Of a DNA stretch of 64,000 bases, positions 1-64,000 are shown one piece after another (the stretch's first letter is position 1; the number at the start of each line of letters is the position of its first letter). The stretch is from an uncultured Clostridia bacterium. GTDB lineage: Bacteria; Bacillota; Clostridia; Oscillospirales; Acutalibacteraceae. The notes under the pieces are model-generated. The model had not been told where the DNA came from and ran no database searches. It was given only the letters and a program-made list of their open reading frames with translations. The position numbers were made by a program, and so were the translations under genes. The DNA is taken from positions 1 through 64,000 of the forward strand of contig CAMNST010000011.1 in the NCBI GenBank assembly GCA_946555465.1. The letters are read 5' to 3'.

Positions 1-79
1 AATCTCCGCCCATAGCGTGACCGGCTGCCTCAAAACCGCATAATCCGTTGATGCCGCTGAAAAATTCTATTTTAATCAT
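1..79 (-). CDS. prp: Ribosomal-processing cysteine protease Prp (partial, N-terminus only)
   Basis: Only the first 26 codons lie in the window; the gene runs off the left edge. The visible residues begin MIKIEFFSG and contain GFEAAGHA, which matches the N-terminus of Prp, the protease that trims the N-terminal extension of ribosomal protein L27 in Firmicutes. The His of GHA is the expected catalytic His; the catalytic Cys would lie outside the window. The start codon overlaps the rplU stop codon by one base (TAATG), which implies translational coupling. The order rplU-prp-(rpmA) is standard for Firmicutes, so rpmA is expected just to the left. Confidence 0.85.
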   Translation of the reverse strand, partial: MIKIEFFSGINGLCGFEAAGHAMGGD

Positions 80-387
80 TACGCATTAATCTTGGTGATC
101 TCAACCTTTGTGTATGGCTGACGATGACCCTTTTTGCGCTTTTCGTCTTTCTTTGGCTTGTAAGTAAATACAGTAATTTTCTTACCCTTGCCGTTTTTAA
201 CAACTGTTGCATCAACAGTCGCACCTGCACAGTCTTTACCGGCTTTAAAACCGTCTTCTGCGCCTACTGCAAGAACTGTATCGAAAGTGATTTTTTCATC
301 AGCCTCAGCATCGAGTTTTTCGATGTAGAGAACATCACCTTCAGAAACCTTGTACTGCTTACCGCCTGTTACAATAACAGCGTACAT
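79..387 (-). CDS. rplU: 50S ribosomal protein L21
   Basis: A 102-residue protein of normal L21 length. It starts [14 protein letters not shown] and ends in a basic tail with [13 protein letters not shown], both typical of L21, which binds 23S rRNA in the large subunit. A strong ribosome binding site (GAAGGAGA) lies 8-9 bases before the ATG. It is the first gene of the rplU-prp-rpmA operon and is read from a strong promoter at 475-502, with an untranslated leader of about 80 nt in between. Confidence 0.97.
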
Positions 388-468
388 AGTTAAATATCTC
401 CTTCATAAGTCTCGCTACGATAGGTGTATACATAACATAGTATAACTTCCCGACCCATAATATGCGGC
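388..468 (-). promoter_or_regulatory. 5' leader of the rplU operon, possible L21 leader RNA
   Basis: About 80 untranslated bases lie between the predicted transcription start and rplU. Firmicutes often carry an autoregulatory L21 leader in this position (known for the family). I can see the position and length but did not verify the fold, so the class assignment is inference. Confidence 0.4.
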
Positions 469-474
469 GTAATG

Positions 475-502
475 ATTATACCATAAAAACAGATATTGTC
501 AA
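475..502 (-). promoter_or_regulatory. Promoter of rplU-prp operon
   Basis: Read on the minus strand: TTGACA (497-502), a 16-base spacer, then TATAAT (475-480). Both boxes match the sigma-A consensus exactly. Confidence 0.85.
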
Positions 503-549
503 GCATTATTTGGTGATACATAAATAAAATATGAATAATAAAATAATTC

Positions 550-578
550 TTTACATTTTCTTACAGTTATGATATAAT
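550..578 (+). promoter_or_regulatory. Promoter of rpsO
   Basis: TTTACA (550-555), a 17-base spacer and TATAAT (573-578), about 110 bases before the rpsO start. Confidence 0.8.
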
Positions 579-584
579 TCCTTT

Positions 585-676
585 GCTGAATACGAAGTAC
601 ACGGATAAGGGTTTAAGCCCGACGGGCAATCACCTACCCTTTTCTGAGTTTTTCGATAATCGGCAAATAATATAAA
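585..676 (+). promoter_or_regulatory. Structured 5' leader of rpsO, candidate S15 autoregulatory site
   Basis: About 100 untranslated bases precede rpsO. AAGGGT at 607-612 can pair with ACCCTT at 636-641, enclosing a tight GCCC/GGGC hairpin at 617-627. S15 represses its own mRNA through leader structures in several bacterial groups, although the structures differ between groups. The pairing is seen in the sequence; regulation by S15 is inference. Confidence 0.45.
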
Positions 677-688
677 TGAGGTGAAATT

Positions 689-964
689 ATGACACAGGCA
701 GAAAAACAGGCTATTATCAAAGAGTATGCGACTCACGAAGGTGACACAGGTTCTCCTGAAGTTCAGGTTGCTGTTCTTACAACAAGAATCAACGAACTTA
801 CAGCGCATCTTAAAGTTCATAAGAAAGACCACCACTCAAGACGCGGTCTTCTTAAAATGGTAGGTCACAGAAGAAACCTTCTTGTATACCTTTACAAAAA
901 GGATATTGAAAGATACCGTTCACTTGTTAAGAAACTTGGTATCCGTGATACTCTCGACAGATAA
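689..964 (+). CDS. rpsO: 30S ribosomal protein S15
   Basis: A 91-residue protein close to the usual 89. It carries the S15 signature [16 protein letters not shown] followed by RRNLLVYL. It binds 16S rRNA early in assembly of the small subunit. The site TGAGGTG lies 7 bases before the ATG. It is followed by its own terminator and then by pnp, the widely conserved rpsO-pnp order. Confidence 0.97.
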
Positions 965-973
965 TGTCACTCA

Positions 974-1016
974 GGCAGGCAAAGTTTTCACTTTGCTTGC
1001 CTTGTTTGCTTTTTTA
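974..1016 (+). terminator. Terminator after rpsO
   Basis: GGCAGGCAAAG (974-984) pairs with CTTTGCTTGCC (991-1001) around a six-base loop, followed by a T-rich run. It partly separates rpsO from pnp. Confidence 0.8.
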
Positions 1017-1046
1017 TAATACGGCAAACAAATCAACCGCTAATCT

Positions 1047-1127
1047 AAGGAGGGGCAGACAATAGTAGTAAACTGAGTGCATATTATAACTAAATATGCA
1101 TTGAATTTATTACTATTGCACCTCCTT
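1047..1127 (+). promoter_or_regulatory. Long hairpin in the pnp leader
   Basis: An 81-base near-complete inverted repeat between rpsO and pnp. AAGGAGG (1047-1053) pairs with CCTCCTT (1121-1127); AATAGTAGTAAA (1061-1072) pairs with TTTATTACTATT (1106-1117) with a single G-T; TGCATATT (1078-1085) pairs with AATATGCA (1093-1100) around a seven-base loop. It ends 33 bases before the pnp start. In E. coli, a long hairpin in the same place is cut by RNase III and used by PNPase to control its own mRNA. A comparable role here is inference. Confidence 0.75.
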
Positions 1128-1160
1128 TCATTAAATATTTTTCAGAAATGAGGTAAAAAA

Positions 1161-3341
1161 ATGTTTTTTAAAAATTTTAAGGTTTGGGAAACCGAACTCG
1201 CAGGCAGAAAACTTACCCTTGAAACAGGTAAAATGGCAGGCCTTGCAAATGCATCAATTATGGCACGCTACGGTGAAACAGAAGTCCTCTGTAATGTAAC
1301 TGCATCTGCAAAACCAAGAGAGGGCGTTGACTTCTTCCCTCTTTCAGTTGACTATGAAGAGAAGATGTATTCTGTGGGAAGAATTCCCGGTTCATTCTTA
1401 AGAAGAGAGGGCAGAGCAAGCGAAAAAGCAATTCTCACATCACGCTGCATCGACCGACCAATCAGACCGCTTTTCCCTAAAGATTTAAGAAATGACTGTT
1501 CAGTTGTTGCAACAGTAATGTCTGTTGACCCTGACTGCTCACCTGAAATAACAGCAGCAATCGGTGTTTCCGCTGCTCTTGCAATTTCAGATATTCCGTG
1601 GGATGGTCCTATTTCTTCAGTAAATGTCGGACTTGTTGATGGTGAAATCGTTATCAACCCTACTCTTGAACAGAGAGAAAAAAGCGACCTTGTTCTTACA
1701 GTTGCTTCAACAGCAGACCTTGTTGCTATGATTGAGGCAGGCGGTAATGAAATTGACGATGATACAATGTTCAATGCAATTATGGCAGGTCACGAAGAAA
1801 ACAAGAAGATTGTTAACTTCATTCAGGGTATTGTAGATGAAATCGGCAAGCCTAAGTTTGCTTATGAATCATCTGACCCTGATCCTGAAATCATGGCAGA
1901 AATTGAAGAATTCTGCATTGAAGATGTAAAAAAAGCACTTGATACAGACGACAAACTTGTGCGTGATGAGGCTCTCCTTCCTATCTACGCAGCCGTTCAT
2001 GAAAAATTTGACGAACGTTTTGAAGGAAACGAAGCAAAACTTGACGAAATCATGTATCTTGTTCAGAAGCACGTTGTTCGCGCTTGGCTCAAAGATGAAC
2101 ATAAGAGAGTTGACGGAAGAGGAATTGATGAAATTCGTCCTCTTAATGCAGAAGTTGATTTACTTGCAAGAGCCCATGGTTCAGGTCTCTTCACCAGGGG
2201 CCAGACTCAGGTTCTTTCTGTTACAACACTCGGTCCTATAAGCGACAGCCAACTTCTTGACGGCCTTGACGAACAAACCGAAAAGAGATATATTCACCAC
2301 TATAACTTCCCGTCATACTCTGTCGGCGAAACAAAACCTTCAAGAGGACCGGGAAGAAGAGAAATCGGTCACGGCGCACTTGCTGAAAAGGCACTTGTTC
2401 CCGTGCTTCCTACTGTAGATGAATTCCCATATGCAATAAGAGTTGTATCTGAAGTTCTTTCTTCAAACGGTTCAACATCACAGGGTTCCATCTGCGGCTC
2501 AACCCTTTCACTTATGGCTGCAGGCGTTCCGATAAAAGCACCTGTTGCAGGTATCAGTTGTGGACTTATCACCGGAGACGAAGGTGTTTACGGCGACTTT
2601 ATGACAATGGTTGATATTCAGGGTCTTGAAGACTTCTACGGCGATATGGACTTTAAAGTTGCAGGTACCAAAAAAGGTATCACAGCAATTCAGATGGATC
2701 TTAAAGTTCATGGTCTTACTCCTGAAATCATCAAAGAAGCATTTGCCAAAACACATGCTGCAAGAGACTATATTCTTGATGAAATTATGCTTCCGGTTAT
2801 CAGCGAACCAAGAAAAGAACTTTCAAAATTTGCTCCGAAAATGTATACGCTTACAATTAATCCTGATAAAATCGGTGATGTTATCGGTAAGGGCGGCAAA
2901 GTTATTCAGGAAATTCAGGCTGACTACGATGTTAAAATCAACATTGAGGAAGACGGCAGAGTTTTCGTAAGCGGCGTTGATGCTGAAAAATGCGAAGGCG
3001 CAGTAAGCATTGTTAAACTTATTGCAACCGACCCTGAAGTTGGTGCTTTCTACAACGGTATTGTAACAAGAGTTATGAACTTCGGCGCTTTTGTTGAAAT
3101 TGCTCCGGGCAAAGAAGGTCTTGTTCACATTTCAAGACTTGATGTTAAGAGAACAGAAAAAGTTGAAGACGTTGTAAACATCGGTGATTCAATCATTGTA
3201 AAATGCATTGAAATTGATGATCAGGGCAGAATCAACCTTTCAAGAAGAGATGCACTTATTGAACTTGAAGGCATGACTCCTGAAAATGAAATTGACGAAA
3301 CACCGAGAAAGCCTCGTCGTGACAATCGTCCAAGAAGATAA
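1161..3341 (+). CDS. pnp: Polyribonucleotide nucleotidyltransferase (PNPase)
   Basis: A 726-residue protein of normal PNPase size. It degrades RNA 3' to 5' by phosphorolysis in the cytoplasm. Two RNase PH-like domains fill roughly residues 1-550, a KH domain carries the GKGGK loop near residue 577, and an S1 RNA-binding domain starts near residue 625 (YNGIVTRVMNFGAFVEI). A basic tail ends the protein. The ATG has a TGAGGT site about 9 bases upstream. Expression is probably controlled through the long leader hairpin at 1047-1127. A strong terminator closes the unit. Confidence 0.97.
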   Translation: MFFKNFKVWETELAGRKLTLETGKMAGLANASIMARYGETEVLCNVTASAKPREGVDFFPLSVDYEEKMYSVGRIPGSFLRREGRASEKAILTSRCIDRPIRPLFPKDLRNDCSVVATVMSVDPDCSPEITAAIGVSAALAISDIPWDGPISSVNVGLVDGEIVINPTLEQREKSDLVLTVASTADLVAMIEAGGNEIDDDTMFNAIMAGHEENKKIVNFIQGIVDEIGKPKFAYESSDPDPEIMAEIEEFCIEDVKKALDTDDKLVRDEALLPIYAAVHEKFDERFEGNEAKLDEIMYLVQKHVVRAWLKDEHKRVDGRGIDEIRPLNAEVDLLARAHGSGLFTRGQTQVLSVTTLGPISDSQLLDGLDEQTEKRYIHHYNFPSYSVGETKPSRGPGRREIGHGALAEKALVPVLPTVDEFPYAIRVVSEVLSSNGSTSQGSICGSTLSLMAAGVPIKAPVAGISCGLITGDEGVYGDFMTMVDIQGLEDFYGDMDFKVAGTKKGITAIQMDLKVHGLTPEIIKEAFAKTHAARDYILDEIMLPVISEPRKELSKFAPKMYTLTINPDKIGDVIGKGGKVIQEIQADYDVKINIEEDGRVFVSGVDAEKCEGAVSIVKLIATDPEVGAFYNGIVTRVMNFGAFVEIAPGKEGLVHISRLDVKRTEKVEDVVNIGDSIIVKCIEIDDQGRINLSRRDALIELEGMTPENEIDETPRKPRRDNRPRR

Positions 3342-3354
3342 AATTTTATAAAAC

Positions 3355-3398
3355 AAAAAACCGTTCGGAAAGTTTACTTGCTTTTCGGGCGGTTTTTT
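3355..3398 (+). terminator. Terminator after pnp
   Basis: AAAAAACCG and CGGTTTTTT form the base of a hairpin that also pairs TTCGGAAAG with CTTTTCGGG, followed by a T run. Confidence 0.85.
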
Positions 3399-3463
3399 GT
3401 TACAATTTTTACAGCACTATCTCACACGGCAATTCATCCATTCACGAATTTAAGGAGATAACC

Positions 3464-4993
3464 ATGAATAAAATCAGTGTTGAGGGCAACCGCTTTGTTG
3501 ACGAATACGACAGAGAGCGTATATTTTACGGTATTAATTTCGGTAATAAAGGTTTTACACTTTCATATTTACACGAAAAATTTGACAGTGACGGTGTACT
3601 GGGTGACAATATTGATTATCTGAAAAATCACGGACTTAATATTGTAAGATACTTCCTAAACTGGTCATATCTTGAACCAAATCCCGGCGAATACAACGAA
3701 AAAGCGTTTGATGACATAAAGCGATTCCTTGATATGTGTGTCAAAAAAGGGATGTATGTTATTATTGATATGCATCAGGACCTTTACAGCAGTTTTGACC
3801 TTATACCCAAACTGATGTCTGCAAAGAAAAGACCGAAATGGGCAAACAAAATGGGTGACGGGGCACCGGAATGGGCGTGTATTACAGACGGTCATTCTTT
3901 CAGAACTCCCCTGTTTGTCTGGGCTGAAGGTTATTTTATTGACAAAGCAGTTCATCATTGTTTTGACAATTTCTGGAATAACACCGAAGTTTTCGGAAAA
4001 GGACTTCAGGATTATTTCTGCGATTTGTGGAGAGAGATAGCAAAACGTTTTTCAGATCATCCTGCACTGGTGGGATTTGACCTTTTCAATGAACCGTTTC
4101 AGGGCAGCGATAGCGGAGAAATATACAGAAAACTTATCAAATCCGTTGTAAAAACAACAATAAAAGATGAACGCATAAACAAGAAAAAACTGTTGTCATC
4201 TTTATCGCAGAAAGAACCTGTACCAAAAATTCTGGAACAGTACAATGCAGATATGCTTAAAGCAATAACTTCACCCTGCAAAGAAATTGTTGAGAGATTT
4301 GACAAAGAAACTTACTCCCCTTTTATTAATAAAGTTGCCGCAGCAATACGTCAGGAAACAGATAAGGGAATTATTTTTTTTGAACACAGTTATTATTCAA
4401 ATCTCGGTATCCCCTTTTCTGCACCACCGATAACAGTAGGCGGAAAACGTGAAACCAATCAGGCTTTTGCTCCCCACGCATATGATTTCATGGTAGATAC
4501 TCCGATTTATAAATATGCCGATAACAATCGTGTGGAATCCATCTTTAACCAAAGAAGAAAAGAGCAGAACGAAAATCTCAAAACACCTGTTATGGTTGGC
4601 GAATGGGGCGGAGGTCATTATCCGTTTGACTGGATTCCTCACGCTGAATTTCTGCTTGATTTATTTGATAGTTACAAATGGAGTCATCTTTACTGGTGTT
4701 TTTACCAAAATATGAAAAACACACCGATAGTTGATATGCTTTGCAGACCGCACCCCGTTGCAGTCTGCGGAGAGATTGTTTCATATAAGTTCAATAAAAC
4801 CGAAAATAAATTCACACTTCAGTTTGAACAGACTAAAACATATCCTGTTCCGACCGTAATTTTCTGCCACAGAGAAATTAAAGAAGTTATAACGAACGGA
4901 AATTACACGGTGGAAAAAGCAGGTGCACATACATATCTGTTAAATCTTAAAACTGAAAAAGGCACAAACAAAATTGAAATTATGTTCAAATAA
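3464..4993 (+). CDS. Glycoside hydrolase family 5, endoglycoceramidase-like
   Basis: A 509-residue GH5 (clan A) retaining hydrolase. The acid/base Glu is E210 in DLFNEPF and the nucleophile is E380 in VGEWGGG. DMHQDLYSS around residue 104 is typical of endoglycoceramidases, which cut the glycan from the ceramide of glycosphingolipids; a beta-sandwich C-terminal domain (from about residue 425) also fits that family. There is no signal peptide, so the protein looks cytoplasmic, which is unusual for an enzyme on membrane glycolipids. Substrate could be a related beta-glucoside or beta-galactoside instead. The start has an AAGGAGATAACC site. It is a single-gene unit between two terminators. Confidence 0.75.
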   Translation: MNKISVEGNRFVDEYDRERIFYGINFGNKGFTLSYLHEKFDSDGVLGDNIDYLKNHGLNIVRYFLNWSYLEPNPGEYNEKAFDDIKRFLDMCVKKGMYVIIDMHQDLYSSFDLIPKLMSAKKRPKWANKMGDGAPEWACITDGHSFRTPLFVWAEGYFIDKAVHHCFDNFWNNTEVFGKGLQDYFCDLWREIAKRFSDHPALVGFDLFNEPFQGSDSGEIYRKLIKSVVKTTIKDERINKKKLLSSLSQKEPVPKILEQYNADMLKAITSPCKEIVERFDKETYSPFINKVAAAIRQETDKGIIFFEHSYYSNLGIPFSAPPITVGGKRETNQAFAPHAYDFMVDTPIYKYADNNRVESIFNQRRKEQNENLKTPVMVGEWGGGHYPFDWIPHAEFLLDLFDSYKWSHLYWCFYQNMKNTPIVDMLCRPHPVAVCGEIVSYKFNKTENKFTLQFEQTKTYPVPTVIFCHREIKEVITNGNYTVEKAGAHTYLLNLKTEKGTNKIEIMFK

Positions 4994-5002
4994 TGTCCTT
5001 TA

Positions 5003-5044
5003 AAAAACAAAAACCACGAACAATTTGTTCGTGGTTTTTGTTTT
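5003..5044. terminator. Bidirectional terminator between GH5 and repeat protein
   Basis: AAAACCACGAACAA pairs with TTGTTCGTGGTTTT, with A and T tracts on both sides, so it can stop the converging transcripts from both strands. Confidence 0.85.
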
Positions 5045-5092
5045 AGCGCATATATGTTTTTACATTTAAATTTTTAAACGGAAACAATTAAA

Positions 5093-6538
5093 TTACCATG
5101 TAAAATCTCCGCTCCATTTTCCGCAGTAAGGACATCTCCAACCCTGATAACCCTTTGGACAGTTTTCAACATACTGGCGTGCTGTTATCTCGTTATAAAG
5201 ATATTTAGCCATCCAATCCATTGCTTCGTTTTCTGCATATTCAATAACTTCTTCTTTTGTATCAAACCATTTGCCCATATTGCCGCATACAGCATAATGA
5301 GTTGCATTATTTGAACAAGAATGCATATTTGCAGCAGTTTTTACGGTTTTAACACTGCTCCAGCCTGAAAACAAAGTGGTCTGCTTTCCGTCAACAACTA
5401 CCTCTTTATAAGTTCTTATTCTTACATAATAGTTTTTGTTGATACCCATTTTTGTTCTGCGCAGCGAATATTCATTTACATCAGACAAAGTAACTGTTCT
5501 TGAATTGGAGAAATTGCTGTACTGGCTGTACTGCACCTGATAGCCTGACAACTCTGCCCAGTAATTTTTCCACTGAACAGTAAATCCCTGAGAGGTTGGA
5601 AGAAGCGAAACAATGTAAGTCTGCTTAGGTATAATATAAAAATAAATTGTTTTTGAACCTTTATAACCGTTAATATAATTTACTTTTATTGAATATCTGC
5701 CAACATCTGTTCTGCCCTCATCATAAGTAAGGGTATAGTCTTTCTTATATACAAGTTTTCTTCCCTTAAAATCGGTTACCGATACACCGGGGCCGATATC
5801 TCTTCCGGTATAATAATATGACCATGCACTTGGTTTTGCAGTACATTTATCTGCAGGAATTTCATTAATATTAAAATAAAGCGTTTCACTGCCGCTGTAA
5901 TTACCCATATAATTAACAACTATTGCGTATTTGCCGGGGTCGGTTCTGCCTTCATCATAAGTAAGGGTATAATCGGTTCTATAAATAAGTTTTCTGTTAT
6001 TTTTATCAACTATACTTACACCCGGACCAATATCTTTGCCTGTGTAATAATATGAATTTGAAGAAAGTTTTGCTGCGCAATCGTCGGAATTTATCGGGGT
6101 AATATCAAAATACAAGGTTTGCGAACCGGCATAATCGCCCATAAAATGAATGGTTACCGCATAAGTGCCGACATTTGTTCTGCCCTTATCATAAACAAGT
6201 TTATAATCGGTTTTATATTTCAGAGTTTTGCCGTTTTTATCTTTTACGGTTACGCCGGGGCCGATATCTCTGCCGGTATAACTGTAAGATGTTCTGCCAA
6301 GTTTCATATCGGCAGGCGCAGCAATAGTCTTAGTCTCTTTAACATAGCCGCAGACGGAACATTTATATTCGGTAAATCCATCTTCCGCCGTTGTTGCAGC
6401 AGCACCGAGCGACCATACAAATTTATGGCTGCAGTTTGCAATCGGTGATATCTCATCTGCCATAACGGCAAAATTAACAGCCGCAGTTATGCCAAAAAGC
6501 ATAAATACTGAAAATAATAAAGAAATTGTTTTTTTCAA
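5093..6538 (-). CDS. Secreted protein with three roughly 76-residue repeats and an Fn3-like domain
   Basis: A hydrophobic N-terminal signal peptide is followed by a short Cys-containing segment (CSVCGY), three tandem repeats (about residues 78-306), a fibronectin type III-like domain (about 310-405) and a Cys-rich tail with CPYCGKW that could bind metal. Each repeat has the pattern Y-Y-TG(R/K)DIGPGV followed by K-TDY-L-YD-GRT, and ends with NY-GSxTLYF. I infer a cell-surface or secreted role; no catalytic motif is visible. The start is most likely the TTG at 6538, because the strong GAGGTGA site sits at correct spacing to it. An in-frame GTG at 6547 overlaps that site. It shares all of its repeat and Fn3 architecture with the larger protein at 6915-10478. 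Confidence 0.7.
   Translation of the reverse strand: MKKTISLLFSVFMLFGITAAVNFAVMADEISPIANCSHKFVWSLGAAATTAEDGFTEYKCSVCGYVKETKTIAAPADMKLGRTSYSYTGRDIGPGVTVKDKNGKTLKYKTDYKLVYDKGRTNVGTYAVTIHFMGDYAGSQTLYFDITPINSDDCAAKLSSNSYYYTGKDIGPGVSIVDKNNRKLIYRTDYTLTYDEGRTDPGKYAIVVNYMGNYSGSETLYFNINEIPADKCTAKPSAWSYYYTGRDIGPGVSVTDFKGRKLVYKKDYTLTYDEGRTDVGRYSIKVNYINGYKGSKTIYFYIIPKQTYIVSLLPTSQGFTVQWKNYWAELSGYQVQYSQYSNFSNSRTVTLSDVNEYSLRRTKMGINKNYYVRIRTYKEVVVDGKQTTLFSGWSSVKTVKTAANMHSCSNNATHYAVCGNMGKWFDTKEEVIEYAENEAMDWMAKYLYNEITARQYVENCPKGYQGWRCPYCGKWSGDFTW
5621..6307 (-). repeat. Three tandem coding repeats (about 229 bp each)
   Basis: DNA encoding the three protein repeats of the gene at 5093-6538. The unit is homologous to the six-copy array at 7923-9311. 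Confidence 0.8.
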
Positions 6539-6556
6539 GTTTCTCACCTCATTTTA

Positions 6557-6585
6557 ATTATAACACAGTTAAAGTGTATTGTAAA
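6557..6585 (-). promoter_or_regulatory. Promoter of the three-repeat secreted protein gene
   Basis: Minus strand: TTTACA (6580-6585), 17-base spacer, TATAAT (6557-6562). Confidence 0.75.
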
Positions 6586-6693
6586 TCAATATTACCATAT
6601 TCTTACAATAATCGCAATACATTTGTTATGCATATATGTATATAAATTTTTAATACAATAATATATACAGTTATATTGCAAAGGAATAAGAAT

Positions 6694-6867
6694 ATGAAAA
6701 AATTCAAAATACCAAGTACACCACCCACAACAAATAAATGCATACGTTTTCCAAATGATGTAATCGAAAATGTTGAAAATGCCATTAAAGGAAAAGACTG
6801 CACCTTTACCGCCTTTGTCGTTGAGGCTGTGCGTGTTGCACTTGAAAATCTGGAAGACGGCGAATAA
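6694..6867 (+). CDS. Small ribbon-helix-helix-like protein
   Basis: A 57-residue basic-then-acidic protein starting MKKFKIPSTPPT. The segment KCIRFPNDVIENVENAIKGK followed by a helix ending in VRVALENLE resembles the strand-helix-helix core of ribbon-helix-helix DNA-binding proteins. The ATG at 6694 has AAGGA 8 bases upstream; a TTG in frame at 6676 lacks such a site. It stands alone between two minus-strand genes and ends at a terminator. The function is unknown; a small DNA-binding regulator is the best guess. Confidence 0.6.
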   Translation: MKKFKIPSTPPTTNKCIRFPNDVIENVENAIKGKDCTFTAFVVEAVRVALENLEDGE

Positions 6868-6880
6868 TAGCAAGAAAGCA

Positions 6881-6918
6881 AAATCCCTCTATGAAATATC
6901 ATAGAGGGATTTTTTTAT
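6881..6918. terminator. Bidirectional terminator between the small RHH-like gene and the M14 gene
   Basis: AAATCCCTCTATGA pairs with TCATAGAGGGATTT around a four-base loop, with T runs on the plus strand. The stop codon of the minus-strand gene lies inside its T tract. Confidence 0.85.
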
Positions 6919-9900
6919 CTATTATAATTGTCGATTATGCGGTTGAGCATATTGCACACATTGCCATGATCAACTCTATACGGCGAAGCAAACTCAACAA
7001 TAGCCGAAGGACAGTTGTATGTATTATGAACATATCCGATAACATAACCGCTGTCTGCCCCGAAACGGTCAGGTTTTCTTCCGTTAAGACCAAGCGCAGG
7101 GGTTATGATGTTGCAAAGGTCAGGTGAGCCGATTGATTCATTATCCCAGCCATGGAAATTAAGATACACATCAGGCTGATAGTTATTAAGGAAATTTACA
7201 TAACTTCTTGTTTCCGATGCCTTAAAAAGACCGCTGCCGAAATCTCTGTTCATATCAACATGGTTTGCATTGCATCTGCCGAATGCATTCGGATTTGCAC
7301 GCTGATTATTTAAACCTGCTATTGTTCCGTCGGGATTAAGACACGGAATAATTACAAGACGCATATTTTTAAGTTTAGATGGATTTTTTGAATAATATTC
7401 AATCAGTTTATTTGCCTCTTCAACAAGAACCTGACCATCTCGGTAGTAGTTATCTTCAAAACCGTGAATAGCAAAATCCATTACAAATGTTTTGGTATAT
7501 TTTGAGCCGTTTGTTATGATATATGCTTCAAGCGGTCTTCCCTGAACCGATGTTCCGAATCTTGTATATGAAACATTATTACTGCTGCGTGAAATCTGAT
7601 ATGCGCTTCTATTGAGTGAAAGGCACTCGTCAACAACAACAGATTTTACAGCGCTCCAGCCCGAGAAAAGCGTTGTCTGCCTTCCGTCAACAACAACATT
7701 TTTATATGTTCTTACTCTTACATAATATGTTTTGTTTTTACCCATCTTTGTTCTCGTTACCGAAGAAGCGGACGGATTGTCAAAAGTAAGGGTAACGCCG
7801 CCGCTGAAATCACTGTGCTGACTATACTGAACATTATAGCCCGTTATTTCTTCTTTCTGAGTATACCAGTCAACGGTAAAACTTTGGTCAAGAAGATTTT
7901 TGGTAAGTGATTTTATAGAAACCTGTTTTGGTATGATGTAAAAATAAATGGTCTGCGAACCTGAATAGTTGCCTATATAATTGACAGTTATTGAATATCT
8001 GCCAACCTTTGTTCTGCCTTCATCATAAGTAAGGGTATAATCGGTTTTGTAAACAAGTTTTCTGCCCGAACTATCAGTTACGGTTATTCCGGGGCCGATA
8101 TCCTTGCCCGTATAATAATAGGACCATGCAGACGGCTTTACGGTAAATTGCGAAGCAGGTTTGTCCACAATATCAAAATAAAGCGTTTCGCTTGGAACGC
8201 CTGCATACGCACCGATATAGTTAACTATAACAGAATATGTTCCGACTTCGGTTCTGCCCTCATCATAAACCAGCATATAATCTGTTTTATATTTCAGTGT
8301 TTCTCCGTCACTCGTCTTAACTGTTACACCGGGACCGATATCTTTGCCGGTATAATAATAAGTCTGTGCAGAGAGTTTTGCAATCAGAGTTACAGGCTCT
8401 TTAATAATAAAATAAACTCTGACACTGCCGCTGTAATTTCCGATATAGTTTACATCTATATAATACTCTCCGGGTTCTGTTCTGCCCGGCGCATATGTAA
8501 GCGTGTAATCAGTTTTATAAATAAGTTTTCTGCCGGTATCATCAACAATACTTACACCGGGGCCAATATCTTTGCCGGTATATGCATATTCTGTTTTTGA
8601 TAATTTAACAGTACATTTTGCCGATGATTTAGGAACAATATCAAAATAAAGCGTTTCGCTCGGAATGCCTGCATATTGACCTATATAATTTACTGTAACA
8701 CCGTATCTGCCGGCATCGGTTCTGCCTGCTGCGTAAGTAAGCGTATAATCCGTTTTATATTTGAGCGTATTTCCCTTTTCATCTTTAACGCTTACACCGG
8801 GACCGATATCCCTGCCAGTATAAACATATGAAGTTGAAGAAAGTTTTGCTGTAAGCGAATGAGATTTTTTGATAGTAAACCAAAGGGTTTGCGATCCCGC
8901 ATAATTGCCGATATAATTTACGGTAACACTGTAAGTACCCGGCAAAACTCTGCCATTGTCATACGTAAGCGTATAATCCGTTTTATAAACAAGTTTTCTG
9001 CCGGTATCATCAACAACACTTACACCGGGTCCGATATCCTTACCTGTATACTCATATTCTGTTTTGGATAACTTTGCTGTGCATTTTTCAGCAGGTTTAG
9101 GAGTAATATCAAAATAAAGAGTCTCAGAACCGGCATATTTGCCCATAAAATGAATGGTTACGCCGTATCGGCCCGCATTTGTTCTTCCTGCATCATAAAC
9201 CAGAGAATAGTCTGTTTTATATTTAAGCGTATTGCCGGCACTGTCTTTTACAGTCACGCCGGGGCCGATATCTTTGCCTGTGTATTCATACGCCGTTCTG
9301 CCAAGTTTCATATCGGAAGGAGCGTAAATAACACCTGTCATATTTTTATAACCGCAGATTTTGCACCGTGCGGCAATTTCACCGTTTTTATCAACAGTTG
9401 CAGGGCTGAGAATTTCGCCCTCTTCATATGAACATTCAAACGATTCTGACACTTCTGTGTATGTAACATCATCGGTTACATCCGAAATTTCAGGAGACCA
9501 CTTATATACAGAATGCGTACCGTCTGAATTTGATACGGTCTGACTCTGCTTCGCAACAGCAATATCAGCAGCCTTTGTTCCCGGTGCATATTCTGCCATA
9601 ACTATTTTTTCGTCAGCACTTTTGAATATAACAACAGGAAAATTATCAAAATTCAGCGAATTATTTTTTGCGTAAAGATGAGCAGGTGAATTTGTGTAAC
9701 CATGAAAAGTTACTGCACTGCCTTCTGTCACAACTGAAGCACCGATTGTAAGGTCTGTTTTTGAATAAAAATATATATCTTTAAGATTATCGCATCTTGC
9801 AAACGCTTTTGCACCTATAACCGAAACACTTTCCGGAACAGTTATCTCGGTAATTTCAGAACAACTTACACCTGACTGCTGCATTATACTTGTGACAGTT

Positions 9901-10478
9901 GAAGGTATCACAAGTTTTGATTCTTTGATTGATGATGGAATCTGTATAAGAACGGTTTTATCTTTATCATACAAAACCCCGTTTTCGGAAGAATAATATG
10001 CATTTGCGCTATCAACATAAATTGCCTCAAGATTTGATTTAATAGATTCGCTTGCCGTTCTGAAAGCAGCATTTCCTATTGAAGCAACAGATGCAGGAAT
10101 ATTTATCCGAACTATACTTTTTGAACCTGAAAATGCTCTTTCACCTATGTTTTTTACAGTATCGGGTATCTGAACACTTTCAAGAGAATACATATTTGAA
10201 AACGCCCAGTTGCCTATTGAAGTAACACCGTTTTCAATAACAACTTTTGTAAGTCTGTCAAATTTATAATTATCGGTCCACGCAGGGGCTGAGGCTGAAG
10301 TATAATCTGCCATGGCACCACTGCCGCTTACGGTAAGTACACCTGTATTTTCATTATATTTTACGGTTGTGCTGCCCGATGTCCAACTGTTTTCAAGTGC
10401 ATAAGCATTTACCGAAAAACCGCCGAACACACCGAGAAGCATAACAAATGATAATAATAATGATATTGACCTTTTCAC
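6915..10478 (-). CDS. Secreted multidomain protein: BspA-type LRR, six repeats, Fn3, M14 zinc carboxypeptidase domain
   Basis: About 1187 residues. In order: signal peptide; BspA/TpLRR leucine-rich repeats (about residues 60-290, with motifs such as TSIGNWAF and VKNIGERAF); a Cys-containing linker; six tandem 77-residue repeats (about 390-852); an Fn3-like domain; and a C-terminal M14-family peptidase (about 960-1187). In the M14 domain, HGFE supplies zinc ligands H1005 and E1008, FHGW supplies H1109, and the general base Glu is E1162 in AIVEFA; VDMNRDF matches the substrate-binding Arg motif. All key residues are present, so it is probably active, perhaps on peptides or cell-wall peptides. 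The GTG at 10478 is the better start because AAGGAGG lies 7 bases upstream; the ATG at 10484 touches that site. Confidence 0.8.
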   Translation of the reverse strand: MKRSISLLLSFVMLLGVFGGFSVNAYALENSWTSGSTTVKYNENTGVLTVSGSGAMADYTSASAPAWTDNYKFDRLTKVVIENGVTSIGNWAFSNMYSLESVQIPDTVKNIGERAFSGSKSIVRINIPASVASIGNAAFRTASESIKSNLEAIYVDSANAYYSSENGVLYDKDKTVLIQIPSSIKESKLVIPSTVTSIMQQSGVSCSEITEITVPESVSVIGAKAFARCDNLKDIYFYSKTDLTIGASVVTEGSAVTFHGYTNSPAHLYAKNNSLNFDNFPVVIFKSADEKIVMAEYAPGTKAADIAVAKQSQTVSNSDGTHSVYKWSPEISDVTDDVTYTEVSESFECSYEEGEILSPATVDKNGEIAARCKICGYKNMTGVIYAPSDMKLGRTAYEYTGKDIGPGVTVKDSAGNTLKYKTDYSLVYDAGRTNAGRYGVTIHFMGKYAGSETLYFDITPKPAEKCTAKLSKTEYEYTGKDIGPGVSVVDDTGRKLVYKTDYTLTYDNGRVLPGTYSVTVNYIGNYAGSQTLWFTIKKSHSLTAKLSSTSYVYTGRDIGPGVSVKDEKGNTLKYKTDYTLTYAAGRTDAGRYGVTVNYIGQYAGIPSETLYFDIVPKSSAKCTVKLSKTEYAYTGKDIGPGVSIVDDTGRKLIYKTDYTLTYAPGRTEPGEYYIDVNYIGNYSGSVRVYFIIKEPVTLIAKLSAQTYYYTGKDIGPGVTVKTSDGETLKYKTDYMLVYDEGRTEVGTYSVIVNYIGAYAGVPSETLYFDIVDKPASQFTVKPSAWSYYYTGKDIGPGITVTDSSGRKLVYKTDYTLTYDEGRTKVGRYSITVNYIGNYSGSQTIYFYIIPKQVSIKSLTKNLLDQSFTVDWYTQKEEITGYNVQYSQHSDFSGGVTLTFDNPSASSVTRTKMGKNKTYYVRVRTYKNVVVDGRQTTLFSGWSAVKSVVVDECLSLNRSAYQISRSSNNVSYTRFGTSVQGRPLEAYIITNGSKYTKTFVMDFAIHGFEDNYYRDGQVLVEEANKLIEYYSKNPSKLKNMRLVIIPCLNPDGTIAGLNNQRANPNAFGRCNANHVDMNRDFGSGLFKASETRSYVNFLNNYQPDVYLNFHGWDNESIGSPDLCNIITPALGLNGRKPDRFGADSGYVIGYVHNTYNCPSAIVEFASPYRVDHGNVCNMLNRIIDNYNR
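7923..9311 (-). repeat. Six tandem coding repeats (about 231 bp each)
   Basis: DNA encoding six copies of the TG(K/R)DIGPGV-type repeat. Copies alternate between two flavours: ones with TLKYKTDY and ones with RKL(V/I)YKTDY. This suggests the array grew by duplicating pairs. Confidence 0.85.
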
Positions 10479-10505
10479 GAACATACCTCCTTGACTAATA
10501 TATAA

Positions 10506-10534
10506 ATTATATCAAACTGAAGTTATTTTTTCAA
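10506..10534 (-). promoter_or_regulatory. Promoter of the M14 repeat protein gene
   Basis: Minus strand: TTGAAA (10529-10534), 17-base spacer, TATAAT (10506-10511). Confidence 0.75.
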
Positions 10535-10564
10535 TAGTTATAATATGCCATTGAAGAGACACAT

Positions 10565-11545
10565 CTAATTAAACAAAGCCACATCTGATATAACCTCAAC
10601 GAAAGAAACTTCTCCCGAAACAGCATTAATATAAACCGTAAATTTCAGACAATGAGAAGTGGAACTGCTGAGTGCTTTCAACTTTATTCTATAACAGTAA
10701 TCAGGCGATTTTTCATATACAAACCTTCTGCAGAAATCATCTGATATATCTGCATCACTGCGCCACTGAGAATAATGCAGACACGCAAAATCGGGTTTTT
10801 TATAAATAATTGTTTCATCAGAAAAACTAAAATTATACTCTTCTTCCGATAAATTGTATTTGCTTTTTTCTGCCTCTTCTATCGCCTTCTTTTCGGCATA
10901 GTCCGCTTTTATGGCATTATCCGGAAGATTCTCATAATCAAGCCGCGGTATATTATATCTTGAATCATATAATTCCTGACAGGCACCTGTTCCTGTATCA
11001 AGTTCTTTATAAATACTGTCCTGACCGACAAAAATATTGAGAATCATTTTATTATTTTCTTCAATAAAGGACGGCATTACAAAACATTTGGCAACCAGTG
11101 AAAAAGAATCTTCATCATAATTCCCTTTTTCATCAACCGCAAGTCTGTAAAGTTTCTGATATTCAAGTTCACTGCTCGGGTCTTTCTCATAATCAAAAAC
11201 AGTTGACAGATAAACGGCATCTTTTATGTAGGCAACCGTTTTCAGGTCTGCATTGATTTTAAGCACATCCGTTGTTTTTCCGTCTGCATCCTTAAGCAAA
11301 AGTTTACCGTTTGTAAATCTGAATTTGCAGCCGTTTATTTCGCAGTCATAACTTACATAATCATCGGGTGAACATTCAAAAGATTTGAACGTTTCGGGGA
11401 GTTCAAGCGTTTTTATACTTTCTGCCGACTTTGAAGAAGGCTCTGCAATAGTTTTATCTTTATCTGAAAATGAGCAGCCTGACAGCGAAACGGCTGTAAT
11501 TGCTGCAATCAGAAATATAGCAGCAAATTTTTTTATATTTATCAT
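10565..11545 (-). CDS. Putative lipoprotein of unknown function
   Basis: About 326 residues. The N-terminus is a lipoprotein signal with lipobox LSGC near residue 24, so the mature protein should be anchored outside the membrane. No family was recognised. The ATG at 11545 is chosen because GAAAGGA lies about 10 bases upstream and it starts the signal peptide directly; an upstream in-frame start at 11650 would add a non-signal extension. It is transcribed divergently from the ECF sigma factor gene at 11765, so it could belong to that regulon (inference). Confidence 0.65.
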   Translation of the reverse strand: MINIKKFAAIFLIAAITAVSLSGCSFSDKDKTIAEPSSKSAESIKTLELPETFKSFECSPDDYVSYDCEINGCKFRFTNGKLLLKDADGKTTDVLKINADLKTVAYIKDAVYLSTVFDYEKDPSSELEYQKLYRLAVDEKGNYDEDSFSLVAKCFVMPSFIEENNKMILNIFVGQDSIYKELDTGTGACQELYDSRYNIPRLDYENLPDNAIKADYAEKKAIEEAEKSKYNLSEEEYNFSFSDETIIYKKPDFACLHYSQWRSDADISDDFCRRFVYEKSPDYCYRIKLKALSSSTSHCLKFTVYINAVSGEVSFVEVISDVALFN

Positions 11546-11764
11546 AACAAATATCCTTTCATATATAACACTTTTATAACACTTTAAATATAACAATTTT
11601 CCGGAAATTTTCTCTCTCCTTTCTCTTATCACCACTAATATTGGTTGCATTTATAAGAATAAAAGTAACGCTTTTTCAAAAAATTTTGCGCTGTACTTTC
11701 AGCACGAAAATTGCTATAATAAATATAAATCAAACGTGCAAAAAAGAGGTAAAAATCCATACTG

Positions 11765-12289
11765 ATGAACAGTGAAGAATTATGCAAAACCCTATGGTAT
11801 GAAAATGAAGCGGGCATAAGAAAAATATGCAGCATTAAACTGCGCAGTTGCCCGGAAGAAATAGACGACACCGTAAGCGAAGTATTTTTGATATTATGCA
11901 GAAAAATATCTGAAAACAATATTCCGCAAAAACCAAAAGCCTTTCTTTACGCTGTGCTCAATAATGTTATAAATCAGAAATACCGTGAGATATATAAAAC
12001 AAAAGAAAAAGAACAGCCCATATCCGACAAAGAATATGAACTGTTTCTTGCATATGACACTATTGATGAAAAAATCGAAGAAATATACAACAGTGAAATA
12101 AAACAAAAACTGAAAATTTTACTCAATGAAGATGAATACGACCTTATCACCAAGATTCATTTTGATAAAATGAAGATGAAAGAAATTGCAGTTTTATATC
12201 ATTCAACCGAAGCGGCGGTGAAGCAGAAGCATTACCGCATATGCAGAAAACTGCAAAAAATAATCAAAGAACCCAAAAATTTAATTTAA
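11765..12289 (+). CDS. ECF-type RNA polymerase sigma factor
   Basis: A 174-residue protein with sigma-70 region 2 in the N-terminal half (around EIDDTVSEVFLILCRK and KAFLYAVLNNVINQKYRE) and a region 4 helix-turn-helix near the end (MKEIAVLYHSTEAAVKQKHYR). It has no long spacer or extra domain, as expected for an extracytoplasmic-function sigma factor. The gene downstream encodes a membrane protein with a cytoplasmic N-terminal part, probably its anti-sigma factor. The AGAGGT site lies 14 bases before the ATG, longer than usual; the start could be slightly upstream at a non-ATG codon. Confidence 0.85.
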   Translation: MNSEELCKTLWYENEAGIRKICSIKLRSCPEEIDDTVSEVFLILCRKISENNIPQKPKAFLYAVLNNVINQKYREIYKTKEKEQPISDKEYELFLAYDTIDEKIEEIYNSEIKQKLKILLNEDEYDLITKIHFDKMKMKEIAVLYHSTEAAVKQKHYRICRKLQKIIKEPKNLI

Positions 12290-12311
12290 CGGTGAAATCA
12301 AGAGGTAAAAT

Positions 12312-13112
12312 ATGAAAAAAGATACACTGCTTGAAACATTGAAATCAAATTCAGTTTCTTTAACGGCAGGAGAAATTGAAGCAATTATGAATGAAGAACT
12401 TGCAAAAAGTCCTGATGAAATGGACTGCGAACTGATAGACTTATGTTCGGATGTTCTTGAAAAAGCATACGCAGATAAAGATACCGCAGCAGAAAAACCT
12501 GCCGAAAAAAAGAAAAGAATTAAATTCGGTAAAATTATGATGATTGCCGCTGCTGTCATAGTTATTTTAGGAATTTCAATTCCCGTATGTGCAAAATTTG
12601 TTCATACTGAGGCATCAAACGAAATTGTTCAGTATTTTAATGACCATTTTACAGTAGACAATTCCTCACGAAAAACGGAGGCTGACATTCATTCTGATAA
12701 AAACATTGATTTGGTAAAAAAACTGAATGATTTCGGATTTGAAAATGTCATCATTCCGGCAGAACTTTTCAGTGATGATTACACAAAAGAAATTGAAATC
12801 ACTCAGGATGACGAATCTTTTATAACTGTATGTATTTCGTTTGAAAATACTTCAGCAGACCTAAAGTGCGATATGTTTATTACAAAGCACAAAACCGAAG
12901 AAACTCAATTTATAATCGGAACAGGTGAAATGGGGGCGCAATTCACCAGCGTAAAACAACTTACCGTAAACGGAATGGACGTTCTGATTTTTGAAACAGA
13001 TGATAATTATGCATTCATAACTTACGCCGATACCAATACCGAATACGATATTCATATCCGGGACTGCAATATGGAAGCAGCAATCAGAATTGCAGAAACA
13101 TTAGAAAATTGA
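12312..13112 (+). CDS. Single-pass membrane protein, probable anti-sigma factor
   Basis: A 266-residue protein with about 75 cytoplasmic residues, a basic stretch, one transmembrane helix (about residues 77-97) and an extracytoplasmic C-terminal domain of about 165 residues. The topology and its place 22 bases after an ECF sigma gene fit an anti-sigma factor that holds the sigma at the membrane. No zinc-binding HxxxCxxC motif is present, so it is not the classical ZAS type. The C-terminal part resembles sensor domains of the DUF4367 kind; that assignment is tentative. The site AGAGGT precedes the ATG. Confidence 0.65.
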   Translation: MKKDTLLETLKSNSVSLTAGEIEAIMNEELAKSPDEMDCELIDLCSDVLEKAYADKDTAAEKPAEKKKRIKFGKIMMIAAAVIVILGISIPVCAKFVHTEASNEIVQYFNDHFTVDNSSRKTEADIHSDKNIDLVKKLNDFGFENVIIPAELFSDDYTKEIEITQDDESFITVCISFENTSADLKCDMFITKHKTEETQFIIGTGEMGAQFTSVKQLTVNGMDVLIFETDDNYAFITYADTNTEYDIHIRDCNMEAAIRIAETLEN

Positions 13113-13114
13113 AA

Positions 13115-13158
13115 ATAAAAAAACTGTCTGAACAACAATATTCAGACAGTTTTTTATT
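13115..13158. terminator. Bidirectional terminator between anti-sigma and symporter genes
   Basis: AAACTGTCTGAA pairs with TTCAGACAGTTT around an eight-base loop, with A and T tracts on both sides. Confidence 0.85.
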
Positions 13159-13173
13159 TTCTTTACGTTAATT

Positions 13174-14598
13174 TTATTTTCTTCTTGCTGCAAGTTCTGT
13201 TGAGATCTTTGCTTTCTTTTCACCAACAATGTCATATTTAAACATAGGAATTATTGAAAGAAGAGCAAGAATACCCGGAAGCGCAGTATAAGCAAAGAAG
13301 ATAATATCTTTTGTACTGTTTGTAAAAGTACCGGCATCAAGTGACTCATAGTAACCTGATTTTTGAACAAAGATGAGACCGACTGCTGTACCAAGAGCAA
13401 GGCAAACCTTAATTGTAAGCGTAAGAATTGAGTAGCACGCACCCTCCATTCTCTTGCCTGTTTCATATTCATAATAATCAACGGCATCGGCAGTCATTAT
13501 CATAGGCATAAGTGTTACGGCGCCGAACTGAAGACCGATAAGGAACAATGAAGCATAAAAAAGAACGGTAAGAACCATATTTGAAGGATTGCTGAACCAG
13601 AAATGACCGATTACAAAAGAGAATATTGAAGCGGCAAATCCGTAAACCGAAAGAAGAATATATGCTTTCTTTTCATCAAGTTTTTTAATAAGAAGCGGAC
13701 AAAGAGCCATGCTTATCATTGAACCGACAGCGGTTACAATGCCGAGAACGGCAACAAGATTCTGTGAACCGAGAATAACCGTTGCAGCCTGAACCTGAAT
13801 ACCCATAGCCATCTGGCGGCCGAAACCGAGAAAATAAGATATGATTACAAGCATAAACGGCTTGTTGTTTTTAAGGGCATTCAACATATCTTTTGCTGTT
13901 GTTTTTTCTGTTGAAGTGTTTACAACTCTTTCCTTATTGATAAGAGGAATGAGAGCAAATAAAATACAACCTAAAACAGCAGTAAGAACAGCAACCCAGA
14001 AATATTCCGAAGAAATCATAGGCGTATCGGTTTCGCCGTTCTTAACAAAAACTTTTGAACCGCCCGGAATAATAAGGCATACAATCGGAACAATTACAAC
14101 ACAGGCAGAAAAGCCAACCTGTTTGAAAGTGTTTGAAATGGAAACAACATTTGTTCTTTCTGTCGGATTAGGAGTTAAAACAGAGGCAATACCCTGAGAC
14201 GGAACGTCGCCCATTGTCATTGCTATACTCCAAATAAGATATGTAATAAATATCCATGCATAAAGACCGAATCCTTCAAAAGGAACTTTAATAAAAATAA
14301 CTGCGGTAAAAATAAGAAGCGGAGCAAGTGAATACAGAATCATTGATTTGAACTTGCCGTTTTTGCTTTTTGAGCGGTCAACAAGATTACCTACAACCGG
14401 ATCTGCAACCGCCGAAACAATTTTTGCAACAAGAATCAGAATTGCAACCACGCTTACATTGGCACCGAGAATGGAGCCGTCAAATTCTGCCTGATATGAG
14501 TTTAAAAGACCGACAATAGCCTGAAAGCCGAAGAGGCCGAGTGAATAGGCTGCTATCTCTTTAAACTTCATATGCTTTTGCTTTGTTATATCTTCCAT
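13174..14598 (-). CDS. MFS glycoside-cation symporter (GPH/MelB-like) family transporter
   Basis: About 474 residues with some twelve hydrophobic segments. DPVVGNLVDRSKSKNGKFK near residue 60 is the hallmark loop of the glycoside-pentoside-hexuronide:cation symporters such as MelB, which take up sugars with Na+ or H+. The ATG at 14598 has a perfect AGGAGG site 7 bases upstream; an in-frame upstream start at 14634 has none. It lies downstream of the SDR gene on the same strand with a stem-loop between them, and probably shares its promoter. The substrate cannot be told from sequence. Confidence 0.8.
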   Translation of the reverse strand: MEDITKQKHMKFKEIAAYSLGLFGFQAIVGLLNSYQAEFDGSILGANVSVVAILILVAKIVSAVADPVVGNLVDRSKSKNGKFKSMILYSLAPLLIFTAVIFIKVPFEGFGLYAWIFITYLIWSIAMTMGDVPSQGIASVLTPNPTERTNVVSISNTFKQVGFSACVVIVPIVCLIIPGGSKVFVKNGETDTPMISSEYFWVAVLTAVLGCILFALIPLINKERVVNTSTEKTTAKDMLNALKNNKPFMLVIISYFLGFGRQMAMGIQVQAATVILGSQNLVAVLGIVTAVGSMISMALCPLLIKKLDEKKAYILLSVYGFAASIFSFVIGHFWFSNPSNMVLTVLFYASLFLIGLQFGAVTLMPMIMTADAVDYYEYETGKRMEGACYSILTLTIKVCLALGTAVGLIFVQKSGYYESLDAGTFTNSTKDIIFFAYTALPGILALLSIIPMFKYDIVGEKKAKISTELAARRK

Positions 14599-14637
14599 AT
14601 TTTCCTCCTGATATATAAAGTATTTATTAAACATAAA

Positions 14638-14672
14638 AGGGCGAAACCGCCGCCAGCGGCAGTCTCGTCCCT
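14638..14672 (-). other. GC-rich stem-loop between SDR and symporter genes
   Basis: GGGCGAAACCGCCGCC can pair imperfectly with GGCAGTCTCGTCCC across a very short loop. On the minus strand it is followed by TTTTATGTTT. It may act as a partial terminator or an mRNA processing and stability site that sets the ratio of the two genes. Confidence 0.5.
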
Positions 14673-14689
14673 GAAAATCAAATCACTTA

Positions 14690-15547
14690 TTAGTCCTTGA
14701 AAACATCGTTGAACAAATCTATATTGGCAACTTTCATAACCATAGAGAAGAGTTCAGAACCTGAAACAGGAAGAAGTCTGTTGAACACGCTCATTGCATG
14801 AGCATCAAAACCGTGAATCATCATTGGTCTCTTATGCTCAATGCCGAACATAATCATCTTAACCATAAGGTCACAGTCTGTTGAGATCATATCCATAACT
14901 TTCTGTCCTTTTCCGCCGTCATTCTTCTGGTCACGGAAAATATCGGTTTTAGTGAAGCCCGGGCAAACAAGACCAACATACATCTTGCCCTTGAATTCAA
15001 CTCTGAGTGCCTCAGTAAAACTCTTGAGAGCAGCCTTGGATGCACTGTACATTGAAGTGCCGGCAAGAGTCATAAGAGCAGCAGATGAGTCAACATTGAT
15101 GATTGCCGGATCTTCCTGCGTAAGAAGAACAGGTAAAAATGTTTTTACACCGTAAAGGCAAGAATAAAAGTTAATATTCATAGCCTTTTCAATTTCATCA
15201 TAAGAATATCTGTCAAATCTCTTGAATTTCGGAAGAATACCTGCATTATTTACTAAAACGGAAGGAACAATGCCCTCTTCCTCAAGTTCTTTGGCAAAAT
15301 TTTCCCAGTTTTCTTTAACAGAAACGTCAAAAAGTTTGTAAGAAAACTGTTCTGCATAAGTAGGTCCGAGTTCCTCGATGAACTTAATCATCTTTGCCTC
15401 ACTTCTTGCAACGCCAACAACACGACAGCCGTGCTTTTTAATTAATGTTGCCGCAATGCCGGCACCCATACCGCCTGAAGCACCTGTTACGATAACGGTT
15501 TTACCGCTGAGCCAGTCTGCTCCGACACAACATTTACAATCGCCCAT
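14690..15547 (-). CDS. Short-chain dehydrogenase/reductase (SDR)
   Basis: A 285-residue classical SDR. The cofactor motif TGASGGMGAG lies near residue 21, NNAG near residue 101, and the catalytic Ser and YSASK (Y-x-x-x-K) near residues 145-165. The VGVARS segment after the second strand suggests NADP(H) preference (inference). A Cys-containing N-terminal extension (CKCC) is unusual. The ATG has AGGAGG about 9 bases upstream. Its promoter faces a divergent TetR-type regulator gene, which probably controls it together with the downstream symporter. Confidence 0.85.
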   Translation of the reverse strand: MGDCKCCVGADWLSGKTVIVTGASGGMGAGIAATLIKKHGCRVVGVARSEAKMIKFIEELGPTYAEQFSYKLFDVSVKENWENFAKELEEEGIVPSVLVNNAGILPKFKRFDRYSYDEIEKAMNINFYSCLYGVKTFLPVLLTQEDPAIINVDSSAALMTLAGTSMYSASKAALKSFTEALRVEFKGKMYVGLVCPGFTKTDIFRDQKNDGGKGQKVMDMISTDCDLMVKMIMFGIEHKRPMMIHGFDAHAMSVFNRLLPVSGSELFSMVMKVANIDLFNDVFKD

Positions 15548-15588
15548 AATATTTATCCTCCTGTTGGGAATATTTTTAAAATCAGTTT

Positions 15589-15617
15589 ATTATACAATAG
15601 AAAATCAAACTTTACAA
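15589..15617 (-). promoter_or_regulatory. Promoter of SDR-symporter operon
   Basis: Minus strand: TTGTAA (15612-15617), 17-base spacer, TATAAT (15589-15594). Confidence 0.65.
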
Positions 15618-15740
15618 TATTTTTATTCCGATTTATTGAAAAAATGAGACAAAAAATTTTTCAAAGAAAAAACATTTTTGTTATTTGTGTAAAAAAACGA
15701 ACCCCTAATTTGGGAAAAGTGACGAATATTGCCAATGCGT

Positions 15741-15769
15741 TTGATTTACAAAATATAATATGGTATAAT
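15741..15769 (+). promoter_or_regulatory. Promoter of tetR-type gene
   Basis: TTGATT (15741-15746), 17-base spacer, TATAAT (15764-15769), about 45 bases before the gene. The roughly 120 bases between the two divergent promoters are very AT-rich; no clear palindromic operator was found. Confidence 0.65.
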
Positions 15770-15815
15770 AACTTATAGTAAATTTCTGTTATTTTTATAT
15801 TTTGGAGTAAAAACT

Positions 15816-16352
15816 ATGGACAGACGCATAAAGAGAACAAGAACCGCTGTATTCAACGCCGTGCTTGATCTTATGGTTGAAAAAGGAACAGATAAAATAA
15901 CTGTTCTTGAATTATGCAAAAAGGCAGATATCAACAAAAGTACATTTTATCTTCACTATAAAAGTATGGATGACTGCCTGCAGTGCTGTTTTTCGTTAAT
16001 AATGGACGGAATCATAGAAATAACAAAACTTATTAATTATGAAGATATAAGAAATAATCCCCGCCCTGCCGTTGAAAAACTGCTTGACGAAGTTGAAAAA
16101 AATGCTGATTATTTTTACAAATTCAAATCAAGCAACATCTGCGGTCCGGCAATAAAAATCCTTAAAGAAAATCTTGTTCAGAACATTGCACAGCATAATA
16201 ATTTTAATATTGAAAATAACTATTATGAAGTTTCCTGCATAACTTTCGCAGTTGCAGGCTGCGTTGACACCGTAATTGAAAATCTGCCTTATTTTAATAA
16301 AGAAGAACTTTCAAGAGCAATCTGCGGAATGCTTAAATCACCGAATACATAA
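15816..16352 (+). CDS. TetR/AcrR family transcriptional regulator
   Basis: A 178-residue protein. The N-terminal 50 residues form a TetR-type helix-turn-helix (ITVLELCKKADINKSTFYLHYKS), and the rest is a helical ligand/dimer domain. It is short compared with typical members, like the AcrR-type and YbiH-like regulators of Firmicutes. It is divergent from the SDR-symporter operon, 268 bases apart, and is therefore its likely repressor (inference). TTGGAGT precedes the ATG. A good terminator follows. Confidence 0.85.
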   Translation: MDRRIKRTRTAVFNAVLDLMVEKGTDKITVLELCKKADINKSTFYLHYKSMDDCLQCCFSLIMDGIIEITKLINYEDIRNNPRPAVEKLLDEVEKNADYFYKFKSSNICGPAIKILKENLVQNIAQHNNFNIENNYYEVSCITFAVAGCVDTVIENLPYFNKEELSRAICGMLKSPNT

Positions 16353-16364
16353 ATTAAAATTTTC

Positions 16365-16408
16365 ATAAAGACTGTTTGCATCAGATGTAAACAGTCTTTA
16401 TTTTTTTA
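16365..16408 (+). terminator. Terminator after the tetR-type gene
   Basis: ATAAAGACTGTTT pairs with AAACAGTCTTTAT, followed by a run of T. Confidence 0.85.
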
Positions 16409-16481
16409 CAATTTCTGTATGATTCACATTATTTTGCTAAAGATAATCCTGTGTAACATTATAGATGAAAGAATGATAATT

Positions 16482-17786
16482 ATGAAAAATAAAATCATAT
16501 CCGTATGGGACGCCTGTTCACAGCCGCCTGAATTTCCCACCCTTGAAAAAAGCGAAAAAACGGACGTACTTATTATCGGCGGAGGAATTGCAGGCATACT
16601 GACTGCATATTTTCTTCAGGAAAGAAAAATAAATTATATACTTGCCGAAAAAGACAGAATCTGCCGCGGCACAACCCACTGCACAACTGCAAAAATCACT
16701 TCTCAGCACGGTTTTATCTATCAGAAACTTCTCAAATCCTACGGAATAGAAAAAACACAGATGTATCTCAGTGCAAACCAGAAAGCCGTTAAAGAATATG
16801 AAAAACTATGCCGCAATATCGACTGCGATTTTGAGAAAAAAGACAATTATGTTTTCAGCACAAGAAACCGAGATAAAGTTGAAAAAGAATTTGAAGCACT
16901 TCAGAAAATAAAAGCAAATGCACAGTTATGCGACAGACTTGAAATACCGCTAAAAACAGAAGGTGCCATAAAATTTTCAAACCAGGCACAGTTTAACCCA
17001 TTAAAATTTCTTTATCATATTGCTGAAAATCTTAATATATATGAAAACACATTTATAACAGGTATAGATGAAAACACAGCATATTTTGATAAAGGAAAAA
17101 TAACGGCAAAAAAAATCATTGTTACATCACACTTTCCGTTTATTAACAGACACGGAAGTTATCCTCTGAAACTTTATCAGCATCGTTCCTACGTAATTGC
17201 TCTTGAAAATGCGCAGAAACTTGATGGAATGTATGTTGACGAATATGACAAAGGTTTATCATTCAGAAATTATAAAAATATTATGTTTCTTGGCGGAGGG
17301 GGCCACAGAACAGGTAAAAAAGGCGGAAACTGGAATGAATTGCGGGCATTTGCCGAAGAACATTATCCCCATGCCACAGAAAAATACTTCTGGGCAACAC
17401 AAGACTGTATGAGCCTCGACAACATTCCCTATATCGAAAATTACTCCGCCTCTACTCCCGATTTATTTGTTGCAAGCGGATTTAACAAGTGGGGTATGAC
17501 CTCGTCAATGGTTGCTGCAAAAATACTTTGCGACACAATCTGTGAAAAAAGAAACGAATACAGCGAAGTATTCAGCCCATCACGAAGCATTCTGAAACCC
17601 CAACTTGTTGTAAACGGTGTTGAATCCGCAGTAAATCTGCTTACACCTACCACAAAAAGGTGTTCTCATTTGGGGTGTGCTTTAAAATGGAACAAAACCG
17701 AGCATACATGGGACTGCCCCTGTCACGGCTCAAGATATGAAGAAAACGGCGAAGTTATAAATAATCCGGCAATGAAAAATATATAA
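16482..17786 (+). CDS. FAD-dependent oxidoreductase fused to a C-terminal Rieske [2Fe-2S] domain
   Basis: About 434 residues. A DAO-type FAD fold starts with VLIIGGGIAGILTAYFL near residue 32; the body resembles the DadA/glycine-oxidase group. The last 50 residues are a Rieske domain with CSHLGC and CPCHGS, supplying the two Cys-His pairs for a [2Fe-2S] cluster. This FAD-Rieske fusion is known in Firmicutes and cyanobacteria, with unclear physiological substrates. The ATG at 16482 is preferred (GAAAGA upstream); upstream in-frame starts at 16473 and 16419 are possible. It stands alone between terminators. Confidence 0.85.
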   Translation: MKNKIISVWDACSQPPEFPTLEKSEKTDVLIIGGGIAGILTAYFLQERKINYILAEKDRICRGTTHCTTAKITSQHGFIYQKLLKSYGIEKTQMYLSANQKAVKEYEKLCRNIDCDFEKKDNYVFSTRNRDKVEKEFEALQKIKANAQLCDRLEIPLKTEGAIKFSNQAQFNPLKFLYHIAENLNIYENTFITGIDENTAYFDKGKITAKKIIVTSHFPFINRHGSYPLKLYQHRSYVIALENAQKLDGMYVDEYDKGLSFRNYKNIMFLGGGGHRTGKKGGNWNELRAFAEEHYPHATEKYFWATQDCMSLDNIPYIENYSASTPDLFVASGFNKWGMTSSMVAAKILCDTICEKRNEYSEVFSPSRSILKPQLVVNGVESAVNLLTPTTKRCSHLGCALKWNKTEHTWDCPCHGSRYEENGEVINNPAMKNI

Positions 17787-17802
17787 ATTTGCATATCATA
17801 AA

Positions 17803-17837
17803 AAACCTCCCTGAAAATCAAGGAGGTTTAACTGTTT
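17803..17837. terminator. Terminator between the FAD-Rieske gene and the lipoprotein gene
   Basis: AAACCTCC pairs with GGAGGTTT around an 11-base loop, with A runs before it and a T-rich stretch after it. Confidence 0.7.
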
Positions 17838-17850
17838 TTATATTTTTATT

Positions 17851-18459
17851 TTATTTAAAAACATCAATTACTTTAATCTCTTTGTTATTTTTCAAATCGT
17901 ATTCAACAATCTGAAGCGTTTTCATCTGCCAGTTGCTCTCTGCTCTGAGCACTGTAACAGAACTATCTTTCATCAGGCAGGTATTTCCGATTAAACTTTT
18001 ACTGCCTGCGTTTTCGGCAATCTGAATGCTGTGTTCCATACTGAGCAGCGAAGGCGAAAACAGCGTTTCTTCTATTTTATCAACAGATTTAAGTTTTCCT
18101 GTTTTTAAATTATATTCAAAATATTCTTCGGTTTCCGGCAAAGTTATAAACATTCTTTTTCCGTCATCTGAAAAACTGTAAAAATGCCTGTAATCCATAA
18201 TTTCAGGAAACGCATCAAAGTTTATCCTGCGAGTAACTTTTTCTTCAGTTATGTTAAAACCGAGTATTCCGAATGAACCGCTGAGTATGATTTCCTCTTC
18301 ATCATAAAAAATGATTTCAGGCATCTCTGCCCCGATATTCATACTGTCAATATCCGATAAATCTATGGTTCCATTTTCCTTGCCTGCAGAACAGGAAATA
18401 AACAAAACGGATATAATTAAAATGAACACAGATACTATCGCTGTATATTTATATCTCAT
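17851..18459 (-). CDS. Putative lipoprotein of unknown function
   Basis: A 202-residue protein with a lipoprotein signal and lipobox FISC near residue 23. The mature part contains FYSFSDDGKRMFITLPETEEYFEYNL-type beta-strands, like one or two blades of a beta-propeller, but no family was recognised. It begins 5 bases after the GH20 gene on the same strand, so the two are co-transcribed. It could be an accessory surface protein for that operon (inference). Confidence 0.6.
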   Translation of the reverse strand: MRYKYTAIVSVFILIISVLFISCSAGKENGTIDLSDIDSMNIGAEMPEIIFYDEEEIILSGSFGILGFNITEEKVTRRINFDAFPEIMDYRHFYSFSDDGKRMFITLPETEEYFEYNLKTGKLKSVDKIEETLFSPSLLSMEHSIQIAENAGSKSLIGNTCLMKDSSVTVLRAESNWQMKTLQIVEYDLKNNKEIKVIDVFK

Positions 18460-18464
18460 ATCTT

Positions 18465-19961
18465 TTACCTGTTTATATTTTTTGCAAGTTTTTCAATTTT
18501 CTTATCATCAAAAATATTATGAAGTCCTTCCCATGCAAGTTGGCGGCGTTCAAACCACAAAACTTCCAGTGCACCCTTTAATGCATTGGGGTTCGCTGTA
18601 CCGATATTGGAATAGCCTATATTATTTTCATCAAGATAAGAATAATAAAAACGCAGTTTCTTTTCAAAATCGGCATAACTGCAGGAGCCTGACCATCCTG
18701 TTTCGCTCATTGCACCGACTCTCGGAAAACTCATTCGGTCACCTTTTTTCAAATCAGGAACATATTCTGTCCACAAAGTTGCCTCCACCCCAAGGCAATT
18801 TCCGCTGAGCGGTTTATGATCTGCCGTATTCTTAAGGCTTACTTTGCCGTACGGCAAATCAATATAATAGGCATCGGTTGAAGTATCAATAAAAGGTCTG
18901 TCACCGGTATTCATTTCAGCGCACTTGGTAAAACCCAAATCGGCATCAATGGAGTTGTCATTTTCAAGTTCCCAACTCCACATAAATACTTTTTTACCTT
19001 TTGCTTCGCAATATTCTTTAACCCTGTTCATAAACCAAAACTGCAGTCCGTCACTATCTTCAATACCGAGTTCTTTTCTTTTGGCAGTGCAGTGAGGGCA
19101 CAAATTCCAGCGGTGTTTCACAACTTCGTCACCACCGATATGAATATATTCATCAGGAAACATTTCACAAAGTTCGTCAATAACGTTATAAACAAATTCA
19201 AAGGTGCTGTCTTTGCCCACGCAAAGCACATCATGCTTAACGCCCCAATGATCTGCAACGGGAAGGTCTCTTTCAAAACAACTGAGTTCTTTATAGCACG
19301 CAATGGCAGCACGGCTGTGACCGGGAATATCAAACTCCGGCATAACTTTAATACCAAAATCATGTGCATAACGCACAATTTCTTTTATATCATTTTTAGT
19401 GTAATATCCGCTATGAGGCTTATGGTCAAAATTGGTGCGGCTTCGCTTTGAGCCCTTTTCAGTCAGAAGCGGATATTTTTCTGTCTCCACTCTCCAGCCC
19501 TGATCCTCAGTAAGATGAAAATGGAAAAAATTCAGTTTATGAAGAGCCATTCTTCTTATTATTTTTTTCACATCTGAAACACTGTAAAAATACCTTCCGG
19601 CATCAAGCATAAAACCGCGTATTTTATATTTGGGCTTATCGTGAATCTGAAGAAAAGGAATGTGCCCTTTGCACTGAAAAATGATTTGTTTCAGAGTCTG
19701 AAGCGCATGAATCTGACCTGAAACAGATGATGATTTAACAGTTATTTTATCAGAAATAAAAATTGAATATTCCTCTTCATCAAAACTGCTTTCCTCTTCA
19801 AAAAATATATTGGTTTCCCCTGCCGGCAGTCTGCAGAAATCAAGAAAATCTTTCACAGCATTATCACTTAAAAGATTTTCTGCAAGAGCAATATGATTTA
19901 CCCTCATAAATTTGCTGTTATCAATATTTATCTCTTTCACCTGCGGTATTAATTTCAACAT
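18465..19961 (-). CDS. Glycoside hydrolase family 20, beta-N-acetylhexosaminidase
   Basis: A 498-residue GH20 enzyme that removes terminal GlcNAc or GalNAc by substrate-assisted catalysis. An N-terminal GH20b-like domain (about residues 1-100) precedes the TIM barrel. HIGGDE places the catalytic pair at D278-E279; FHFHLTEDQGWR and MPEFDIPGHS are conserved active-site segments. No signal peptide is present, so it acts on imported oligosaccharides. The ATG at 19961 has only a weak ribosome site. It diverges from the GH36 gene at 20102, and the two probably work in the same glycan pathway. Confidence 0.9.
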   Translation of the reverse strand: MLKLIPQVKEINIDNSKFMRVNHIALAENLLSDNAVKDFLDFCRLPAGETNIFFEEESSFDEEEYSIFISDKITVKSSSVSGQIHALQTLKQIIFQCKGHIPFLQIHDKPKYKIRGFMLDAGRYFYSVSDVKKIIRRMALHKLNFFHFHLTEDQGWRVETEKYPLLTEKGSKRSRTNFDHKPHSGYYTKNDIKEIVRYAHDFGIKVMPEFDIPGHSRAAIACYKELSCFERDLPVADHWGVKHDVLCVGKDSTFEFVYNVIDELCEMFPDEYIHIGGDEVVKHRWNLCPHCTAKRKELGIEDSDGLQFWFMNRVKEYCEAKGKKVFMWSWELENDNSIDADLGFTKCAEMNTGDRPFIDTSTDAYYIDLPYGKVSLKNTADHKPLSGNCLGVEATLWTEYVPDLKKGDRMSFPRVGAMSETGWSGSCSYADFEKKLRFYYSYLDENNIGYSNIGTANPNALKGALEVLWFERRQLAWEGLHNIFDDKKIEKLAKNINR

Positions 19962-20012
19962 TTCAAAAACGACCCTTTTACTTTTAAATTAGAAACAACC
20001 TTTATAAATTCC

Positions 20013-20041
20013 AATTTAGCATATATTATAAAATTAGTCAA
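20013..20041 (-). promoter_or_regulatory. Promoter of GH20-lipoprotein operon
   Basis: Minus strand: TTGACT (20036-20041), 17-base spacer, TAAATT (20013-20018). Confidence 0.65.
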
Positions 20042-20043
20042 TG

Positions 20044-20072
20044 TTGAAAAAAAATCAGCGCTGTGATAATAT
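20044..20072 (+). promoter_or_regulatory. Promoter of the GH36 gene
   Basis: TTGAAA (20044-20049), 17-base spacer, TAATAT (20067-20072). It lies almost back to back with the GH20 promoter, so one bound regulator could control both. Confidence 0.65.
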
Positions 20073-20101
20073 TGAGTTATAAAATTAAGGAGAGGCATAA
20101 T

Positions 20102-21748
20102 ATGGAATTCAGATACAATTTTGTATATAAAAAAGAAAACACCACATTTCATACAGCAAAAAAAGAAAACGATGATTTTTCCGTTAAAATAGAAAACGAA
20201 AATAATATTATTTCCGTAACAGTTAATCCTAAAAACAAAATAGAATTTGAAAAGTTTGAACTGACGGCAGATTACACATATTCAAAGAATGAAAAAATCT
20301 TTACAAACGGCTACCAGAGTTGGACTGTTTCAAAAGAGTATTCACCCAAAGAAAAAATGGATGAATTTTCCCCGCGTTTCCTCGGCATTGAAAAATGCAG
20401 ATTTAATCCCCTCGGAATATGGGGCGCAGGCGACTTAACTTTTCATAAATATCCTGAAGAAAACGGAATTTTCTACGGCTATTCTTACGGATATATCAGA
20501 AACCAAAACAATATAACACTTTACGGTTCACTCAGCGAAAAAGCAGGATATACAATTATCACTTTCAATTCTAACAGCAACACAATATCTTTTGAAAAGG
20601 ATTTGCAGGGAGTTATATTTGAAAAAGAAAGTAAAAAAGTTCTTGAACTCTCGGTAATAAATAATGATTACGAAACTGCTTTTGATGAATATTTCAGCCT
20701 TATGGAAATACCGAAGCCAAACGTAAGCAGGAAATGCGGTTACACCACGTGGTATAATTATTACACCGGCGTTACGGAAGATATCGTTAAAAGAGACCTT
20801 AATGCAATCTCAAACCTCGATACTAAAATTGATATTTTTCAGATTGATGACGGTTATGAAAGAACTGTCGGCGACTGGCTTATTGCCGACAGCAATAAAT
20901 TTCCTAACGGTATGAAACCCATAGCCGAGTCAATTCACGATAAAGGTATGCTGGCCGGACTCTGGCTTGCACCTTTTGCGGTTACGCCTAAATCTTACAT
21001 TTTTAAAGAGCATAAGGACTGGATTGTCCGCAATGAAAAAGGCAAAATATCCTATGCGTCTCATAACTGGGGCGGATTTTATGCCCTCGATATATACAAC
21101 AAAGATGTTCAAAACTATATCAGAAAAGTTTTTGACACCGTTTTAAATGAGTGGGGTTATGATATGGTTAAACTTGATTTTCTTTACGCCTGCTCAATTA
21201 TACCTATTCACGGAAAAAGCCGCGGTGAAATCATGTGCTTTGCTATGGACTTTTTAAGAGACTGCTGCGGCGACAAAATCATTTTAGGCTGCGGAGTTCC
21301 GCTTGCCCCTGCTTTCGGCAAGGTTGATTTCTGCCGAATAGGCGCCGATGTCGGTCTTTGCTGGGAAAACAAAGCATTTTCACGCGAAGATGTTTCTACA
21401 CAGCATACTCTGATGAATACCATATTCCGCAGACATCTTGACGGCAGAGCATTTCTCAACGATCCCGATGTTTTTCTTCTTCGTGACAACAATATTCAGA
21501 TGTCTCTTGACCAAAGAAAAATTGTTGCACTGATAAACAGCCTTTTCGGAAACCTTCTTTTCGTTTCCGACGATGTTTCAACCTACACAGATGAACAGAT
21601 GAAAATGTTTATTCAGACAATCACTTCACCGAAGGCAAAAATCAATGACGCAAATCTTGACAGCAACAACAATATAACAATAAAGTATTCATTAAATAAT
21701 GAAGAAAAGAAATTTTTCTTTAACATCAAAACAGGCAAATCGCTTTAA
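20102..21748 (+). CDS. Glycoside hydrolase family 36-like alpha-galactosidase
   Basis: About 548 residues, shorter than the 700-plus of classical AgaA/RafA enzymes. The nucleophile is D359 in VKLDFLYA and the acid/base is D416 in GADVGLCWE. FQIDDGYE and LWLAPF are conserved substrate-site segments of clan GH-D. It should remove terminal alpha-galactose, or alpha-GalNAc in related subgroups; which one cannot be decided here. There is no signal peptide. The start at 20102 has a GGAGAGG site; an upstream in-frame start at 20063 does not. It is paired divergently with the GH20 gene. Confidence 0.85.
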   Translation: MEFRYNFVYKKENTTFHTAKKENDDFSVKIENENNIISVTVNPKNKIEFEKFELTADYTYSKNEKIFTNGYQSWTVSKEYSPKEKMDEFSPRFLGIEKCRFNPLGIWGAGDLTFHKYPEENGIFYGYSYGYIRNQNNITLYGSLSEKAGYTIITFNSNSNTISFEKDLQGVIFEKESKKVLELSVINNDYETAFDEYFSLMEIPKPNVSRKCGYTTWYNYYTGVTEDIVKRDLNAISNLDTKIDIFQIDDGYERTVGDWLIADSNKFPNGMKPIAESIHDKGMLAGLWLAPFAVTPKSYIFKEHKDWIVRNEKGKISYASHNWGGFYALDIYNKDVQNYIRKVFDTVLNEWGYDMVKLDFLYACSIIPIHGKSRGEIMCFAMDFLRDCCGDKIILGCGVPLAPAFGKVDFCRIGADVGLCWENKAFSREDVSTQHTLMNTIFRRHLDGRAFLNDPDVFLLRDNNIQMSLDQRKIVALINSLFGNLLFVSDDVSTYTDEQMKMFIQTITSPKAKINDANLDSNNNITIKYSLNNEEKKFFFNIKTGKSL

Positions 21749-21770
21749 GCAATAAGCCGAGCAAAATAAA

Positions 21771-21809
21771 ACGTAAAACTGTAACACGGCAGTTTTGCAT
21801 TTTGTTTTC
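21771..21809 (+). terminator. Terminator after the GH36 gene
   Basis: GTAAAACTG and CAGTTTTGC pair around an eight-base loop and a T-rich stretch follows. Confidence 0.65.
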
Positions 21810-21811
21810 TG

Positions 21812-21840
21812 TTGAAAACTTATAAAACCTATGATATAAT
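21812..21840 (+). promoter_or_regulatory. Promoter of the Rrf2-tcdA unit
   Basis: TTGAAA (21812-21817), 17-base spacer, TATAAT (21835-21840), starting directly after the GH36 terminator. Confidence 0.75.
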
Positions 21841-21875
21841 TAGGCAATGAATAGTAAAGTAAATGAGTGAATAAA

Positions 21876-22313
21876 ATGAAAATTTCAACAAAAGGCAGAT
21901 ATGCCCTAAGATTTATGCTTGACCTTGCCCAGCATGAAAGCGACGGTTATATTGCACTTAAAGATGTTGCAGAAAGACAAAATATATCAAAAAAATATCT
22001 GGAACAGATTGTTCCGCTTTTAAATAAATCGGGTGTACTGCGAACAACAAGAGGCTATCAGGGCGGATATATGCTTGCAAAAAATCCCGATGAATACACT
22101 ATTGGTGACATTCTTCGCATAACCGAAGGCAGTCTTGCACCTGTTACCTGTCTTGACGATGAACCAAACCGCTGTGAAAAAGCAGACAGTTGCATGACTT
22201 TAGGCATATGGCAGGGGCTTTATAAAGTTATAACCGATTATCTTGACAGTATTACACTTCAGGAAATTATCGACAAAAATCTTCAGAAAGAAATTGACCA
22301 ATACTGCATTTAA
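21876..22313 (+). CDS. Rrf2 family transcriptional regulator
   Basis: A 145-residue Rrf2 protein: MKISTKGRYALRFMLDLA, a winged helix (LKDVAERQNISKKYLEQIVPLL) and a wing with TTRGYQGGYMLA. Three Cys follow in the pattern C-x7-C-x5-C (around residues 92-106), close to the IscR arrangement, so an iron-sulfur cluster is possible but not shown. Members control Fe-S biogenesis, cysteine metabolism or nitric oxide stress. No isc/suf or nif genes lie nearby; the downstream gene is tcdA. The start MKIST at 21876 is preferred over a codon three residues upstream. Confidence 0.88.
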   Translation: MKISTKGRYALRFMLDLAQHESDGYIALKDVAERQNISKKYLEQIVPLLNKSGVLRTTRGYQGGYMLAKNPDEYTIGDILRITEGSLAPVTCLDDEPNRCEKADSCMTLGIWQGLYKVITDYLDSITLQEIIDKNLQKEIDQYCI

Positions 22314-22314
22314 C

Positions 22315-23031
22315 ATGACAAATCCATTTGCAAGAACCGAACTTCTACTCGGAAAAGAAGCAATGAAAAAACTGAATAAAAGCCATGTTGCGGTTTTCGG
22401 CATAGGCGGTGTAGGCGGTTATACCGCAGAGGCACTTGCAAGAACGGGAATAGGCAAACTGACACTTATTGATAACGACACTGTCAGCATTTCAAATATC
22501 AACCGGCAGATTATTGCCAACCACAGCACAGTGGGGCAATATAAAGTTGATGCTGCAAAAGAACGTTTTAAAGACATCAACCCCGATATGATAATTGAAA
22601 CACACAAAACTTTTTTTACACCTGAAAATTCAGATGAATTCAATTTTTCAGATTTTGACTATGTTGTTGACGCAATAGATACCGTATCGGGTAAAATTGA
22701 AATTGTAATAAAATGCAATGAAACAAAAACACCCGTTATAAGTTCTATGGGTGCAGGCAATAAACTTGACCCGACTGCTTTTGAGGTCAGCGATTTATAT
22801 AAAACATCGGTTTGTCCCCTTGCAAAAGTTATGAGACGCGAACTTAAAAAAAGGAATATAAAAAAACTTAAAGTAGTTTATTCAAAAGAGGAACCTCTGA
22901 TTCCAAAAGGAGAATGCGAAGAGAAAATTCAGGGAAGACGGCAGATTCCGGGCAGCACCGCTTTTGTTCCGCCAACTGTCGGACTGATAATTGCAGGAGA
23001 GGTTATCAAAGATTTAATAAATAAAAAATAA
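22315..23031 (+). CDS. tcdA: tRNA threonylcarbamoyladenosine dehydratase (ThiF/E1-like)
   Basis: A 238-residue E1-like enzyme with the nucleotide site GIGGVGGYTAEALARTGIG near residue 24 and the DNDTVSISNINRQ segment. TcdA uses ATP to cyclise t6A to ct6A at position 37 of ANN-decoding tRNAs. The protein has the usual length and C-terminal end (STAFVPPTVGLIIAGEVI). The ATG is only one base after the Rrf2 stop codon and has no clear ribosome site, so translation is probably coupled to the upstream gene. Confidence 0.88.
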   Translation: MTNPFARTELLLGKEAMKKLNKSHVAVFGIGGVGGYTAEALARTGIGKLTLIDNDTVSISNINRQIIANHSTVGQYKVDAAKERFKDINPDMIIETHKTFFTPENSDEFNFSDFDYVVDAIDTVSGKIEIVIKCNETKTPVISSMGAGNKLDPTAFEVSDLYKTSVCPLAKVMRRELKKRNIKKLKVVYSKEEPLIPKGECEEKIQGRRQIPGSTAFVPPTVGLIIAGEVIKDLINKK

Positions 23032-23058
23032 AGGTTTCCGTTGAAAGGAAACCTTTTT
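23030..23058 (+). terminator. Terminator after tcdA
   Basis: AAAGGTTTCC pairs with GGAAACCTTT around a short loop, followed by T residues. The minus-strand XRE gene ends just beyond it. Confidence 0.8.
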
Positions 23059-23062
23059 GTTT

Positions 23063-23284
23063 TCATCGATCGGGGTATTCAAGATTATCCGGCAAACCTA
23101 ATATGTAATCGGAAGATACACCGTAAAACAAACACAATGTTTTAAGATGCTCTAACGGCAGTTGTCTTTTTCCTAATTCATATTGGCTGTAATAAGATTG
23201 TGTTGTGTTTAATATCTCTGCAATTTCAGATTGCTTTTTGTCGCAGTCTTCTCTTAGTTCCTTCAGTCTTTCAAAATATTTCAT
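23063..23284 (-). CDS. XRE-family helix-turn-helix repressor
   Basis: A 73-residue Cro/CI-type protein consisting only of a helix-turn-helix domain: LRELREDCDKKQSEIAEILN, TQSYYSQYELGKRQLP and SSDYILGLPDN. These are usual in small autoregulated repressors of Firmicutes. Just upstream are two 18-base operator-like palindromes and two facing promoters, a typical lambda-like switch layout. No phage structural genes are near. The ATG has AGGAGTG about 8 bases upstream. Confidence 0.88.
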   Translation of the reverse strand: MKYFERLKELREDCDKKQSEIAEILNTTQSYYSQYELGKRQLPLEHLKTLCLFYGVSSDYILGLPDNLEYPDR

Positions 23285-23308
23285 TTTATCACACTCCTAT
23301 TTTTCTTA

Positions 23309-23314
23309 ATTATA
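23309..23314 (-). promoter_or_regulatory. -10 box of the XRE gene promoter
   Basis: Minus strand TATAAT, 24 bases before the coding start. The -35 region is weak and lies inside the first operator palindrome, as expected for a self-repressed promoter. Confidence 0.6.
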
Positions 23315-23317
23315 CCA

Positions 23318-23335
23318 TAGTTCATAAATAAACTA
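23318..23335. promoter_or_regulatory. Operator-like palindrome 1 (TAGTT-N8-AACTA)
   Basis: TAGTTCATAAATAAACTA. It sits directly upstream of the -10 of the XRE promoter and touches the -35 of the facing plus-strand promoter. The same half-sites recur 25 bases away. Confidence 0.7.
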
Positions 23336-23364
23336 TTGACTTTAGTTGATAAGTGAACTATAAT
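23336..23364 (+). promoter_or_regulatory. Divergent plus-strand promoter facing away from the XRE gene
   Basis: TTGACT (23336-23341), 17-base spacer, TATAAT (23359-23364). The spacer contains the second operator palindrome. Downstream there is no plausible protein gene before a strong hairpin at 23408-23447. Confidence 0.75.
23343..23360. promoter_or_regulatory. Operator-like palindrome 2 (TAGTT-N8-AACTA)
   Basis: TAGTTGATAAGTGAACTA, the same half-sites and spacing as palindrome 1, centred 25 bases from it and lying inside the plus-strand promoter. Confidence 0.7.
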
Positions 23365-23370
23365 TGTCAA

Positions 23371-23447
23371 TAAGAGATTAATTACACACTCTCGGCTGTT
23401 GCTAAATAAAACACCACACTGCAGTATTTTACTGCGGTGTGATGTTT
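23371..23447 (+). ncRNA. Candidate short RNA from the divergent promoter
   Basis: The promoter at 23336-23364 would start a transcript near 23371 that meets a hairpin ending at 23447, giving an RNA of about 75-80 nt with no credible open reading frame. The plus-strand T run after the hairpin is short, so read-through into antisense of ptsI is possible. Existence of the RNA is inference. Confidence 0.35.
23408..23447. terminator. Terminator hairpin at the end of the fruK-fruA-ptsH-ptsI operon
   Basis: An 18-base stem: AAACACCACACTGCAGTA (23408-23425) pairs with TACTGCGGTGTGATGTTT (23430-23447), with one mismatch and a G-T, across a four-base loop. On the minus strand it is followed by TTTTATTT, so it should end the pts operon. 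It starts 3 bases after the ptsI stop. Confidence 0.75.
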
Positions 23448-23449
23448 TG

Positions 23450-25063
23450 CTATTCACATTCGCAAATTGTTTTTCTGGTCTGAAGTATACTGCTCGGAGT
23501 AACAGAAAACTCATCAAGACCCCATCTGACAAGAGTGGGAATCAAATCAACATCTGCAGCAGCCTCTCCGCACATTCCAACTTCTATACCCGCCTGTTTT
23601 GCATTTCGTATTGTCATTTCTATTGCGCGCAAAACTGAGGTATTAAATGTATCATAAAGACCCCTCACCTTTGCATTTCCTCTGTCAACCGCCATTGTAT
23701 AACCCGTAAGGTCATTCGTTCCTATTGAAAAAAAGTCAACTTCATTTGCAAGCAAATCGGAAATAAGCACCGCTGACGGTGTTTCAATCATTACACCGAG
23801 TAAAACACTGCCGAAAGGAATATTCTTTTCTTTAAGTTCTGTTTTGCATTCTTCAAGAAGTTCTTTTGCAGATTTCACCTCTTCAAGCGTTGTAACAAGC
23901 GGCAGCATAAGTTTAATATTTCCGTAAACCGCTGCTCTCAAAATTGCCCTTAACTGTTTTTTGTAAAGAACAGGATTGTCAAGGCAATAACGGATTGCTC
24001 TGTGACCGAGAAAAGGATTGTCTTCTTTATCTATTTTAAGATAAGGAATTTCTTTATCTCCGCCTATATCGAGTGTGCGTATAATAACCTCTTTGCCATC
24101 CATTGCTCTTGCAACTGTTGAATAAGCCTCAAACTGCTCCTCTTCAGACGGTTCGCTGCTTCGGTCCATAAAAAGAAATTCCGTTCTGAAAAGACCTATC
24201 CCCTCGCCGCTGTTGTGAATAACATTCTGAACATCTTCGGGTTTGCCGATATTTCCGTAAACTTTCTTTTTCACACCGCTTTTGGTTGCGCTTTCTTTGT
24301 TAAGATAATCCTTTAAACTGTCTTTTCGGGCAAGATATTCATTCTGCTTTTTTCTGTAAAATTCAAGGTTGCTTTCACTGACATCGGTAAATATTTTTCC
24401 GCTGAAACCATCTGCAATAATGAGTTGACCGTTTTTAATTTTCTTTGTTGCATCTGCTACCGACAAAACAGCAGGAATGCCCATTGCCCTTGCAAGTATA
24501 GCACTGTGACTTGTAACCCCGCCTATTTCGGTTATAATTGCTTCAACATTTTCTTTATTGATACGGCTTGTCATTGACGGCGTAAAATCTTTTGCAATAA
24601 GCACGGATTTCTTTTCAACCGAAGAAATATCAACCGAACGAACACCAAGAAGAATTTTTAAAAGGCTGTCTTTAATATCCTGAACATCAGATGCTCTCTG
24701 TTTTGTCAGTTCATCATCTACGGAAGAAAACATATCTATAAACATATTGCAAACTGCGTCAACCGCTTTTTCTGCAACTGCACCTTTGTCTATATTTTCT
24801 TTCATATTAAGAATCATAAATGGGTCACTGAGCATAACAATATGCCCCTCTAAAATTTCCGCCTCTTTGCTGCCTGCCGAAATTTCAATCATTTTTGCAA
24901 GTTCTTTTGTTTCGCTGATATAACGGTCTATTGCTTTTTGAAGTCTGTCTTTTTCCGTTTTTGCATCCGTGTATTTTACCGCACTGTAATCCGTACTGAT
25001 ATCTTCAATTATTACCGCTCTGCCGATTCCGTAACCCTGGCTTGCACCTATTCCTCTGAGCAT
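23450..25063 (-). CDS. ptsI: PTS system enzyme I (phosphoenolpyruvate-protein phosphotransferase)
   Basis: A 537-residue Enzyme I, normally about 570. It takes phosphate from PEP onto a His and passes it to HPr. The phosphorylated His is H186 in GGVTSHSAILARAMGIP. The C-terminal PEP-binding domain carries FRTEFLFMDR and MIETPSAV, and the segment GMCGEAA holds the active-site Cys. It is the last gene of an operon with fruK, fruA and ptsH, so both general PTS proteins are made together with the fructose-specific ones. Confidence 0.95.
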   Translation of the reverse strand: MLRGIGASQGYGIGRAVIIEDISTDYSAVKYTDAKTEKDRLQKAIDRYISETKELAKMIEISAGSKEAEILEGHIVMLSDPFMILNMKENIDKGAVAEKAVDAVCNMFIDMFSSVDDELTKQRASDVQDIKDSLLKILLGVRSVDISSVEKKSVLIAKDFTPSMTSRINKENVEAIITEIGGVTSHSAILARAMGIPAVLSVADATKKIKNGQLIIADGFSGKIFTDVSESNLEFYRKKQNEYLARKDSLKDYLNKESATKSGVKKKVYGNIGKPEDVQNVIHNSGEGIGLFRTEFLFMDRSSEPSEEEQFEAYSTVARAMDGKEVIIRTLDIGGDKEIPYLKIDKEDNPFLGHRAIRYCLDNPVLYKKQLRAILRAAVYGNIKLMLPLVTTLEEVKSAKELLEECKTELKEKNIPFGSVLLGVMIETPSAVLISDLLANEVDFFSIGTNDLTGYTMAVDRGNAKVRGLYDTFNTSVLRAIEMTIRNAKQAGIEVGMCGEAAADVDLIPTLVRWGLDEFSVTPSSILQTRKTICECE

Positions 25064-25087
25064 TTAATCCCTCATTTTATTATGATA

Positions 25088-25351
25088 TTATTCGTCGAAG
25101 CCCGATTCAATAAGTGAAACAGCCTCGTCCAGCATCTCACGCTCGTCTGCACCGTCGCATTCAAGAGTGATTTCACTGCCGCATTTCATACCCGCTGCCA
25201 TAATATTCATTATACTTTTGCCATCTATATTTTTAGAATCGTGAACAATATTAATATCTGATGAATACTTGCTCATAGCCGTAACAAAAAGGTTTGCAGG
25301 CCGCATATGAAAACCCATTTCATTTTTAATTTTCACATTTTTTGAAACCAT
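25088..25351 (-). CDS. ptsH: PTS phosphocarrier protein HPr
   Basis: An 87-residue HPr. His15 in GFHMRPAN is the site phosphorylated by Enzyme I, and Ser46 in KSIMNIM is the site used by HPr kinase for carbon catabolite control in Firmicutes. Both are in canonical positions, so it could act in catabolite repression as well as transport. AGAGGATTG precedes the ATG. It lies between fruA and ptsI with short gaps. Confidence 0.95.
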   Translation of the reverse strand: MVSKNVKIKNEMGFHMRPANLFVTAMSKYSSDINIVHDSKNIDGKSIMNIMAAGMKCGSEITLECDGADEREMLDEAVSLIESGFDE

Positions 25352-25367
25352 TCTATCAATCCTCTTA

Positions 25368-27329
25368 TTAAGATTTATTCTGTATCACACTTGTCTGCCC
25401 ATCACTGTTTCGTTTAAGCACCGAAAGCATAAACGCACCTGCAGCCGAACCTGCCGCCAGCGCAACAATATACCATAACGGATGATCAACAACGGCAAAT
25501 ACAAATATGCCGCCGTGAGGTGCAGGGCATGAACAGTTAAATAATGACGCCACCGCCCCTGCAACAGCCGAACCGACCATACAGGAGGGAATTACACGAA
25601 GGGGATCTGCTGCAGCATAAGGAATTGCACCTTCTGTAATAAAGCAAAGACCCATAAGATAATTTACAGGACCGTTTTTTTGTTCTTCCGCGTTCCATTT
25701 TCTTTTATTGAAAGTTGTTGAAAGTGCTATAGCAATAGGAGGAATCATACCGCCTATCATAACAGCGGCCATAACCCATCCGTTTCCGTCTGCAATAGCC
25801 GCAGTGCCGAAAACATAAGCCGCCTTATTGAACGGACCGCCCATATCAACAGCCATCATTGCTGCCAGAACGATTGAAAGAAGAAGCCTGCTTGAATTAC
25901 CGAGATTTGTTAACCCCGATGAAATTGCATTATTAAGAATGCCTACAAATGGATTTATCAGAAGCATAATCAAACCCATCAGCAATGTTCCGAAAAGCGG
26001 ATAAATGAATACCGGTTTTATTCCGTCCATTGATTTGGGCAGCCATGAAAACGCTTTTTTCAGAAGATTAACCACTAAACCTGCAACAAAACCTGCAAGC
26101 AATGCACCAAGGAATCCTGATACTGCCGAATCATCTCCAACAAGGCCCTGATTATCAATCAGACTGCCGAAGGTATACCCGCTGGCTGCAAACACACCGC
26201 CCACGATACCGGGCAGCAAACCCGGCCGGTCTGCAATAGACTGTGCAATATACCCTGAAAGGATAGGCAGCATAAGTGCAAAAGCGGCCTTACCTATCCA
26301 GAAAACCGTGGCAGCAGCAGGATTTGTGAAACCGAAGGTTCCGCCCGCATCGGCATTGCCTGCCAACGAGTCAATAAGAAATCCCAGTGCAACAAGAACA
26401 CCGCCGCCGACAACAAAAGGCAGCATATGAGAAACACCATTCATCAGATGTTTATATATACGCCTTGCAAAACTCTCTTTTTCATCATCAAAACTTTCCT
26501 GCTGCGATTCGTTTGAATGGTAAACAGGAACGTCACCGTTAATGATTCTGTCAATCAGTTCCTCAGGTTTGTTTATACCGTTTGAAACGGATGTTTTAAG
26601 CAATCTTTTTCCGTCAAAACGTGCCATTTTTACATTTTTATCGGCCGCAATTATAATTCCGTCACACGCATCAATTTCTTTTTTGGTAAGAATATTTTTT
26701 GCCCCGCCTGAGCCGTTGGTTTCCGCCTTCAGAGAAAGTCCCATTTTTTTGCCTGCTTTTTCAAGTGCTTCGGCAGCCATATATGTGTGTGCAATACCTG
26801 TGGGGCAGGCCGTTACGGCAAGAACTCTGTAACGTTCTTCCGACTGATTATTCCGAACCGTACTGTCCGGATATTTTTCCCTTTCTTTTCTGTCAATAAT
26901 ATTTATAAATTCATCGGTGCTTTTTGCATTTCTCAGTTCATCGCAAAAGTCGCTTTCCATAAGCATAACCATAAGCCGCGAAAGAATTTCAAGATGAACA
27001 TCACCATTCGGCGGCGCTGCAATCATAAAAATAATATCGGATTTTTTTCCATCCGGTGCTGCATAATCAATTCCGCCGGGCACTGTAACAGCGGACAAAC
27101 CCGGAGTCTTTACACTTTCGCTTTTAGCATGGGGAACGGCAATACCTTTTCCGATTGCTGTTGTTCCCTGATTTTCTCTTTCCAAAATCGCCGCTTTGTA
27201 TTCATCGGCATTTTTAAGATTCCCTGCCCTTTTTTGAAGCGCAATAAGTTTTTCTATAACCTGTTCTTTTGAAGACAAAGAAACATTAAGTTCAACAGCG
27301 TCTTTTTTTAATAAATCAATTATTCGCAT
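25368..27329 (-). CDS. fruA: PTS fructose transporter subunit IIABC
   Basis: A 653-residue three-domain protein. The IIA domain (residues 1-145) has the phospho-His H67 in GIAVPHAKSE. The IIB domain (about 165-265) has the phospho-Cys C175 in ACPTGIAHTYMAAEAL. The IIC domain (about 290-640) has eight or more membrane segments. It imports fructose as fructose 1-phosphate, which the upstream fruK product then phosphorylates. GAGAAGGA precedes the ATG. Confidence 0.93.
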   Translation of the reverse strand: MRIIDLLKKDAVELNVSLSSKEQVIEKLIALQKRAGNLKNADEYKAAILERENQGTTAIGKGIAVPHAKSESVKTPGLSAVTVPGGIDYAAPDGKKSDIIFMIAAPPNGDVHLEILSRLMVMLMESDFCDELRNAKSTDEFINIIDRKEREKYPDSTVRNNQSEERYRVLAVTACPTGIAHTYMAAEALEKAGKKMGLSLKAETNGSGGAKNILTKKEIDACDGIIIAADKNVKMARFDGKRLLKTSVSNGINKPEELIDRIINGDVPVYHSNESQQESFDDEKESFARRIYKHLMNGVSHMLPFVVGGGVLVALGFLIDSLAGNADAGGTFGFTNPAAATVFWIGKAAFALMLPILSGYIAQSIADRPGLLPGIVGGVFAASGYTFGSLIDNQGLVGDDSAVSGFLGALLAGFVAGLVVNLLKKAFSWLPKSMDGIKPVFIYPLFGTLLMGLIMLLINPFVGILNNAISSGLTNLGNSSRLLLSIVLAAMMAVDMGGPFNKAAYVFGTAAIADGNGWVMAAVMIGGMIPPIAIALSTTFNKRKWNAEEQKNGPVNYLMGLCFITEGAIPYAAADPLRVIPSCMVGSAVAGAVASLFNCSCPAPHGGIFVFAVVDHPLWYIVALAAGSAAGAFMLSVLKRNSDGQTSVIQNKS

Positions 27330-27352
27330 TCATATTCCTTCTCCGTATTATT

Positions 27353-28276
27353 TTATAAATGTTTAACATTAAGGTATTCGCTTTGCATCATTTTTTCTAT
27401 TTCGCTTTTTGAAGCAAGATTTTCGGCAAACGCCGTGGCATTTCCGCAGGCAGAACCAAGTTTCAACGCATATGAATATTCGCCCTTATCCTCATATCCC
27501 GCTATAAATCCTGCAACCATTGAATCACCGCAGCCGACTGAACCGCTTATTTCGCCGGGAACATTGCCGCAAATATAAACTTCACCGTTTTCATCAAGAA
27601 GAACGGCACCGTTTTTTCCCCACGAAACAAGAACATTTACAGCCCCCATTTCCTGAAGTTTTTTTGAATATTTTACAATATCAGCCATATCTTCAACTTC
27701 GGCAGAAAAAAGTTCGCCGAGTTCGTGATGATTCGGTTTAACCAGAAACGGTTTATATTTTAAAACATTTCTCAGCAAATCGCCTGTGGCATCAACAACG
27801 AAGTGAACACCTTTTCCGCTGAACAAATCAAGAATTTTTTCATAAATGTCACTTGGCATGGATTTCGGCACAGACCCGGCAAGAACAAGATAATCACCCT
27901 TTTTGAGAACAGAAAGTTTATCCAAAAGTTTTGCGGCATCTTCTTCGCTGATTTCGGGCCCGGATGCATTTATATCAAAACCTTTATCGGATTTTATTTT
28001 TACATTTATTCTTGTAAAACCATTTTCCAGATAAATAAAATCGGTTTTAACACTTTCTTCTTTAAGCATACTCTCAATCTGCTTTCCCGAAAAACCGGCA
28101 AGGAAACCGAGCGCATTGTTTGCAACACCGAGTCTTGTAAGAATTACCGATACATTTATTCCCTTTCCGCCGAAATATATTTTTTCACTCTCACATCTGT
28201 TTATATCTTTTGCATTAAGATTGCCGACATGCATTACATAATCAAGTGCAGGGTTAAAAGTAACTGTATAAATCAT
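27353..28276 (-). CDS. fruK: 1-phosphofructokinase (PfkB family)
   Basis: A 307-residue PfkB kinase. GGKGINVSVILTRLG near residue 37 and the C-terminal GSVGCGDSMVAGF (anion hole and catalytic Asp) are the two family signatures. The protein opens with IYTVTFNPALDY, typical of 1-phosphofructokinase and tagatose 6-phosphate kinases; its place before fruA supports fructose 1-phosphate as substrate. It is the first gene of the operon. No DeoR-type fruR regulator is adjacent. Confidence 0.92.
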   Translation of the reverse strand: MIYTVTFNPALDYVMHVGNLNAKDINRCESEKIYFGGKGINVSVILTRLGVANNALGFLAGFSGKQIESMLKEESVKTDFIYLENGFTRINVKIKSDKGFDINASGPEISEEDAAKLLDKLSVLKKGDYLVLAGSVPKSMPSDIYEKILDLFSGKGVHFVVDATGDLLRNVLKYKPFLVKPNHHELGELFSAEVEDMADIVKYSKKLQEMGAVNVLVSWGKNGAVLLDENGEVYICGNVPGEISGSVGCGDSMVAGFIAGYEDKGEYSYALKLGSACGNATAFAENLASKSEIEKMMQSEYLNVKHL

Positions 28277-28337
28277 AAAAATACCTCTTCGCAGTGTAAA
28301 TTTTTATATTCAAATAATAAGTTTATTATCCAGATAA

Positions 28338-28366
28338 ATTATACAAACGAATTTATTATCGGTCAA
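28338..28366 (-). promoter_or_regulatory. Promoter of fruK-fruA-ptsH-ptsI
   Basis: Minus strand: TTGACC (28361-28366), 17-base spacer, TATAAT (28338-28343), about 60 bases before fruK. Confidence 0.8.
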
Positions 28367-28450
28367 CAAAAATAGTATTGCCGCTTTTTTATAATTTTAG
28401 CAAAATAATTAAATCCTTATTTGCAAAATATGTAAAGTGCTGTCAATATA

Positions 28451-28479
28451 TTGATAAATCTGTGAGTTTATGATATATT
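28451..28479 (+). promoter_or_regulatory. Promoter of the membrane protein gene at 28526
   Basis: TTGATA (28451-28456), 17-base spacer, TATATT (28474-28479). Confidence 0.65.
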
Positions 28480-28525
28480 TACATCAATGAAATAAGTATT
28501 AATTGAATGAAAAGGAGAATGATTT

Positions 28526-29395
28526 ATGTTAATTCCGGTTTTTATACCCAAAACAAAACAGGACTGGAAAAATATTGCAGTCATTGTTGCTGCTGCTGTG
28601 ATAATCGCTTGCGGAATTATTACTTCCAACAGTATTAAAAATTTAAAAAATGATTATCAGATAAGCGAATCGTTTAACGTCTCTTCTGAGGAGATGATAA
28701 ACAGCAGCGATATTTATGCTTTTAAAAATGCTGTAGTTTTTGATTATTACGCAACTACCGAATACGACAGTTCTTCACCGACAAGTTATCATTTTCTGAT
28801 AGGCTATCACCAGAATGATACCGATATACGCATGGCATCCGTAACTTTGAATGCAAACGACGGAGAAATTTTTGAAAAAATGCTTTCATACGGTAATAAC
28901 CGTGAAGCAGCCGTAGGTGAATGTATTGTTGATATTTATGCAACTGCCCAATCCATAGATTCCATTGACGAGGAACTGATTGATTATTATAATGAAAGCG
29001 TAGATTATTACACGGGTTATTATGATGAAATCACATCATCAGGTTTAAAACTTGATTACTGTTTTGACAGTATTGATGATTACGAATCTTATGTGGCAGA
29101 TAAAAAAAGTGCTGCCGAAGGCGGTATTATTGTTTCGGGAATCGGTGTTGTTATCGCCGTTATTCTGCTGATTCTTGGTTTAATTAAACGCGGACCAACA
29201 AAAAAACAACTTGAAAAAGCAAGAAGAAAATTAGCCGAAGAGGCTCAGCAAAACAGCGGTGACCCATTTGCACAGTACCGCCAGAATGATACATACTATA
29301 ACCAGAACAACAATATTGACAGCCAGGGTTATTACGTTCCTCCACAGGAACAAAACGGATATTATAACAGCAATTCAGATAATCACCGGGTTTAA
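28526..29395 (+). CDS. Membrane protein of unknown function with Q/N/Y-rich tail
   Basis: A 289-residue protein with one hydrophobic helix near residues 16-34, an acidic, Tyr- and Ser-rich domain of about 165 residues, a second helix near 203-222, and a cytoplasmic basic then Gln/Asn/Tyr-rich tail of about 65 residues. Both helices suggest the middle domain faces outside. I do not recognise a family. AAAGGAGAATG precedes the ATG. It is a single-gene unit with its own promoter and terminator. Confidence 0.6.
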   Translation: MLIPVFIPKTKQDWKNIAVIVAAAVIIACGIITSNSIKNLKNDYQISESFNVSSEEMINSSDIYAFKNAVVFDYYATTEYDSSSPTSYHFLIGYHQNDTDIRMASVTLNANDGEIFEKMLSYGNNREAAVGECIVDIYATAQSIDSIDEELIDYYNESVDYYTGYYDEITSSGLKLDYCFDSIDDYESYVADKKSAAEGGIIVSGIGVVIAVILLILGLIKRGPTKKQLEKARRKLAEEAQQNSGDPFAQYRQNDTYYNQNNNIDSQGYYVPPQEQNGYYNSNSDNHRV

Positions 29396-29433
29396 AATAC
29401 GGATATTATAATTTATCAAATTATTGAAACACA

Positions 29434-29481
29434 GAAGGCCGCAGAAATCGTCAGATTTCCGCGGCCTTCACATTTTTATTT
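29434..29481. terminator. Terminator between membrane protein and DUF6809-like genes
   Basis: GAAGGCCGC and GCGGCCTTC close a hairpin that also pairs GAAATC with GATTTC; T-rich sequence follows. Confidence 0.85.
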
Positions 29482-30041
29482 TATATATTTCTGATTTCGC
29501 AGGAATTGGCAAGAGCATTGAGTTTGCAGCAATACTCATATGCATCTTCAATATTTATTCCTATAAGTTCCTCTATTGCATCCTTGTCTTCAAACGGACC
29601 GAAATAACTGCTTTTTAACAGTTTAAGTGTTGATAATTTCAGTTTCATCTGATGAAGATTATCACAGAATTCATTATGATTTTTTAAAAACGCACGCAGT
29701 TTTTCATCGGGAATTTCATATTTCTTTTCTTCTTTATTTACCACCATTTTTAATTTTTTACCCGTGAATCCTGTTTTTTCTTCACCTTTTAAGGATTGCG
29801 CTGCTACTTTTATACCCATTTTATAGCCCAGCGAAAATGAACTGCTCTGGTGAAATGTCTCTATTTTTGTCATAACCTCTTCTAAATCTTCCAAGAGTTC
29901 ACACTGTTTTTCTTCCAGAGTTTCCGTTAATTTTTTTCTTTTTTCAACAAGTTCTGATTCAAGTTCATCACGCTCTTTCGTCTTCGGTTCAAAACCTGCC
30001 AAATCAAGGTCTCCGAAAAATAACTGTTCAAGAATATCCAT
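29481..30041 (-). CDS. DUF6809-like coiled protein
   Basis: A 186-residue protein. It starts MDILEQLFFGDLD and has a helical stretch rich in Glu/Lys and a FSLGYKMGIKVAAQSL segment, which resemble the small DUF6809 proteins common in gut Clostridia (function unknown, often on mobile elements). It carries about 90 more C-terminal residues than those. The ATG at 30041 has AAAGGAG about 7 bases upstream; the longer frame reaching 30149 runs into the upstream non-coding RNA and is rejected. No promoter of its own is evident; it lies directly downstream of non-coding RNA copy A. Confidence 0.55.
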   Translation of the reverse strand: MDILEQLFFGDLDLAGFEPKTKERDELESELVEKRKKLTETLEEKQCELLEDLEEVMTKIETFHQSSSFSLGYKMGIKVAAQSLKGEEKTGFTGKKLKMVVNKEEKKYEIPDEKLRAFLKNHNEFCDNLHQMKLKLSTLKLLKSSYFGPFEDKDAIEELIGINIEDAYEYCCKLNALANSCEIRNI

Positions 30042-30110
30042 ATGCTTACTCCTTTGCCAAATCCGTTTTTCAGCAATCTGATTTTCGCCCAATGGAAATC
30101 TGCCGAAAAA

Positions 30111-30286
30111 CAAAAAATGCGCAGCCGAGGCCACGCATAAAAAACGCACACCCGACTGTCGCTAAACAAAACTAAATATACCGTAATATCTATTACTGCG
30201 TATGCTTAATAAAGGCATGCATTTTTATCAGGAGATAAAGAACACATACATAGTAATAAATATAAGAATATTCCGTTTTGTTTAGC
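30111..30286 (-). ncRNA. Structured non-coding RNA, copy A of a three-member family
   Basis: Read on the minus strand. The RNA begins with a stem whose arms are 30275-30286 and 30161-30172 (GCTAAACAAAAC with GTTTTGTTTAGC) and continues inward with further pairs. A second 13-pair stem (ATTACTATGTATG with CATACGCAGTAAT, one mismatch) and a small apical hairpin follow. A 22-base linker starting GACAGTCGG leads to the terminator hairpin 30117-30138 (loop CTCG) and a T tract. The stem starts exactly 7 bases from the -10 box, as in copies B and C. Family and function unknown. Confidence 0.75.
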
Positions 30287-30292
30287 ATTTTT

Positions 30293-30321
30293 ATTTTAGC
30301 ATACCGAAAAAACAAAGTCAA
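30293..30321 (-). promoter_or_regulatory. Promoter of non-coding RNA copy A
   Basis: Minus strand: TTGACT (30316-30321), 17-base spacer, TAAAAT (30293-30298), just beyond the thrS terminator. Confidence 0.75.
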
Positions 30322-30331
30322 CAACAACAGC

Positions 30332-30359
30332 AAAGGCTGCCTCTTACGAGACAGCCTTT
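30332..30359 (-). terminator. Terminator after thrS
   Basis: AAAGGCTGCCTC pairs with GAGACAGCCTTT around a four-base loop; the following stretch is T/G-rich rather than pure T. Confidence 0.65.
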
Positions 30360-30373
30360 CAATGCTAACAGGA

Positions 30374-32281
30374 TTATAAAGATTTTGTTTCAACTTCTTC
30401 AATAATTCGTGCAAGGAATTCGTCAAGAGTTGCCGCACCCTCATCACCGTTTTTGCGTGAACGCACGGAAATGGTGTTTGCCTCAATATCCTTATCGCCT
30501 GCAAGAATCATATAAGGCACTTTTTCAAGTTGAGCAGAACGGATTTTAAAGCCGATTTTTTCACTTCTGTCATCAATTTCGCATCGTATTCCTTTTGTTT
30601 CAAGAGCCTTTTTAACATCATAAAGGTAATCAAGATGTCTGTCGGCAATAGGAAGAAGTTTAACCTGAACAGGAGCAAGCCATGTTGGATAAGCACCGGC
30701 AAAATGCTCAGTAAGAATACCGATAAATCTTTCAATACTTCCGAATACAACTCTGTGAATCATAATCGGTCTGTGCTTTGCACCGTCAGCACCTACATAT
30801 TCAAGTTCAAATCTTTCAGGAAGTTGGAAATCAAGTTGAATTGTTCCGCACTGCCATGTTCTGCCGAGACAGTCTGTAAGGTGGAAATCAAGTTTCGGTC
30901 CATAAAATGCACCGTCGCCCTCGTTTACCTCATAGTCATAACCAAGTTCTGTAATTGCATCACGAAGTGCATCGGTAGCAATATCCCAGTCTTCTTTGGC
31001 ACCCATTGAATCTTCAGGCTGGGTTGAAAGTTCGATGTGATATTCAAAGCCAAATGTACTGTAAACCTTATTAATCAGGCTGACAACACCTTTGATTTCA
31101 TCTTTAATCTGCTCTCTTGTCATAAATATATGAGCATCATCCTGTGTGAAACAGCGAACTCTCATAAGTCCGTGAAGAGCGCCTGAAAGTTCATGTCTGT
31201 GAACAAGACCGAGTTCACCCATTCTTAAAGGCAGGTCTTTATATGAATGCATTTTTGTTTTATAAACAAGAATACCGCCCGGACAGTTCATAGGTTTAAC
31301 TGCAAAATCGGTTTCGTCAATAACCGTTGTATACATATTTTCTTTATAATGATCCCAGTGGCCGCTTCTTTCCCATAATGCGCGGTTGAGCATCATCGGA
31401 GTCTGAATTTCATCATAACCTGCCTCACGGTGAATCTCTCTCCAATAATCAACAAGAGTATTTTTAAGGATCATACCCTTTGGAAGGAAAAACGGAAATC
31501 CGGGACCTTCTTCCATAATTGTAAAGAGTTCAAGTTCCTTACCTATCTTTCGGTGATCTCTTTTCTTTGCCTCTTCAAGCATCTGCAAATGTTCCTCAAG
31601 CATAGCGGCTTTAGGGAAAGCGGTTCCGTAAACACGGCAGAGCATTTTGTTTTTAGCATCACCGCGCCAGTAAGCACCTGTGCAGTTTGTAAGTTTAAAT
31701 GCCTTTACAACTTTCATATCCATAAGGTGAGGACCTGCACAAAGTTCTGTAAACTCGCCTTGCTTATAAAAACTGATTGGCTCACCCTTTTCGGCATGTT
31801 CATTAATAAGTTCAACCTTATAAGGTTCGTTTTTCTCCTCCATAAGTTTAATTGCTTCTGCAGGAGAAAGTTCAAATTTTTCAATGTCAAAATTTTCTTT
31901 GACAATATTTTTCATTTCTTTTTCAATAGCAGCAAGATTTTCAGGGGTAAAAGCCTCTTCAACATCAAAATCATAATAGAAACCACTGTCTATTGCAGGA
32001 CCGATAGTCAGTTTAACATCGGGATAAAGCCTTTTAACAGCCTGTGCCATAATGTGTGAAGCAGTATGATTAAATGTCTTTTTACCATCTTCATCATCAA
32101 ATGTAAGCACTTCAAAAGTGCAGTCGTCTGCCACTTCTGTTCTTAAGTCTTTAACTTCGCCGTTAATTTTGCAGCAGCAGGCATTTCTGTAAAGACCCAT
32201 TGAAATTTCTTTGGTAATATCAGCAGCCGTCATCGGTGATGAATATTCATTTACAGTGCCGTCTTTTAAAGTAATTTTCAT
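30374..32281 (-). CDS. thrS: Threonine-tRNA ligase
   Basis: A 635-residue class II synthetase of normal size: TGS domain (residues 1-60), editing/SAD domain with HTASHIMAQAVKR near residue 70, catalytic core with the MNCPGG zinc-site segment and the DDAHIF motif, and a C-terminal anticodon-binding domain. It charges tRNA-Thr and edits Ser. The ATG at 32281 has GGAGG 8 bases upstream; an in-frame codon at 32302 is not supported. Expression is controlled by the T-box leader just upstream. Confidence 0.96.
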   Translation of the reverse strand: MKITLKDGTVNEYSSPMTAADITKEISMGLYRNACCCKINGEVKDLRTEVADDCTFEVLTFDDEDGKKTFNHTASHIMAQAVKRLYPDVKLTIGPAIDSGFYYDFDVEEAFTPENLAAIEKEMKNIVKENFDIEKFELSPAEAIKLMEEKNEPYKVELINEHAEKGEPISFYKQGEFTELCAGPHLMDMKVVKAFKLTNCTGAYWRGDAKNKMLCRVYGTAFPKAAMLEEHLQMLEEAKKRDHRKIGKELELFTIMEEGPGFPFFLPKGMILKNTLVDYWREIHREAGYDEIQTPMMLNRALWERSGHWDHYKENMYTTVIDETDFAVKPMNCPGGILVYKTKMHSYKDLPLRMGELGLVHRHELSGALHGLMRVRCFTQDDAHIFMTREQIKDEIKGVVSLINKVYSTFGFEYHIELSTQPEDSMGAKEDWDIATDALRDAITELGYDYEVNEGDGAFYGPKLDFHLTDCLGRTWQCGTIQLDFQLPERFELEYVGADGAKHRPIMIHRVVFGSIERFIGILTEHFAGAYPTWLAPVQVKLLPIADRHLDYLYDVKKALETKGIRCEIDDRSEKIGFKIRSAQLEKVPYMILAGDKDIEANTISVRSRKNGDEGAATLDEFLARIIEEVETKSL

Positions 32282-32322
32282 ATAAAATCCTCCATTATAC
32301 ATAAAAATAAAAAATCACCCTG

Positions 32323-32518
32323 ATAAAAATCAGGGTGAATAATATCCACGGTTCCACCTGAATTGCACAAAAAAGTGCCGCTCATACACTCTCTAACGGA
32401 AGCACCCGGCCTGTATTAAAGGCTCTCCAAGGCGGTAATCTGCTTTTTTGCCATGCGCTCACACCAACCGCACACTCTCTGAAAACATCCGAAACAGATC
32501 ATATCCTTTTCAACGATT
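32323..32518 (-). promoter_or_regulatory. T-box leader (threonine) of thrS
   Basis: Minus strand. The T-box antiterminator sequence AGGTGGAACCGTGG lies at 32346-32359. It overlaps the start of a strong terminator, TCACCCTGA pairing with TCAGGGTGA and followed by a T run (about 32310-32340). Upstream, a stem I region carries an AGAGAG motif and the triplet ACC (32434-32436), a Thr codon, as probable specifier. Uncharged tRNA-Thr would favour the antiterminator and thrS transcription. Confidence 0.9.
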
Positions 32519-32524
32519 TATATT

Positions 32525-32553
32525 ATTTTAGCACTGCTTTAATGCAATGTCAA
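32525..32553 (-). promoter_or_regulatory. Promoter of the T-box-thrS unit
   Basis: Minus strand: TTGACA (32548-32553), 17-base spacer, TAAAAT (32525-32530). Confidence 0.8.
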
Positions 32554-32615
32554 TACAAATGGATGTTATTTATAAACGATTTGTATACTTTAGTTATTCA
32601 TACAGTACTTATAAC

Positions 32616-32644
32616 TTGACATATACAAGATATAGGTGTATATT
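32616..32644 (+). promoter_or_regulatory. Promoter of rny
   Basis: TTGACA (32616-32621), 17-base spacer, TATATT (32639-32644). About 130 untranslated AT-rich bases follow before rny; no known leader was recognised in them. Confidence 0.75.
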
Positions 32645-32781
32645 ATTATAGAAGTTTTACAAACTGTTATTTTCTGCACATTAACATATATTGTAAAAAT
32701 TTCCTTGAATTTGCATTTGAACTGTACCTTTTCTGATGGTGATTATGAAAAAATACTAAAACAGAAGGAGGTGCTGTTAAT

Positions 32782-34338
32782 ATGAGTAATGTTATTATCC
32801 CAATTATTGTCGGCATAGTATGTGCCGCTATATTCGGCGTTCTTGGGTTTGTTGCAGGCGGTGAACATCGCAGAAAAACAAGCGAAAAAGAAATCGGCTC
32901 AGCAACACAGGAAGCCACAAAGATTATCAATAATGCATTAGCAGAGGCAGAGTCTACCAAAAAGGCAAGACTTGTTGAGGCTAAGGATGAAATTCACAAA
33001 CTTCGTTCCGACGCAGATAAAGAAATCCGTGAAAGAAGAAGTGAAGTTCAAAGACAGGAGACTCGTTTAAATCAAAGAGAAGAATATCTTGATAAAAGAG
33101 CCGATTCACTTGAACAAAAAACAGATGCTTTAGTTGAAAAACAGAAGCAACTTGAAGAAAAACTACTCGAAATTGACGGCATCAAGAAAAGCCAGTTTGA
33201 TATGCTGGAGCGTATATCAGGTCTTACTGAAGAAGAAGCAAAGAAACAACTTCTTGCTACTCTCAGCGAAGAACTTGATACCGAAAAAAGCAAACGTATT
33301 ATGGAATACGAGCAGATGATTCGCGACCAGAGCGATGTTCTGGCAAGAGAAATTATCGGCACTGCTATCCAGCGTTGTGCAGCAGATCACACAGCAGAAA
33401 CAACCGTATCTGTTGTTGCACTTCCCAGTGATGAAATGAAGGGCAGAATTATCGGCAGAGAGGGCAGAAACATCCGCTCTATCGAAACAATCACAGGTGT
33501 TGAACTCATTATTGACGATACACCGGAAGCAATCACAATCAGTTCTTTTGAACCTGTCAGAAGAGAAATTGCAAGACTTACTCTTGAACGTCTTCTTCAG
33601 GACGGACGTATTCATCCGACAAAGATTGAAGAATACTTTGAAAAAAGCACAAGAGAAGTTAATGCAGTTATTAAACAAGAGGGTGAAAAAGCAGTCTTGT
33701 CTGCAAATTGCGGACAAATTCATCCGGAACTTGTTAAACTTCTCGGTAAACTTAAATACCGTACTTCTTATGGTCAGAGTGTGCTTAAACACAGCCTTGA
33801 GGTATCCTACATAGCCGGTCTTATGGCTGCCGAACTCGGAGCAGACGAAAAACTCGCAAGACGAGCAGGTCTTCTTCACGATATCGGCAAAGCACTTGAC
33901 CATGAAATGGAAGGTTCTCATATTGCTCTCGGCGTTGAATTTGCCAGAAAGTATAAAGAAAACGAAGGCGTTGTTCACGCAATCGCCGCCCACCACGGTG
34001 AAATCGAATGCAAAACTGTTGTTGCCTGTCTTGTTCAGGCTGCTGACGCAGTTTCGGCATCAAGACCGGGTGCAAGAAGAGAAAATATTGAAAACTACAT
34101 CAAAAGGCTCCAGCAACTTGAAGAAATTTCTACAAGTTTTGAAGGTGTTGAAAGAGCATATGCTATTCAGGCAGGCCGTGAAGTAAGGGTTATGGTTAAA
34201 CCAAACGTTATCAACGACGAAAAAATGCCTTATATCGCCCGTGAAATTGCAAAGCGAATTGAAAATGAACTTGAATATCCGGGCCAGATTAAAGTTAACA
34301 TCATACGTGAGTCACGAGCAAGTGATATTGCAAAATAA
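32782..34338 (+). CDS. rny: Ribonuclease Y
   Basis: A 518-residue membrane-anchored endoribonuclease that starts mRNA decay in Firmicutes. It has an N-terminal transmembrane helix (about residues 4-26), a long charged coiled coil to about residue 190, a KH domain with [10 protein letters not shown], and an HD domain whose metal-binding His-Asp pair is H366-D367 in [20 protein letters not shown] lies about 9 bases before the ATG. The only PNPase gene seen in the window is about 30 kb away. Confidence 0.96.
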
Positions 34339-34340
34339 AC

Positions 34341-34375
34341 AAAAATGCCGGCAAATGACAAATGTCGGCATTTTT
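34341..34375 (+). terminator. Terminator after rny
   Basis: AAAAATGCCGGCA pairs with TGTCGGCATTTTT around a nine-base loop. Confidence 0.8.
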
Positions 34376-34397
34376 CATTAACAGAAGGAGTATAATT

Positions 34398-34688
34398 ATG
34401 ATTAAACATATTGTGTGTTTTAAATTAAAGGACAACAGCAAAGAAAACTGCACCAAAACTGCAGAGATTCTTAAATCTATGGACAAGATGGTTAAAGAGA
34501 TAAGAGAAATTGAAGTTGGTATGGATTTTCTTCACTCTCCGCGTTCATATGATATCATACTTCAGGTAACTCTTGATAATGAAAAGGCATTTGATGATTA
34601 CCAGAATGATGATTACCACTGCAGTGTTGTAAAGAAGCATATGCACAGCGTTGCCGAAAGTTCAATCGCAGTTGACTATGAAATTTAA
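34398..34688 (+). CDS. Dabb (stress-responsive alpha/beta barrel) domain protein
   Basis: A 96-residue ferredoxin-like protein starting MIKHIVCFKLKD and containing the SYDIILQVTLDNEKAFDDYQ segment typical of Dabb-domain proteins. Such proteins dimerise through a beta barrel; some act as small-molecule cyclases, most are uncharacterised. The ATG at 34398 has AAGGAG 8 bases upstream; the longer frame overlaps the rny terminator and is rejected. It probably shares the rny transcript by read-through or has a weak promoter of its own. Confidence 0.8.
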   Translation: MIKHIVCFKLKDNSKENCTKTAEILKSMDKMVKEIREIEVGMDFLHSPRSYDIILQVTLDNEKAFDDYQNDDYHCSVVKKHMHSVAESSIAVDYEI

Positions 34689-34689
34689 C

Positions 34690-34733
34690 AATAGGGCTGT
34701 TCACATATATGCGAACAGCCCTATTATTTATAA
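34690..34733 (+). terminator. Terminator after the Dabb gene
   Basis: AATAGGGCTGTTC pairs perfectly with GAACAGCCCTATT around a ten-base loop, followed by ATTTAT. Confidence 0.7.
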
Positions 34734-34815
34734 AAAATATAACAGATATTCCTGGATTTTCTGTTTTTACCATTATTATAATATATTAATTTAAATTATT
34801 ATTTTTATATGTTCA

Positions 34816-34844
34816 TTGACATATAATATACCATTTGTTATAAT
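34816..34844 (+). promoter_or_regulatory. Promoter of the plus-strand exopolysaccharide operon
   Basis: TTGACA (34816-34821), 17-base spacer, TATAAT (34839-34844): an exact consensus promoter, 36 bases before the first gene. Confidence 0.85.
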
Positions 34845-34880
34845 AAATTTGTATTATAGTCTTAACGTGCGGAGGAAATT

Positions 34881-35675
34881 ATGGAAGATAATAAAGAAAT
34901 AGAAATTGACTTAAGAAAAATATTTTCTATGCTGAAAAAGAAAGTAGTATTCATTGTAATGATTTCTTTAATCGGCGCAATACTCGCAGGCTGTGTGACA
35001 AACTTTTTCATTGAACCTAAGTATACTGCCAATGTAAAACTTCATGTATACAGCAGCAGCGACAGCCGTCTCGGTGCCAGCAGCAGCATTTCATCAAGTG
35101 AATTTGATGCATCTCAGAAACTTGTTAATACTTATCTTGTTGTTGTAACAAGTCACACTTTCCTTGAAAAAGTTGCCGACGAATACGGCAACTCAATAAC
35201 CGTAAATGAAATAAAAAACATGATGTCGTGCGCTCAGATTGATGATACGCTTGCATTCAGAGTAAATATAACAAGCACAGATCCTCAGAAGGCTATGGAT
35301 ATTGCAAATATAATTGCCGATGAATGCCCGGATGAAATCGTCAGAGTGCTTAAAGCCGGCGGTGTTGAAGTAATTGACTATGCAATTCTTCCAACCTCAC
35401 CTTCTTCACCTAATCTAAAAAAGAATGTCATGATTGGTTTCGTTGCCGCATTTGCAATTTCATTTGTTGTTTTCCTTATTAAAGAACTTTTTGATACAAG
35501 CATTAACGATGAAAAAGATCTTGAAAAAGAATTTGATATCCCGATTCTCGGCACAATTCCAAGACTTCTGCCTGTAACAGAAAAAACGAAACATACTGAA
35601 AGCGACTCGGAGGGAAACCTTTCTCCGCCGAAACCTGCTTTTGATTTTGCATCTAACGAAAAGGAGGAGAAGTAA
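34881..35675 (+). CDS. Polysaccharide chain-length determinant/kinase activator (Wzz-CpsC-YveK type)
   Basis: A 264-residue membrane protein with two transmembrane helices (about residues 24-44 and 176-196) and an extracytoplasmic domain between them. It ends in a cytoplasmic tail. This is the CpsC/CapA form in which the kinase is a separate protein. It controls chain length and activates the tyrosine kinase encoded next. The first gene of the operon; the kinase GTG start follows its stop codon directly. Confidence 0.88.
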   Translation: MEDNKEIEIDLRKIFSMLKKKVVFIVMISLIGAILAGCVTNFFIEPKYTANVKLHVYSSSDSRLGASSSISSSEFDASQKLVNTYLVVVTSHTFLEKVADEYGNSITVNEIKNMMSCAQIDDTLAFRVNITSTDPQKAMDIANIIADECPDEIVRVLKAGGVEVIDYAILPTSPSSPNLKKNVMIGFVAAFAISFVVFLIKELFDTSINDEKDLEKEFDIPILGTIPRLLPVTEKTKHTESDSEGNLSPPKPAFDFASNEKEEK

Positions 35676-36497
35676 GTGACCAAAAACACTGCAAGTTCTA
35701 AAAGAAATAAAAAGAGCAAAGCCAAAAATCAGGGCTTTTCAAGAGATGATCAGAAAAAAATGCTCTGTGCTGAATCTCCTTTTGTTGTTAAAGAGGCTTA
35801 CAACTCAATAAGAACAAACCTTTTATTCTCTCAGCAGGGAGAAAAATGTCCGGTATTTGTAATTTCAAGTCCAAGTGCCAACAACGGTAAATCAATCAAC
35901 TCAATAAATATGGCTATTTCATTTGCTCAAATGGGCAAAAATACGCTTCTTATTGACGCAGATATGCGCAACCCCACCGTTCACCGTATGTTTTCAATTC
36001 CTGTAAAGAACGGACTTTCCGAAATTCTTGCAGGTCTTACAGACAGCATTTCGGTTACAAAAACAGATGTAGAAAATCTTTCTGTTCTTACAGCAGGAAA
36101 AATACCTCCTAACCCTGCAGAACTTCTTTCTTCTGCACGTATGGATAAACTGCTTGAATTTGTTAAGGCTCATTACGACTGTGTATTTATTGACACCCCT
36201 CCCATTAACCTTGTTACAGACTCAACCTCTTTTGCCACAAAGGCAACAGGATACATTCTTGTTGTTAAGTCAGGAACCACCGATCTTCAGGAGGTAAAGG
36301 CAACTGTCGGCGCTTTAAAGCACATTGGTGCATCAATCGTAGGCTTTATTCTCAATGATGCCAACGCAACCGGAAAACGTTTTTCGGGTTATTACAAAAA
36401 AGGCTATAATTCGAAATACAAATATAACTATAATTACAACTATAGTTACGGATATTCCAATTATTATGGTTACAGCAGATACGGCAGGTATAAATAA
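35676..36497 (+). CDS. Tyrosine-protein kinase of the CpsD/CapB/YwqD type
   Basis: A 273-residue BY-kinase. Walker A is SPSANNGKS, Walker A' is LLIDADMRNP and Walker B is CVFIDTPP. The C-terminus is a Tyr cluster with about fifteen Tyr in the last 37 residues, the autophosphorylation site that controls polymer export. The GTG start follows an AAGGAGGAG site within the preceding gene's end. No partner phosphatase of the CpsB/YwqE type is seen in the window. Confidence 0.92.
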   Translation: MTKNTASSKRNKKSKAKNQGFSRDDQKKMLCAESPFVVKEAYNSIRTNLLFSQQGEKCPVFVISSPSANNGKSINSINMAISFAQMGKNTLLIDADMRNPTVHRMFSIPVKNGLSEILAGLTDSISVTKTDVENLSVLTAGKIPPNPAELLSSARMDKLLEFVKAHYDCVFIDTPPINLVTDSTSFATKATGYILVVKSGTTDLQEVKATVGALKHIGASIVGFILNDANATGKRFSGYYKKGYNSKYKYNYNYNYSYGYSNYYGYSRYGRYK

Positions 36498-36549
36498 ACT
36501 GCCGTTTGCATTTTCAATAAGAAATTAACTGGCACAGTGGGTGTATAAA

Positions 36550-38037
36550 ATGAGCAATCGAAGAGAAATTCAAAAGCAGTTTGAGTTTTGGCTTGGTATT
36601 GTTGCAATATCATCATCTCAAATCCTTGCTTATATTTTTTCGTCTTTTATAAATAAATTAGAGAATCATTCATACCAGGTATGGCTGAGTTATATTGCAA
36701 TAATAACTGTTTCATACTGTGCAACATTTTTTTGTTTTTATTCGCCTTTGAATCTGCTTAAAAGAAGCAGAAAAATGGAATTTTCGTCAACGCTCAGAAA
36801 CTGCACTTTTACATATGCTTTGTTTGCAGTTTTAATGCTTTTATCAAAAAATCCGATTATTCAGTCGCGTTATATGTTTATAAGCAGTTTTGTGCTATTC
36901 TTTTCCTTCTCTCTTTTAGGACGCTATATATTAAAGAAGGTACTTCTGAAAAGAATACGGGGCAGCAAACTTGCAACAATGACCGGCATTATTACAGACT
37001 ATCAAAGGGCAGAACATTTTGTTACAGAATTAAGCACGGACTGGTCCAAAAACATCAAAGCCATTGCCTTGGTAGATGCAATTTATGAAAACGGAAGTTA
37101 CAGATGCAAAAAAGATCAGAACTCTGATGATTTTTCTCAGGATAATTATGAAATTGTTAATGACATACTCGGAGTTCCCGTTGTTGCCAATAAAGAAAAC
37201 ATTATGGGATGGATACGCACCGCATCACTTGACGAAGTCTTTATCAACCTGAGCGAAATTCCGCAGGACGAAACTTCATGTTTTATTGAAGAACTTGAAG
37301 ATATGGGTGTAACGGTACACGTAAATATTCCGTCTCTTGAAAAAATCGTTGAAAACAGCAAATTTGAAAATATAGAATGCACTGTAAAAGCAGGATATCC
37401 AATGGCAATTCTTTCACCTGCCACTCATAACAGCAATGCACTTATTATAAAAAGAGTAATGGATATTATCGGCGGTCTTGCAGGATCAATTATTTCTCTT
37501 CCAATCATTCTTTTAACCGCAATACCGCTTAAAATTGAATCTCCCGGCCCTCTTATTTTTAAACAGCAAAGAGTAGGACGAAACGGGCGTGTGTTCAATA
37601 TATACAAAATACGTTCAATGTATGTTGATGCAGAAGAACGGAAAAAAGCCCTTATGGAGCAGAATAAGATGGACGGTCATATGTTTAAGATGGACAATGA
37701 CCCGAGAATTACAAAAGTTGGAAAATTCATAAGAAAATACAGCATTGACGAACTTCCTCAGTTCTGGAATGTTCTTAAAGGCGATATGAGTCTTGTGGGA
37801 ACAAGACCGCCCACAATAGATGAATTTGAAAAATATGAAAGCCACCACAAAAGAAGACTGTCACTTCAGCCGGGAATTACAGGTATGTGGCAGGTATCAG
37901 GCAGATCGGATATTCAGGATTTTGAAGAGGTTGTAAAACTTGACTGCGAATATATTGATAACTGGTCAATCGGGCTTGATATTAAAATTCTTACCAAAAC
38001 AGTTAGTGTTGTGCTAACACACAAAGGCGCAGAATAA
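36550..38037 (+). CDS. Polyprenyl-phosphate sugar-1-phosphate transferase (priming glycosyltransferase)
   Basis: About 495 residues. Four N-terminal membrane helices (to about residue 130), a soluble CoA-binding-like domain, then a membrane segment and the bacterial sugar transferase domain from about residue 300 (KRVMDIIGGLAGSIISLP, GPLIFKQQRVGRNG, KIRSM, SIDELPQFWNVLKGDMSLVGTRP). It starts each repeat unit by moving a sugar phosphate onto undecaprenyl phosphate. Related to WcaJ/CpsE. The ATG at 36550 is chosen; a GTG at 36541 is in frame. Confidence 0.9.
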   Translation: MSNRREIQKQFEFWLGIVAISSSQILAYIFSSFINKLENHSYQVWLSYIAIITVSYCATFFCFYSPLNLLKRSRKMEFSSTLRNCTFTYALFAVLMLLSKNPIIQSRYMFISSFVLFFSFSLLGRYILKKVLLKRIRGSKLATMTGIITDYQRAEHFVTELSTDWSKNIKAIALVDAIYENGSYRCKKDQNSDDFSQDNYEIVNDILGVPVVANKENIMGWIRTASLDEVFINLSEIPQDETSCFIEELEDMGVTVHVNIPSLEKIVENSKFENIECTVKAGYPMAILSPATHNSNALIIKRVMDIIGGLAGSIISLPIILLTAIPLKIESPGPLIFKQQRVGRNGRVFNIYKIRSMYVDAEERKKALMEQNKMDGHMFKMDNDPRITKVGKFIRKYSIDELPQFWNVLKGDMSLVGTRPPTIDEFEKYESHHKRRLSLQPGITGMWQVSGRSDIQDFEEVVKLDCEYIDNWSIGLDIKILTKTVSVVLTHKGAE

Positions 38038-38064
38038 TAAATTTTACATCAGGCAGGCGGAATA

Positions 38065-39186
38065 ATGAAAATTGCAATGATAGGCCACAAAAGAATACCT
38101 TCCCGCGAAGGCGGAATCGAAATTGTAGTTGACGAACTCTCCACCAACCTTGTAAAAAAAGGAAATGAGGTTACCGCTTACAACAGAAAAGGTCACCACG
38201 TTTCAGGAAAAGAATTTGAAAACGGCAAAAAACTGAAAGAATATAACGGTATAAAACTCAAAACAGTATTTACATTTGAAAGCGGCAAATTGAATGCTAT
38301 TGTTTACAGTATACTTGCTTCTGTAAGAGCATCTTTCGGCAGATTTGATGTTGTTCATTTTCACGCAGAAGGTCCTGCGTCTATGTGCTTTCTTCCCAAA
38401 TTATTTGGAAAAAGAGTAATTGTTACAATTCACGGTCTTGATTGGCAAAGGTCAAAATGGGGCGATTTTGCAACAAAGTTTTTAAAATTCGGCGAAAAAA
38501 CCGCAGCAAAATATGCCGATGAAATTATTGTGCTTTCAAAAAATGTTCAGCAGTATTTTGCTGACACATATAGCAGAAAAACAGTATTTATCCCAAACGG
38601 AGTAAACAAGCCGAATACAGCCAAATGCAAAAACATAAAAGAAAAATTCGGCATTGAAAAAGATAAATATATTCTTTATCTGGGAAGAATTGTTCCTGAA
38701 AAAGGCGTTCACTATCTTATAAACGCCTATAAAAATATCGACACAGATATTAAACTTGTAATAGCCGGCGGTGCCAGCCACACAAGTGATTATATGAATG
38801 AAGTAAAAGAACTTGCAAAAGATGATGAAAGAATAATTTTTACTGATTTTGTGCAGGGTATTATTCTTGAAGAACTTTATTCAAATGCTTATATATACTG
38901 CCTGCCAAGTGATCTTGAGGGTATGCCGCTCAGTCTGCTTGAAGCAATGAGTTACGGTAACTGCTGCCTTGCATCCGATATTGCCGAATGCACCGAAGTG
39001 TGTGAAGACAAGGCTGTGTATTTTAAAAAGGGCAGTGAAAAAGATTTAGAGAAAAAACTGAAAACACTTATAGACAATAAAGAAATTGCCGACAATTATA
39101 AAAAAGAGGCATCCGGTTTCATAAACAGCAAATACAACTGGGATGACGTAACAGAAAAAACATTAGAACTTTATAAAACACAATAA
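38065..39186 (+). CDS. GT4 family glycosyltransferase
   Basis: A 373-residue GT-B enzyme that opens MKIAMIGHKRIPSREGGIE, as in the rhamnosyl- and glucosyl-transferases that often follow the priming enzyme. The C-terminal half has the GT4 nucleotide-sugar motif with E-x7-E (LPSDLEGMPLSLLEAMS). It probably adds the second sugar of the repeat unit; the donor cannot be told. Confidence 0.85.
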   Translation: MKIAMIGHKRIPSREGGIEIVVDELSTNLVKKGNEVTAYNRKGHHVSGKEFENGKKLKEYNGIKLKTVFTFESGKLNAIVYSILASVRASFGRFDVVHFHAEGPASMCFLPKLFGKRVIVTIHGLDWQRSKWGDFATKFLKFGEKTAAKYADEIIVLSKNVQQYFADTYSRKTVFIPNGVNKPNTAKCKNIKEKFGIEKDKYILYLGRIVPEKGVHYLINAYKNIDTDIKLVIAGGASHTSDYMNEVKELAKDDERIIFTDFVQGIILEELYSNAYIYCLPSDLEGMPLSLLEAMSYGNCCLASDIAECTEVCEDKAVYFKKGSEKDLEKKLKTLIDNKEIADNYKKEASGFINSKYNWDDVTEKTLELYKTQ

Positions 39187-39202
39187 AGGATATTTCCGTA
39201 TA

Positions 39203-40414
39203 ATGAAAATTTTAATGGTAAATAAGTTTCTGCATCCCCACGGCGGTTCGGAAACATATATGCTTAAACTTGGTGAATACTTAACATCGCTCGGCAATGA
39301 AGTTCAGTATTTCGGAATGGAGCATCCCGACAGATGCGTTGGAAACAGTGCCGGATGTTATACTGAAAACATGGATTTTCACAACAGCAGTATATTAAAA
39401 GAACTCTCCCTCCCCTTCAAAATTATTTATTCAAAAGAGGCAAGAAAAAAAATATCGGCAGTAATTGAAAATTTCAGGCCTGATGTTGTTCATCTTAATA
39501 ATATAAATTTTCAACTTACCCCTTCAATCATATACGAAATAAAAAAGCACGGCATTCCCATTGTGCAGACTGTGCATGATACGCAAATGGTTTGCCCAAA
39601 TCATAAAATGTATATCGACAGGAAACAGTCAACCTGCCGTGAATGTATAAACGGCAACTATATCAACTGCGTAAAAAATAAATGTCTGCATAATTCACTT
39701 CCAAAAAGTATGCTTGCAGCATTTGAATCCTATTTTTACCACAGAAAAAACACCTATAATCTTATTGACCGCTTTATCTGCCCCAGCAAATTTATGACTG
39801 AAGTTATGCAAAATGCAGGGGTTGACAGGCACAAATTAATTACGCTTCATGATTTTTGTGATAAATACATTCATCTTCCGCCAAAAAATCACGATAAAAA
39901 ATACGTACTTTATTTCGGAAGGCTAAGCCCTGAAAAGGGGATAAAAACGCTTGTTGACGTTTGCAGAGAACTGAAACACATTCATTTTGTTTTTGCGGGA
40001 ACGGGCGAACTTTCCGGATTATTAAAAAATATTGATAATATTGAATATGTTGGATTTAAATCAGGAAAAGAACTGGATGTGCTTATCAGAAATGCGCTGT
40101 TCTCTGTTTGTCCTTCGGAATGGTATGAAAACTGTTCAATGTCCATTATTGAATCGCTGGCTCTCGGAACACCTGCAATAGGTTCCGACCTCGGCGGAAC
40201 TCCCGAATTAATTTCAGAAAATGAAACCGGTCTGATTTTCAAGGCAGAAGACAGGCAAAGCCTTAAAAATGCCATTGAATCGCTTTATAATAACCCTGAA
40301 AAACTGGCAGTAATGAGCGAAAAATGCATTGAAAAAAGTAATGAAAATAACATTGAAAAATATACCGAAAAACTTATGAATATATATAAATCTGCAATGA
40401 AAAAGAATGTATAG
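39203..40414 (+). CDS. GT4 family glycosyltransferase
   Basis: A 403-residue GT-B enzyme. The N-terminal half has MVNKFLHPHGGSETYMLKLGEYL and a Cys cluster (CRECINGNYINCVKNKCLHN) typical of a GT4 subgroup; the C-terminal half has FGRLSPEKGIKTLV and CPSEWYENCSMSIIESLALG. It lies 16 bases after the previous gene, in the same operon. Confidence 0.85.
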   Translation: MKILMVNKFLHPHGGSETYMLKLGEYLTSLGNEVQYFGMEHPDRCVGNSAGCYTENMDFHNSSILKELSLPFKIIYSKEARKKISAVIENFRPDVVHLNNINFQLTPSIIYEIKKHGIPIVQTVHDTQMVCPNHKMYIDRKQSTCRECINGNYINCVKNKCLHNSLPKSMLAAFESYFYHRKNTYNLIDRFICPSKFMTEVMQNAGVDRHKLITLHDFCDKYIHLPPKNHDKKYVLYFGRLSPEKGIKTLVDVCRELKHIHFVFAGTGELSGLLKNIDNIEYVGFKSGKELDVLIRNALFSVCPSEWYENCSMSIIESLALGTPAIGSDLGGTPELISENETGLIFKAEDRQSLKNAIESLYNNPEKLAVMSEKCIEKSNENNIEKYTEKLMNIYKSAMKKNV

Positions 40415-40437
40415 ATATATAAAAACTGAGTGATTAT

Positions 40438-41511
40438 ATGAAAAAACTTAACGGAACGGTAATTGTAACTTACAGGTGCAATGCCCGCTGCAATATGTGC
40501 AGCAGATATAAAAAGCCGTCAAAACCTGAAGATGAAATAACTATACAGACAATAAAAAAACTGCCTGCTATGTATTTTACAAACATAACAGGCGGTGAGC
40601 CTTTTATACGTGAAGATTTAAAAGATATCGTTCGTGAACTTTATAAAAAAAGTGAGCGTATTGTAATTTCAACCAACGGCTTTTTTACAGACAGAATTAT
40701 TGATTTATGCAAAGAATTTCCCAAGGTGGGAATAAGAATTTCCATTGAAGGACTTGAAGAAACAAATAATTCAATACGAGGCCTTGAAAATGGTTTTAAC
40801 AGAGGGCTCTCCACTTTAAAAAAACTTGTTCAGATGAATCACCCTGATGTCGGTTTTGGCATGACCGTTCAGGATTCAAATGCAAAAGATCTGGTTAAAC
40901 TTTATAAACTCAGCAATGAAATGAATATGGAATTTGCAACTGCATCTCTTCACAACTCATTCTATTTTGTTGAAACAAATAATATAATTAAAGACAGGCC
41001 CATGGTTGCAAAAGAGTTTGAAAAACTTACAAATGAACTTCTCAAATCAAATTCGCCGAAAAAATGGTTTCGTGCCTATTTTAATCACGGACTTATTAAT
41101 TATATCTATTCACAGGAAAGACTGCTTCCCTGTGATATGGCTTTTGACACATTCTTTATTGACCCTTACGGCGATGTAATGCCCTGCAACGGAACAAAAG
41201 AAAAAGAAGTTATGGGAAACCTCAATGATACCGACTGGAACACACTGTGGAACAGTGAGCAGGCAGATAAGGTTCGCGAGAAAGTGCGGCATTGCGACAG
41301 AAAATGCTGGATGATTGGTTCGGTATCCCCTGCTATGCACAAATATTTTCATAAACCTGCATTATGGGTTATAAAACATAAATTTTTAAGATATTTCAAA
41401 GATGAAAAATATTCAATGTATGAAAATAAAATCTGCCGTGATTTGCGTGACGGCAAAGTAACAAAAGAAGAACTGGACAAACTTTCTACCTGCGAAACAG
41501 ATTTGAAATGA
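40438..41511 (+). CDS. Radical SAM protein with SPASM-like C-terminal Cys region
   Basis: A 357-residue protein. The [4Fe-4S] cluster motif is CNARCNMC (C14, C18, C21), followed by the SAM-binding GGEP near residue 55. Further Cys in the C-terminal third (LLPCDMAF, VMPCNGT, CDRKCW) fit a SPASM or twitch auxiliary cluster. Family members modify peptides, sugars or other small molecules. Its place among glycosyltransferases suggests that it acts on a sugar or the polymer, but no precursor peptide gene was found next to it and the reaction is unknown. Confidence 0.85.
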   Translation: MKKLNGTVIVTYRCNARCNMCSRYKKPSKPEDEITIQTIKKLPAMYFTNITGGEPFIREDLKDIVRELYKKSERIVISTNGFFTDRIIDLCKEFPKVGIRISIEGLEETNNSIRGLENGFNRGLSTLKKLVQMNHPDVGFGMTVQDSNAKDLVKLYKLSNEMNMEFATASLHNSFYFVETNNIIKDRPMVAKEFEKLTNELLKSNSPKKWFRAYFNHGLINYIYSQERLLPCDMAFDTFFIDPYGDVMPCNGTKEKEVMGNLNDTDWNTLWNSEQADKVREKVRHCDRKCWMIGSVSPAMHKYFHKPALWVIKHKFLRYFKDEKYSMYENKICRDLRDGKVTKEELDKLSTCETDLK

Positions 41512-41548
41512 TTGCAAACTTTATTTTATTACATAAGGATAAAAAACA

Positions 41549-42628
41549 GTGAAAAAAAAAGTAGTTTTTATAATCAACAATCTTACCGGCGGCGGTGCAG
41601 AAAGAGTTATCAGTATAATATCAGACTATCTTGTAAATCACGGGTATGATGTTACAATACTTATGCTGCGCGGTGATAAATGTGTATACAAAATAAACAG
41701 CAAAGTAAAAAGAATTATACGATATGATTATGAACCTCATGATGCACTGAAACAAATCAGATATTTAAGAAAATACTATAAGGCTCATCCCGATGCAATT
41801 TTTGTTTCTTTTTTAAGAAGTCAGAATCTTTATTCGCTGATTGCGGCTGTCGGAACAAAGGCAAAAATCGTTTTTTCGGAAAGAATGACACCTGTCAAAT
41901 TTTCATTTAAAAATTTTATAAACAGTGCTGAATTTAAACTTCTTATGTTTTTTGCACATACAAATCGCTGCAAAAAAATAGTTTTTCAGTCAAAAAGTGC
42001 TGCAGACGGATATCCAAAAACACTGAAAAAAAAGGGAATCGTTATACCAAATCCGCTCAATGACAACATGCCGCAGCCATACTCAGGTGAAAGAAAAAAG
42101 AATATTGTTGCAGTTGGCAGACTGTCATATCAGAAAAACTACAAACTTCTTATTGATGCATTTGCAAAATTCAGTAAAATAAATCCCGGCTATACTCTGC
42201 AGATATACGGAAAAGGCGCTTTGCAGTCAAAACTTCAGAATTACACAGAAAAACTCGGACTGAAAGAAAAAGTTGAACTGTGCGGATTTTGCAGCGATGT
42301 TCACGAAAAAATAGTTGATGCAGGAATGTATGTAATGTCTTCAGATTATGAAGGACTTTCGAATGCACTTCTTGAGGCAATGGCACTGGGTATTCCGACA
42401 ATAAGCACCGACCATCCCCCCGGAAGTGCAAAAGAATATATTAAAAACTACGATAACGGCATACTGATACCCGTCAGGGATACAGAAGCGTTATTCGGCG
42501 CAATGTGTTATATCAGCAATAATACCGATAAAGCCGATGAAATGGGCAAAAGGGCATCTGAAATAAGAAATGCTATCTCGTCATCGGTTATAGGTGAAAA
42601 GTGGAAAAGCCTGTTTGAAACACTCTGA
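41549..42628 (+). CDS. GT4 family glycosyltransferase
   Basis: A 359-residue GT-B enzyme starting at GTG, with INNLTGGGAERVI near the start, a VGRLSYQKNYKLLIDAF donor-site strand, and SSDYEGLSNALLEAMALGIP. It is of the PimA/GalNAc-transferase-like type also seen at 51573 and 53183. Last gene of the plus-strand operon. Confidence 0.85.
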   Translation: MKKKVVFIINNLTGGGAERVISIISDYLVNHGYDVTILMLRGDKCVYKINSKVKRIIRYDYEPHDALKQIRYLRKYYKAHPDAIFVSFLRSQNLYSLIAAVGTKAKIVFSERMTPVKFSFKNFINSAEFKLLMFFAHTNRCKKIVFQSKSAADGYPKTLKKKGIVIPNPLNDNMPQPYSGERKKNIVAVGRLSYQKNYKLLIDAFAKFSKINPGYTLQIYGKGALQSKLQNYTEKLGLKEKVELCGFCSDVHEKIVDAGMYVMSSDYEGLSNALLEAMALGIPTISTDHPPGSAKEYIKNYDNGILIPVRDTEALFGAMCYISNNTDKADEMGKRASEIRNAISSSVIGEKWKSLFETL

Positions 42629-42638
42629 CAAAACAAAA

Positions 42639-42678
42639 ACATACCTTAAGATTATTTTACTCTTAAGGTATGTTTTTT
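42639..42678. terminator. Bidirectional terminator between the two exopolysaccharide operons
   Basis: ACATACCTTAAGA pairs perfectly with TCTTAAGGTATGT, flanked by A runs and T runs, so it ends both converging operons. Confidence 0.85.
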
Positions 42679-42681
42679 TAA

Positions 42682-43275
42682 TTATTTATTGTTTTTATGA
42701 GTGATGATTCTATCAAGAATATAATAAATTATTCCGCCCAAAACTCCGCCAAGCGTATTATAAAACAAATCTGAAAGTTGAAAAGTTCCCAGTCTGAAAA
42801 TGAGTTGTGACAATTCTATAGATAAGGAAAATATAAATGACACTTTAACCGACTGCCGGATTAAATAAGCAAATTTATCTTTTTTCAGCAGTTTATCTTT
42901 AGCAGCCCAAAAGAATAACACGGTAAACGGTACAAACATAATAACATTTTCGATTACCTGAGTTGTTAAATTGCCTTCTTTATTATAAAGCCCCCAAACT
43001 CCGATAACATCTGACAGCGGATTCAGCCACAAACTTCTGTAAAACAGAGTTTTAAACAGAATCATAGTTGTAAAAAAAACAAAATAGAAGTATCTTCTGA
43101 ATTTTACATCACTTTTAAATCTTTTAAATGTTTCTTTAAAAAGATTTTTCCACCCCGATTTTTCTGCAAATGGAAAAACAATCATAAACAGCACCGAAAA
43201 GGCAACAACAAATAAAAACGGCTGATAAAATGCCATTAGCACGTTTGAAATAATTTTTCCCATTGCCTCAACCAC
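42682..43275 (-). CDS. VanZ family membrane protein
   Basis: A 197-residue protein with about five membrane helices. The C-terminal pattern ELSQLIFRLGTFQLSDLFYNTLGGVLG matches the VanZ family, one member of which gives low-level teicoplanin resistance; most are uncharacterised and many lie in polysaccharide loci. Last gene of the minus-strand operon, 30 bases after the large secreted protein gene. The start is a GTG with GGGGAT upstream. Confidence 0.8.
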   Translation of the reverse strand: MVEAMGKIISNVLMAFYQPFLFVVAFSVLFMIVFPFAEKSGWKNLFKETFKRFKSDVKFRRYFYFVFFTTMILFKTLFYRSLWLNPLSDVIGVWGLYNKEGNLTTQVIENVIMFVPFTVLFFWAAKDKLLKKDKFAYLIRQSVKVSFIFSLSIELSQLIFRLGTFQLSDLFYNTLGGVLGGIIYYILDRIITHKNNK

Positions 43276-43305
43276 GTTAAAATCCCCTTTTATATAATAA
43301 ATTAA

Positions 43306-46300
43306 CTACACACTTTCTTTTTCAATTACAACCAAACCGCCGCAGCGAATCGGAATAATTATTTTGTTATCAGCAAAATGTGCAATATCAGGATAACCGT
43401 CAACCTCAAACTGAGATATAAGAACAGGATTATCAATATCCGAAACGTCTGCAAGCGTAACCATTTTTCCGTAGCCGTAACTTGCAGCAAGAATTTCCGA
43501 ATTACAGGCAACTTTTCCCCTGAATGTTTTTACACCGTCAATTTTCTTAACTTTAAGTGAAGCAATATCGCTCTGACTTACCTGTTCGGGATTATAATAA
43601 ACATATCCGTCATTGTAAAGCGTAACAGCCCAATCACCACAGGCGGCAACACCGTTTGTCTGTGATGCAAATCTGTTTGTAAGAAGATTTACATTCGTTA
43701 TCTTTCCGTCCGATGCATCAATCCAGCGTATATTGGCACTGTCTGCAAATCCGATATACTTACCGCCTACAAGACCCGTGCAGGCATTACGGCTGTACAT
43801 AGTTCCTGTTTTGCTTGTAAGAAGCGTTTTCGGAGAAGATAAATCCGTTATATCTATAACCGAAATCTTTGTCCATCCGGACTGAGCAAAAATCATAGTC
43901 TCATCAGGTGAAAGTTCAAAATCCGTAACGGTAAAATTATATTCGGATAATTTCCACCGTCCTGTTTCCTGCAGTCCGTCTGCACTTATTTCATAAATTC
44001 CGATACCCTCATTTGATTCTGCAGCAATAAGATAATTGTCAAGAATTTTTAAATCAACTGCTGCCCCGGCTGTTTTTACTCTGGAGATAACCTCGAAATC
44101 AGAATTTAAAACCGCAATACCCCCGTCACCACAGGCTGCAAAAATGCGTTCATCTGTCTCGCAAGCAGCAACGGAATAAACAGAGTTGCCTATATCGTAA
44201 AATGCAGTTTTATATCCGTCTATCTGCGGAACAACTGTTTTGTTTTCCCTTTGTGAATAAGAAATGTATCCCCCATCAGAACTGTTTTCCGTCTCAATCC
44301 AGTCTGCCTTATAGGCGTAAAGACCTGTAAAAACATCCGAGAAATAGAGACATCCGTTACCGACAGCATAACCCATTACAGGTCCCTGCTGAAAAGCAGC
44401 AGAATCATACGGGAAAAGATAGTTTTCATTTGTAATCTTATGATAATTGGATGAATTTTTCGGTATTCTTATTGTTAAATGATCAACTCTCTGAGGTGAT
44501 TTGGGATTTGAAATATCATAAATATATATACCGGGATATGTGGCACTATAATAAGCATAGTTTCCGCTGATTTTAACCTTCCAGTGATCATATGATCCAT
44601 TGCGGTAACGGCCGTCAATTTTTGAAGTTGAAAGCCACTGCGGATTTTTTGGATCTGACACATCATATATTTCCATGCCATTTCCTGTTCCGTAGCCGGG
44701 AGAGGTTACCAGCGAACTGGTATTTCTTCCTGAATAACCTGTTGCAACACACAGAATTCCATCTGAAATATCAAGACCGCCCGGCTGACCGTCAACCAGT
44801 ATTTCCTTAACAAAATAAGGATTTGCTGCATCTTTAACATTGTAGATATCAATTCTTTTTTCTGCCCAGGAACTGATATACAGATATCCGTCACTGATTT
44901 CACAGTCATAAAACTCTTTTTTATCCGATATTACACTGCAAAGTTTCGGACTGCTCAAATCTGATATATCCAGCACCTCAACACCATAATAGCGGCTTGC
45001 AATAAAAGCATAGTCGCCACTGACGCACAAACCTGTTGCAAGTTCAAGGGTGGTATGGTTTGATAATATCTGCGGTGCTTTTTTATCTGAAATATCAACA
45101 AAATAAACACCGTTTTCACGTGATGTTATAACAATACCTTTTCCGCCATTGCAGAAATCCATATCTCTTGTATTTCCAAGTCCGCTCAGTGCAGAAAGAG
45201 CCGTAAGTGCTCCGTCAGGTTCTGCCTTATATATTGTGAGAACTCCATAGTGTGCCGCGTAAACATAATTTTCATCCGCCAGCATTGCCGTTGCTTTTTC
45301 CGCAATGGCAGATTCTTCATAATAAACAGTTTCCTTCTGATCGTCAAGCAGAAAAAGGCCTGTTTTCAGCGTATTAACCTTCGCCTGATTGCAGTTTACG
45401 AGCGAGAAATTGCCTATATAAACATTCTGAGATGTGGTTGTAAGTTTGATTTTAAGTGTACTTAAACTTTTTATTCCTTTAACAGGCAGATAATATGCCG
45501 TCTTCTGCGTATTAAATGTAAATGAGCCTGAATATGAGGAACTGCCGCTGATTTTCAAATCAAACTTTCCGCAGGATTCTTCCGCATATGCGGTAAAGCA
45601 AAGAAGTAAAACATCATCTGTATCTGCCGATGTATCAAGAGCAAGAGAAAGTGACCTATCTGTTACCGAGATTTTTGCATTCTCTGAAAAATAATCAGCA
45701 TCTCTCAGGACTTCGGCATTTTCCGGCAAACCTTCAATTTCACTTCCGTCTGTAAAAACAATAAAACTTTTTTCTTTATTTATAACATCAACTATACGAA
45801 CAATATCCGAAATTGCCTGATTACCGTATGAATCAGTTATCACACATCTGTATACACAACTTGTTTTTCTGTAAGAAGTTACAGGAACAGTGAGCGTATC
45901 CGTGTATACACCTGTAATATCTGACGGCATATATTTGCCATTTGTCCATTTCGCACCGCCGTCCGACGAATACTGCCAGTTATATGACAATCCTTTACCC
46001 TGTGCAGTTACGGCAAATACAGCCTTATCACCTGTATTTGCCTCACAGTTTGCCGGCTGAAAAGTAATCTGAACAATATCACTTTTTACTATAATTTTAA
46101 CGCTGTTGCTGTAAAGTGTATTACCGTATTTATCCGTTAAACAGCATCTGTATATACACTTTGATATATAAGAGGTCAGAGTAAGATAAAGTGTACTGCC
46201 GTTTTTACCTTTGGAGCGTGAATTGCTCCACGTTTTACCATTATCATCACTGAGTTGCCACTGATATTTTATATCCGTGCCCTCTGCCTTTACAGAAAAG

Positions 46301-46770
46301 GTAAACTCTTCACCCATATTACACAAGGCATCTTCAGGCTGCCTTGTTACTGTCAGGGACTTATCAGGAAGTATTACCGACACAACATCACTTATAAGCG
46401 TATTGCCGTATTTATCCGTTAAACAGCATCTGTATATACATTTTGATATATAAGATGTTACGGTAAGATACAGCGTACTGCTGCTTCTGCCTTTTGAACG
46501 CGAATTGCTCCATGTTTTACCATTATCATCACTGAGCTGCCACTGATATGTAACACCCTCGCCCTTTACTTTTAACGAGAAAGTAATATCATCACCGATA
46601 TCACATGCAATACTTTCAGGCTGATTGATAATACTGAGAGTCAAATTATCGTCACCTTTTACTGAAAACAGCGAAAATGGTGATAAAAACAGCATAATCA
46701 GCGCCAGTAAACCGACGCTGATTTTTTTCATAATATTAAAACATTTTACTTTAGAATGAGACTTATGCAT
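43306..46770 (-). CDS. Large secreted protein: three Ig-like domains plus LVIVD beta-propeller repeats
   Basis: About 1154 residues. A signal peptide near residues 15-38 is followed by three Ig-like domains (about 40-330), each with YQWQLSDDNGKTW- or YNWQYSSDGG-type strands and a CIYRC or CVYRC strand whose Cys may form a disulfide. After a jelly-roll-like linker, the rest (about 480-1154) is built from LVIVD-type repeats (YLYISSWAEKRIDIYNV, KNPQWLSTS), which should fold as a beta-propeller. No catalytic site is seen. It overlaps the flippase stop by 8 bases with a GAGGAG site, so it is co-translated with polymer export genes; a role in holding or shaping the polymer outside the cell is inference. 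Confidence 0.75.
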   Translation of the reverse strand: MHKSHSKVKCFNIMKKISVGLLALIMLFLSPFSLFSVKGDDNLTLSIINQPESIACDIGDDITFSLKVKGEGVTYQWQLSDDNGKTWSNSRSKGRSSSTLYLTVTSYISKCIYRCCLTDKYGNTLISDVVSVILPDKSLTVTRQPEDALCNMGEEFTFSVKAEGTDIKYQWQLSDDNGKTWSNSRSKGKNGSTLYLTLTSYISKCIYRCCLTDKYGNTLYSNSVKIIVKSDIVQITFQPANCEANTGDKAVFAVTAQGKGLSYNWQYSSDGGAKWTNGKYMPSDITGVYTDTLTVPVTSYRKTSCVYRCVITDSYGNQAISDIVRIVDVINKEKSFIVFTDGSEIEGLPENAEVLRDADYFSENAKISVTDRSLSLALDTSADTDDVLLLCFTAYAEESCGKFDLKISGSSSYSGSFTFNTQKTAYYLPVKGIKSLSTLKIKLTTTSQNVYIGNFSLVNCNQAKVNTLKTGLFLLDDQKETVYYEESAIAEKATAMLADENYVYAAHYGVLTIYKAEPDGALTALSALSGLGNTRDMDFCNGGKGIVITSRENGVYFVDISDKKAPQILSNHTTLELATGLCVSGDYAFIASRYYGVEVLDISDLSSPKLCSVISDKKEFYDCEISDGYLYISSWAEKRIDIYNVKDAANPYFVKEILVDGQPGGLDISDGILCVATGYSGRNTSSLVTSPGYGTGNGMEIYDVSDPKNPQWLSTSKIDGRYRNGSYDHWKVKISGNYAYYSATYPGIYIYDISNPKSPQRVDHLTIRIPKNSSNYHKITNENYLFPYDSAAFQQGPVMGYAVGNGCLYFSDVFTGLYAYKADWIETENSSDGGYISYSQRENKTVVPQIDGYKTAFYDIGNSVYSVAACETDERIFAACGDGGIAVLNSDFEVISRVKTAGAAVDLKILDNYLIAAESNEGIGIYEISADGLQETGRWKLSEYNFTVTDFELSPDETMIFAQSGWTKISVIDITDLSSPKTLLTSKTGTMYSRNACTGLVGGKYIGFADSANIRWIDASDGKITNVNLLTNRFASQTNGVAACGDWAVTLYNDGYVYYNPEQVSQSDIASLKVKKIDGVKTFRGKVACNSEILAASYGYGKMVTLADVSDIDNPVLISQFEVDGYPDIAHFADNKIIIPIRCGGLVVIEKESV
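46124..46267 (-). repeat. 144-bp direct repeat, copy 1 (second Ig-like domain)
   Basis: Nearly identical to 46406-46549, which lies 282 bases away. It covers the core of the second Ig-like domain. Confidence 0.75.
46406..46549 (-). repeat. 144-bp direct repeat, copy 2 (first Ig-like domain)
   Basis: Nearly identical to 46124-46267; a recent domain duplication or a gene-conversion tract inside the secreted protein gene. Confidence 0.75.
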
Positions 46771-48283
46771 TCTTATCTCCTCTGCGTTTAAGCATACCCT
46801 TGAGTTTCTCAAGGAGATTTTTTACATCATTGTGATAAAAAACAAAATGAAGAATACCTGATGAAGCAATACTTACAAGCGTTACTTCAACTGCAAGAAC
46901 AATCCACTGCCACCAGTTTTCAACATTTGAATCAAAAAGAAATCTTGAAGAAAGATATGTTATAACTGCGACAACCGCATTTACAACAATGTGCCCGATA
47001 AAAATAAAAATACTTCTTGAAACAATTTTTTTAGATAAATAGAAAGCATATTGAAAAGAGCGAAATACCGTAGCAACGAGTGTGCCCACGGCCACGCCTA
47101 CCATGCCAAATTTTATTACAAGAATAATGGAAAGAACTATATTAAGTCCTGCCTCAAAAATAGCACCGTTTTTTGTCTGCTTAAAATGACCTACAGCCTC
47201 AACAATAGTCTGATAAGGCAGCCGGAAACAAGCAAATGAACCGGCTATGGTAACAAGCATTGCAAAAAGAGGACGGGAATAATTTACATCATTGATTCCA
47301 CTGGTATAAACAAGCGCAAACGGAACAATCATAACGCCGGCAACACTGTATATAACCGATGTTGAACCAAAAACAATAAGTTCATATATCCTGAGATTTT
47401 TGTGAATAAGTTCCTTTTCATTTTTTGCAAACATATTTCCGAAAGCCGCCCCAAAACCGCTTACGAAAGTTGAAATAATGTTCTGAAGATTTGCTATAAC
47501 ATAATTATAAACCGTATAAACAGAAACTTCCTTTGTGCTGGCAAAGCAAGTAAGCACCATTACATCCGTATTGTTATGAACAAAAAAAGCAACAGTTTGG
47601 CTGAAAGCATCCCATCTCTGTTTAATGGCATTCTGATTTGGTTTTACCGTTCTGTCGATTTTATATTTCTTTCGGCAGTAAATATTTGTAACAATAGGAT
47701 TTAAAGAAAATACAACAGCACTTCCAAGTTTTACGATATGAATTGAACAGCCTGATTTTATCAGAATTGCAGCAATGGCGGTGTTCAAAATTGTTGTGCA
47801 TATCTGAATAGTTGATATAACATAATTACATTGATCTGCCTGCAGAAGCATCTGATAAGTTATTCCGAAATAGTATTGCACAAAGGTACTTATACCAAGT
47901 ATCAAAACAAGAGTAAAAGAAAAAAGCCACTCAAACTCATCTTTTACCAAAAACGGGTATACGGCAGCAAATACAAAAAGCGCAAATATAAATATAATTG
48001 CAACGCGTCGCATAAATATTTCCGTTGCACGTATAATAGCACTTATCTCACGATTATCTTTGTCGGCCAGAGGTTTATAAAGTGCTGCTCTTGTTACACC
48101 GCCAACTCCTGCGCGAAGCAGAACTACACAAGTCAGAAACTGAGTTATTGACGATGTTATACCGTTATAACTTGAACCGAAACTGCTGAGTATCAAACGA
48201 GGAAGAATGAGACCGCATATGACCGCAACAACCTCATAAGACAATGCAGATACAGTATTAAACATCGCTTTTTTTGATCTCAT
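46763..48283 (-). CDS. Polysaccharide flippase (Wzx/MurJ-like, MOP superfamily)
   Basis: A 506-residue membrane protein with about 12-14 helices. SKKAMFNTVSALSYEVVAVICGLILPRLIL at the start and the overall pattern match the polysaccharide transport family that flips lipid-linked repeat units. The ATG at 48283 overlaps the stop codon of the pyruvyl transferase gene (TAATG) and has GGGAG upstream. Confidence 0.87.
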   Translation of the reverse strand: MRSKKAMFNTVSALSYEVVAVICGLILPRLILSSFGSSYNGITSSITQFLTCVVLLRAGVGGVTRAALYKPLADKDNREISAIIRATEIFMRRVAIIFIFALFVFAAVYPFLVKDEFEWLFSFTLVLILGISTFVQYYFGITYQMLLQADQCNYVISTIQICTTILNTAIAAILIKSGCSIHIVKLGSAVVFSLNPIVTNIYCRKKYKIDRTVKPNQNAIKQRWDAFSQTVAFFVHNNTDVMVLTCFASTKEVSVYTVYNYVIANLQNIISTFVSGFGAAFGNMFAKNEKELIHKNLRIYELIVFGSTSVIYSVAGVMIVPFALVYTSGINDVNYSRPLFAMLVTIAGSFACFRLPYQTIVEAVGHFKQTKNGAIFEAGLNIVLSIILVIKFGMVGVAVGTLVATVFRSFQYAFYLSKKIVSRSIFIFIGHIVVNAVVAVITYLSSRFLFDSNVENWWQWIVLAVEVTLVSIASSGILHFVFYHNDVKNLLEKLKGMLKRRGDKNA

Positions 48284-49350
48284 TAACAATTTTCTCCCAA
48301 AGCATTTTTTATATAATTCAAAGATTTTGAACGCAACTGCATGATTACTTCATCAACCTTTTTATAATCCAATGATTCTTTAAATTTATCAACAATTAAA
48401 TCATTTTCTTCAGTAAGCGTTTCCATAAGACCGATTTGACTGATAAAATCGGTTATTTTTAACTTTTTCACACCATAATCAATAAAATTCTTATGAAATA
48501 AAACGGAAAATATTGTTCCGTGAAATGTATCTGTAATAACATATTGTGCATATTTCATATAAGCAATAAACGAATATGGTTCATATGCAGGATTATAATC
48601 ACACCATGAGCGGTATTCACCGAAAGAAACAATTTTACAGCCTGTCTGTTTCTTTAATTGAAGAATCTGCTCTTTTTTCTTTTGTGATATATCCGAAAAA
48701 TGATAAAGCAATATATATTTCTGATTTTTCATTGCAAAATCAGATGGAATCATTTCATCATACTCTTTTTCATCAAGAAGAAGAGTAGGGTCACAAACCA
48801 TATAAGGTTCTGCCCCGGTTAATTTTTCAACAATATCCTTTGTTGAATCATCGCGAACTGAAATGAAATCAAGATTATTCACGGCCGATTTTATCGTGTC
48901 ATCTTTTTCAAATACTTTGTACGGCGTATTTGCAGCAGATACAGCATATGTAATTTTTTTTACATCGGGCAAATTACTTCCAAGATATGTTTCTCTATTG
49001 TTATAAAAATATTGTGAATTAAAATTCCATATCGTATCACTGCCAAAAACAAAACACTCAATTTCATCAAAAAGTTCTGAACTTCTATGCACAACAGGCT
49101 GTTTTTTATTAATTCTATTATAGTTATTATGCATTTTAAGCACATTTGCAGCATAACCGAAATTAAACTTTGCCATTTTAATTAAACTAGATTTTAAAGA
49201 ATTTTTCAAACTGTTTGAAGTATCTCTCAAATCTCTGTAAAGAAAATATACTTCGTTACCGAGTTTTTCAAGTGTTCTGCGCAAAGCATATGCCTGAAGA
49301 AAACTTCCGCAGTTTTCAGTATTATAAACCGTCACTATTGCTATTTTCAT
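48283..49350 (-). CDS. Polysaccharide pyruvyl transferase family protein
   Basis: A 355-residue protein. VTVYNTENCGSFLQAYAL, FGSDTIWN, DPTLLL and TDTFHGTIFS match the pyruvyl transferase family (CsaB/WcaK-like), which moves enolpyruvate from PEP to a sugar hydroxyl and makes the polymer acidic. Some members instead act as glycosyl-type transferases in gut bacteria. It sits between the polymerase and the flippase. Confidence 0.85.
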   Translation of the reverse strand: MKIAIVTVYNTENCGSFLQAYALRRTLEKLGNEVYFLYRDLRDTSNSLKNSLKSSLIKMAKFNFGYAANVLKMHNNYNRINKKQPVVHRSSELFDEIECFVFGSDTIWNFNSQYFYNNRETYLGSNLPDVKKITYAVSAANTPYKVFEKDDTIKSAVNNLDFISVRDDSTKDIVEKLTGAEPYMVCDPTLLLDEKEYDEMIPSDFAMKNQKYILLYHFSDISQKKKEQILQLKKQTGCKIVSFGEYRSWCDYNPAYEPYSFIAYMKYAQYVITDTFHGTIFSVLFHKNFIDYGVKKLKITDFISQIGLMETLTEENDLIVDKFKESLDYKKVDEVIMQLRSKSLNYIKNALGENC

Positions 49351-49371
49351 TTTTTACCTTCTTAAGCCGTA

Positions 49372-50613
49372 TTACTGAATAATAATTTTTGTTGAAAGCG
49401 TTTTTGATTTATCTTTTTCACTATAAAAATATAACAAAAACAAGCAGAAATAATAATACATACTGATATGAGTCATCCACGGAATACGTGCATAGTCAAG
49501 AATAATCATAGAAAAAAGCATTGCAAAAATTGCTTTCATTTCGTTGGAAACTTTTCTTTGAACAAATGAGCCTATCAGCACCTGCACTACTGGAAGATAC
49601 CATATAACCAGACCCACTATACCAAAGCAGGAAGCAAGTTCGGTATAATTACAATGGCTGTATACAGGAGGAAGATAAACCCCTTCAACAAACCGAACAT
49701 CCCTTAGCATACAATAAAATCCGTCTACACCATATCCAATCCATGGCCTTTCACGAAACATCTGACCTGCGAGTACTTTATATAATTCTCGTCCACGTGC
49801 ACTGCTGTCTGCCTCAACATCCACACCCGTTACTGTAAGAAAAAGATTCTCAATACGAACCCATACCGTTTCATACAAAAACGGCACTGCCTGAACTAAG
49901 GCTATAATTATCGGAACGGCAATAATTATACCGAAAATATAAGGAACAAGTTTTCTTAAATCGTTCTGCATAAGAATAAACACAAGCATAATAATCATTA
50001 ACTGCAGAATTGCACCTCTTGAACCTGTACAAAAGATGGTAACTACTGAAAACGCACAAAAAAACTTTCCGAATGGGAAATCACCCCGCTGAGCAAGAAC
50101 ATAACTCATAAATGCACAAAACACCATAACCGCACCAAGCGTGTTTCTCTGCTGTCCTATTGCGTCACCAAAACCTTCTTCACCGGCTTGTCCATACTGT
50201 GCCAAAGGCGTTGTTGCAAGCGCCACAGCCGCCATAATTACGGAACTGATTATATATGACTTGAGAACTGCCAAGGCTCTTTCATATGAATTAACATACA
50301 AAAACATAACTGCCGCTATTGCCAATATGCGGAAAAATGTCAATATAGTATTTGATCCCGTTTTTGTACTATATGCCCATTGAGTAGAAAAAAGGGCCAA
50401 AAGCGCCAAAAAACCAAACCATCTCAGAAGAAAAAGTTCGTTTTTAACAACATTCATAGAAACCTTAAATCTACTGAACAGTACATATAAAATTATTCCT
50501 ATCTGTGCTGCTAACTGAATATATGTTGCAGTATATAAGCAAGCCATTATTGTAAAATATATTGTAAACGCAATATCGGAACCGCTTCGTTTGAACTTTA
50601 TTTCACTTTTCAT
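49372..50613 (-). CDS. O-antigen polymerase/ligase-like membrane protein (Wzy candidate)
   Basis: A 413-residue protein with about eleven hydrophobic segments. RPWIGYGVDGFYCML followed by a large loop and YSHCNYTELASCFGIVGLVIW matches the Wzy_C/O-antigen ligase family. With the flippase and chain-length genes it completes a Wzx/Wzy-type pathway. Confidence 0.83.
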   Translation of the reverse strand: MKSEIKFKRSGSDIAFTIYFTIMACLYTATYIQLAAQIGIILYVLFSRFKVSMNVVKNELFLLRWFGFLALLALFSTQWAYSTKTGSNTILTFFRILAIAAVMFLYVNSYERALAVLKSYIISSVIMAAVALATTPLAQYGQAGEEGFGDAIGQQRNTLGAVMVFCAFMSYVLAQRGDFPFGKFFCAFSVVTIFCTGSRGAILQLMIIMLVFILMQNDLRKLVPYIFGIIIAVPIIIALVQAVPFLYETVWVRIENLFLTVTGVDVEADSSARGRELYKVLAGQMFRERPWIGYGVDGFYCMLRDVRFVEGVYLPPVYSHCNYTELASCFGIVGLVIWYLPVVQVLIGSFVQRKVSNEMKAIFAMLFSMIILDYARIPWMTHISMYYYFCLFLLYFYSEKDKSKTLSTKIIIQ

Positions 50614-50667
50614 TCATTTTCACATCCTCTTGTACAACAGACCGCTTACGTCTAATTATCAAAAAAA

Positions 50668-51570
50668 TCAATTTATGGTTTTTTCGGGAAGTTTAATCCA
50701 TTCTCCAAGTTTGTAATCCCACTCTTCAGGTTCAAACGGCACCATACCGCTCCAGTGGAAAAACGTAAGTTCACCGAAATAAACCTGTCCGTTAATATCA
50801 TAAAAATCCACTCTCACACAAGGAATATCCTTTGAGAGTTTTTTTGCCAACTGTTTCATTTCTTCAAAAGCAGGAGGACATTTTATTTCATGTTTTGCAT
50901 TCGGATGACCATTGATAAAAGGAAGATGATTAAACTGCATATCAAAGAAATCAAATTTTGTTTCTTCGCCCTCTAACTGACGGTCTGAAGCGATAAACAT
51001 AACTTTAGGCTCACCGTTAAAACAGAAAAACTTATAGTCTTTAAGTTCATAACCCGATTCATCAACCATATATTTTTCAGCAATAATACGCGGTTTAACA
51101 TTTTTATACGGCCATTCACGTCCGTACATAAAATAGTCTTTCTGCAGGCATTTATTTATTTTCTTTTCTGCTTCCTGCTTATCAAGTTTTGCCTTATCCG
51201 TAACAATTACAAGTCCGCCTGAATCATGTGTGCATTTGAGAACATATTCATCAGGCAGAGAATCAAAATCTATGTCTTCAAATTTATCCCATACACCAAG
51301 CGTCGGAATTATATATTTTTCGCCGATTATATCGGCAACATATTTTTTAACTGCATATTTATCAACCATAGTGGTGTATTCAGGTCTTCTGTCATATAAT
51401 TTTAACCACTGCATTTTTTCATTAAATGTTTCAGGTGATTCAAAATCAAGTTTTTTGCCGAGATTTGCATAAAACATCATTTTTAAATATGCCGTATCAC
51501 TCATATTTTCAAAAAGATGAATTTTAAATCCCATATTAATAATTTTCTTTAATACTCTGTGTTTTGCCAT
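50668..51570 (-). CDS. TupA-like ATP-grasp protein
   Basis: A 300-residue ATP-grasp enzyme: ESPETFNEKMQWLKLYDR near residue 45, VDKYAVKKYV, VLKCTHDSGG and a C-terminal VRVDFYDINGQVYFGELTFFHWSG with the metal-binding residues. TupA-type proteins couple an acidic unit or amino acid to cell-wall polymers such as teichuronopeptides. It may modify uronic acid residues of this polymer, in line with the UDP-uronate genes in the operon. The ATG at 51570 is preferred because AGGGAG lies upstream. Confidence 0.82.
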   Translation of the reverse strand: MAKHRVLKKIINMGFKIHLFENMSDTAYLKMMFYANLGKKLDFESPETFNEKMQWLKLYDRRPEYTTMVDKYAVKKYVADIIGEKYIIPTLGVWDKFEDIDFDSLPDEYVLKCTHDSGGLVIVTDKAKLDKQEAEKKINKCLQKDYFMYGREWPYKNVKPRIIAEKYMVDESGYELKDYKFFCFNGEPKVMFIASDRQLEGEETKFDFFDMQFNHLPFINGHPNAKHEIKCPPAFEEMKQLAKKLSKDIPCVRVDFYDINGQVYFGELTFFHWSGMVPFEPEEWDYKLGEWIKLPEKTIN

Positions 51571-51572
51571 AA

Positions 51573-52631
51573 TTACTCCCTGATTAATTCTTCCCATTTT
51601 CTGCATACTGCATCTTTTTGTAAAACCTGACGGACATATTTCTCTTTTTCAGACAGTTCTTTTCTTAACTGTTCAGACTCCGCAATGCTGCACATAGCCT
51701 TTGTCAGGGCCTTTTCGTCACCAACATCTATAAGTATGCCTGCTCCGTCTTTCATATAAATTTTTGCACCGCCGGGCGGGCAATCTGTGCATACGCTCGG
51801 AATACCGATTGCAAGTGCCTCAAGCATTGAATTTGACAGACCTTCACAGTCGGATGTAAGAAAAAATGCCTCGCATCCGCTCATTATTGAATGAATTTCA
51901 GATGTATGACCCATAAAATGAATAAATGAATCCGCTTTTATTTTTTTACAGTAATCTTCCATTTCCTGCTTATAACTTTCAGGCTCACCATCACCGTAAA
52001 TTTCAAGTTTATAATCAGAATGCGTTTTATGAAATTCAGAAAAACTGTTAATAAGCATAGGAATATTTTTTTGCTTTGATATTCGGCACGCCGTTACAAA
52101 AACTTTTCTATGCCCCTCTTCCTTCCAGTAAGGAAGGTTATCTTTGATAGGATTTCCGATTACCACACCCTTTTTACGGATAGAAGAATCAAAATAATCT
52201 CTTGCATCTTCCGTCTGGAAAATAATGTTTTTTGCGTGGTGATAAACAAAAAGCCTTATTTTTTTTCTTAAATAATACTTTTCAATGTACTTAGGATCCA
52301 TTCTGAGAGACGGTATAACCGGAATACGGCTGAGCACAAGTGGTATCAATTCATTTGTTATAAACGAAAAGGCTGCATCTGCCTTGAAGTTTTTCACCTG
52401 TTTTTTCAGGAGAAAACTTCTCTCAATCATGCATAGGGTACCGTTTTCAGACTTCGTTTTCAGAAAAACATATTTTATTCTTTCGTCAAGAACATATTCA
52501 CGTTTATTATTGTAGCATGCAACAAATAACACATCATAATTATTCTGTGCAAAATAATTTGCTACCAGCGCAGCAACACGTTCTGCTCCGCCGCCGCTCA
52601 GACCATGGGCAATTACCGCAATTCTTTTCAA
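51573..52631 (-). CDS. GT4 family glycosyltransferase
   Basis: A 352-residue GT-B enzyme with VIAHGLSGGGAERVAALVANYF at the start and LTSDCEGLSNSMLEALAIGIPSV in the donor domain. Its stop is two bases from the start of the downstream ATP-grasp gene. The acceptor and donor are unknown. Confidence 0.85.
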   Translation of the reverse strand: MKRIAVIAHGLSGGGAERVAALVANYFAQNNYDVLFVACYNNKREYVLDERIKYVFLKTKSENGTLCMIERSFLLKKQVKNFKADAAFSFITNELIPLVLSRIPVIPSLRMDPKYIEKYYLRKKIRLFVYHHAKNIIFQTEDARDYFDSSIRKKGVVIGNPIKDNLPYWKEEGHRKVFVTACRISKQKNIPMLINSFSEFHKTHSDYKLEIYGDGEPESYKQEMEDYCKKIKADSFIHFMGHTSEIHSIMSGCEAFFLTSDCEGLSNSMLEALAIGIPSVCTDCPPGGAKIYMKDGAGILIDVGDEKALTKAMCSIAESEQLRKELSEKEKYVRQVLQKDAVCRKWEELIRE

Positions 52632-52634
52632 GTA

Positions 52635-53183
52635 TTATTTCCTCCCCCAAAAATATTCTTCTATCTCTTCGGGTTTTGCGTGGTTATCAGGCATACTTCC
52701 GGTAAACTTTGCTCTTTTTTGTGCCAGTTGCTTTACGGAACCAATAACCCGTGCGGGATTGCCGCCGACGATTGTATCTTCTGGAACATCTTTTGTAACA
52801 ACGCTCCCTGCTGCAACAATAACATTTGATGATATAGTGACATTGTACATTATAATTGCATTCTGCCCTATCATAACATTATCGCCGATTATTATTTTAC
52901 CCATATAATAATTATTGTCTGTTACAGGATATTCGGGGTCATTTTTATATCGGAGCATGGAATGGATAACATCATGCGTAACAAATGTAACCCCTGCTGC
53001 AATATTAACATTGTTTCCTATTGAAACAAGATTGGGTTCACTGGGAAGTTTTATGGGCTGAAACAAACAGTGTTCCCCCATAGAGTGAAAAACACCTTTT
53101 TTCTTTAATAAATAGGCTCTTTTACGCGGATTTCCTCTGCTCTGAAGCAATACACTGAGTTCTGTTATTTTTTTATGTTTCAT
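52635..53183 (-). CDS. Hexapeptide-repeat acyltransferase
   Basis: A 182-residue left-handed beta-helix protein of the maltose/galactoside acetyltransferase type. Hexapeptide repeats run from about residue 50 (LVSIGNNVNIAAGVTFVTHDV) through GDNVMIGQNAIIMYNVTI to AAGSVVTKDVPEDTIVGGNPAR; the His of THD is the likely catalytic base. It probably O-acetylates a sugar. Start and stop overlap neighbouring GT4 genes closely. Confidence 0.85.
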   Translation of the reverse strand: MKHKKITELSVLLQSRGNPRKRAYLLKKKGVFHSMGEHCLFQPIKLPSEPNLVSIGNNVNIAAGVTFVTHDVIHSMLRYKNDPEYPVTDNNYYMGKIIIGDNVMIGQNAIIMYNVTISSNVIVAAGSVVTKDVPEDTIVGGNPARVIGSVKQLAQKRAKFTGSMPDNHAKPEEIEEYFWGRK

Positions 53184-54256
53184 TATTTTTCACTAACCTT
53201 TTTTAACAAGTCACACCATTTATCGCATATTATCGGAAGTTCAAGCCGTTTAACCGACTCTTTTGCATGTGACCCCATATCCATTCTGAGTGTTTCATCA
53301 GAAAGCAATAACTCCAACTTTTGTGCAAGTTTATCTGAATCACCTACAGGGAAAAGAAAACCGTTTAAACCGTCATCAATAAGTTCTCTCGGACCGCTTA
53401 CACAGTCGCTCGAAACACAGGCAAGTCCTGCCTGCATACCCTCACACAAAGCATTGGGAAAGCCCTCATAATTCGATGACAAAACAAAAACTTTTGACTT
53501 GCTCAGTTCCAGATAAGGTGATTCGGTACGTCCGCAAAGAAATACGCGTTTTTGTAAACCAAGGCTGTCAATCAGCATCTGCAGTTCAGACTGCTGATCA
53601 CCCTTACCAAATATTTTTAAATTCCATTCGGGAAATTTTGCTGATATTTTTGAAAAAGCATTAATAAGCGTTGCAAAATCTTTCTGAGGCTCAAGCCTTC
53701 CAACGCTGATAATTGTATTTTCAGCCGTTACACTTTTTCCGCTGCATTGATTTGTCAGAGTTTCAACATCAAGCGGATTTTCAAGAACATATATTTTATT
53801 CTGCAGATAATCAGGATAAAAGCCTTTAATCTGCTCAGTCTGAACAACAATGGCTGTTGCAAATCTGTAAAGACGGCAACTGAGATTAAAAACAAAGCGC
53901 GAATGTTCTTTTATCGGATTATTCCTGTCGCAAACTATAATTTTCTGCTTTCTGAACAATGACGAAACCAGAAGCAGCAAATTGCACCGGCTGAGAAAAG
54001 AAATTGCTATGTCAGCATTGCGTTTCTTCAGCCTGCTGCGAACACATCTGAATTCTTCAAGCATACTTTTCGGCTTGCCGTCACCACTGATTTTTTCTAA
54101 AGTAACATTTTGTGCGACAGAATAAAACTGCGGTCTGACCTCCAATGAATATATGCTTGTTTCATAATTTCTGTTTGCAAATTCCCGGGCAAGTGTTACA
54201 AGAACTTTTTCTGCCCCGCCGCCGGATAAACTGCTTATGTAAAAATCAACTTTCAT
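53183..54256 (-). CDS. GT4 family glycosyltransferase
   Basis: A 357-residue GT-B enzyme: ISSLSGGGAEKVLVTLAREF, VGRLEPQKDFATLINAFSKI, LSSNYEGFPNALCEGMQAGLACV. Same general type as those at 41549 and 51573. One base overlaps the next acyltransferase gene. Confidence 0.85.
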   Translation of the reverse strand: MKVDFYISSLSGGGAEKVLVTLAREFANRNYETSIYSLEVRPQFYSVAQNVTLEKISGDGKPKSMLEEFRCVRSRLKKRNADIAISFLSRCNLLLLVSSLFRKQKIIVCDRNNPIKEHSRFVFNLSCRLYRFATAIVVQTEQIKGFYPDYLQNKIYVLENPLDVETLTNQCSGKSVTAENTIISVGRLEPQKDFATLINAFSKISAKFPEWNLKIFGKGDQQSELQMLIDSLGLQKRVFLCGRTESPYLELSKSKVFVLSSNYEGFPNALCEGMQAGLACVSSDCVSGPRELIDDGLNGFLFPVGDSDKLAQKLELLLSDETLRMDMGSHAKESVKRLELPIICDKWCDLLKKVSEK

Positions 54257-54297
54257 CTTTTAACCCCGTAATACACTAATTCTCCATAAGACACAAA

Positions 54298-55548
54298 TTA
54301 ATCCCTGCGGAATATATCTCTGGTATAAACCTTGTCTTTCACATCATCAAGACAAGAATCATAGCGGTTTGCTATAATGGCATCACATCTGTTTTTAAAT
54401 TCTTCAAAATCATTTACAATTTCAGAACCGAAGAAACTCTCTCCGTTTTCCAAGGTTGGTTCATAAACAATAACAACCGCACCTTTTGCCTTTATTCTTT
54501 TCATAACACCCTGAATAGAACTCTGGCGGAAATTATCTGAATTGGATTTCATTGTAAGGCGGTAAACACCTATTACAACCTTTTTTTCACGGCTGGAATC
54601 CCACGTGCTGTTTGCATCATAATATCCTGCAGCACAAAGCACTCTGTCTGCAATAAAATCTTTTCTTGTTCTGTTGCTTTCAACAATCGCTTCTATAAGA
54701 TTTTCAGGAACATCTTCATAATTTGCAAGAAGTTGCTTTGTATCTTTCGGCAAGCAGTAACCGCCGTAGCCGAAACTTGGATTGTTATAATGGCTTCCTA
54801 TACGCGGATCAAGGCAAACCCCTTGAATAATCTGGCGCGTATCAAGCCCTTTCATCTCTGCATATGTATCAAGTTCGTTGAAATAGGATACACGCAGAGC
54901 AAGATATGTATTGGCAAAAAGTTTTACGGCTTCTGCTTCGGTAAATCCCATAAACAGAGTTTCTATATTCTCTTTTTCAGCACCCTCCTGAAGAAGTTTC
55001 GCAAAAGTTTGTGCAGCATCTGCAAGGCGTTCATCATTCATATCTGTGCCGACAATAATTCTGCTCGGGTAAAGATTATCATAAAGGGCCTTGCTTTCAC
55101 GCAGAAATTCAGGGCTGAAAATAATATTTTTACTGCCTGTTTTTTTACGTATACTTTCAGTGTAGCCAACAGGTATTGTTGATTTTATAACCATAATGGC
55201 ATCAGGATTATACTGCATTACAAGACTGATAACAGATTCAACTGCAGAAGTATCAAAAAAGTTTTTCTTTGAATCATAGTTGGTAGGAGCAGCAATAACA
55301 ACAAAATCAGCGTCCTTGTACGCATACTCTGCATCAACTGTTGCAGTTAAATTAAGGTTCTTTTCAGCAAGATATTTTTCAATATATTCATCCTGGATAG
55401 GAGATTTTCTGCTGTTAATAAGGTCAACTTTTTCTTGGATAATATCAACGGCAATAACCTCGTGTTTCTGGCTCAGAAGAGTTGCTATAGATAAGCCAAC
55501 ATATCCTGTTCCCGCAACTGCAATTTTTAAATCTTTAAATTCTCTCAT
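54298..55548 (-). CDS. ugd: UDP-glucose 6-dehydrogenase
   Basis: A 416-residue protein with the NAD site [15 protein letters not shown] near residue 11 and the catalytic Cys C265 in [11 protein letters not shown]. It oxidises UDP-glucose to UDP-glucuronate. The epimerase two genes upstream probably converts that product to UDP-galacturonate. Normal length for the family. Confidence 0.9.
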
Positions 55549-55549
55549 T

Positions 55550-56155
55550 TTAATTTTCTCCGTAACAGCAACTTTGCTGTCGTTTTTTATTCCACTGTGA
55601 TCTGCCGTTGCTGCTGATTTTTTTCGCAGGAACTCCCGCTACGGCAATATCCTCTTCGGTTATACTTTTTGTTACAACTGCATTTGCACCTACAGCAACA
55701 TTATCAGCAATTTTTACTGCGCCGATAACCTTTGCACCAACACCTAAAATAACAGATTTTCCGAGAGTAGGAACATCGTCACAAGGACCGCTTGCAACTA
55801 CTGCGGTATTAATATGAAAAGCGCAGTTTTCACCAACTATTGCATTTCTGTTAATAAGAACAGGACCTACATGCATTATTTTTAAACCTTTGCCGCATGT
55901 ATTAACCGGAATATGAAGCGCATAACGATTTTGCATTCTTAAAAGCCTTATTTTATATATAGAGCCCAAAATTTTCTTATTTGAATTTAAATAATACTCC
56001 GTTTTGCGTAATATTATCTGATGCTTACATAACAAATCATTTTCTGTAATCGGAAAAATACATCGTATTCCTTTTGAAGAATATTGCGATTTTTCATATT
56101 TCAACCATTCTTTGAGTTGGCTTTTTGACTTAATTCGTTCAGATTCTGGCAGCAT
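55550..56155 (-). CDS. Serine acetyltransferase-like (CysE-type) hexapeptide acyltransferase
   Basis: A 201-residue protein with the CysE-like active-site segment [17 protein letters not shown] and left-handed beta-helix repeats ending in [10 protein letters not shown]. In polysaccharide loci such CysE-like proteins acetylate sugars; true serine acetyltransferase activity is less likely here. It ends one base before ugd starts. Confidence 0.82.
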
Positions 56156-56169
56156 TCAACGCTTTCCTT

Positions 56170-57234
56170 TCACATATAAAACTTTTTATACCACTGGGCA
56201 AAATTCCTGAGTCCGTCACGAAGAGAGGTTGATGGTTTAAAACCAAAATCTCTTTCAAGTGCAGTTGTATCGGCATAAGTTATAGGAACATCACCCGGCT
56301 GCATTGGAACAAGTTCTTTATGTGCTTCAAAATCATAGTCTTTATCAAGAACGCCTGCATTAATAAGTTCTTCCTGCAATATAGTTACAAAATCAAGAAG
56401 GTTTTCAGGCTGATTGTTTCCGATGTTATAAACCGAATACGGTGCAATGGGCAAACCGTCTTCGCCAAGAGCCTGTTCGGGCGCTTTTTGCATTACGCGA
56501 AGAACACCTTCAACAATATCATCAACATATGTAAAATCACGTTTACAGTTACCATAGTTAAAAATTTGAATTGTTTTTCCTTCACGCAGTTTATTGGTAA
56601 AGCCGAAATATGCCATATCAGGCCTGCCTGCAGGTCCGTAAACGGTAAAGAAACGCAAACCTGTTGACGGAATATTATAAAGTTTTGAATAGGCATGCGC
56701 CATAAGTTCATTGCTTTTTTTGGTTGCAGCATAAAGCGAAACCGGATTGTCAACTTTATCATCCGTACTGTAAGGAACCTTTTTATTTGTGCCATAGACA
56801 GAAGAACTTGAGGCATAAACCAAGTGCTCAACACCACTTTTTCCGTCATCATTGGAGTGACGGCATGCCTCAAGAATATTATAAAAGCCAATAATATTTG
56901 ACTCAATATAAGCATCCGGATTACTTATTGAATAACGAACACCTGCCTGTGCGGCAAGATTTACAACCACCTGCGGATTATGCTCTGAAAAAATACCATC
57001 AATCAAAGATTTATCGGTAATAGAACCTTTAATAAATGTAAAATTATCAAAAGAAGATAATTGGCTCAGCCTTTCCTCCTTAATGCGAACATCGTAATAA
57101 TCGTTCATATTATCAATACCGATAACTCTGGTATCGGCAAAATCGGTCAAGATTCTTTTGGCTAAAAATGAACCGATAAAACCTGCCGCACCGGTAATAA
57201 ATACTGTTTTGTTTGCTAAACTGATACTTTTCAT
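56170..57234 (-). CDS. NAD-dependent epimerase, probable UDP-glucuronate 4-epimerase
   Basis: A 354-residue extended SDR. The NAD motif is TGAAGFIGSFLAKRIL; the catalytic Tyr-Lys pair lies in SLYAATKKSNELMAHAY, and RFFTVYGPAGRPDMAYF is typical of the UDP-glucuronate 4-epimerases. It is the first gene of the minus-strand operon. With ugd it should supply UDP-galacturonate. Confidence 0.87.
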   Translation of the reverse strand: MKSISLANKTVFITGAAGFIGSFLAKRILTDFADTRVIGIDNMNDYYDVRIKEERLSQLSSFDNFTFIKGSITDKSLIDGIFSEHNPQVVVNLAAQAGVRYSISNPDAYIESNIIGFYNILEACRHSNDDGKSGVEHLVYASSSSVYGTNKKVPYSTDDKVDNPVSLYAATKKSNELMAHAYSKLYNIPSTGLRFFTVYGPAGRPDMAYFGFTNKLREGKTIQIFNYGNCKRDFTYVDDIVEGVLRVMQKAPEQALGEDGLPIAPYSVYNIGNNQPENLLDFVTILQEELINAGVLDKDYDFEAHKELVPMQPGDVPITYADTTALERDFGFKPSTSLRDGLRNFAQWYKKFYM

Positions 57235-57290
57235 AACACACCTGCTTTATAATAAACACAAAATTTTAGGTAACTTTAAGATACTAATAA

Positions 57291-57320
57291 ATTATATCAT
57301 AATTGTCTTTATATAGTCAA
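57291..57320 (-). promoter_or_regulatory. Promoter of the minus-strand exopolysaccharide operon
   Basis: Minus strand: TTGACT (57315-57320), 18-base spacer, TATAAT (57291-57296). The area is extremely AT-rich. About 57 bases separate the -10 from the first start codon. Confidence 0.75.
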
Positions 57321-57404
57321 CTTATATATATAAATTTATATATAATATAGAAAGTTTTATATAAACTCAACAAATTATTTATTGTCCGCGTGTAATAATA
57401 TGCA

Positions 57405-57444
57405 TAAAAAAAGACGGATTTCGTCACAAAAAAAGGAAATCCGC
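57405..57444 (-). terminator. Terminator after the aldolase-family gene
   Basis: Minus strand: GGCGGATTTCC pairs with GAAATCCGTC and is followed by seven T. Confidence 0.8.
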
Positions 57445-57465
57445 CATAACAATTTTATTTATTTT

Positions 57466-58446
57466 TTAGAAGTTATCAAGAAGTGATTTGTAAAATTCAC
57501 AGTAATCCTGACGCTTTTCAGCAGTGAATGCCATTGCCTCACGAGGATGACGGTTAAGTTGACCGGTAAGCATATACTGGATATCATAACCCCATACCAC
57601 TCCGCTTTCTCTAAGCGGAACAATATACTTTTCAATAAATGTGAGAAGGCTGTAAAGGCTGTATTTCGGGTTCTTTAAAAATCCGAGTAAAAGTTCCATG
57701 GCACAGTTACCTGAACCTCTGCCCATACCCGATGCGGTTGCGTCAAGATAAGAAACACCATAAGAAAGCGTTTCAATCGTGTTTGCAAATGCAAGATTTT
57801 GATTGTTGTGAGCATGAAAACCTATTGCTTTTCCGTATTTCTCACCTATTTCAAGGTATTTTTTAGAAAGATTTGCAGCAGATTCAGGATAAAGAGAACC
57901 ATAAGAATCAACAAGATAAATAACATCAACATGACTCTGTGCGCCCAGCATTTCAAGAGCGGCATCAATCTGCTCGGTATTTGCCTGGCTGATAGCCATA
58001 ATGTTACAGGTGGTTTCATAACCGAGATTATGAAAATGCTCTATCATTTCGATAGCAGCAGGAATCTGATGAATATAGCAGGCAACGCGAACCATATCAA
58101 TAACAGACTCTGATTTCGGAATGAAATCCTCTTTGAAATCGCATCTGCCGACATCTGCCATAACAGCAATTTTCATATCAGAAACATTTTCGCCGACTAT
58201 GCTTCTTATATCTTCCTCACTGCAGAATTTCCATTTTCCGAAATCTTTGGGATCAAAAAGATTTTTAGATGCGCGGTAACCGAATTCCATATAATCAACA
58301 CCGCTCTTTACATTTGTCTTGTAAAGTTCGGTTACAAATTCATCTGTAAACTCAAAATTGTTGCACAAACCGCCGTCACGAATTGTGGCATCAAGCACTT
58401 TAACATCCGTGCGAACGGTCATTAAATTTCCTTTTCTTGGAGCCAT
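57466..58446 (-). CDS. HMGL-like (DRE-TIM) aldolase/lyase family protein
   Basis: A 326-residue TIM-barrel enzyme. LDATIRDGGLCN is the metal-binding start motif of the DRE-TIM metallolyases (HMG-CoA lyase, isopropylmalate synthase, 4-hydroxy-2-oxovalerate aldolase), and GFHAHNNQNLAFAN supplies the His-x-His ligands. It lacks the C-terminal parts of the synthases, so an aldolase or lyase reaction is likely, but the substrate is unknown. GAGGT precedes the ATG. It has its own promoter and a perfect inverted repeat in its leader. Confidence 0.8.
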   Translation of the reverse strand: MAPRKGNLMTVRTDVKVLDATIRDGGLCNNFEFTDEFVTELYKTNVKSGVDYMEFGYRASKNLFDPKDFGKWKFCSEEDIRSIVGENVSDMKIAVMADVGRCDFKEDFIPKSESVIDMVRVACYIHQIPAAIEMIEHFHNLGYETTCNIMAISQANTEQIDAALEMLGAQSHVDVIYLVDSYGSLYPESAANLSKKYLEIGEKYGKAIGFHAHNNQNLAFANTIETLSYGVSYLDATASGMGRGSGNCAMELLLGFLKNPKYSLYSLLTFIEKYIVPLRESGVVWGYDIQYMLTGQLNRHPREAMAFTAEKRQDYCEFYKSLLDNF

Positions 58447-58489
58447 TTTTAATACCTCTTTTAATTTTACTTTTTTATTTCACTTTCGT

Positions 58490-58515
58490 GCTTTAAAGTC
58501 TAATCACTTTAAAGC
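58490..58515. promoter_or_regulatory. Perfect 10-bp inverted repeat in the aldolase gene leader
   Basis: GCTTTAAAGT and ACTTTAAAGC separated by six bases, 11-36 bases downstream of the -10 box. It could be an operator or a small leader hairpin. Confidence 0.6.
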
Positions 58516-58525
58516 GATTGCGTTT

Positions 58526-58554
58526 ATTATAGCAGACCCTCAATCAATAATCAA
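58526..58554 (-). promoter_or_regulatory. Promoter of the aldolase-family gene
   Basis: Minus strand: TTGATT (58549-58554), 17-base spacer, TATAAT (58526-58531). Confidence 0.75.
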
Positions 58555-58574
58555 GAGGAAATTTAAAAAAAATA

Positions 58575-58604
58575 AAAAATCTCCGATTTAAGCGGAGATT
58601 TTTC
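58575..58604 (-). terminator. Terminator after the YeiH-type gene
   Basis: AAAAATCTCCG pairs with CGGAGATTTTT around a seven-base loop, followed by T/A-rich sequence on both sides. Confidence 0.8.
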
Positions 58605-58622
58605 AAATTATATATATTTTTC

Positions 58623-59699
58623 TTACCAATAACCAAGAACATGCTGCATAACAAGGCTTACGGCTGCGATTGCAATCCAGCAGCAAAGCCCCATAAGAAT
58701 AGGCTTTCCGCCCTTTTTTACAAGATTCACAATATTGGTGTTAAGACCGATTGCACACATAGCCATTGCTATAAAGAATTTAGCAAGCCATTTTGCACCG
58801 TGAACAAAATTTTCATTATAAAAAGTTGTAAATCCGCTCTGAGGCAAAAGTGAAACAAGCGTTGTTATAAGAGAAGCGGCAACGAAGTAGAGAATAAACC
58901 ATGGAAAAATCTTTTTAAATGAGATTTTTGTTCCTTCTCTGCCCTGCTTTTTTGCCTGCTTTGTTCGGATAAAGGCAAGAACAAGAGTAATGGGAATAAT
59001 TGCAAGCGTACGTGTAAGTTTAACAGTTGTTGCCTGTGCAAGAACAAGTCCATCGGTATTTTTCATACTATCCCACGCCGAAGCCGCAGCAGTTACGGAA
59101 GATGTATCATTAACGGCAGTGCCTGCAAAAAGAGCAAAGCCGTTATCTGTAAGTCCGATAGCATTTCCGATTGTAGGAAAAATCAGAGCCGCAATTACAT
59201 TGAAAAGAAAAATTACTGATATTGACTGCGCAATTTCCTCATCATCGGCATCTATAACCGGTGCAGTAGCAGCGATTGCAGAGCCACCGCATATTGAAGA
59301 ACCGACACCGACTAAAATGGAAACCTTTTTGTCAACCTTCAGTATCTTGCACATAATAAATGCCATTATAAGCGAAACGGCAATGGTGGAAATAATCACA
59401 GGAAGACTTTCGCCGCCGACGGAAAGAACAGTTTTGATATTAAGAGTAAATCCCAAAATGATAACTGCCCACTGCAGAATTTTCTTTGAAGTAAAAGTAA
59501 GCCCCGGTTTCATCTTTTCATCTGATGAAAGATTTTTAAATATGAGCGAAATCACCATTCCTATTACAATGGCAAAAACGGGTGCACCGATAATTTCAAA
59601 TGAAAAACCGCCAATATTAATGCCTGCAAGAAGTGTGGATATTCCTGCAATTATTATACAGCTCAGAATGCCTAAGCCGTTCTTTTTTACAAAAGTCAT
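58623..59699 (-). CDS. YeiH/UPF0324 family membrane protein (putative sulfate exporter)
   Basis: A 358-residue protein with about ten hydrophobic helices. GSSICGGSAIAATAPVI near the middle and FAGTAVNDTSSVTAAA are family hallmarks. Members are annotated as putative sulfate or sulfonate exporters, based on limited evidence. The ATG at 59699 has GAGGAGA upstream; a longer frame to 59723 overlaps the upstream PHP gene and lacks support. Confidence 0.83.
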   Translation of the reverse strand: MTFVKKNGLGILSCIIIAGISTLLAGINIGGFSFEIIGAPVFAIVIGMVISLIFKNLSSDEKMKPGLTFTSKKILQWAVIILGFTLNIKTVLSVGGESLPVIISTIAVSLIMAFIMCKILKVDKKVSILVGVGSSICGGSAIAATAPVIDADDEEIAQSISVIFLFNVIAALIFPTIGNAIGLTDNGFALFAGTAVNDTSSVTAAASAWDSMKNTDGLVLAQATTVKLTRTLAIIPITLVLAFIRTKQAKKQGREGTKISFKKIFPWFILYFVAASLITTLVSLLPQSGFTTFYNENFVHGAKWLAKFFIAMAMCAIGLNTNIVNLVKKGGKPILMGLCCWIAIAAVSLVMQHVLGYW

Positions 59700-59709
59700 T
59701 TTTCTCTCC

Positions 59710-60375
59710 TCAATAGTTTTCAATAAGTTTAAAATCCTGCGATTTAAGCACTGTTAAAAGTTCAGAATTATCTTTCATTTTTTTATTGGTAATTATTCCG
59801 CCTTTGGCAAGGTTCTTAACGGTATGAAAATCAGAACCCGAAACAATAAGTTTGTTGTTTTCTTTTGCCCAGTCAAGTGCCTTTTCATTTAATGATTTTT
59901 CGGTTTTGCCGTTAAAAACTTCAACACCGTCAATATAATCAGGATTGCAGCGGCGAATACCAGTTCTGAAGGGGTGAGCCTGAAAAACAAGACAGCCCTT
60001 TTCTTTTGAACGTTCAAAAACTTCTTTTTCCCAGACATTGAGAAGATTACCGCCGTTATAAAGAAAATCCTCATCAATACCGTAAATCAGATAATCATTT
60101 GCCGTGAAATAATGGCGCAGTTCTACGCCGAGAAAAACATCAAAATCATCTCCGGCCGCTTTTTTCATACGCCTGTATCCACTGAGATAAAAATCTATTT
60201 CTTTCTGTGGGCAGGCAAGGCGCGACACTTTAAATGTCATAGGACTGTAATGGTCGGTAACAACAATTCCGCTGTATCCTTTTTCCTTATATAATTTTAC
60301 AATTTCTTCAGGCTCTACTCTTCCGCAGCGCGAAACGCAGCCTGTGTGACAATGCATTTCATATTTATATTCCAT
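59710..60375 (-). CDS. PHP domain phosphoesterase
   Basis: A 221-residue protein starting MEYKYEMHCHT, with the PHP metal motifs H-x-H (residues 8-10), VVTDHYS and GVELRHY, FQAHPFR and SGSDFH. PHP proteins hydrolyse phosphoesters with a metal cluster (histidinol phosphatase, PolC and nucleotide-phosphatase types). No Shine-Dalgarno site is seen before the ATG; the closest -10-like TATAAT is only some 25 bases upstream, so the mRNA may have a very short leader. It is 10 bases before the YeiH-type gene and co-transcribed with it. Confidence 0.8.
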   Translation of the reverse strand: MEYKYEMHCHTGCVSRCGRVEPEEIVKLYKEKGYSGIVVTDHYSPMTFKVSRLACPQKEIDFYLSGYRRMKKAAGDDFDVFLGVELRHYFTANDYLIYGIDEDFLYNGGNLLNVWEKEVFERSKEKGCLVFQAHPFRTGIRRCNPDYIDGVEVFNGKTEKSLNEKALDWAKENNKLIVSGSDFHTVKNLAKGGIITNKKMKDNSELLTVLKSQDFKLIENY

Positions 60376-60412
60376 AGATAAAAGGATAACACATTATAAT
60401 AATTTTAGCAAC

Positions 60413-60447
60413 TAAAAAATGGCTATCCTTTAATAAGGATAGCCATT
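60413..60447 (-). terminator. Terminator after the acyl-CoA ligase gene
   Basis: Minus strand: AATGGCTATCCTT pairs with AAGGATAGCCATT around a four-base loop, followed by TTTT. Confidence 0.85.
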
Positions 60448-60465
60448 TCACCGGATATTATCCTG

Positions 60466-62148
60466 TTATTTAAGAACCTTGAAATCAACCTTTCCGATTT
60501 TTGTTCTCGGAAGTTCATCAATATAAACAACCTCTTTCGGAACAGACCATTTTGAAAGGTTCTGCAAACCGAAATCAATAATTTTCTTTGTAAGTTCTTC
60601 TTCGCTGTCACCGGCATATTTTTTGTTCTTTACAACAAAAAGTTTCAACTGGGTTTTGCCCTCTTCACCGGTACCGATTACACAGCAGTCATAAATCTCT
60701 GCCATTGCTCTGTATGATTCTTCAATAAATGAAGGATAAACAAGATAGCCGCTGATTTTGTATACTCTCTTGAGTCTCTGACGATAATATATATCGCCTG
60801 TTTCTTCTTTAATAAAGCACATATCACCTGTATGAAGCCATACTTTGCCGTCATCATGCTTAACAAGCACTTTGTTTGTTTCATCAGGGTCATGATAATA
60901 GCCTTCCATAAGTGTCGGACCGTAAATGCACAATTCACCGTCTTCACCCTTAACTTCTTCGGTTGTTCCCGGTTTTACGGTCATTGCCTCGATATTATAA
61001 CAAGGAATACCGATACAGCCCTGAGGAGCCTCTCTTCTCGGATCGGTAAATGAGCATACGGTTACACACTCGGTAAGACCGTAACCCGAAACGAAATGGC
61101 ATTTTGCACCGTTTTCTTTAAGAAGAACATCCATTTTTTCTGTAAGAGAATAAGGAACAACGTCTCCGCCTGAACCGATAAGTTTCATATTTGACATATC
61201 AATTCCTTTGAGGTAGCCTGCCTTATGCACCTTTTCAAAGAAATCAGGAACACCGAAAATATAATTAATACCATACTGCTTGATTGCATCACTGCACATT
61301 TTGGCATCAAACTGCGGGAAAAGAGCCTGCGCCATACCTGTGCAAATTGAAACATGCATGCAAAGAGCAAAACCAAAACCGTGGAAAACAGGAAGGGCGG
61401 TAAGCATAGTGTCTGTTTTTGCATCTGTTTTCATTTCAAGAACAGTTTCAACAACATCAACAAGTTGATAAGAAAGATTGTTGATAGCCTCGTTGCAAAG
61501 TTGAACGCCCTTGGGGTTACCGGTTGTTCCGCCTGTCATCATAATTGCAGCAACTGCAAGCGAATCTTCGGCAATTTCAACTTTTCCGCCGTCGGCAAGG
61601 AATTTTTTGCCTTCTTTAAGAAATTCTGTCCATTCAATATTCTTATGAACATCTGTTGCCGGTGCTGTTTTGCCCTTGATTTTCTTTTTATAAACCTGAT
61701 TTGCAATAAAACCATAAGGTGTTTTAGGGAAATAGCCTGCTGTTTTGCAGCGAACAAGGGTAAGATTTTTCATACCCTGAAAAGATTTTTCAGAAACATC
61801 AAAACAAAATGCAAACTTTGCACCAACAAGATTTACTGCATATTCAGCCTCTGATTTAACAGAAAGCGGATGAAGCATTGATGCAATCGCACCAATCTTA
61901 TTAACAGCGTAAATGGCTGTTATGCACTGAGGCATATTGGGAGCACAGATAATAACTCTGTCACCCTTGCGCACGCCGTTAGCAACAAGAGCCGCTGCAC
62001 AAAGATCAACCATTTCTTCTGCCTTTTTCCATGTTATTGTATTTTTATAATAGTAAAAACAAGGTTCATCAGGATGCTGAGCAGCCGAATCGGCAAACTT
62101 TTCATACATTGTTTTTTTTACATCATACTTCGTTGTGTAATTAATCAT
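60466..62148 (-). CDS. AMP-dependent acyl-CoA synthetase/ligase
   Basis: A 560-residue ANL-superfamily enzyme. The P-loop-like motif is MMTGGTTGNPKG; further motifs are YGLTE, LHTGDMCF and a C-terminal LPRTKIGKVDFKVL with the catalytic Lys. It activates a carboxylic acid, probably a fatty acid, with ATP and CoA. The ATG at 62148 has CGGAGGA upstream. A likely -10 (TATAAT, 62220-62225) lies about 70 bases before the start with a weak -35. Confidence 0.85.
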   Translation of the reverse strand: MINYTTKYDVKKTMYEKFADSAAQHPDEPCFYYYKNTITWKKAEEMVDLCAAALVANGVRKGDRVIICAPNMPQCITAIYAVNKIGAIASMLHPLSVKSEAEYAVNLVGAKFAFCFDVSEKSFQGMKNLTLVRCKTAGYFPKTPYGFIANQVYKKKIKGKTAPATDVHKNIEWTEFLKEGKKFLADGGKVEIAEDSLAVAAIMMTGGTTGNPKGVQLCNEAINNLSYQLVDVVETVLEMKTDAKTDTMLTALPVFHGFGFALCMHVSICTGMAQALFPQFDAKMCSDAIKQYGINYIFGVPDFFEKVHKAGYLKGIDMSNMKLIGSGGDVVPYSLTEKMDVLLKENGAKCHFVSGYGLTECVTVCSFTDPRREAPQGCIGIPCYNIEAMTVKPGTTEEVKGEDGELCIYGPTLMEGYYHDPDETNKVLVKHDDGKVWLHTGDMCFIKEETGDIYYRQRLKRVYKISGYLVYPSFIEESYRAMAEIYDCCVIGTGEEGKTQLKLFVVKNKKYAGDSEEELTKKIIDFGLQNLSKWSVPKEVVYIDELPRTKIGKVDFKVLK

Positions 62149-62292
62149 ATTTTCCTCCGACCTGACACCCGCGAGTTTTATGACAAAACATAGCAAAGTG
62201 TGCATTTTCTAACGTTTTGATTATAGCAGATAAAAAATAACAATTCTACACATTATTGAATAGTTTATTTTTATTTAATATTTTAAAAATAT

Positions 62293-62320
62293 TTGACATT
62301 TTTTGCTTATATGATATTAT
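62293..62320 (+). promoter_or_regulatory. Promoter of the DUF2238-like gene
   Basis: TTGACA (62293-62298), 16-base spacer, TATTAT (62315-62320). Confidence 0.75.
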
Positions 62321-62356
62321 AAGAATATTAAAAACCATCATAACAGGAGGCACACA

Positions 62357-63037
62357 GTGGCATATAAAATAAAAAAAGACCCTGTTAAAAAAATACCCAA
62401 ATTTCAGTTTGCATTCTGGATAATTGTCAGAATATCCATGCTTATATGCGCCGCGTATTCATTTGTTCAAGGCGACCTTGTAATGGGATTTGAAAGCGTT
62501 TTCTGCTTTATATTCACCCATTTGTGGGACATGTTTCAGGTTTTCGGCAACGGCAGTTTTATAGAAGAAGTTCCGCCGCTGAGCCAGACGATGCTGAATA
62601 TAATCATTTTCGTCGGCATTGTTATCGGCTCGTATCTGGGTCTGTTTGACAGACTATGGTGGTTTGACAATATGATGCATATCTTATCCGGTGTGGTATG
62701 CGCCGTTTTCGGATATGATTTTGCCTGTATCATTCAACGAAAAAAAGGGCAGTGTGCCGCAACGCTTGCAGCAATCTTTTCGCTGATGTTTGCCCTTTCC
62801 ATTGCAGTTGGATGGGAATTTTACGAATTTCTGATGGACACGCTCCACGGAACAAATCTGCAGTTATCAAAAGCGGGCGAAGAAACTGCTATGTTTGACC
62901 TTTCAAAATACAACAATGAATTTGGTTATCTCGGTTTGGTTGACACGATGACGGATATGATGATGAATGCAATCGGCGGTATTGCAGGCATGATTTTTAT
63001 GATTATTCTGAGAAACAGAAAAAAGAAGAAAAAATAA
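62357..63037 (+). CDS. DUF2238-like (YjdF-type) membrane protein
   Basis: A 226-residue protein with about six helices. LWWFDNMMHILSGVV and VGWEFYEFLMD are the conserved His/Asp/Glu motifs of this family, whose function is unknown. The start is a GTG with AGGAGG upstream. It has its own promoter and terminator. Confidence 0.78.
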   Translation: MAYKIKKDPVKKIPKFQFAFWIIVRISMLICAAYSFVQGDLVMGFESVFCFIFTHLWDMFQVFGNGSFIEEVPPLSQTMLNIIIFVGIVIGSYLGLFDRLWWFDNMMHILSGVVCAVFGYDFACIIQRKKGQCAATLAAIFSLMFALSIAVGWEFYEFLMDTLHGTNLQLSKAGEETAMFDLSKYNNEFGYLGLVDTMTDMMMNAIGGIAGMIFMIILRNRKKKKK

Positions 63038-63041
63038 AACC

Positions 63042-63074
63042 GGCTGTCCTGAAAAATCAGGGCAGCCTTTTTTC
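63042..63074 (+). terminator. Terminator after the DUF2238-like gene
   Basis: GGCTGTCCTGA pairs with TCAGGGCAGCC around a four-base loop, followed by a T run. The next 100 bases (63075-63173) are AT-rich with nothing recognisable. Confidence 0.8.
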
Positions 63075-63173
63075 ATTTGTCGCAACAAACGAGACATGCG
63101 TTTTTGAGGATAAAATTTAAAACAATAATATAATAAACATTCCTCGACCGATAGATAGATTAACCCCCCTAAA

Positions 63174-63346
63174 ATAAAAAATGCGCAGCCGAAGCCACGC
63201 ATAAAAAACACATGCTCCAACTGTCGCGAAACGAAACCAAATATTGTCTCATATGAAACAAAGTATGATTAAATAGAGCCTGCATTTTTATCAAAAATAA
63301 AAAATACACACTTCGCTTCAATACCTAATATTCAGTTTCATTTCGC
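63174..63346 (-). ncRNA. Structured non-coding RNA, copy B
   Basis: Minus strand. The outer stem arms are 63335-63346 and 63226-63237 (GCGAAATGAAAC with GTTTCGTTTCGC), continuing to about 20 pairs. An inner 13-pair stem (GAAGCGAAGTGTG with CATACTTTGTTTC) has no mismatch apart from G-T pairs. Then comes the linker starting GACAGTTGG and the terminator hairpin 63181-63202 with a C(TTCG)G tetraloop and a T tract. The stem begins 7 bases from the -10 box. Confidence 0.8.
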
Positions 63347-63352
63347 AATTTG

Positions 63353-63381
63353 AATATACCACATTACCATAATTATGTCAA
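63353..63381 (-). promoter_or_regulatory. Promoter of non-coding RNA copy B
   Basis: Minus strand: TTGACA (63376-63381), 17-base spacer, TATATT (63353-63358). The -35 begins immediately after the terminator of copy C. Confidence 0.8.
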
Positions 63382-63382
63382 T

Positions 63383-63564
63383 AAAAAATGCACAGCCGAA
63401 GCCGTGCATAAAAAACGCATAACTCCAACTGTCGCCAAACAAATTCGCAATAACCAAGTAATACAAAAATACTGTGGGTACGCAAAATAAGAGTATGCAT
63501 TTTATTAAAAATAAAAAGCACCCCTCTGTTTTTTGTATATTAAATTATTACGAATTTATTTGGC
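63383..63564 (-). ncRNA. Structured non-coding RNA, copy C
   Basis: Minus strand. The outer stem arms are 63551-63564 and 63434-63447 (GCCAAATAAATTCG with CGAATTTGTTTGGC), extending by six more pairs. Inner pairing joins ATACAAAAA with TTTTTGTAT and GGGTGC with GCGTACCC. The linker starts GACAGTTGG. The terminator hairpin 63388-63409 is ATGCAC/GTGCAT with a C(TTCG)G tetraloop; its stem differs from copies A and B by a compensatory change. Confidence 0.8.
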
Positions 63565-63570
63565 AATGTT

Positions 63571-63600
63571 ATTATACCACATTAGAAATCCATCAGTCAA
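63571..63600 (-). promoter_or_regulatory. Promoter of non-coding RNA copy C
   Basis: Minus strand: TTGACT (63595-63600), 18-base spacer, TATAAT (63571-63576), directly beyond the mgtE terminator. Confidence 0.8.
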
Positions 63601-63601
63601 C

Positions 63602-63632
63602 AAAAAATAAAACGGCAGGATAACCTGCCGTT
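63602..63632 (-). terminator. Terminator after mgtE
   Basis: AACGGCAGG and CCTGCCGTT form the stem, followed on the minus strand by TTATTTTTT. Confidence 0.85.
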
Positions 63633-63645
63633 AAGTTTTATAAAA

Positions 63646-64000
63646 TTAAATACCAAGAATTAAAGTTGCAAGACCGAAATAAATCAGAAGGGAAAGAGCA
63701 TCAATTACAGTTGTAATGAAAGGCGAAGAAATTACAGCCGGGTCAAGTTTCATTTTTTTTGCAAGTATCGGGAAAACGCAGCCGACCATTTTTGCAAAAA
63801 CGGTTTCAATTACAAGCGTAAGGCTGATAACCAGATCCACCTTCAGGGTGATGCTGTCTGCACCGAGAAGCATTCTGTCAACAAACCAGATTTTAATGAA
63901 GTTGACAACGGCAAGCGTGCAACCGCACACAAGGCCGACACGGAATTCTTTCCACAGAACACGAAAAACATCCCGGTAATCTATTTCGTTAAGCGAAAGC
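63646..64000 (-). CDS. mgtE: Magnesium transporter MgtE (partial, C-terminal end)
   Basis: The gene enters from the right edge; about 118 C-terminal residues are visible. DYRDVFRVLWKEFRVGL, AKMVGCVFPILAKK and SSPFITTVIDALSLLIYFGLA are the last transmembrane segments of MgtE, a Mg2+ channel gated by intracellular Mg2+. The ATG-like internal starts are not relevant because the frame is open to the window edge. Its regulatory N-terminal and CBS domains lie outside the window. Confidence 0.88.
   Translation of the reverse strand, partial: LSLNEIDYRDVFRVLWKEFRVGLVCGCTLAVVNFIKIWFVDRMLLGADSITLKVDLVISLTLVIETVFAKMVGCVFPILAKKMKLDPAVISSPFITTVIDALSLLIYFGLATLILGI

Follow-up and report, generated by a model that had tools for sequence, protein, structure and literature searches.

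An uncatalogued leader RNA fused to a promoter that appears to switch transcription ahead of diverse genes in Clostridia

Between a promoter and a diverse set of genes, the genome of an uncultured Clostridia bacterium carries what appears from its sequence to be an uncatalogued RNA switch, which would decide transcription by a swap of base pairs at a terminator. We consider it very probable that this element is a promoter-fused transcription-attenuation leader RNA. It occurs in 91 of the 391 genomes of a class-level sample, with 34 copies in one of them, and Rfam has no entry for it. If our interpretation is true, the leader governs a large regulon, in which surface and secreted genes stand beside unnamed ones, by a three-way switch, every part of which is testable by a single-strand change.

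Three copies, A, B and C, lie in the window, as we call the whole analysed stretch of 64,000 nt. A reading of these letters without database searches (the sequence-only reading) had placed three structured RNA units on the minus strand, and upon re-reading the sequence we find all of them at the noted positions (Table 1). As had been described, each unit possesses a -35/-10 promoter with the first stem base 7 nt past the -10 box, an A/T apical hairpin, a GACAGTYGG linker and a terminator with a run of six T, while the long stem has a different sequence in every copy. In every copy the fold surpasses all of 200 dinucleotide shuffles in stability (z-scores of -6.58 for A, -6.91 for B and -8.60 for C). 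Copies B and C form a tandem pair with dissimilar rods (0.66), in which the promoter of B begins one base past the terminator of C. No convincing gene is present directly behind either of them; a 105-aa frame on the same strand (62903-63220) starts inside the terminator region of B and overlaps a convergent 226-aa ORF, and we take it as probably spurious.

Table 1. Features of the three leader copies in the window, with strand and basis of assignment
Feature	Position	Strand	Basis
Copy A, whole unit	30111-30286	-	sequence, re-read
Copy A promoter, -35 TTGACT, -10 TAAAAT	30293-30321	-	sequence
Copy A rod	30161-30286	-	sequence and fold
Copy A rod, 5' strand GCTAAACAAAAC	30275-30286	-	sequence and fold
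Copy A rod, 3' strand GTTTTGTTTAGC	30161-30172	-	sequence and fold
Copy A apical strand GATAAAAATGCATGCC	within 30211-30229	-	sequence and fold
Copy A linker, predicted partners: apical strand or terminator 5' half	30139-30160	-	coevolution, energies
Copy A intrinsic terminator including U run	30112-30138	-	sequence, energies
Gene behind copy A, 186 aa, DUF6809 N-terminus	29481-30041	-	ORF and Pfam
Copy B, whole unit	63174-63346	-	sequence, re-read
Copy B promoter, -35 TTGACA, -10 TATATT	63353-63381	-	sequence
Copy B rod; apical strand within 63274-63292	63226-63346	-	sequence and fold
Copy B linker (63203-63225) and terminator (63176-63202)	63176-63225	-	sequence, energies
"Anti-linker" that follows copy B and complements the rod end plus linker of B	63074-63100	-	sequence
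Copy C, whole unit	63383-63564	-	sequence, re-read
Copy C promoter, -35 TTGACT, -10 TATAAT	63571-63600	-	sequence
Copy C rod; apical strand within 63488-63506	63434-63564	-	sequence and fold
Copy C linker (63410-63433) and terminator (63383-63409)	63383-63433	-	sequence, energies

The three copies, which had been taken for the whole family, are only the window's share of it. A search of the own assembly with copy A returned 37 matches at E up to 1, mostly additional copies, of which some stand in tandem as pairs or triplets, together with a few marginal short matches and the reverse complement of the query. Extraction by terminator sequence gave 32 copies in the own genome, of which 29 with promoter and rod were kept and three with degenerate 5' parts were set aside. 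A covariance-model search, which had been proposed in the sequence-only reading, was carried out on the own genome and its relatives with a model (R1) built from 55 relatives, and its matches go far beyond three: besides the 34 in the own genome, matches were obtained in 65 of 80 genomes of the genus sample (46 of 51 if restricted to good genomes), 84 of 250 family-level genomes (from 53 of 135 genera), 95 of 295 order-level genomes, and the class-level genomes mentioned above. These samples overlap, each counts the own genome, and stricter filters were applied. The architecture is unchanged in the class-level copies. In a phylum sample of 299, which includes at least nine other genomes from the order or class of the window, the own genome is the sole match. 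Pattern searches agree with a wide distribution: with the own genome counted, an apical 17-mer is present in 26 of the 60 genus genomes searched and its reversed control in none, and a gapped pattern matched 66 genome-contig stretches, whose record titles are those of Clostridia-type organisms, a large number of them sampled from rumen or gut, and in one case of Bacteroides.

The rod and terminator bear a strong signature of selection on pairing, as had been proposed. Changes on both sides are seen in at least one sequence for 41 of the 49 pairs of the rod and terminator structure, and 95.4% of its cells are paired, vs 35-49% for slid partners. Double-change cells number 786 vs 249 in shuffles, none of 500 shuffles being as high, in an alignment fitted to the model and with shuffles that keep relatedness in. 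Matched lengths of the two rod helices, sought as a sign of fold-back, were not found (rho -0.27, with a noisy hinge assignment and 3 of 92 rods unassigned).

Coevolution and energies indicate that the linker is more than a spacer and has two possible pairing partners, namely the apical strand and the terminator's 5' half. Own apical:linker duplexes beat those with permuted partners (z -8.8, 0 of 5000), and so do own linker:terminator-half duplexes (z -8.9, 0 of 5000), whereas two control pairings gave z-scores of -0.2 and -1.6 in the same test, for which 158 of 164 sequences could be parsed and whose z-scores keep relatedness in. The direction is unchanged within groups: -5.3 in the own genome, -3.4 in the genus and -6.4 in the wider set for apical:linker, and -2.4, -5.3 and -6.0, respectively, for linker:terminator. 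At the level of single positions, an apical G or A is associated with a linker C or U (120/11/2/19, p 1e-14, one extra sequence fitting neither), and apical GCUC or ACUC with linker GAGC or GAGU (118/23/2/9, p 1e-5); for a third apical position the association with the linker is not significant (p 0.14). When RNAalifold was applied to the 29 own copies, the apical:linker helix emerged without prompting; 7 of the 24 predicted pairs covary, six of them in this helix, and the rod is absent from the prediction. Since the rod closes between both strands, the predicted helix would be a pseudoknot. In 143 of 158 sequences the calculated stability of the antiterminator exceeds that of the lone terminator by over 1 kcal/mol, and in 130 of 158 the antiterminator is the MFE fold. 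Sequence, energies and coevolution together place a terminator and an exclusive antiterminator ahead of a gene, the arrangement that characterizes a transcription attenuator.

The position of the unit between promoter and gene was analysed in relatives, where 161 matches, after removal of one contig-end fragment and merging of identical cores, yielded 135 distinct copies. In this set, which consists of pattern matches or best-scoring loci rather than a random draw, a Shine-Dalgarno (SD) sequence and an ORF of at least 40 aa follow within 200 nt in 117 copies, and within 40 nt in 91 copies, compared to 148 of 2680 random positions (5.5%) in the same loci. The earlier view of independently transcribed RNAs thus needs to be divided: a structured RNA family, selected for pairing and with a promoter and terminator of its own in each copy, is supported, but a stand-alone, independently acting RNA does not hold as the general rule, as in relatives the terminator lies just before the SD sequence and the RNA is mostly, to judge from sequence, a 5' leader. 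That we are dealing with a family of stand-alone sRNAs, behind which genes lie incidentally, is very unlikely; the own promoter and terminator, as well as the ORF-less B, C and other copies of the own genome, are what one would expect of it, while the 91 ORF starts within 40 nt are not. Some units may nevertheless act alone, given that 18 of the 135 copies have no ORF within 200 nt (some being near contig ends) and that several own-genome copies, B and C among them, have none behind. The promoter is attached at a constant distance: among the genus copies, 75 of 76 have a -10-like hexamer that ends 6 nt ahead of the rod, as do 47 of the 57 remaining copies, and both boxes match in at least four of six bases in 71 of 76 and 47 of 57, respectively, compared to 97 of 650 and 146 of 665 controls. 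A four-of-six match to the -10 box alone is frequent in the controls (305 of 650 and 429 of 665), unlike the constant spacing and the two boxes together. Promoter spacing and pre-gene position, like the rod, the terminator and both linker partners, are shown by sequence and coevolution.

The start site, the order of co-transcriptional folding and the assignment of the ON and OFF states we infer. RNA polymerase would start at or beside the first rod base, and the rod would fold with the 3' strand of its apical hairpin (AAAAAYRCAUGCUC) left partly open, so that the linker would face two mutually exclusive partners. In the proposed ON state the linker pairs with the terminator's loop and 5' half to make an antiterminator, and polymerase enters the gene; in the proposed OFF state the linker joins the apical strand in a long-range pseudoknot, whereby the antiterminator would be blocked, the terminator would fold and transcription would stop. 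The two states are assigned on the basis of the coevolution of the pairings and the antiterminator energies. The choice between ON and OFF would then fall to a signal by which the apical region is either stabilised or opened; candidates include a small molecule, a protein, an RNA or a physical cue.

Genes behind the leader are biased in kind and diverse in family. Signal-like N-termini, called by a simple hydrophobicity rule in ORFs of at least 100 aa, are present in 58 of 100 downstream ORFs and in 75 of 398 other SD-preceded ORFs at these loci (Fisher p 8e-14), a contrast that is inflated to the extent that the control, taken from all six frames, includes spurious ORFs. Pfam analysis of 111 of the 113 downstream proteins (two short ones were omitted) revealed, among the 25 families listed of 41, BspA-type LRR_5 in 13 proteins, double zinc ribbon in 5, CHAP, Zn_Ribbon_1, SHOCT and TFIIB-type ribbon in 4 each, AMP-binding in 3, and other families in fewer. 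In the own genome, the T-run of copy A is followed after 70 nt by the ATG of the 186-aa ORF, whose product carries DUF6809 (PF20648) at its N-terminus (E 1.1e-11). Many other own-genome copies have a strong Shine-Dalgarno sequence and a 91-aa ORF straight after the terminator. In the own genome this protein is matched over its full length 12 times, in addition to fragments and one distant relative; it belongs to no Pfam or NCBIfam family above cut-off, gave weak PHROG rows only, and was found in none of 59 congeners and, in pattern scans, in no genome or viral contig. The C-terminal part of the copy A protein appears to be distantly related to it (E 4.4e-7 by profile, 0.003 by single sequence). 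We rejected the idea that the RNA is specific to the 91-aa protein, as the RNA is widespread and these searches found the protein only in the own genome, and also that of a conserved peptide in the apical region, where the reading frames of B and C differ by eye.

No known class accommodates the RNA, as the sequence-only reading had anticipated. Rfam 15 identified no family at the gathering threshold; in the whole window its one match is a T-box (RF00230) at 32328-32522, away from the RNA copies, and around A, B and C no hit at E up to 5 came near the gathering score (best E 0.044). At the loci of 20 relatives, four rows were obtained at E up to 0.05 (two tRNAs, one weak match over one tRNA, and one CRISPR repeat), none of them on the RNA. 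The T-box is the type case of terminator/antiterminator leaders, and T-box and riboswitch leaders share with our RNA an exclusive choice between terminator and antiterminator ahead of the SD sequence, but the present RNA differs in its lack of an Rfam match, its promoter at a fixed distance, its long sequence-variable rod with a tip that pairs with the linker, and its very mixed set of genes. 6S RNA is also a rod of about 180 nt with its own promoter; however, our RNA occurs in dozens of copies, carries a terminator switch and takes a leader position, and the doubt already expressed about 6S is borne out by the absence of a 6S covariance-model match in the window and at the A, B and C loci. 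In type III toxin-antitoxin RNAs such as ToxI a structured RNA is likewise followed by a terminator and then a gene, but no short tandem repeats were seen within our RNA, and the downstream genes are mostly unrelated to each other. Among the 25 Pfam families listed of 41, no ToxN/CptN/TenpN-type toxin occurs. Nothing that describes this RNA came up in a literature search at the level of titles and abstract openings. Fremin and Bhatt (2021, PMC8040213) catalogued structured RNA candidates of the human microbiome, 508 of them directly upstream of genes; parts of our RNA might be included there, while the consulted portions of that text describe no such RNA.

Two further explanations are forms of the attenuator reading that name the trigger. 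According to the first, which we regard as a serious possibility though short of an even chance, the RNA is a ligand-binding riboswitch, with the apical region and pseudoknot as a small-molecule aptamer and the surface and secreted genes as its regulon. The conserved apical and linker core, the attenuator platform and the many copies before a biased set of genes agree with this, whereas the conserved positions fall mostly in pairing strands without a large unpaired core (by eye), there is no Rfam match or pointer to any ligand, and the promoter distance is fixed, which is unusual among riboswitches. In the second, a tentative but plausible option, a trans-acting protein or RNA picks the pairing of the linker, for instance an RNA-binding antiterminator, a NusG paralogue, or an sRNA such as the ORF-less copies with an anti-linker. 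In the own genome, 17 copies lack the 91-aa ORF, and anti-linkers at z below -3 are found behind 5 of these, B included; ORF-less tandem units such as B and C would fit this scheme too; on the other hand, anti-linkers are rare in other groups (2 of 16, 1 of 21, 3 of 93 and 1 of 12), and the genome search with copy A yielded just the other copies, its own reverse complement and the few marginal short matches. The anti-linker could form an additional OFF hairpin or act in trans as an RNA, but as a general feature it is weak.

By sequence comparison, the attenuator leader is exchanged independently of its gene. At a threshold of 85% likeness over 90 nt or more, 60 pairs of RNAs qualify; 55 of them have ORFs on both sides, and in 50 of these 55 (blastp, E 1e-3; the pairs are not independent) the genes behind the near-identical rods are unrelated; in one such pair 130 nt are identical in two species. 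Since near-identical rods stand mostly before unrelated genes, leader and gene part ways, so that regulatory modules would travel without their genes. Naville and Gautheret (2010, PMC2965389) reported mobile attenuators, related attenuator sequences before unrelated genes, which the consulted parts of their paper explain as insertion sequence terminators. Our 50 pairs likewise present the same attenuator with unrelated genes, but the exchanged unit here, as far as those parts allow comparison, is a whole module of promoter, rod and switch with strong covariation. A selfish or mobile element that spreads as DNA, its promoter and terminator affecting neighbours incidentally, is an unlikely reading: it draws on the same 50 pairs, on an upstream block common to about 10-13 of the 135 copies and on the uncoupled histories of leader and gene in the own genome, but exchange is compatible with function, the covariation extends to the linker switch, the units are placed just before the SD sequence of a biased set of genes, and the RNA has no match in phage or plasmid records, nor its gapped pattern in viral contigs.

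Comparison of 128 rods from 27 genomes (29 own and 99 congener copies) adds to the picture of the exchangeable attenuator. Among the matches listed, the rod closest to a given copy comes from a different genome in 111 of 126 cases, and pairs at least 85% alike number 0 of 587 within genomes and 47 of 7541 between them. For the within-genome pairs, again among the matches listed, 3.3 were expected (P 0.036, or P 0.18 without the own genome), which renders avoidance of similar rods within one genome only suggestive. A broader proposal, in which a promoter-fused exchangeable switch serves class-wide as a plug-in controller of surface and accessory genes, with the variable rod as its address instead of a passive strut, is speculative and we hold it rather doubtful. 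In this proposal, the recurrence of rods at 85-100% identity in other species, for the most part ahead of different genes, together with the lack of pairs at least 85% alike within a genome among these matches, would reflect distinct rod types that may be read by distinct signals, or kept apart against crosstalk, with genes swapped behind them. Promoter spacers of the 80 most similar rod pairs, among the matches listed, are 0.49 alike, close to the background of 0.45. In the own genome, 20 pairs of copies have ORFs at least 90% alike, and their rods are, at 0.74, little more alike than the average of 0.70.

A common block lies 5' of the promoter in about 10–13 of the 135 distinct leader RNA copies examined from relatives (e.g. 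L054, L112, L070 and L089), and comprises a terminator-like CGGTCTGTTTTT and a palindrome, GGATTTGTCTTTACAAATCC, followed by TATGCTCGCTACA. The recurrence of this block suggests that the exchanged unit is larger than the leader RNA alone. Two copies from the window's own genome, L012_+4385 and L028_+4433 (rod identity 0.83), have the inner rod in common but neither the outer stem nor the linker, hinting at recombination within the rod. In another genome, G008, four copies stand in tandem at a spacing of about 265 nt, with rod identities of 69–76% in the five pairs compared.

The real copy number of the window's own genome may exceed the 34 covariance-model matches, because contig ends (the starts of C2 and C14, the ends of C11 and C12) fall inside, or at most about 250 nt from, a leader RNA copy or the 91-aa gene found directly behind many copies. 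The leader RNA copies L072 and L095, which carry ...GACTGTC in the terminator 3' half, complementary to the linker start, are apparently degenerate attenuators. A T-box leader in the window precedes a 642-aa ORF, which we take to be threonyl-tRNA synthetase.

Coordinates of the tandem array and of the T-box locus
Feature	Location	Strand	Score
Tandem copies L280, L284, L292, L295	G008 contig C60, 23366-24333		
T-box leader (RF00230)	window, 32328-32522	-	103.7 bits
642-aa ORF	window, 30374-32302
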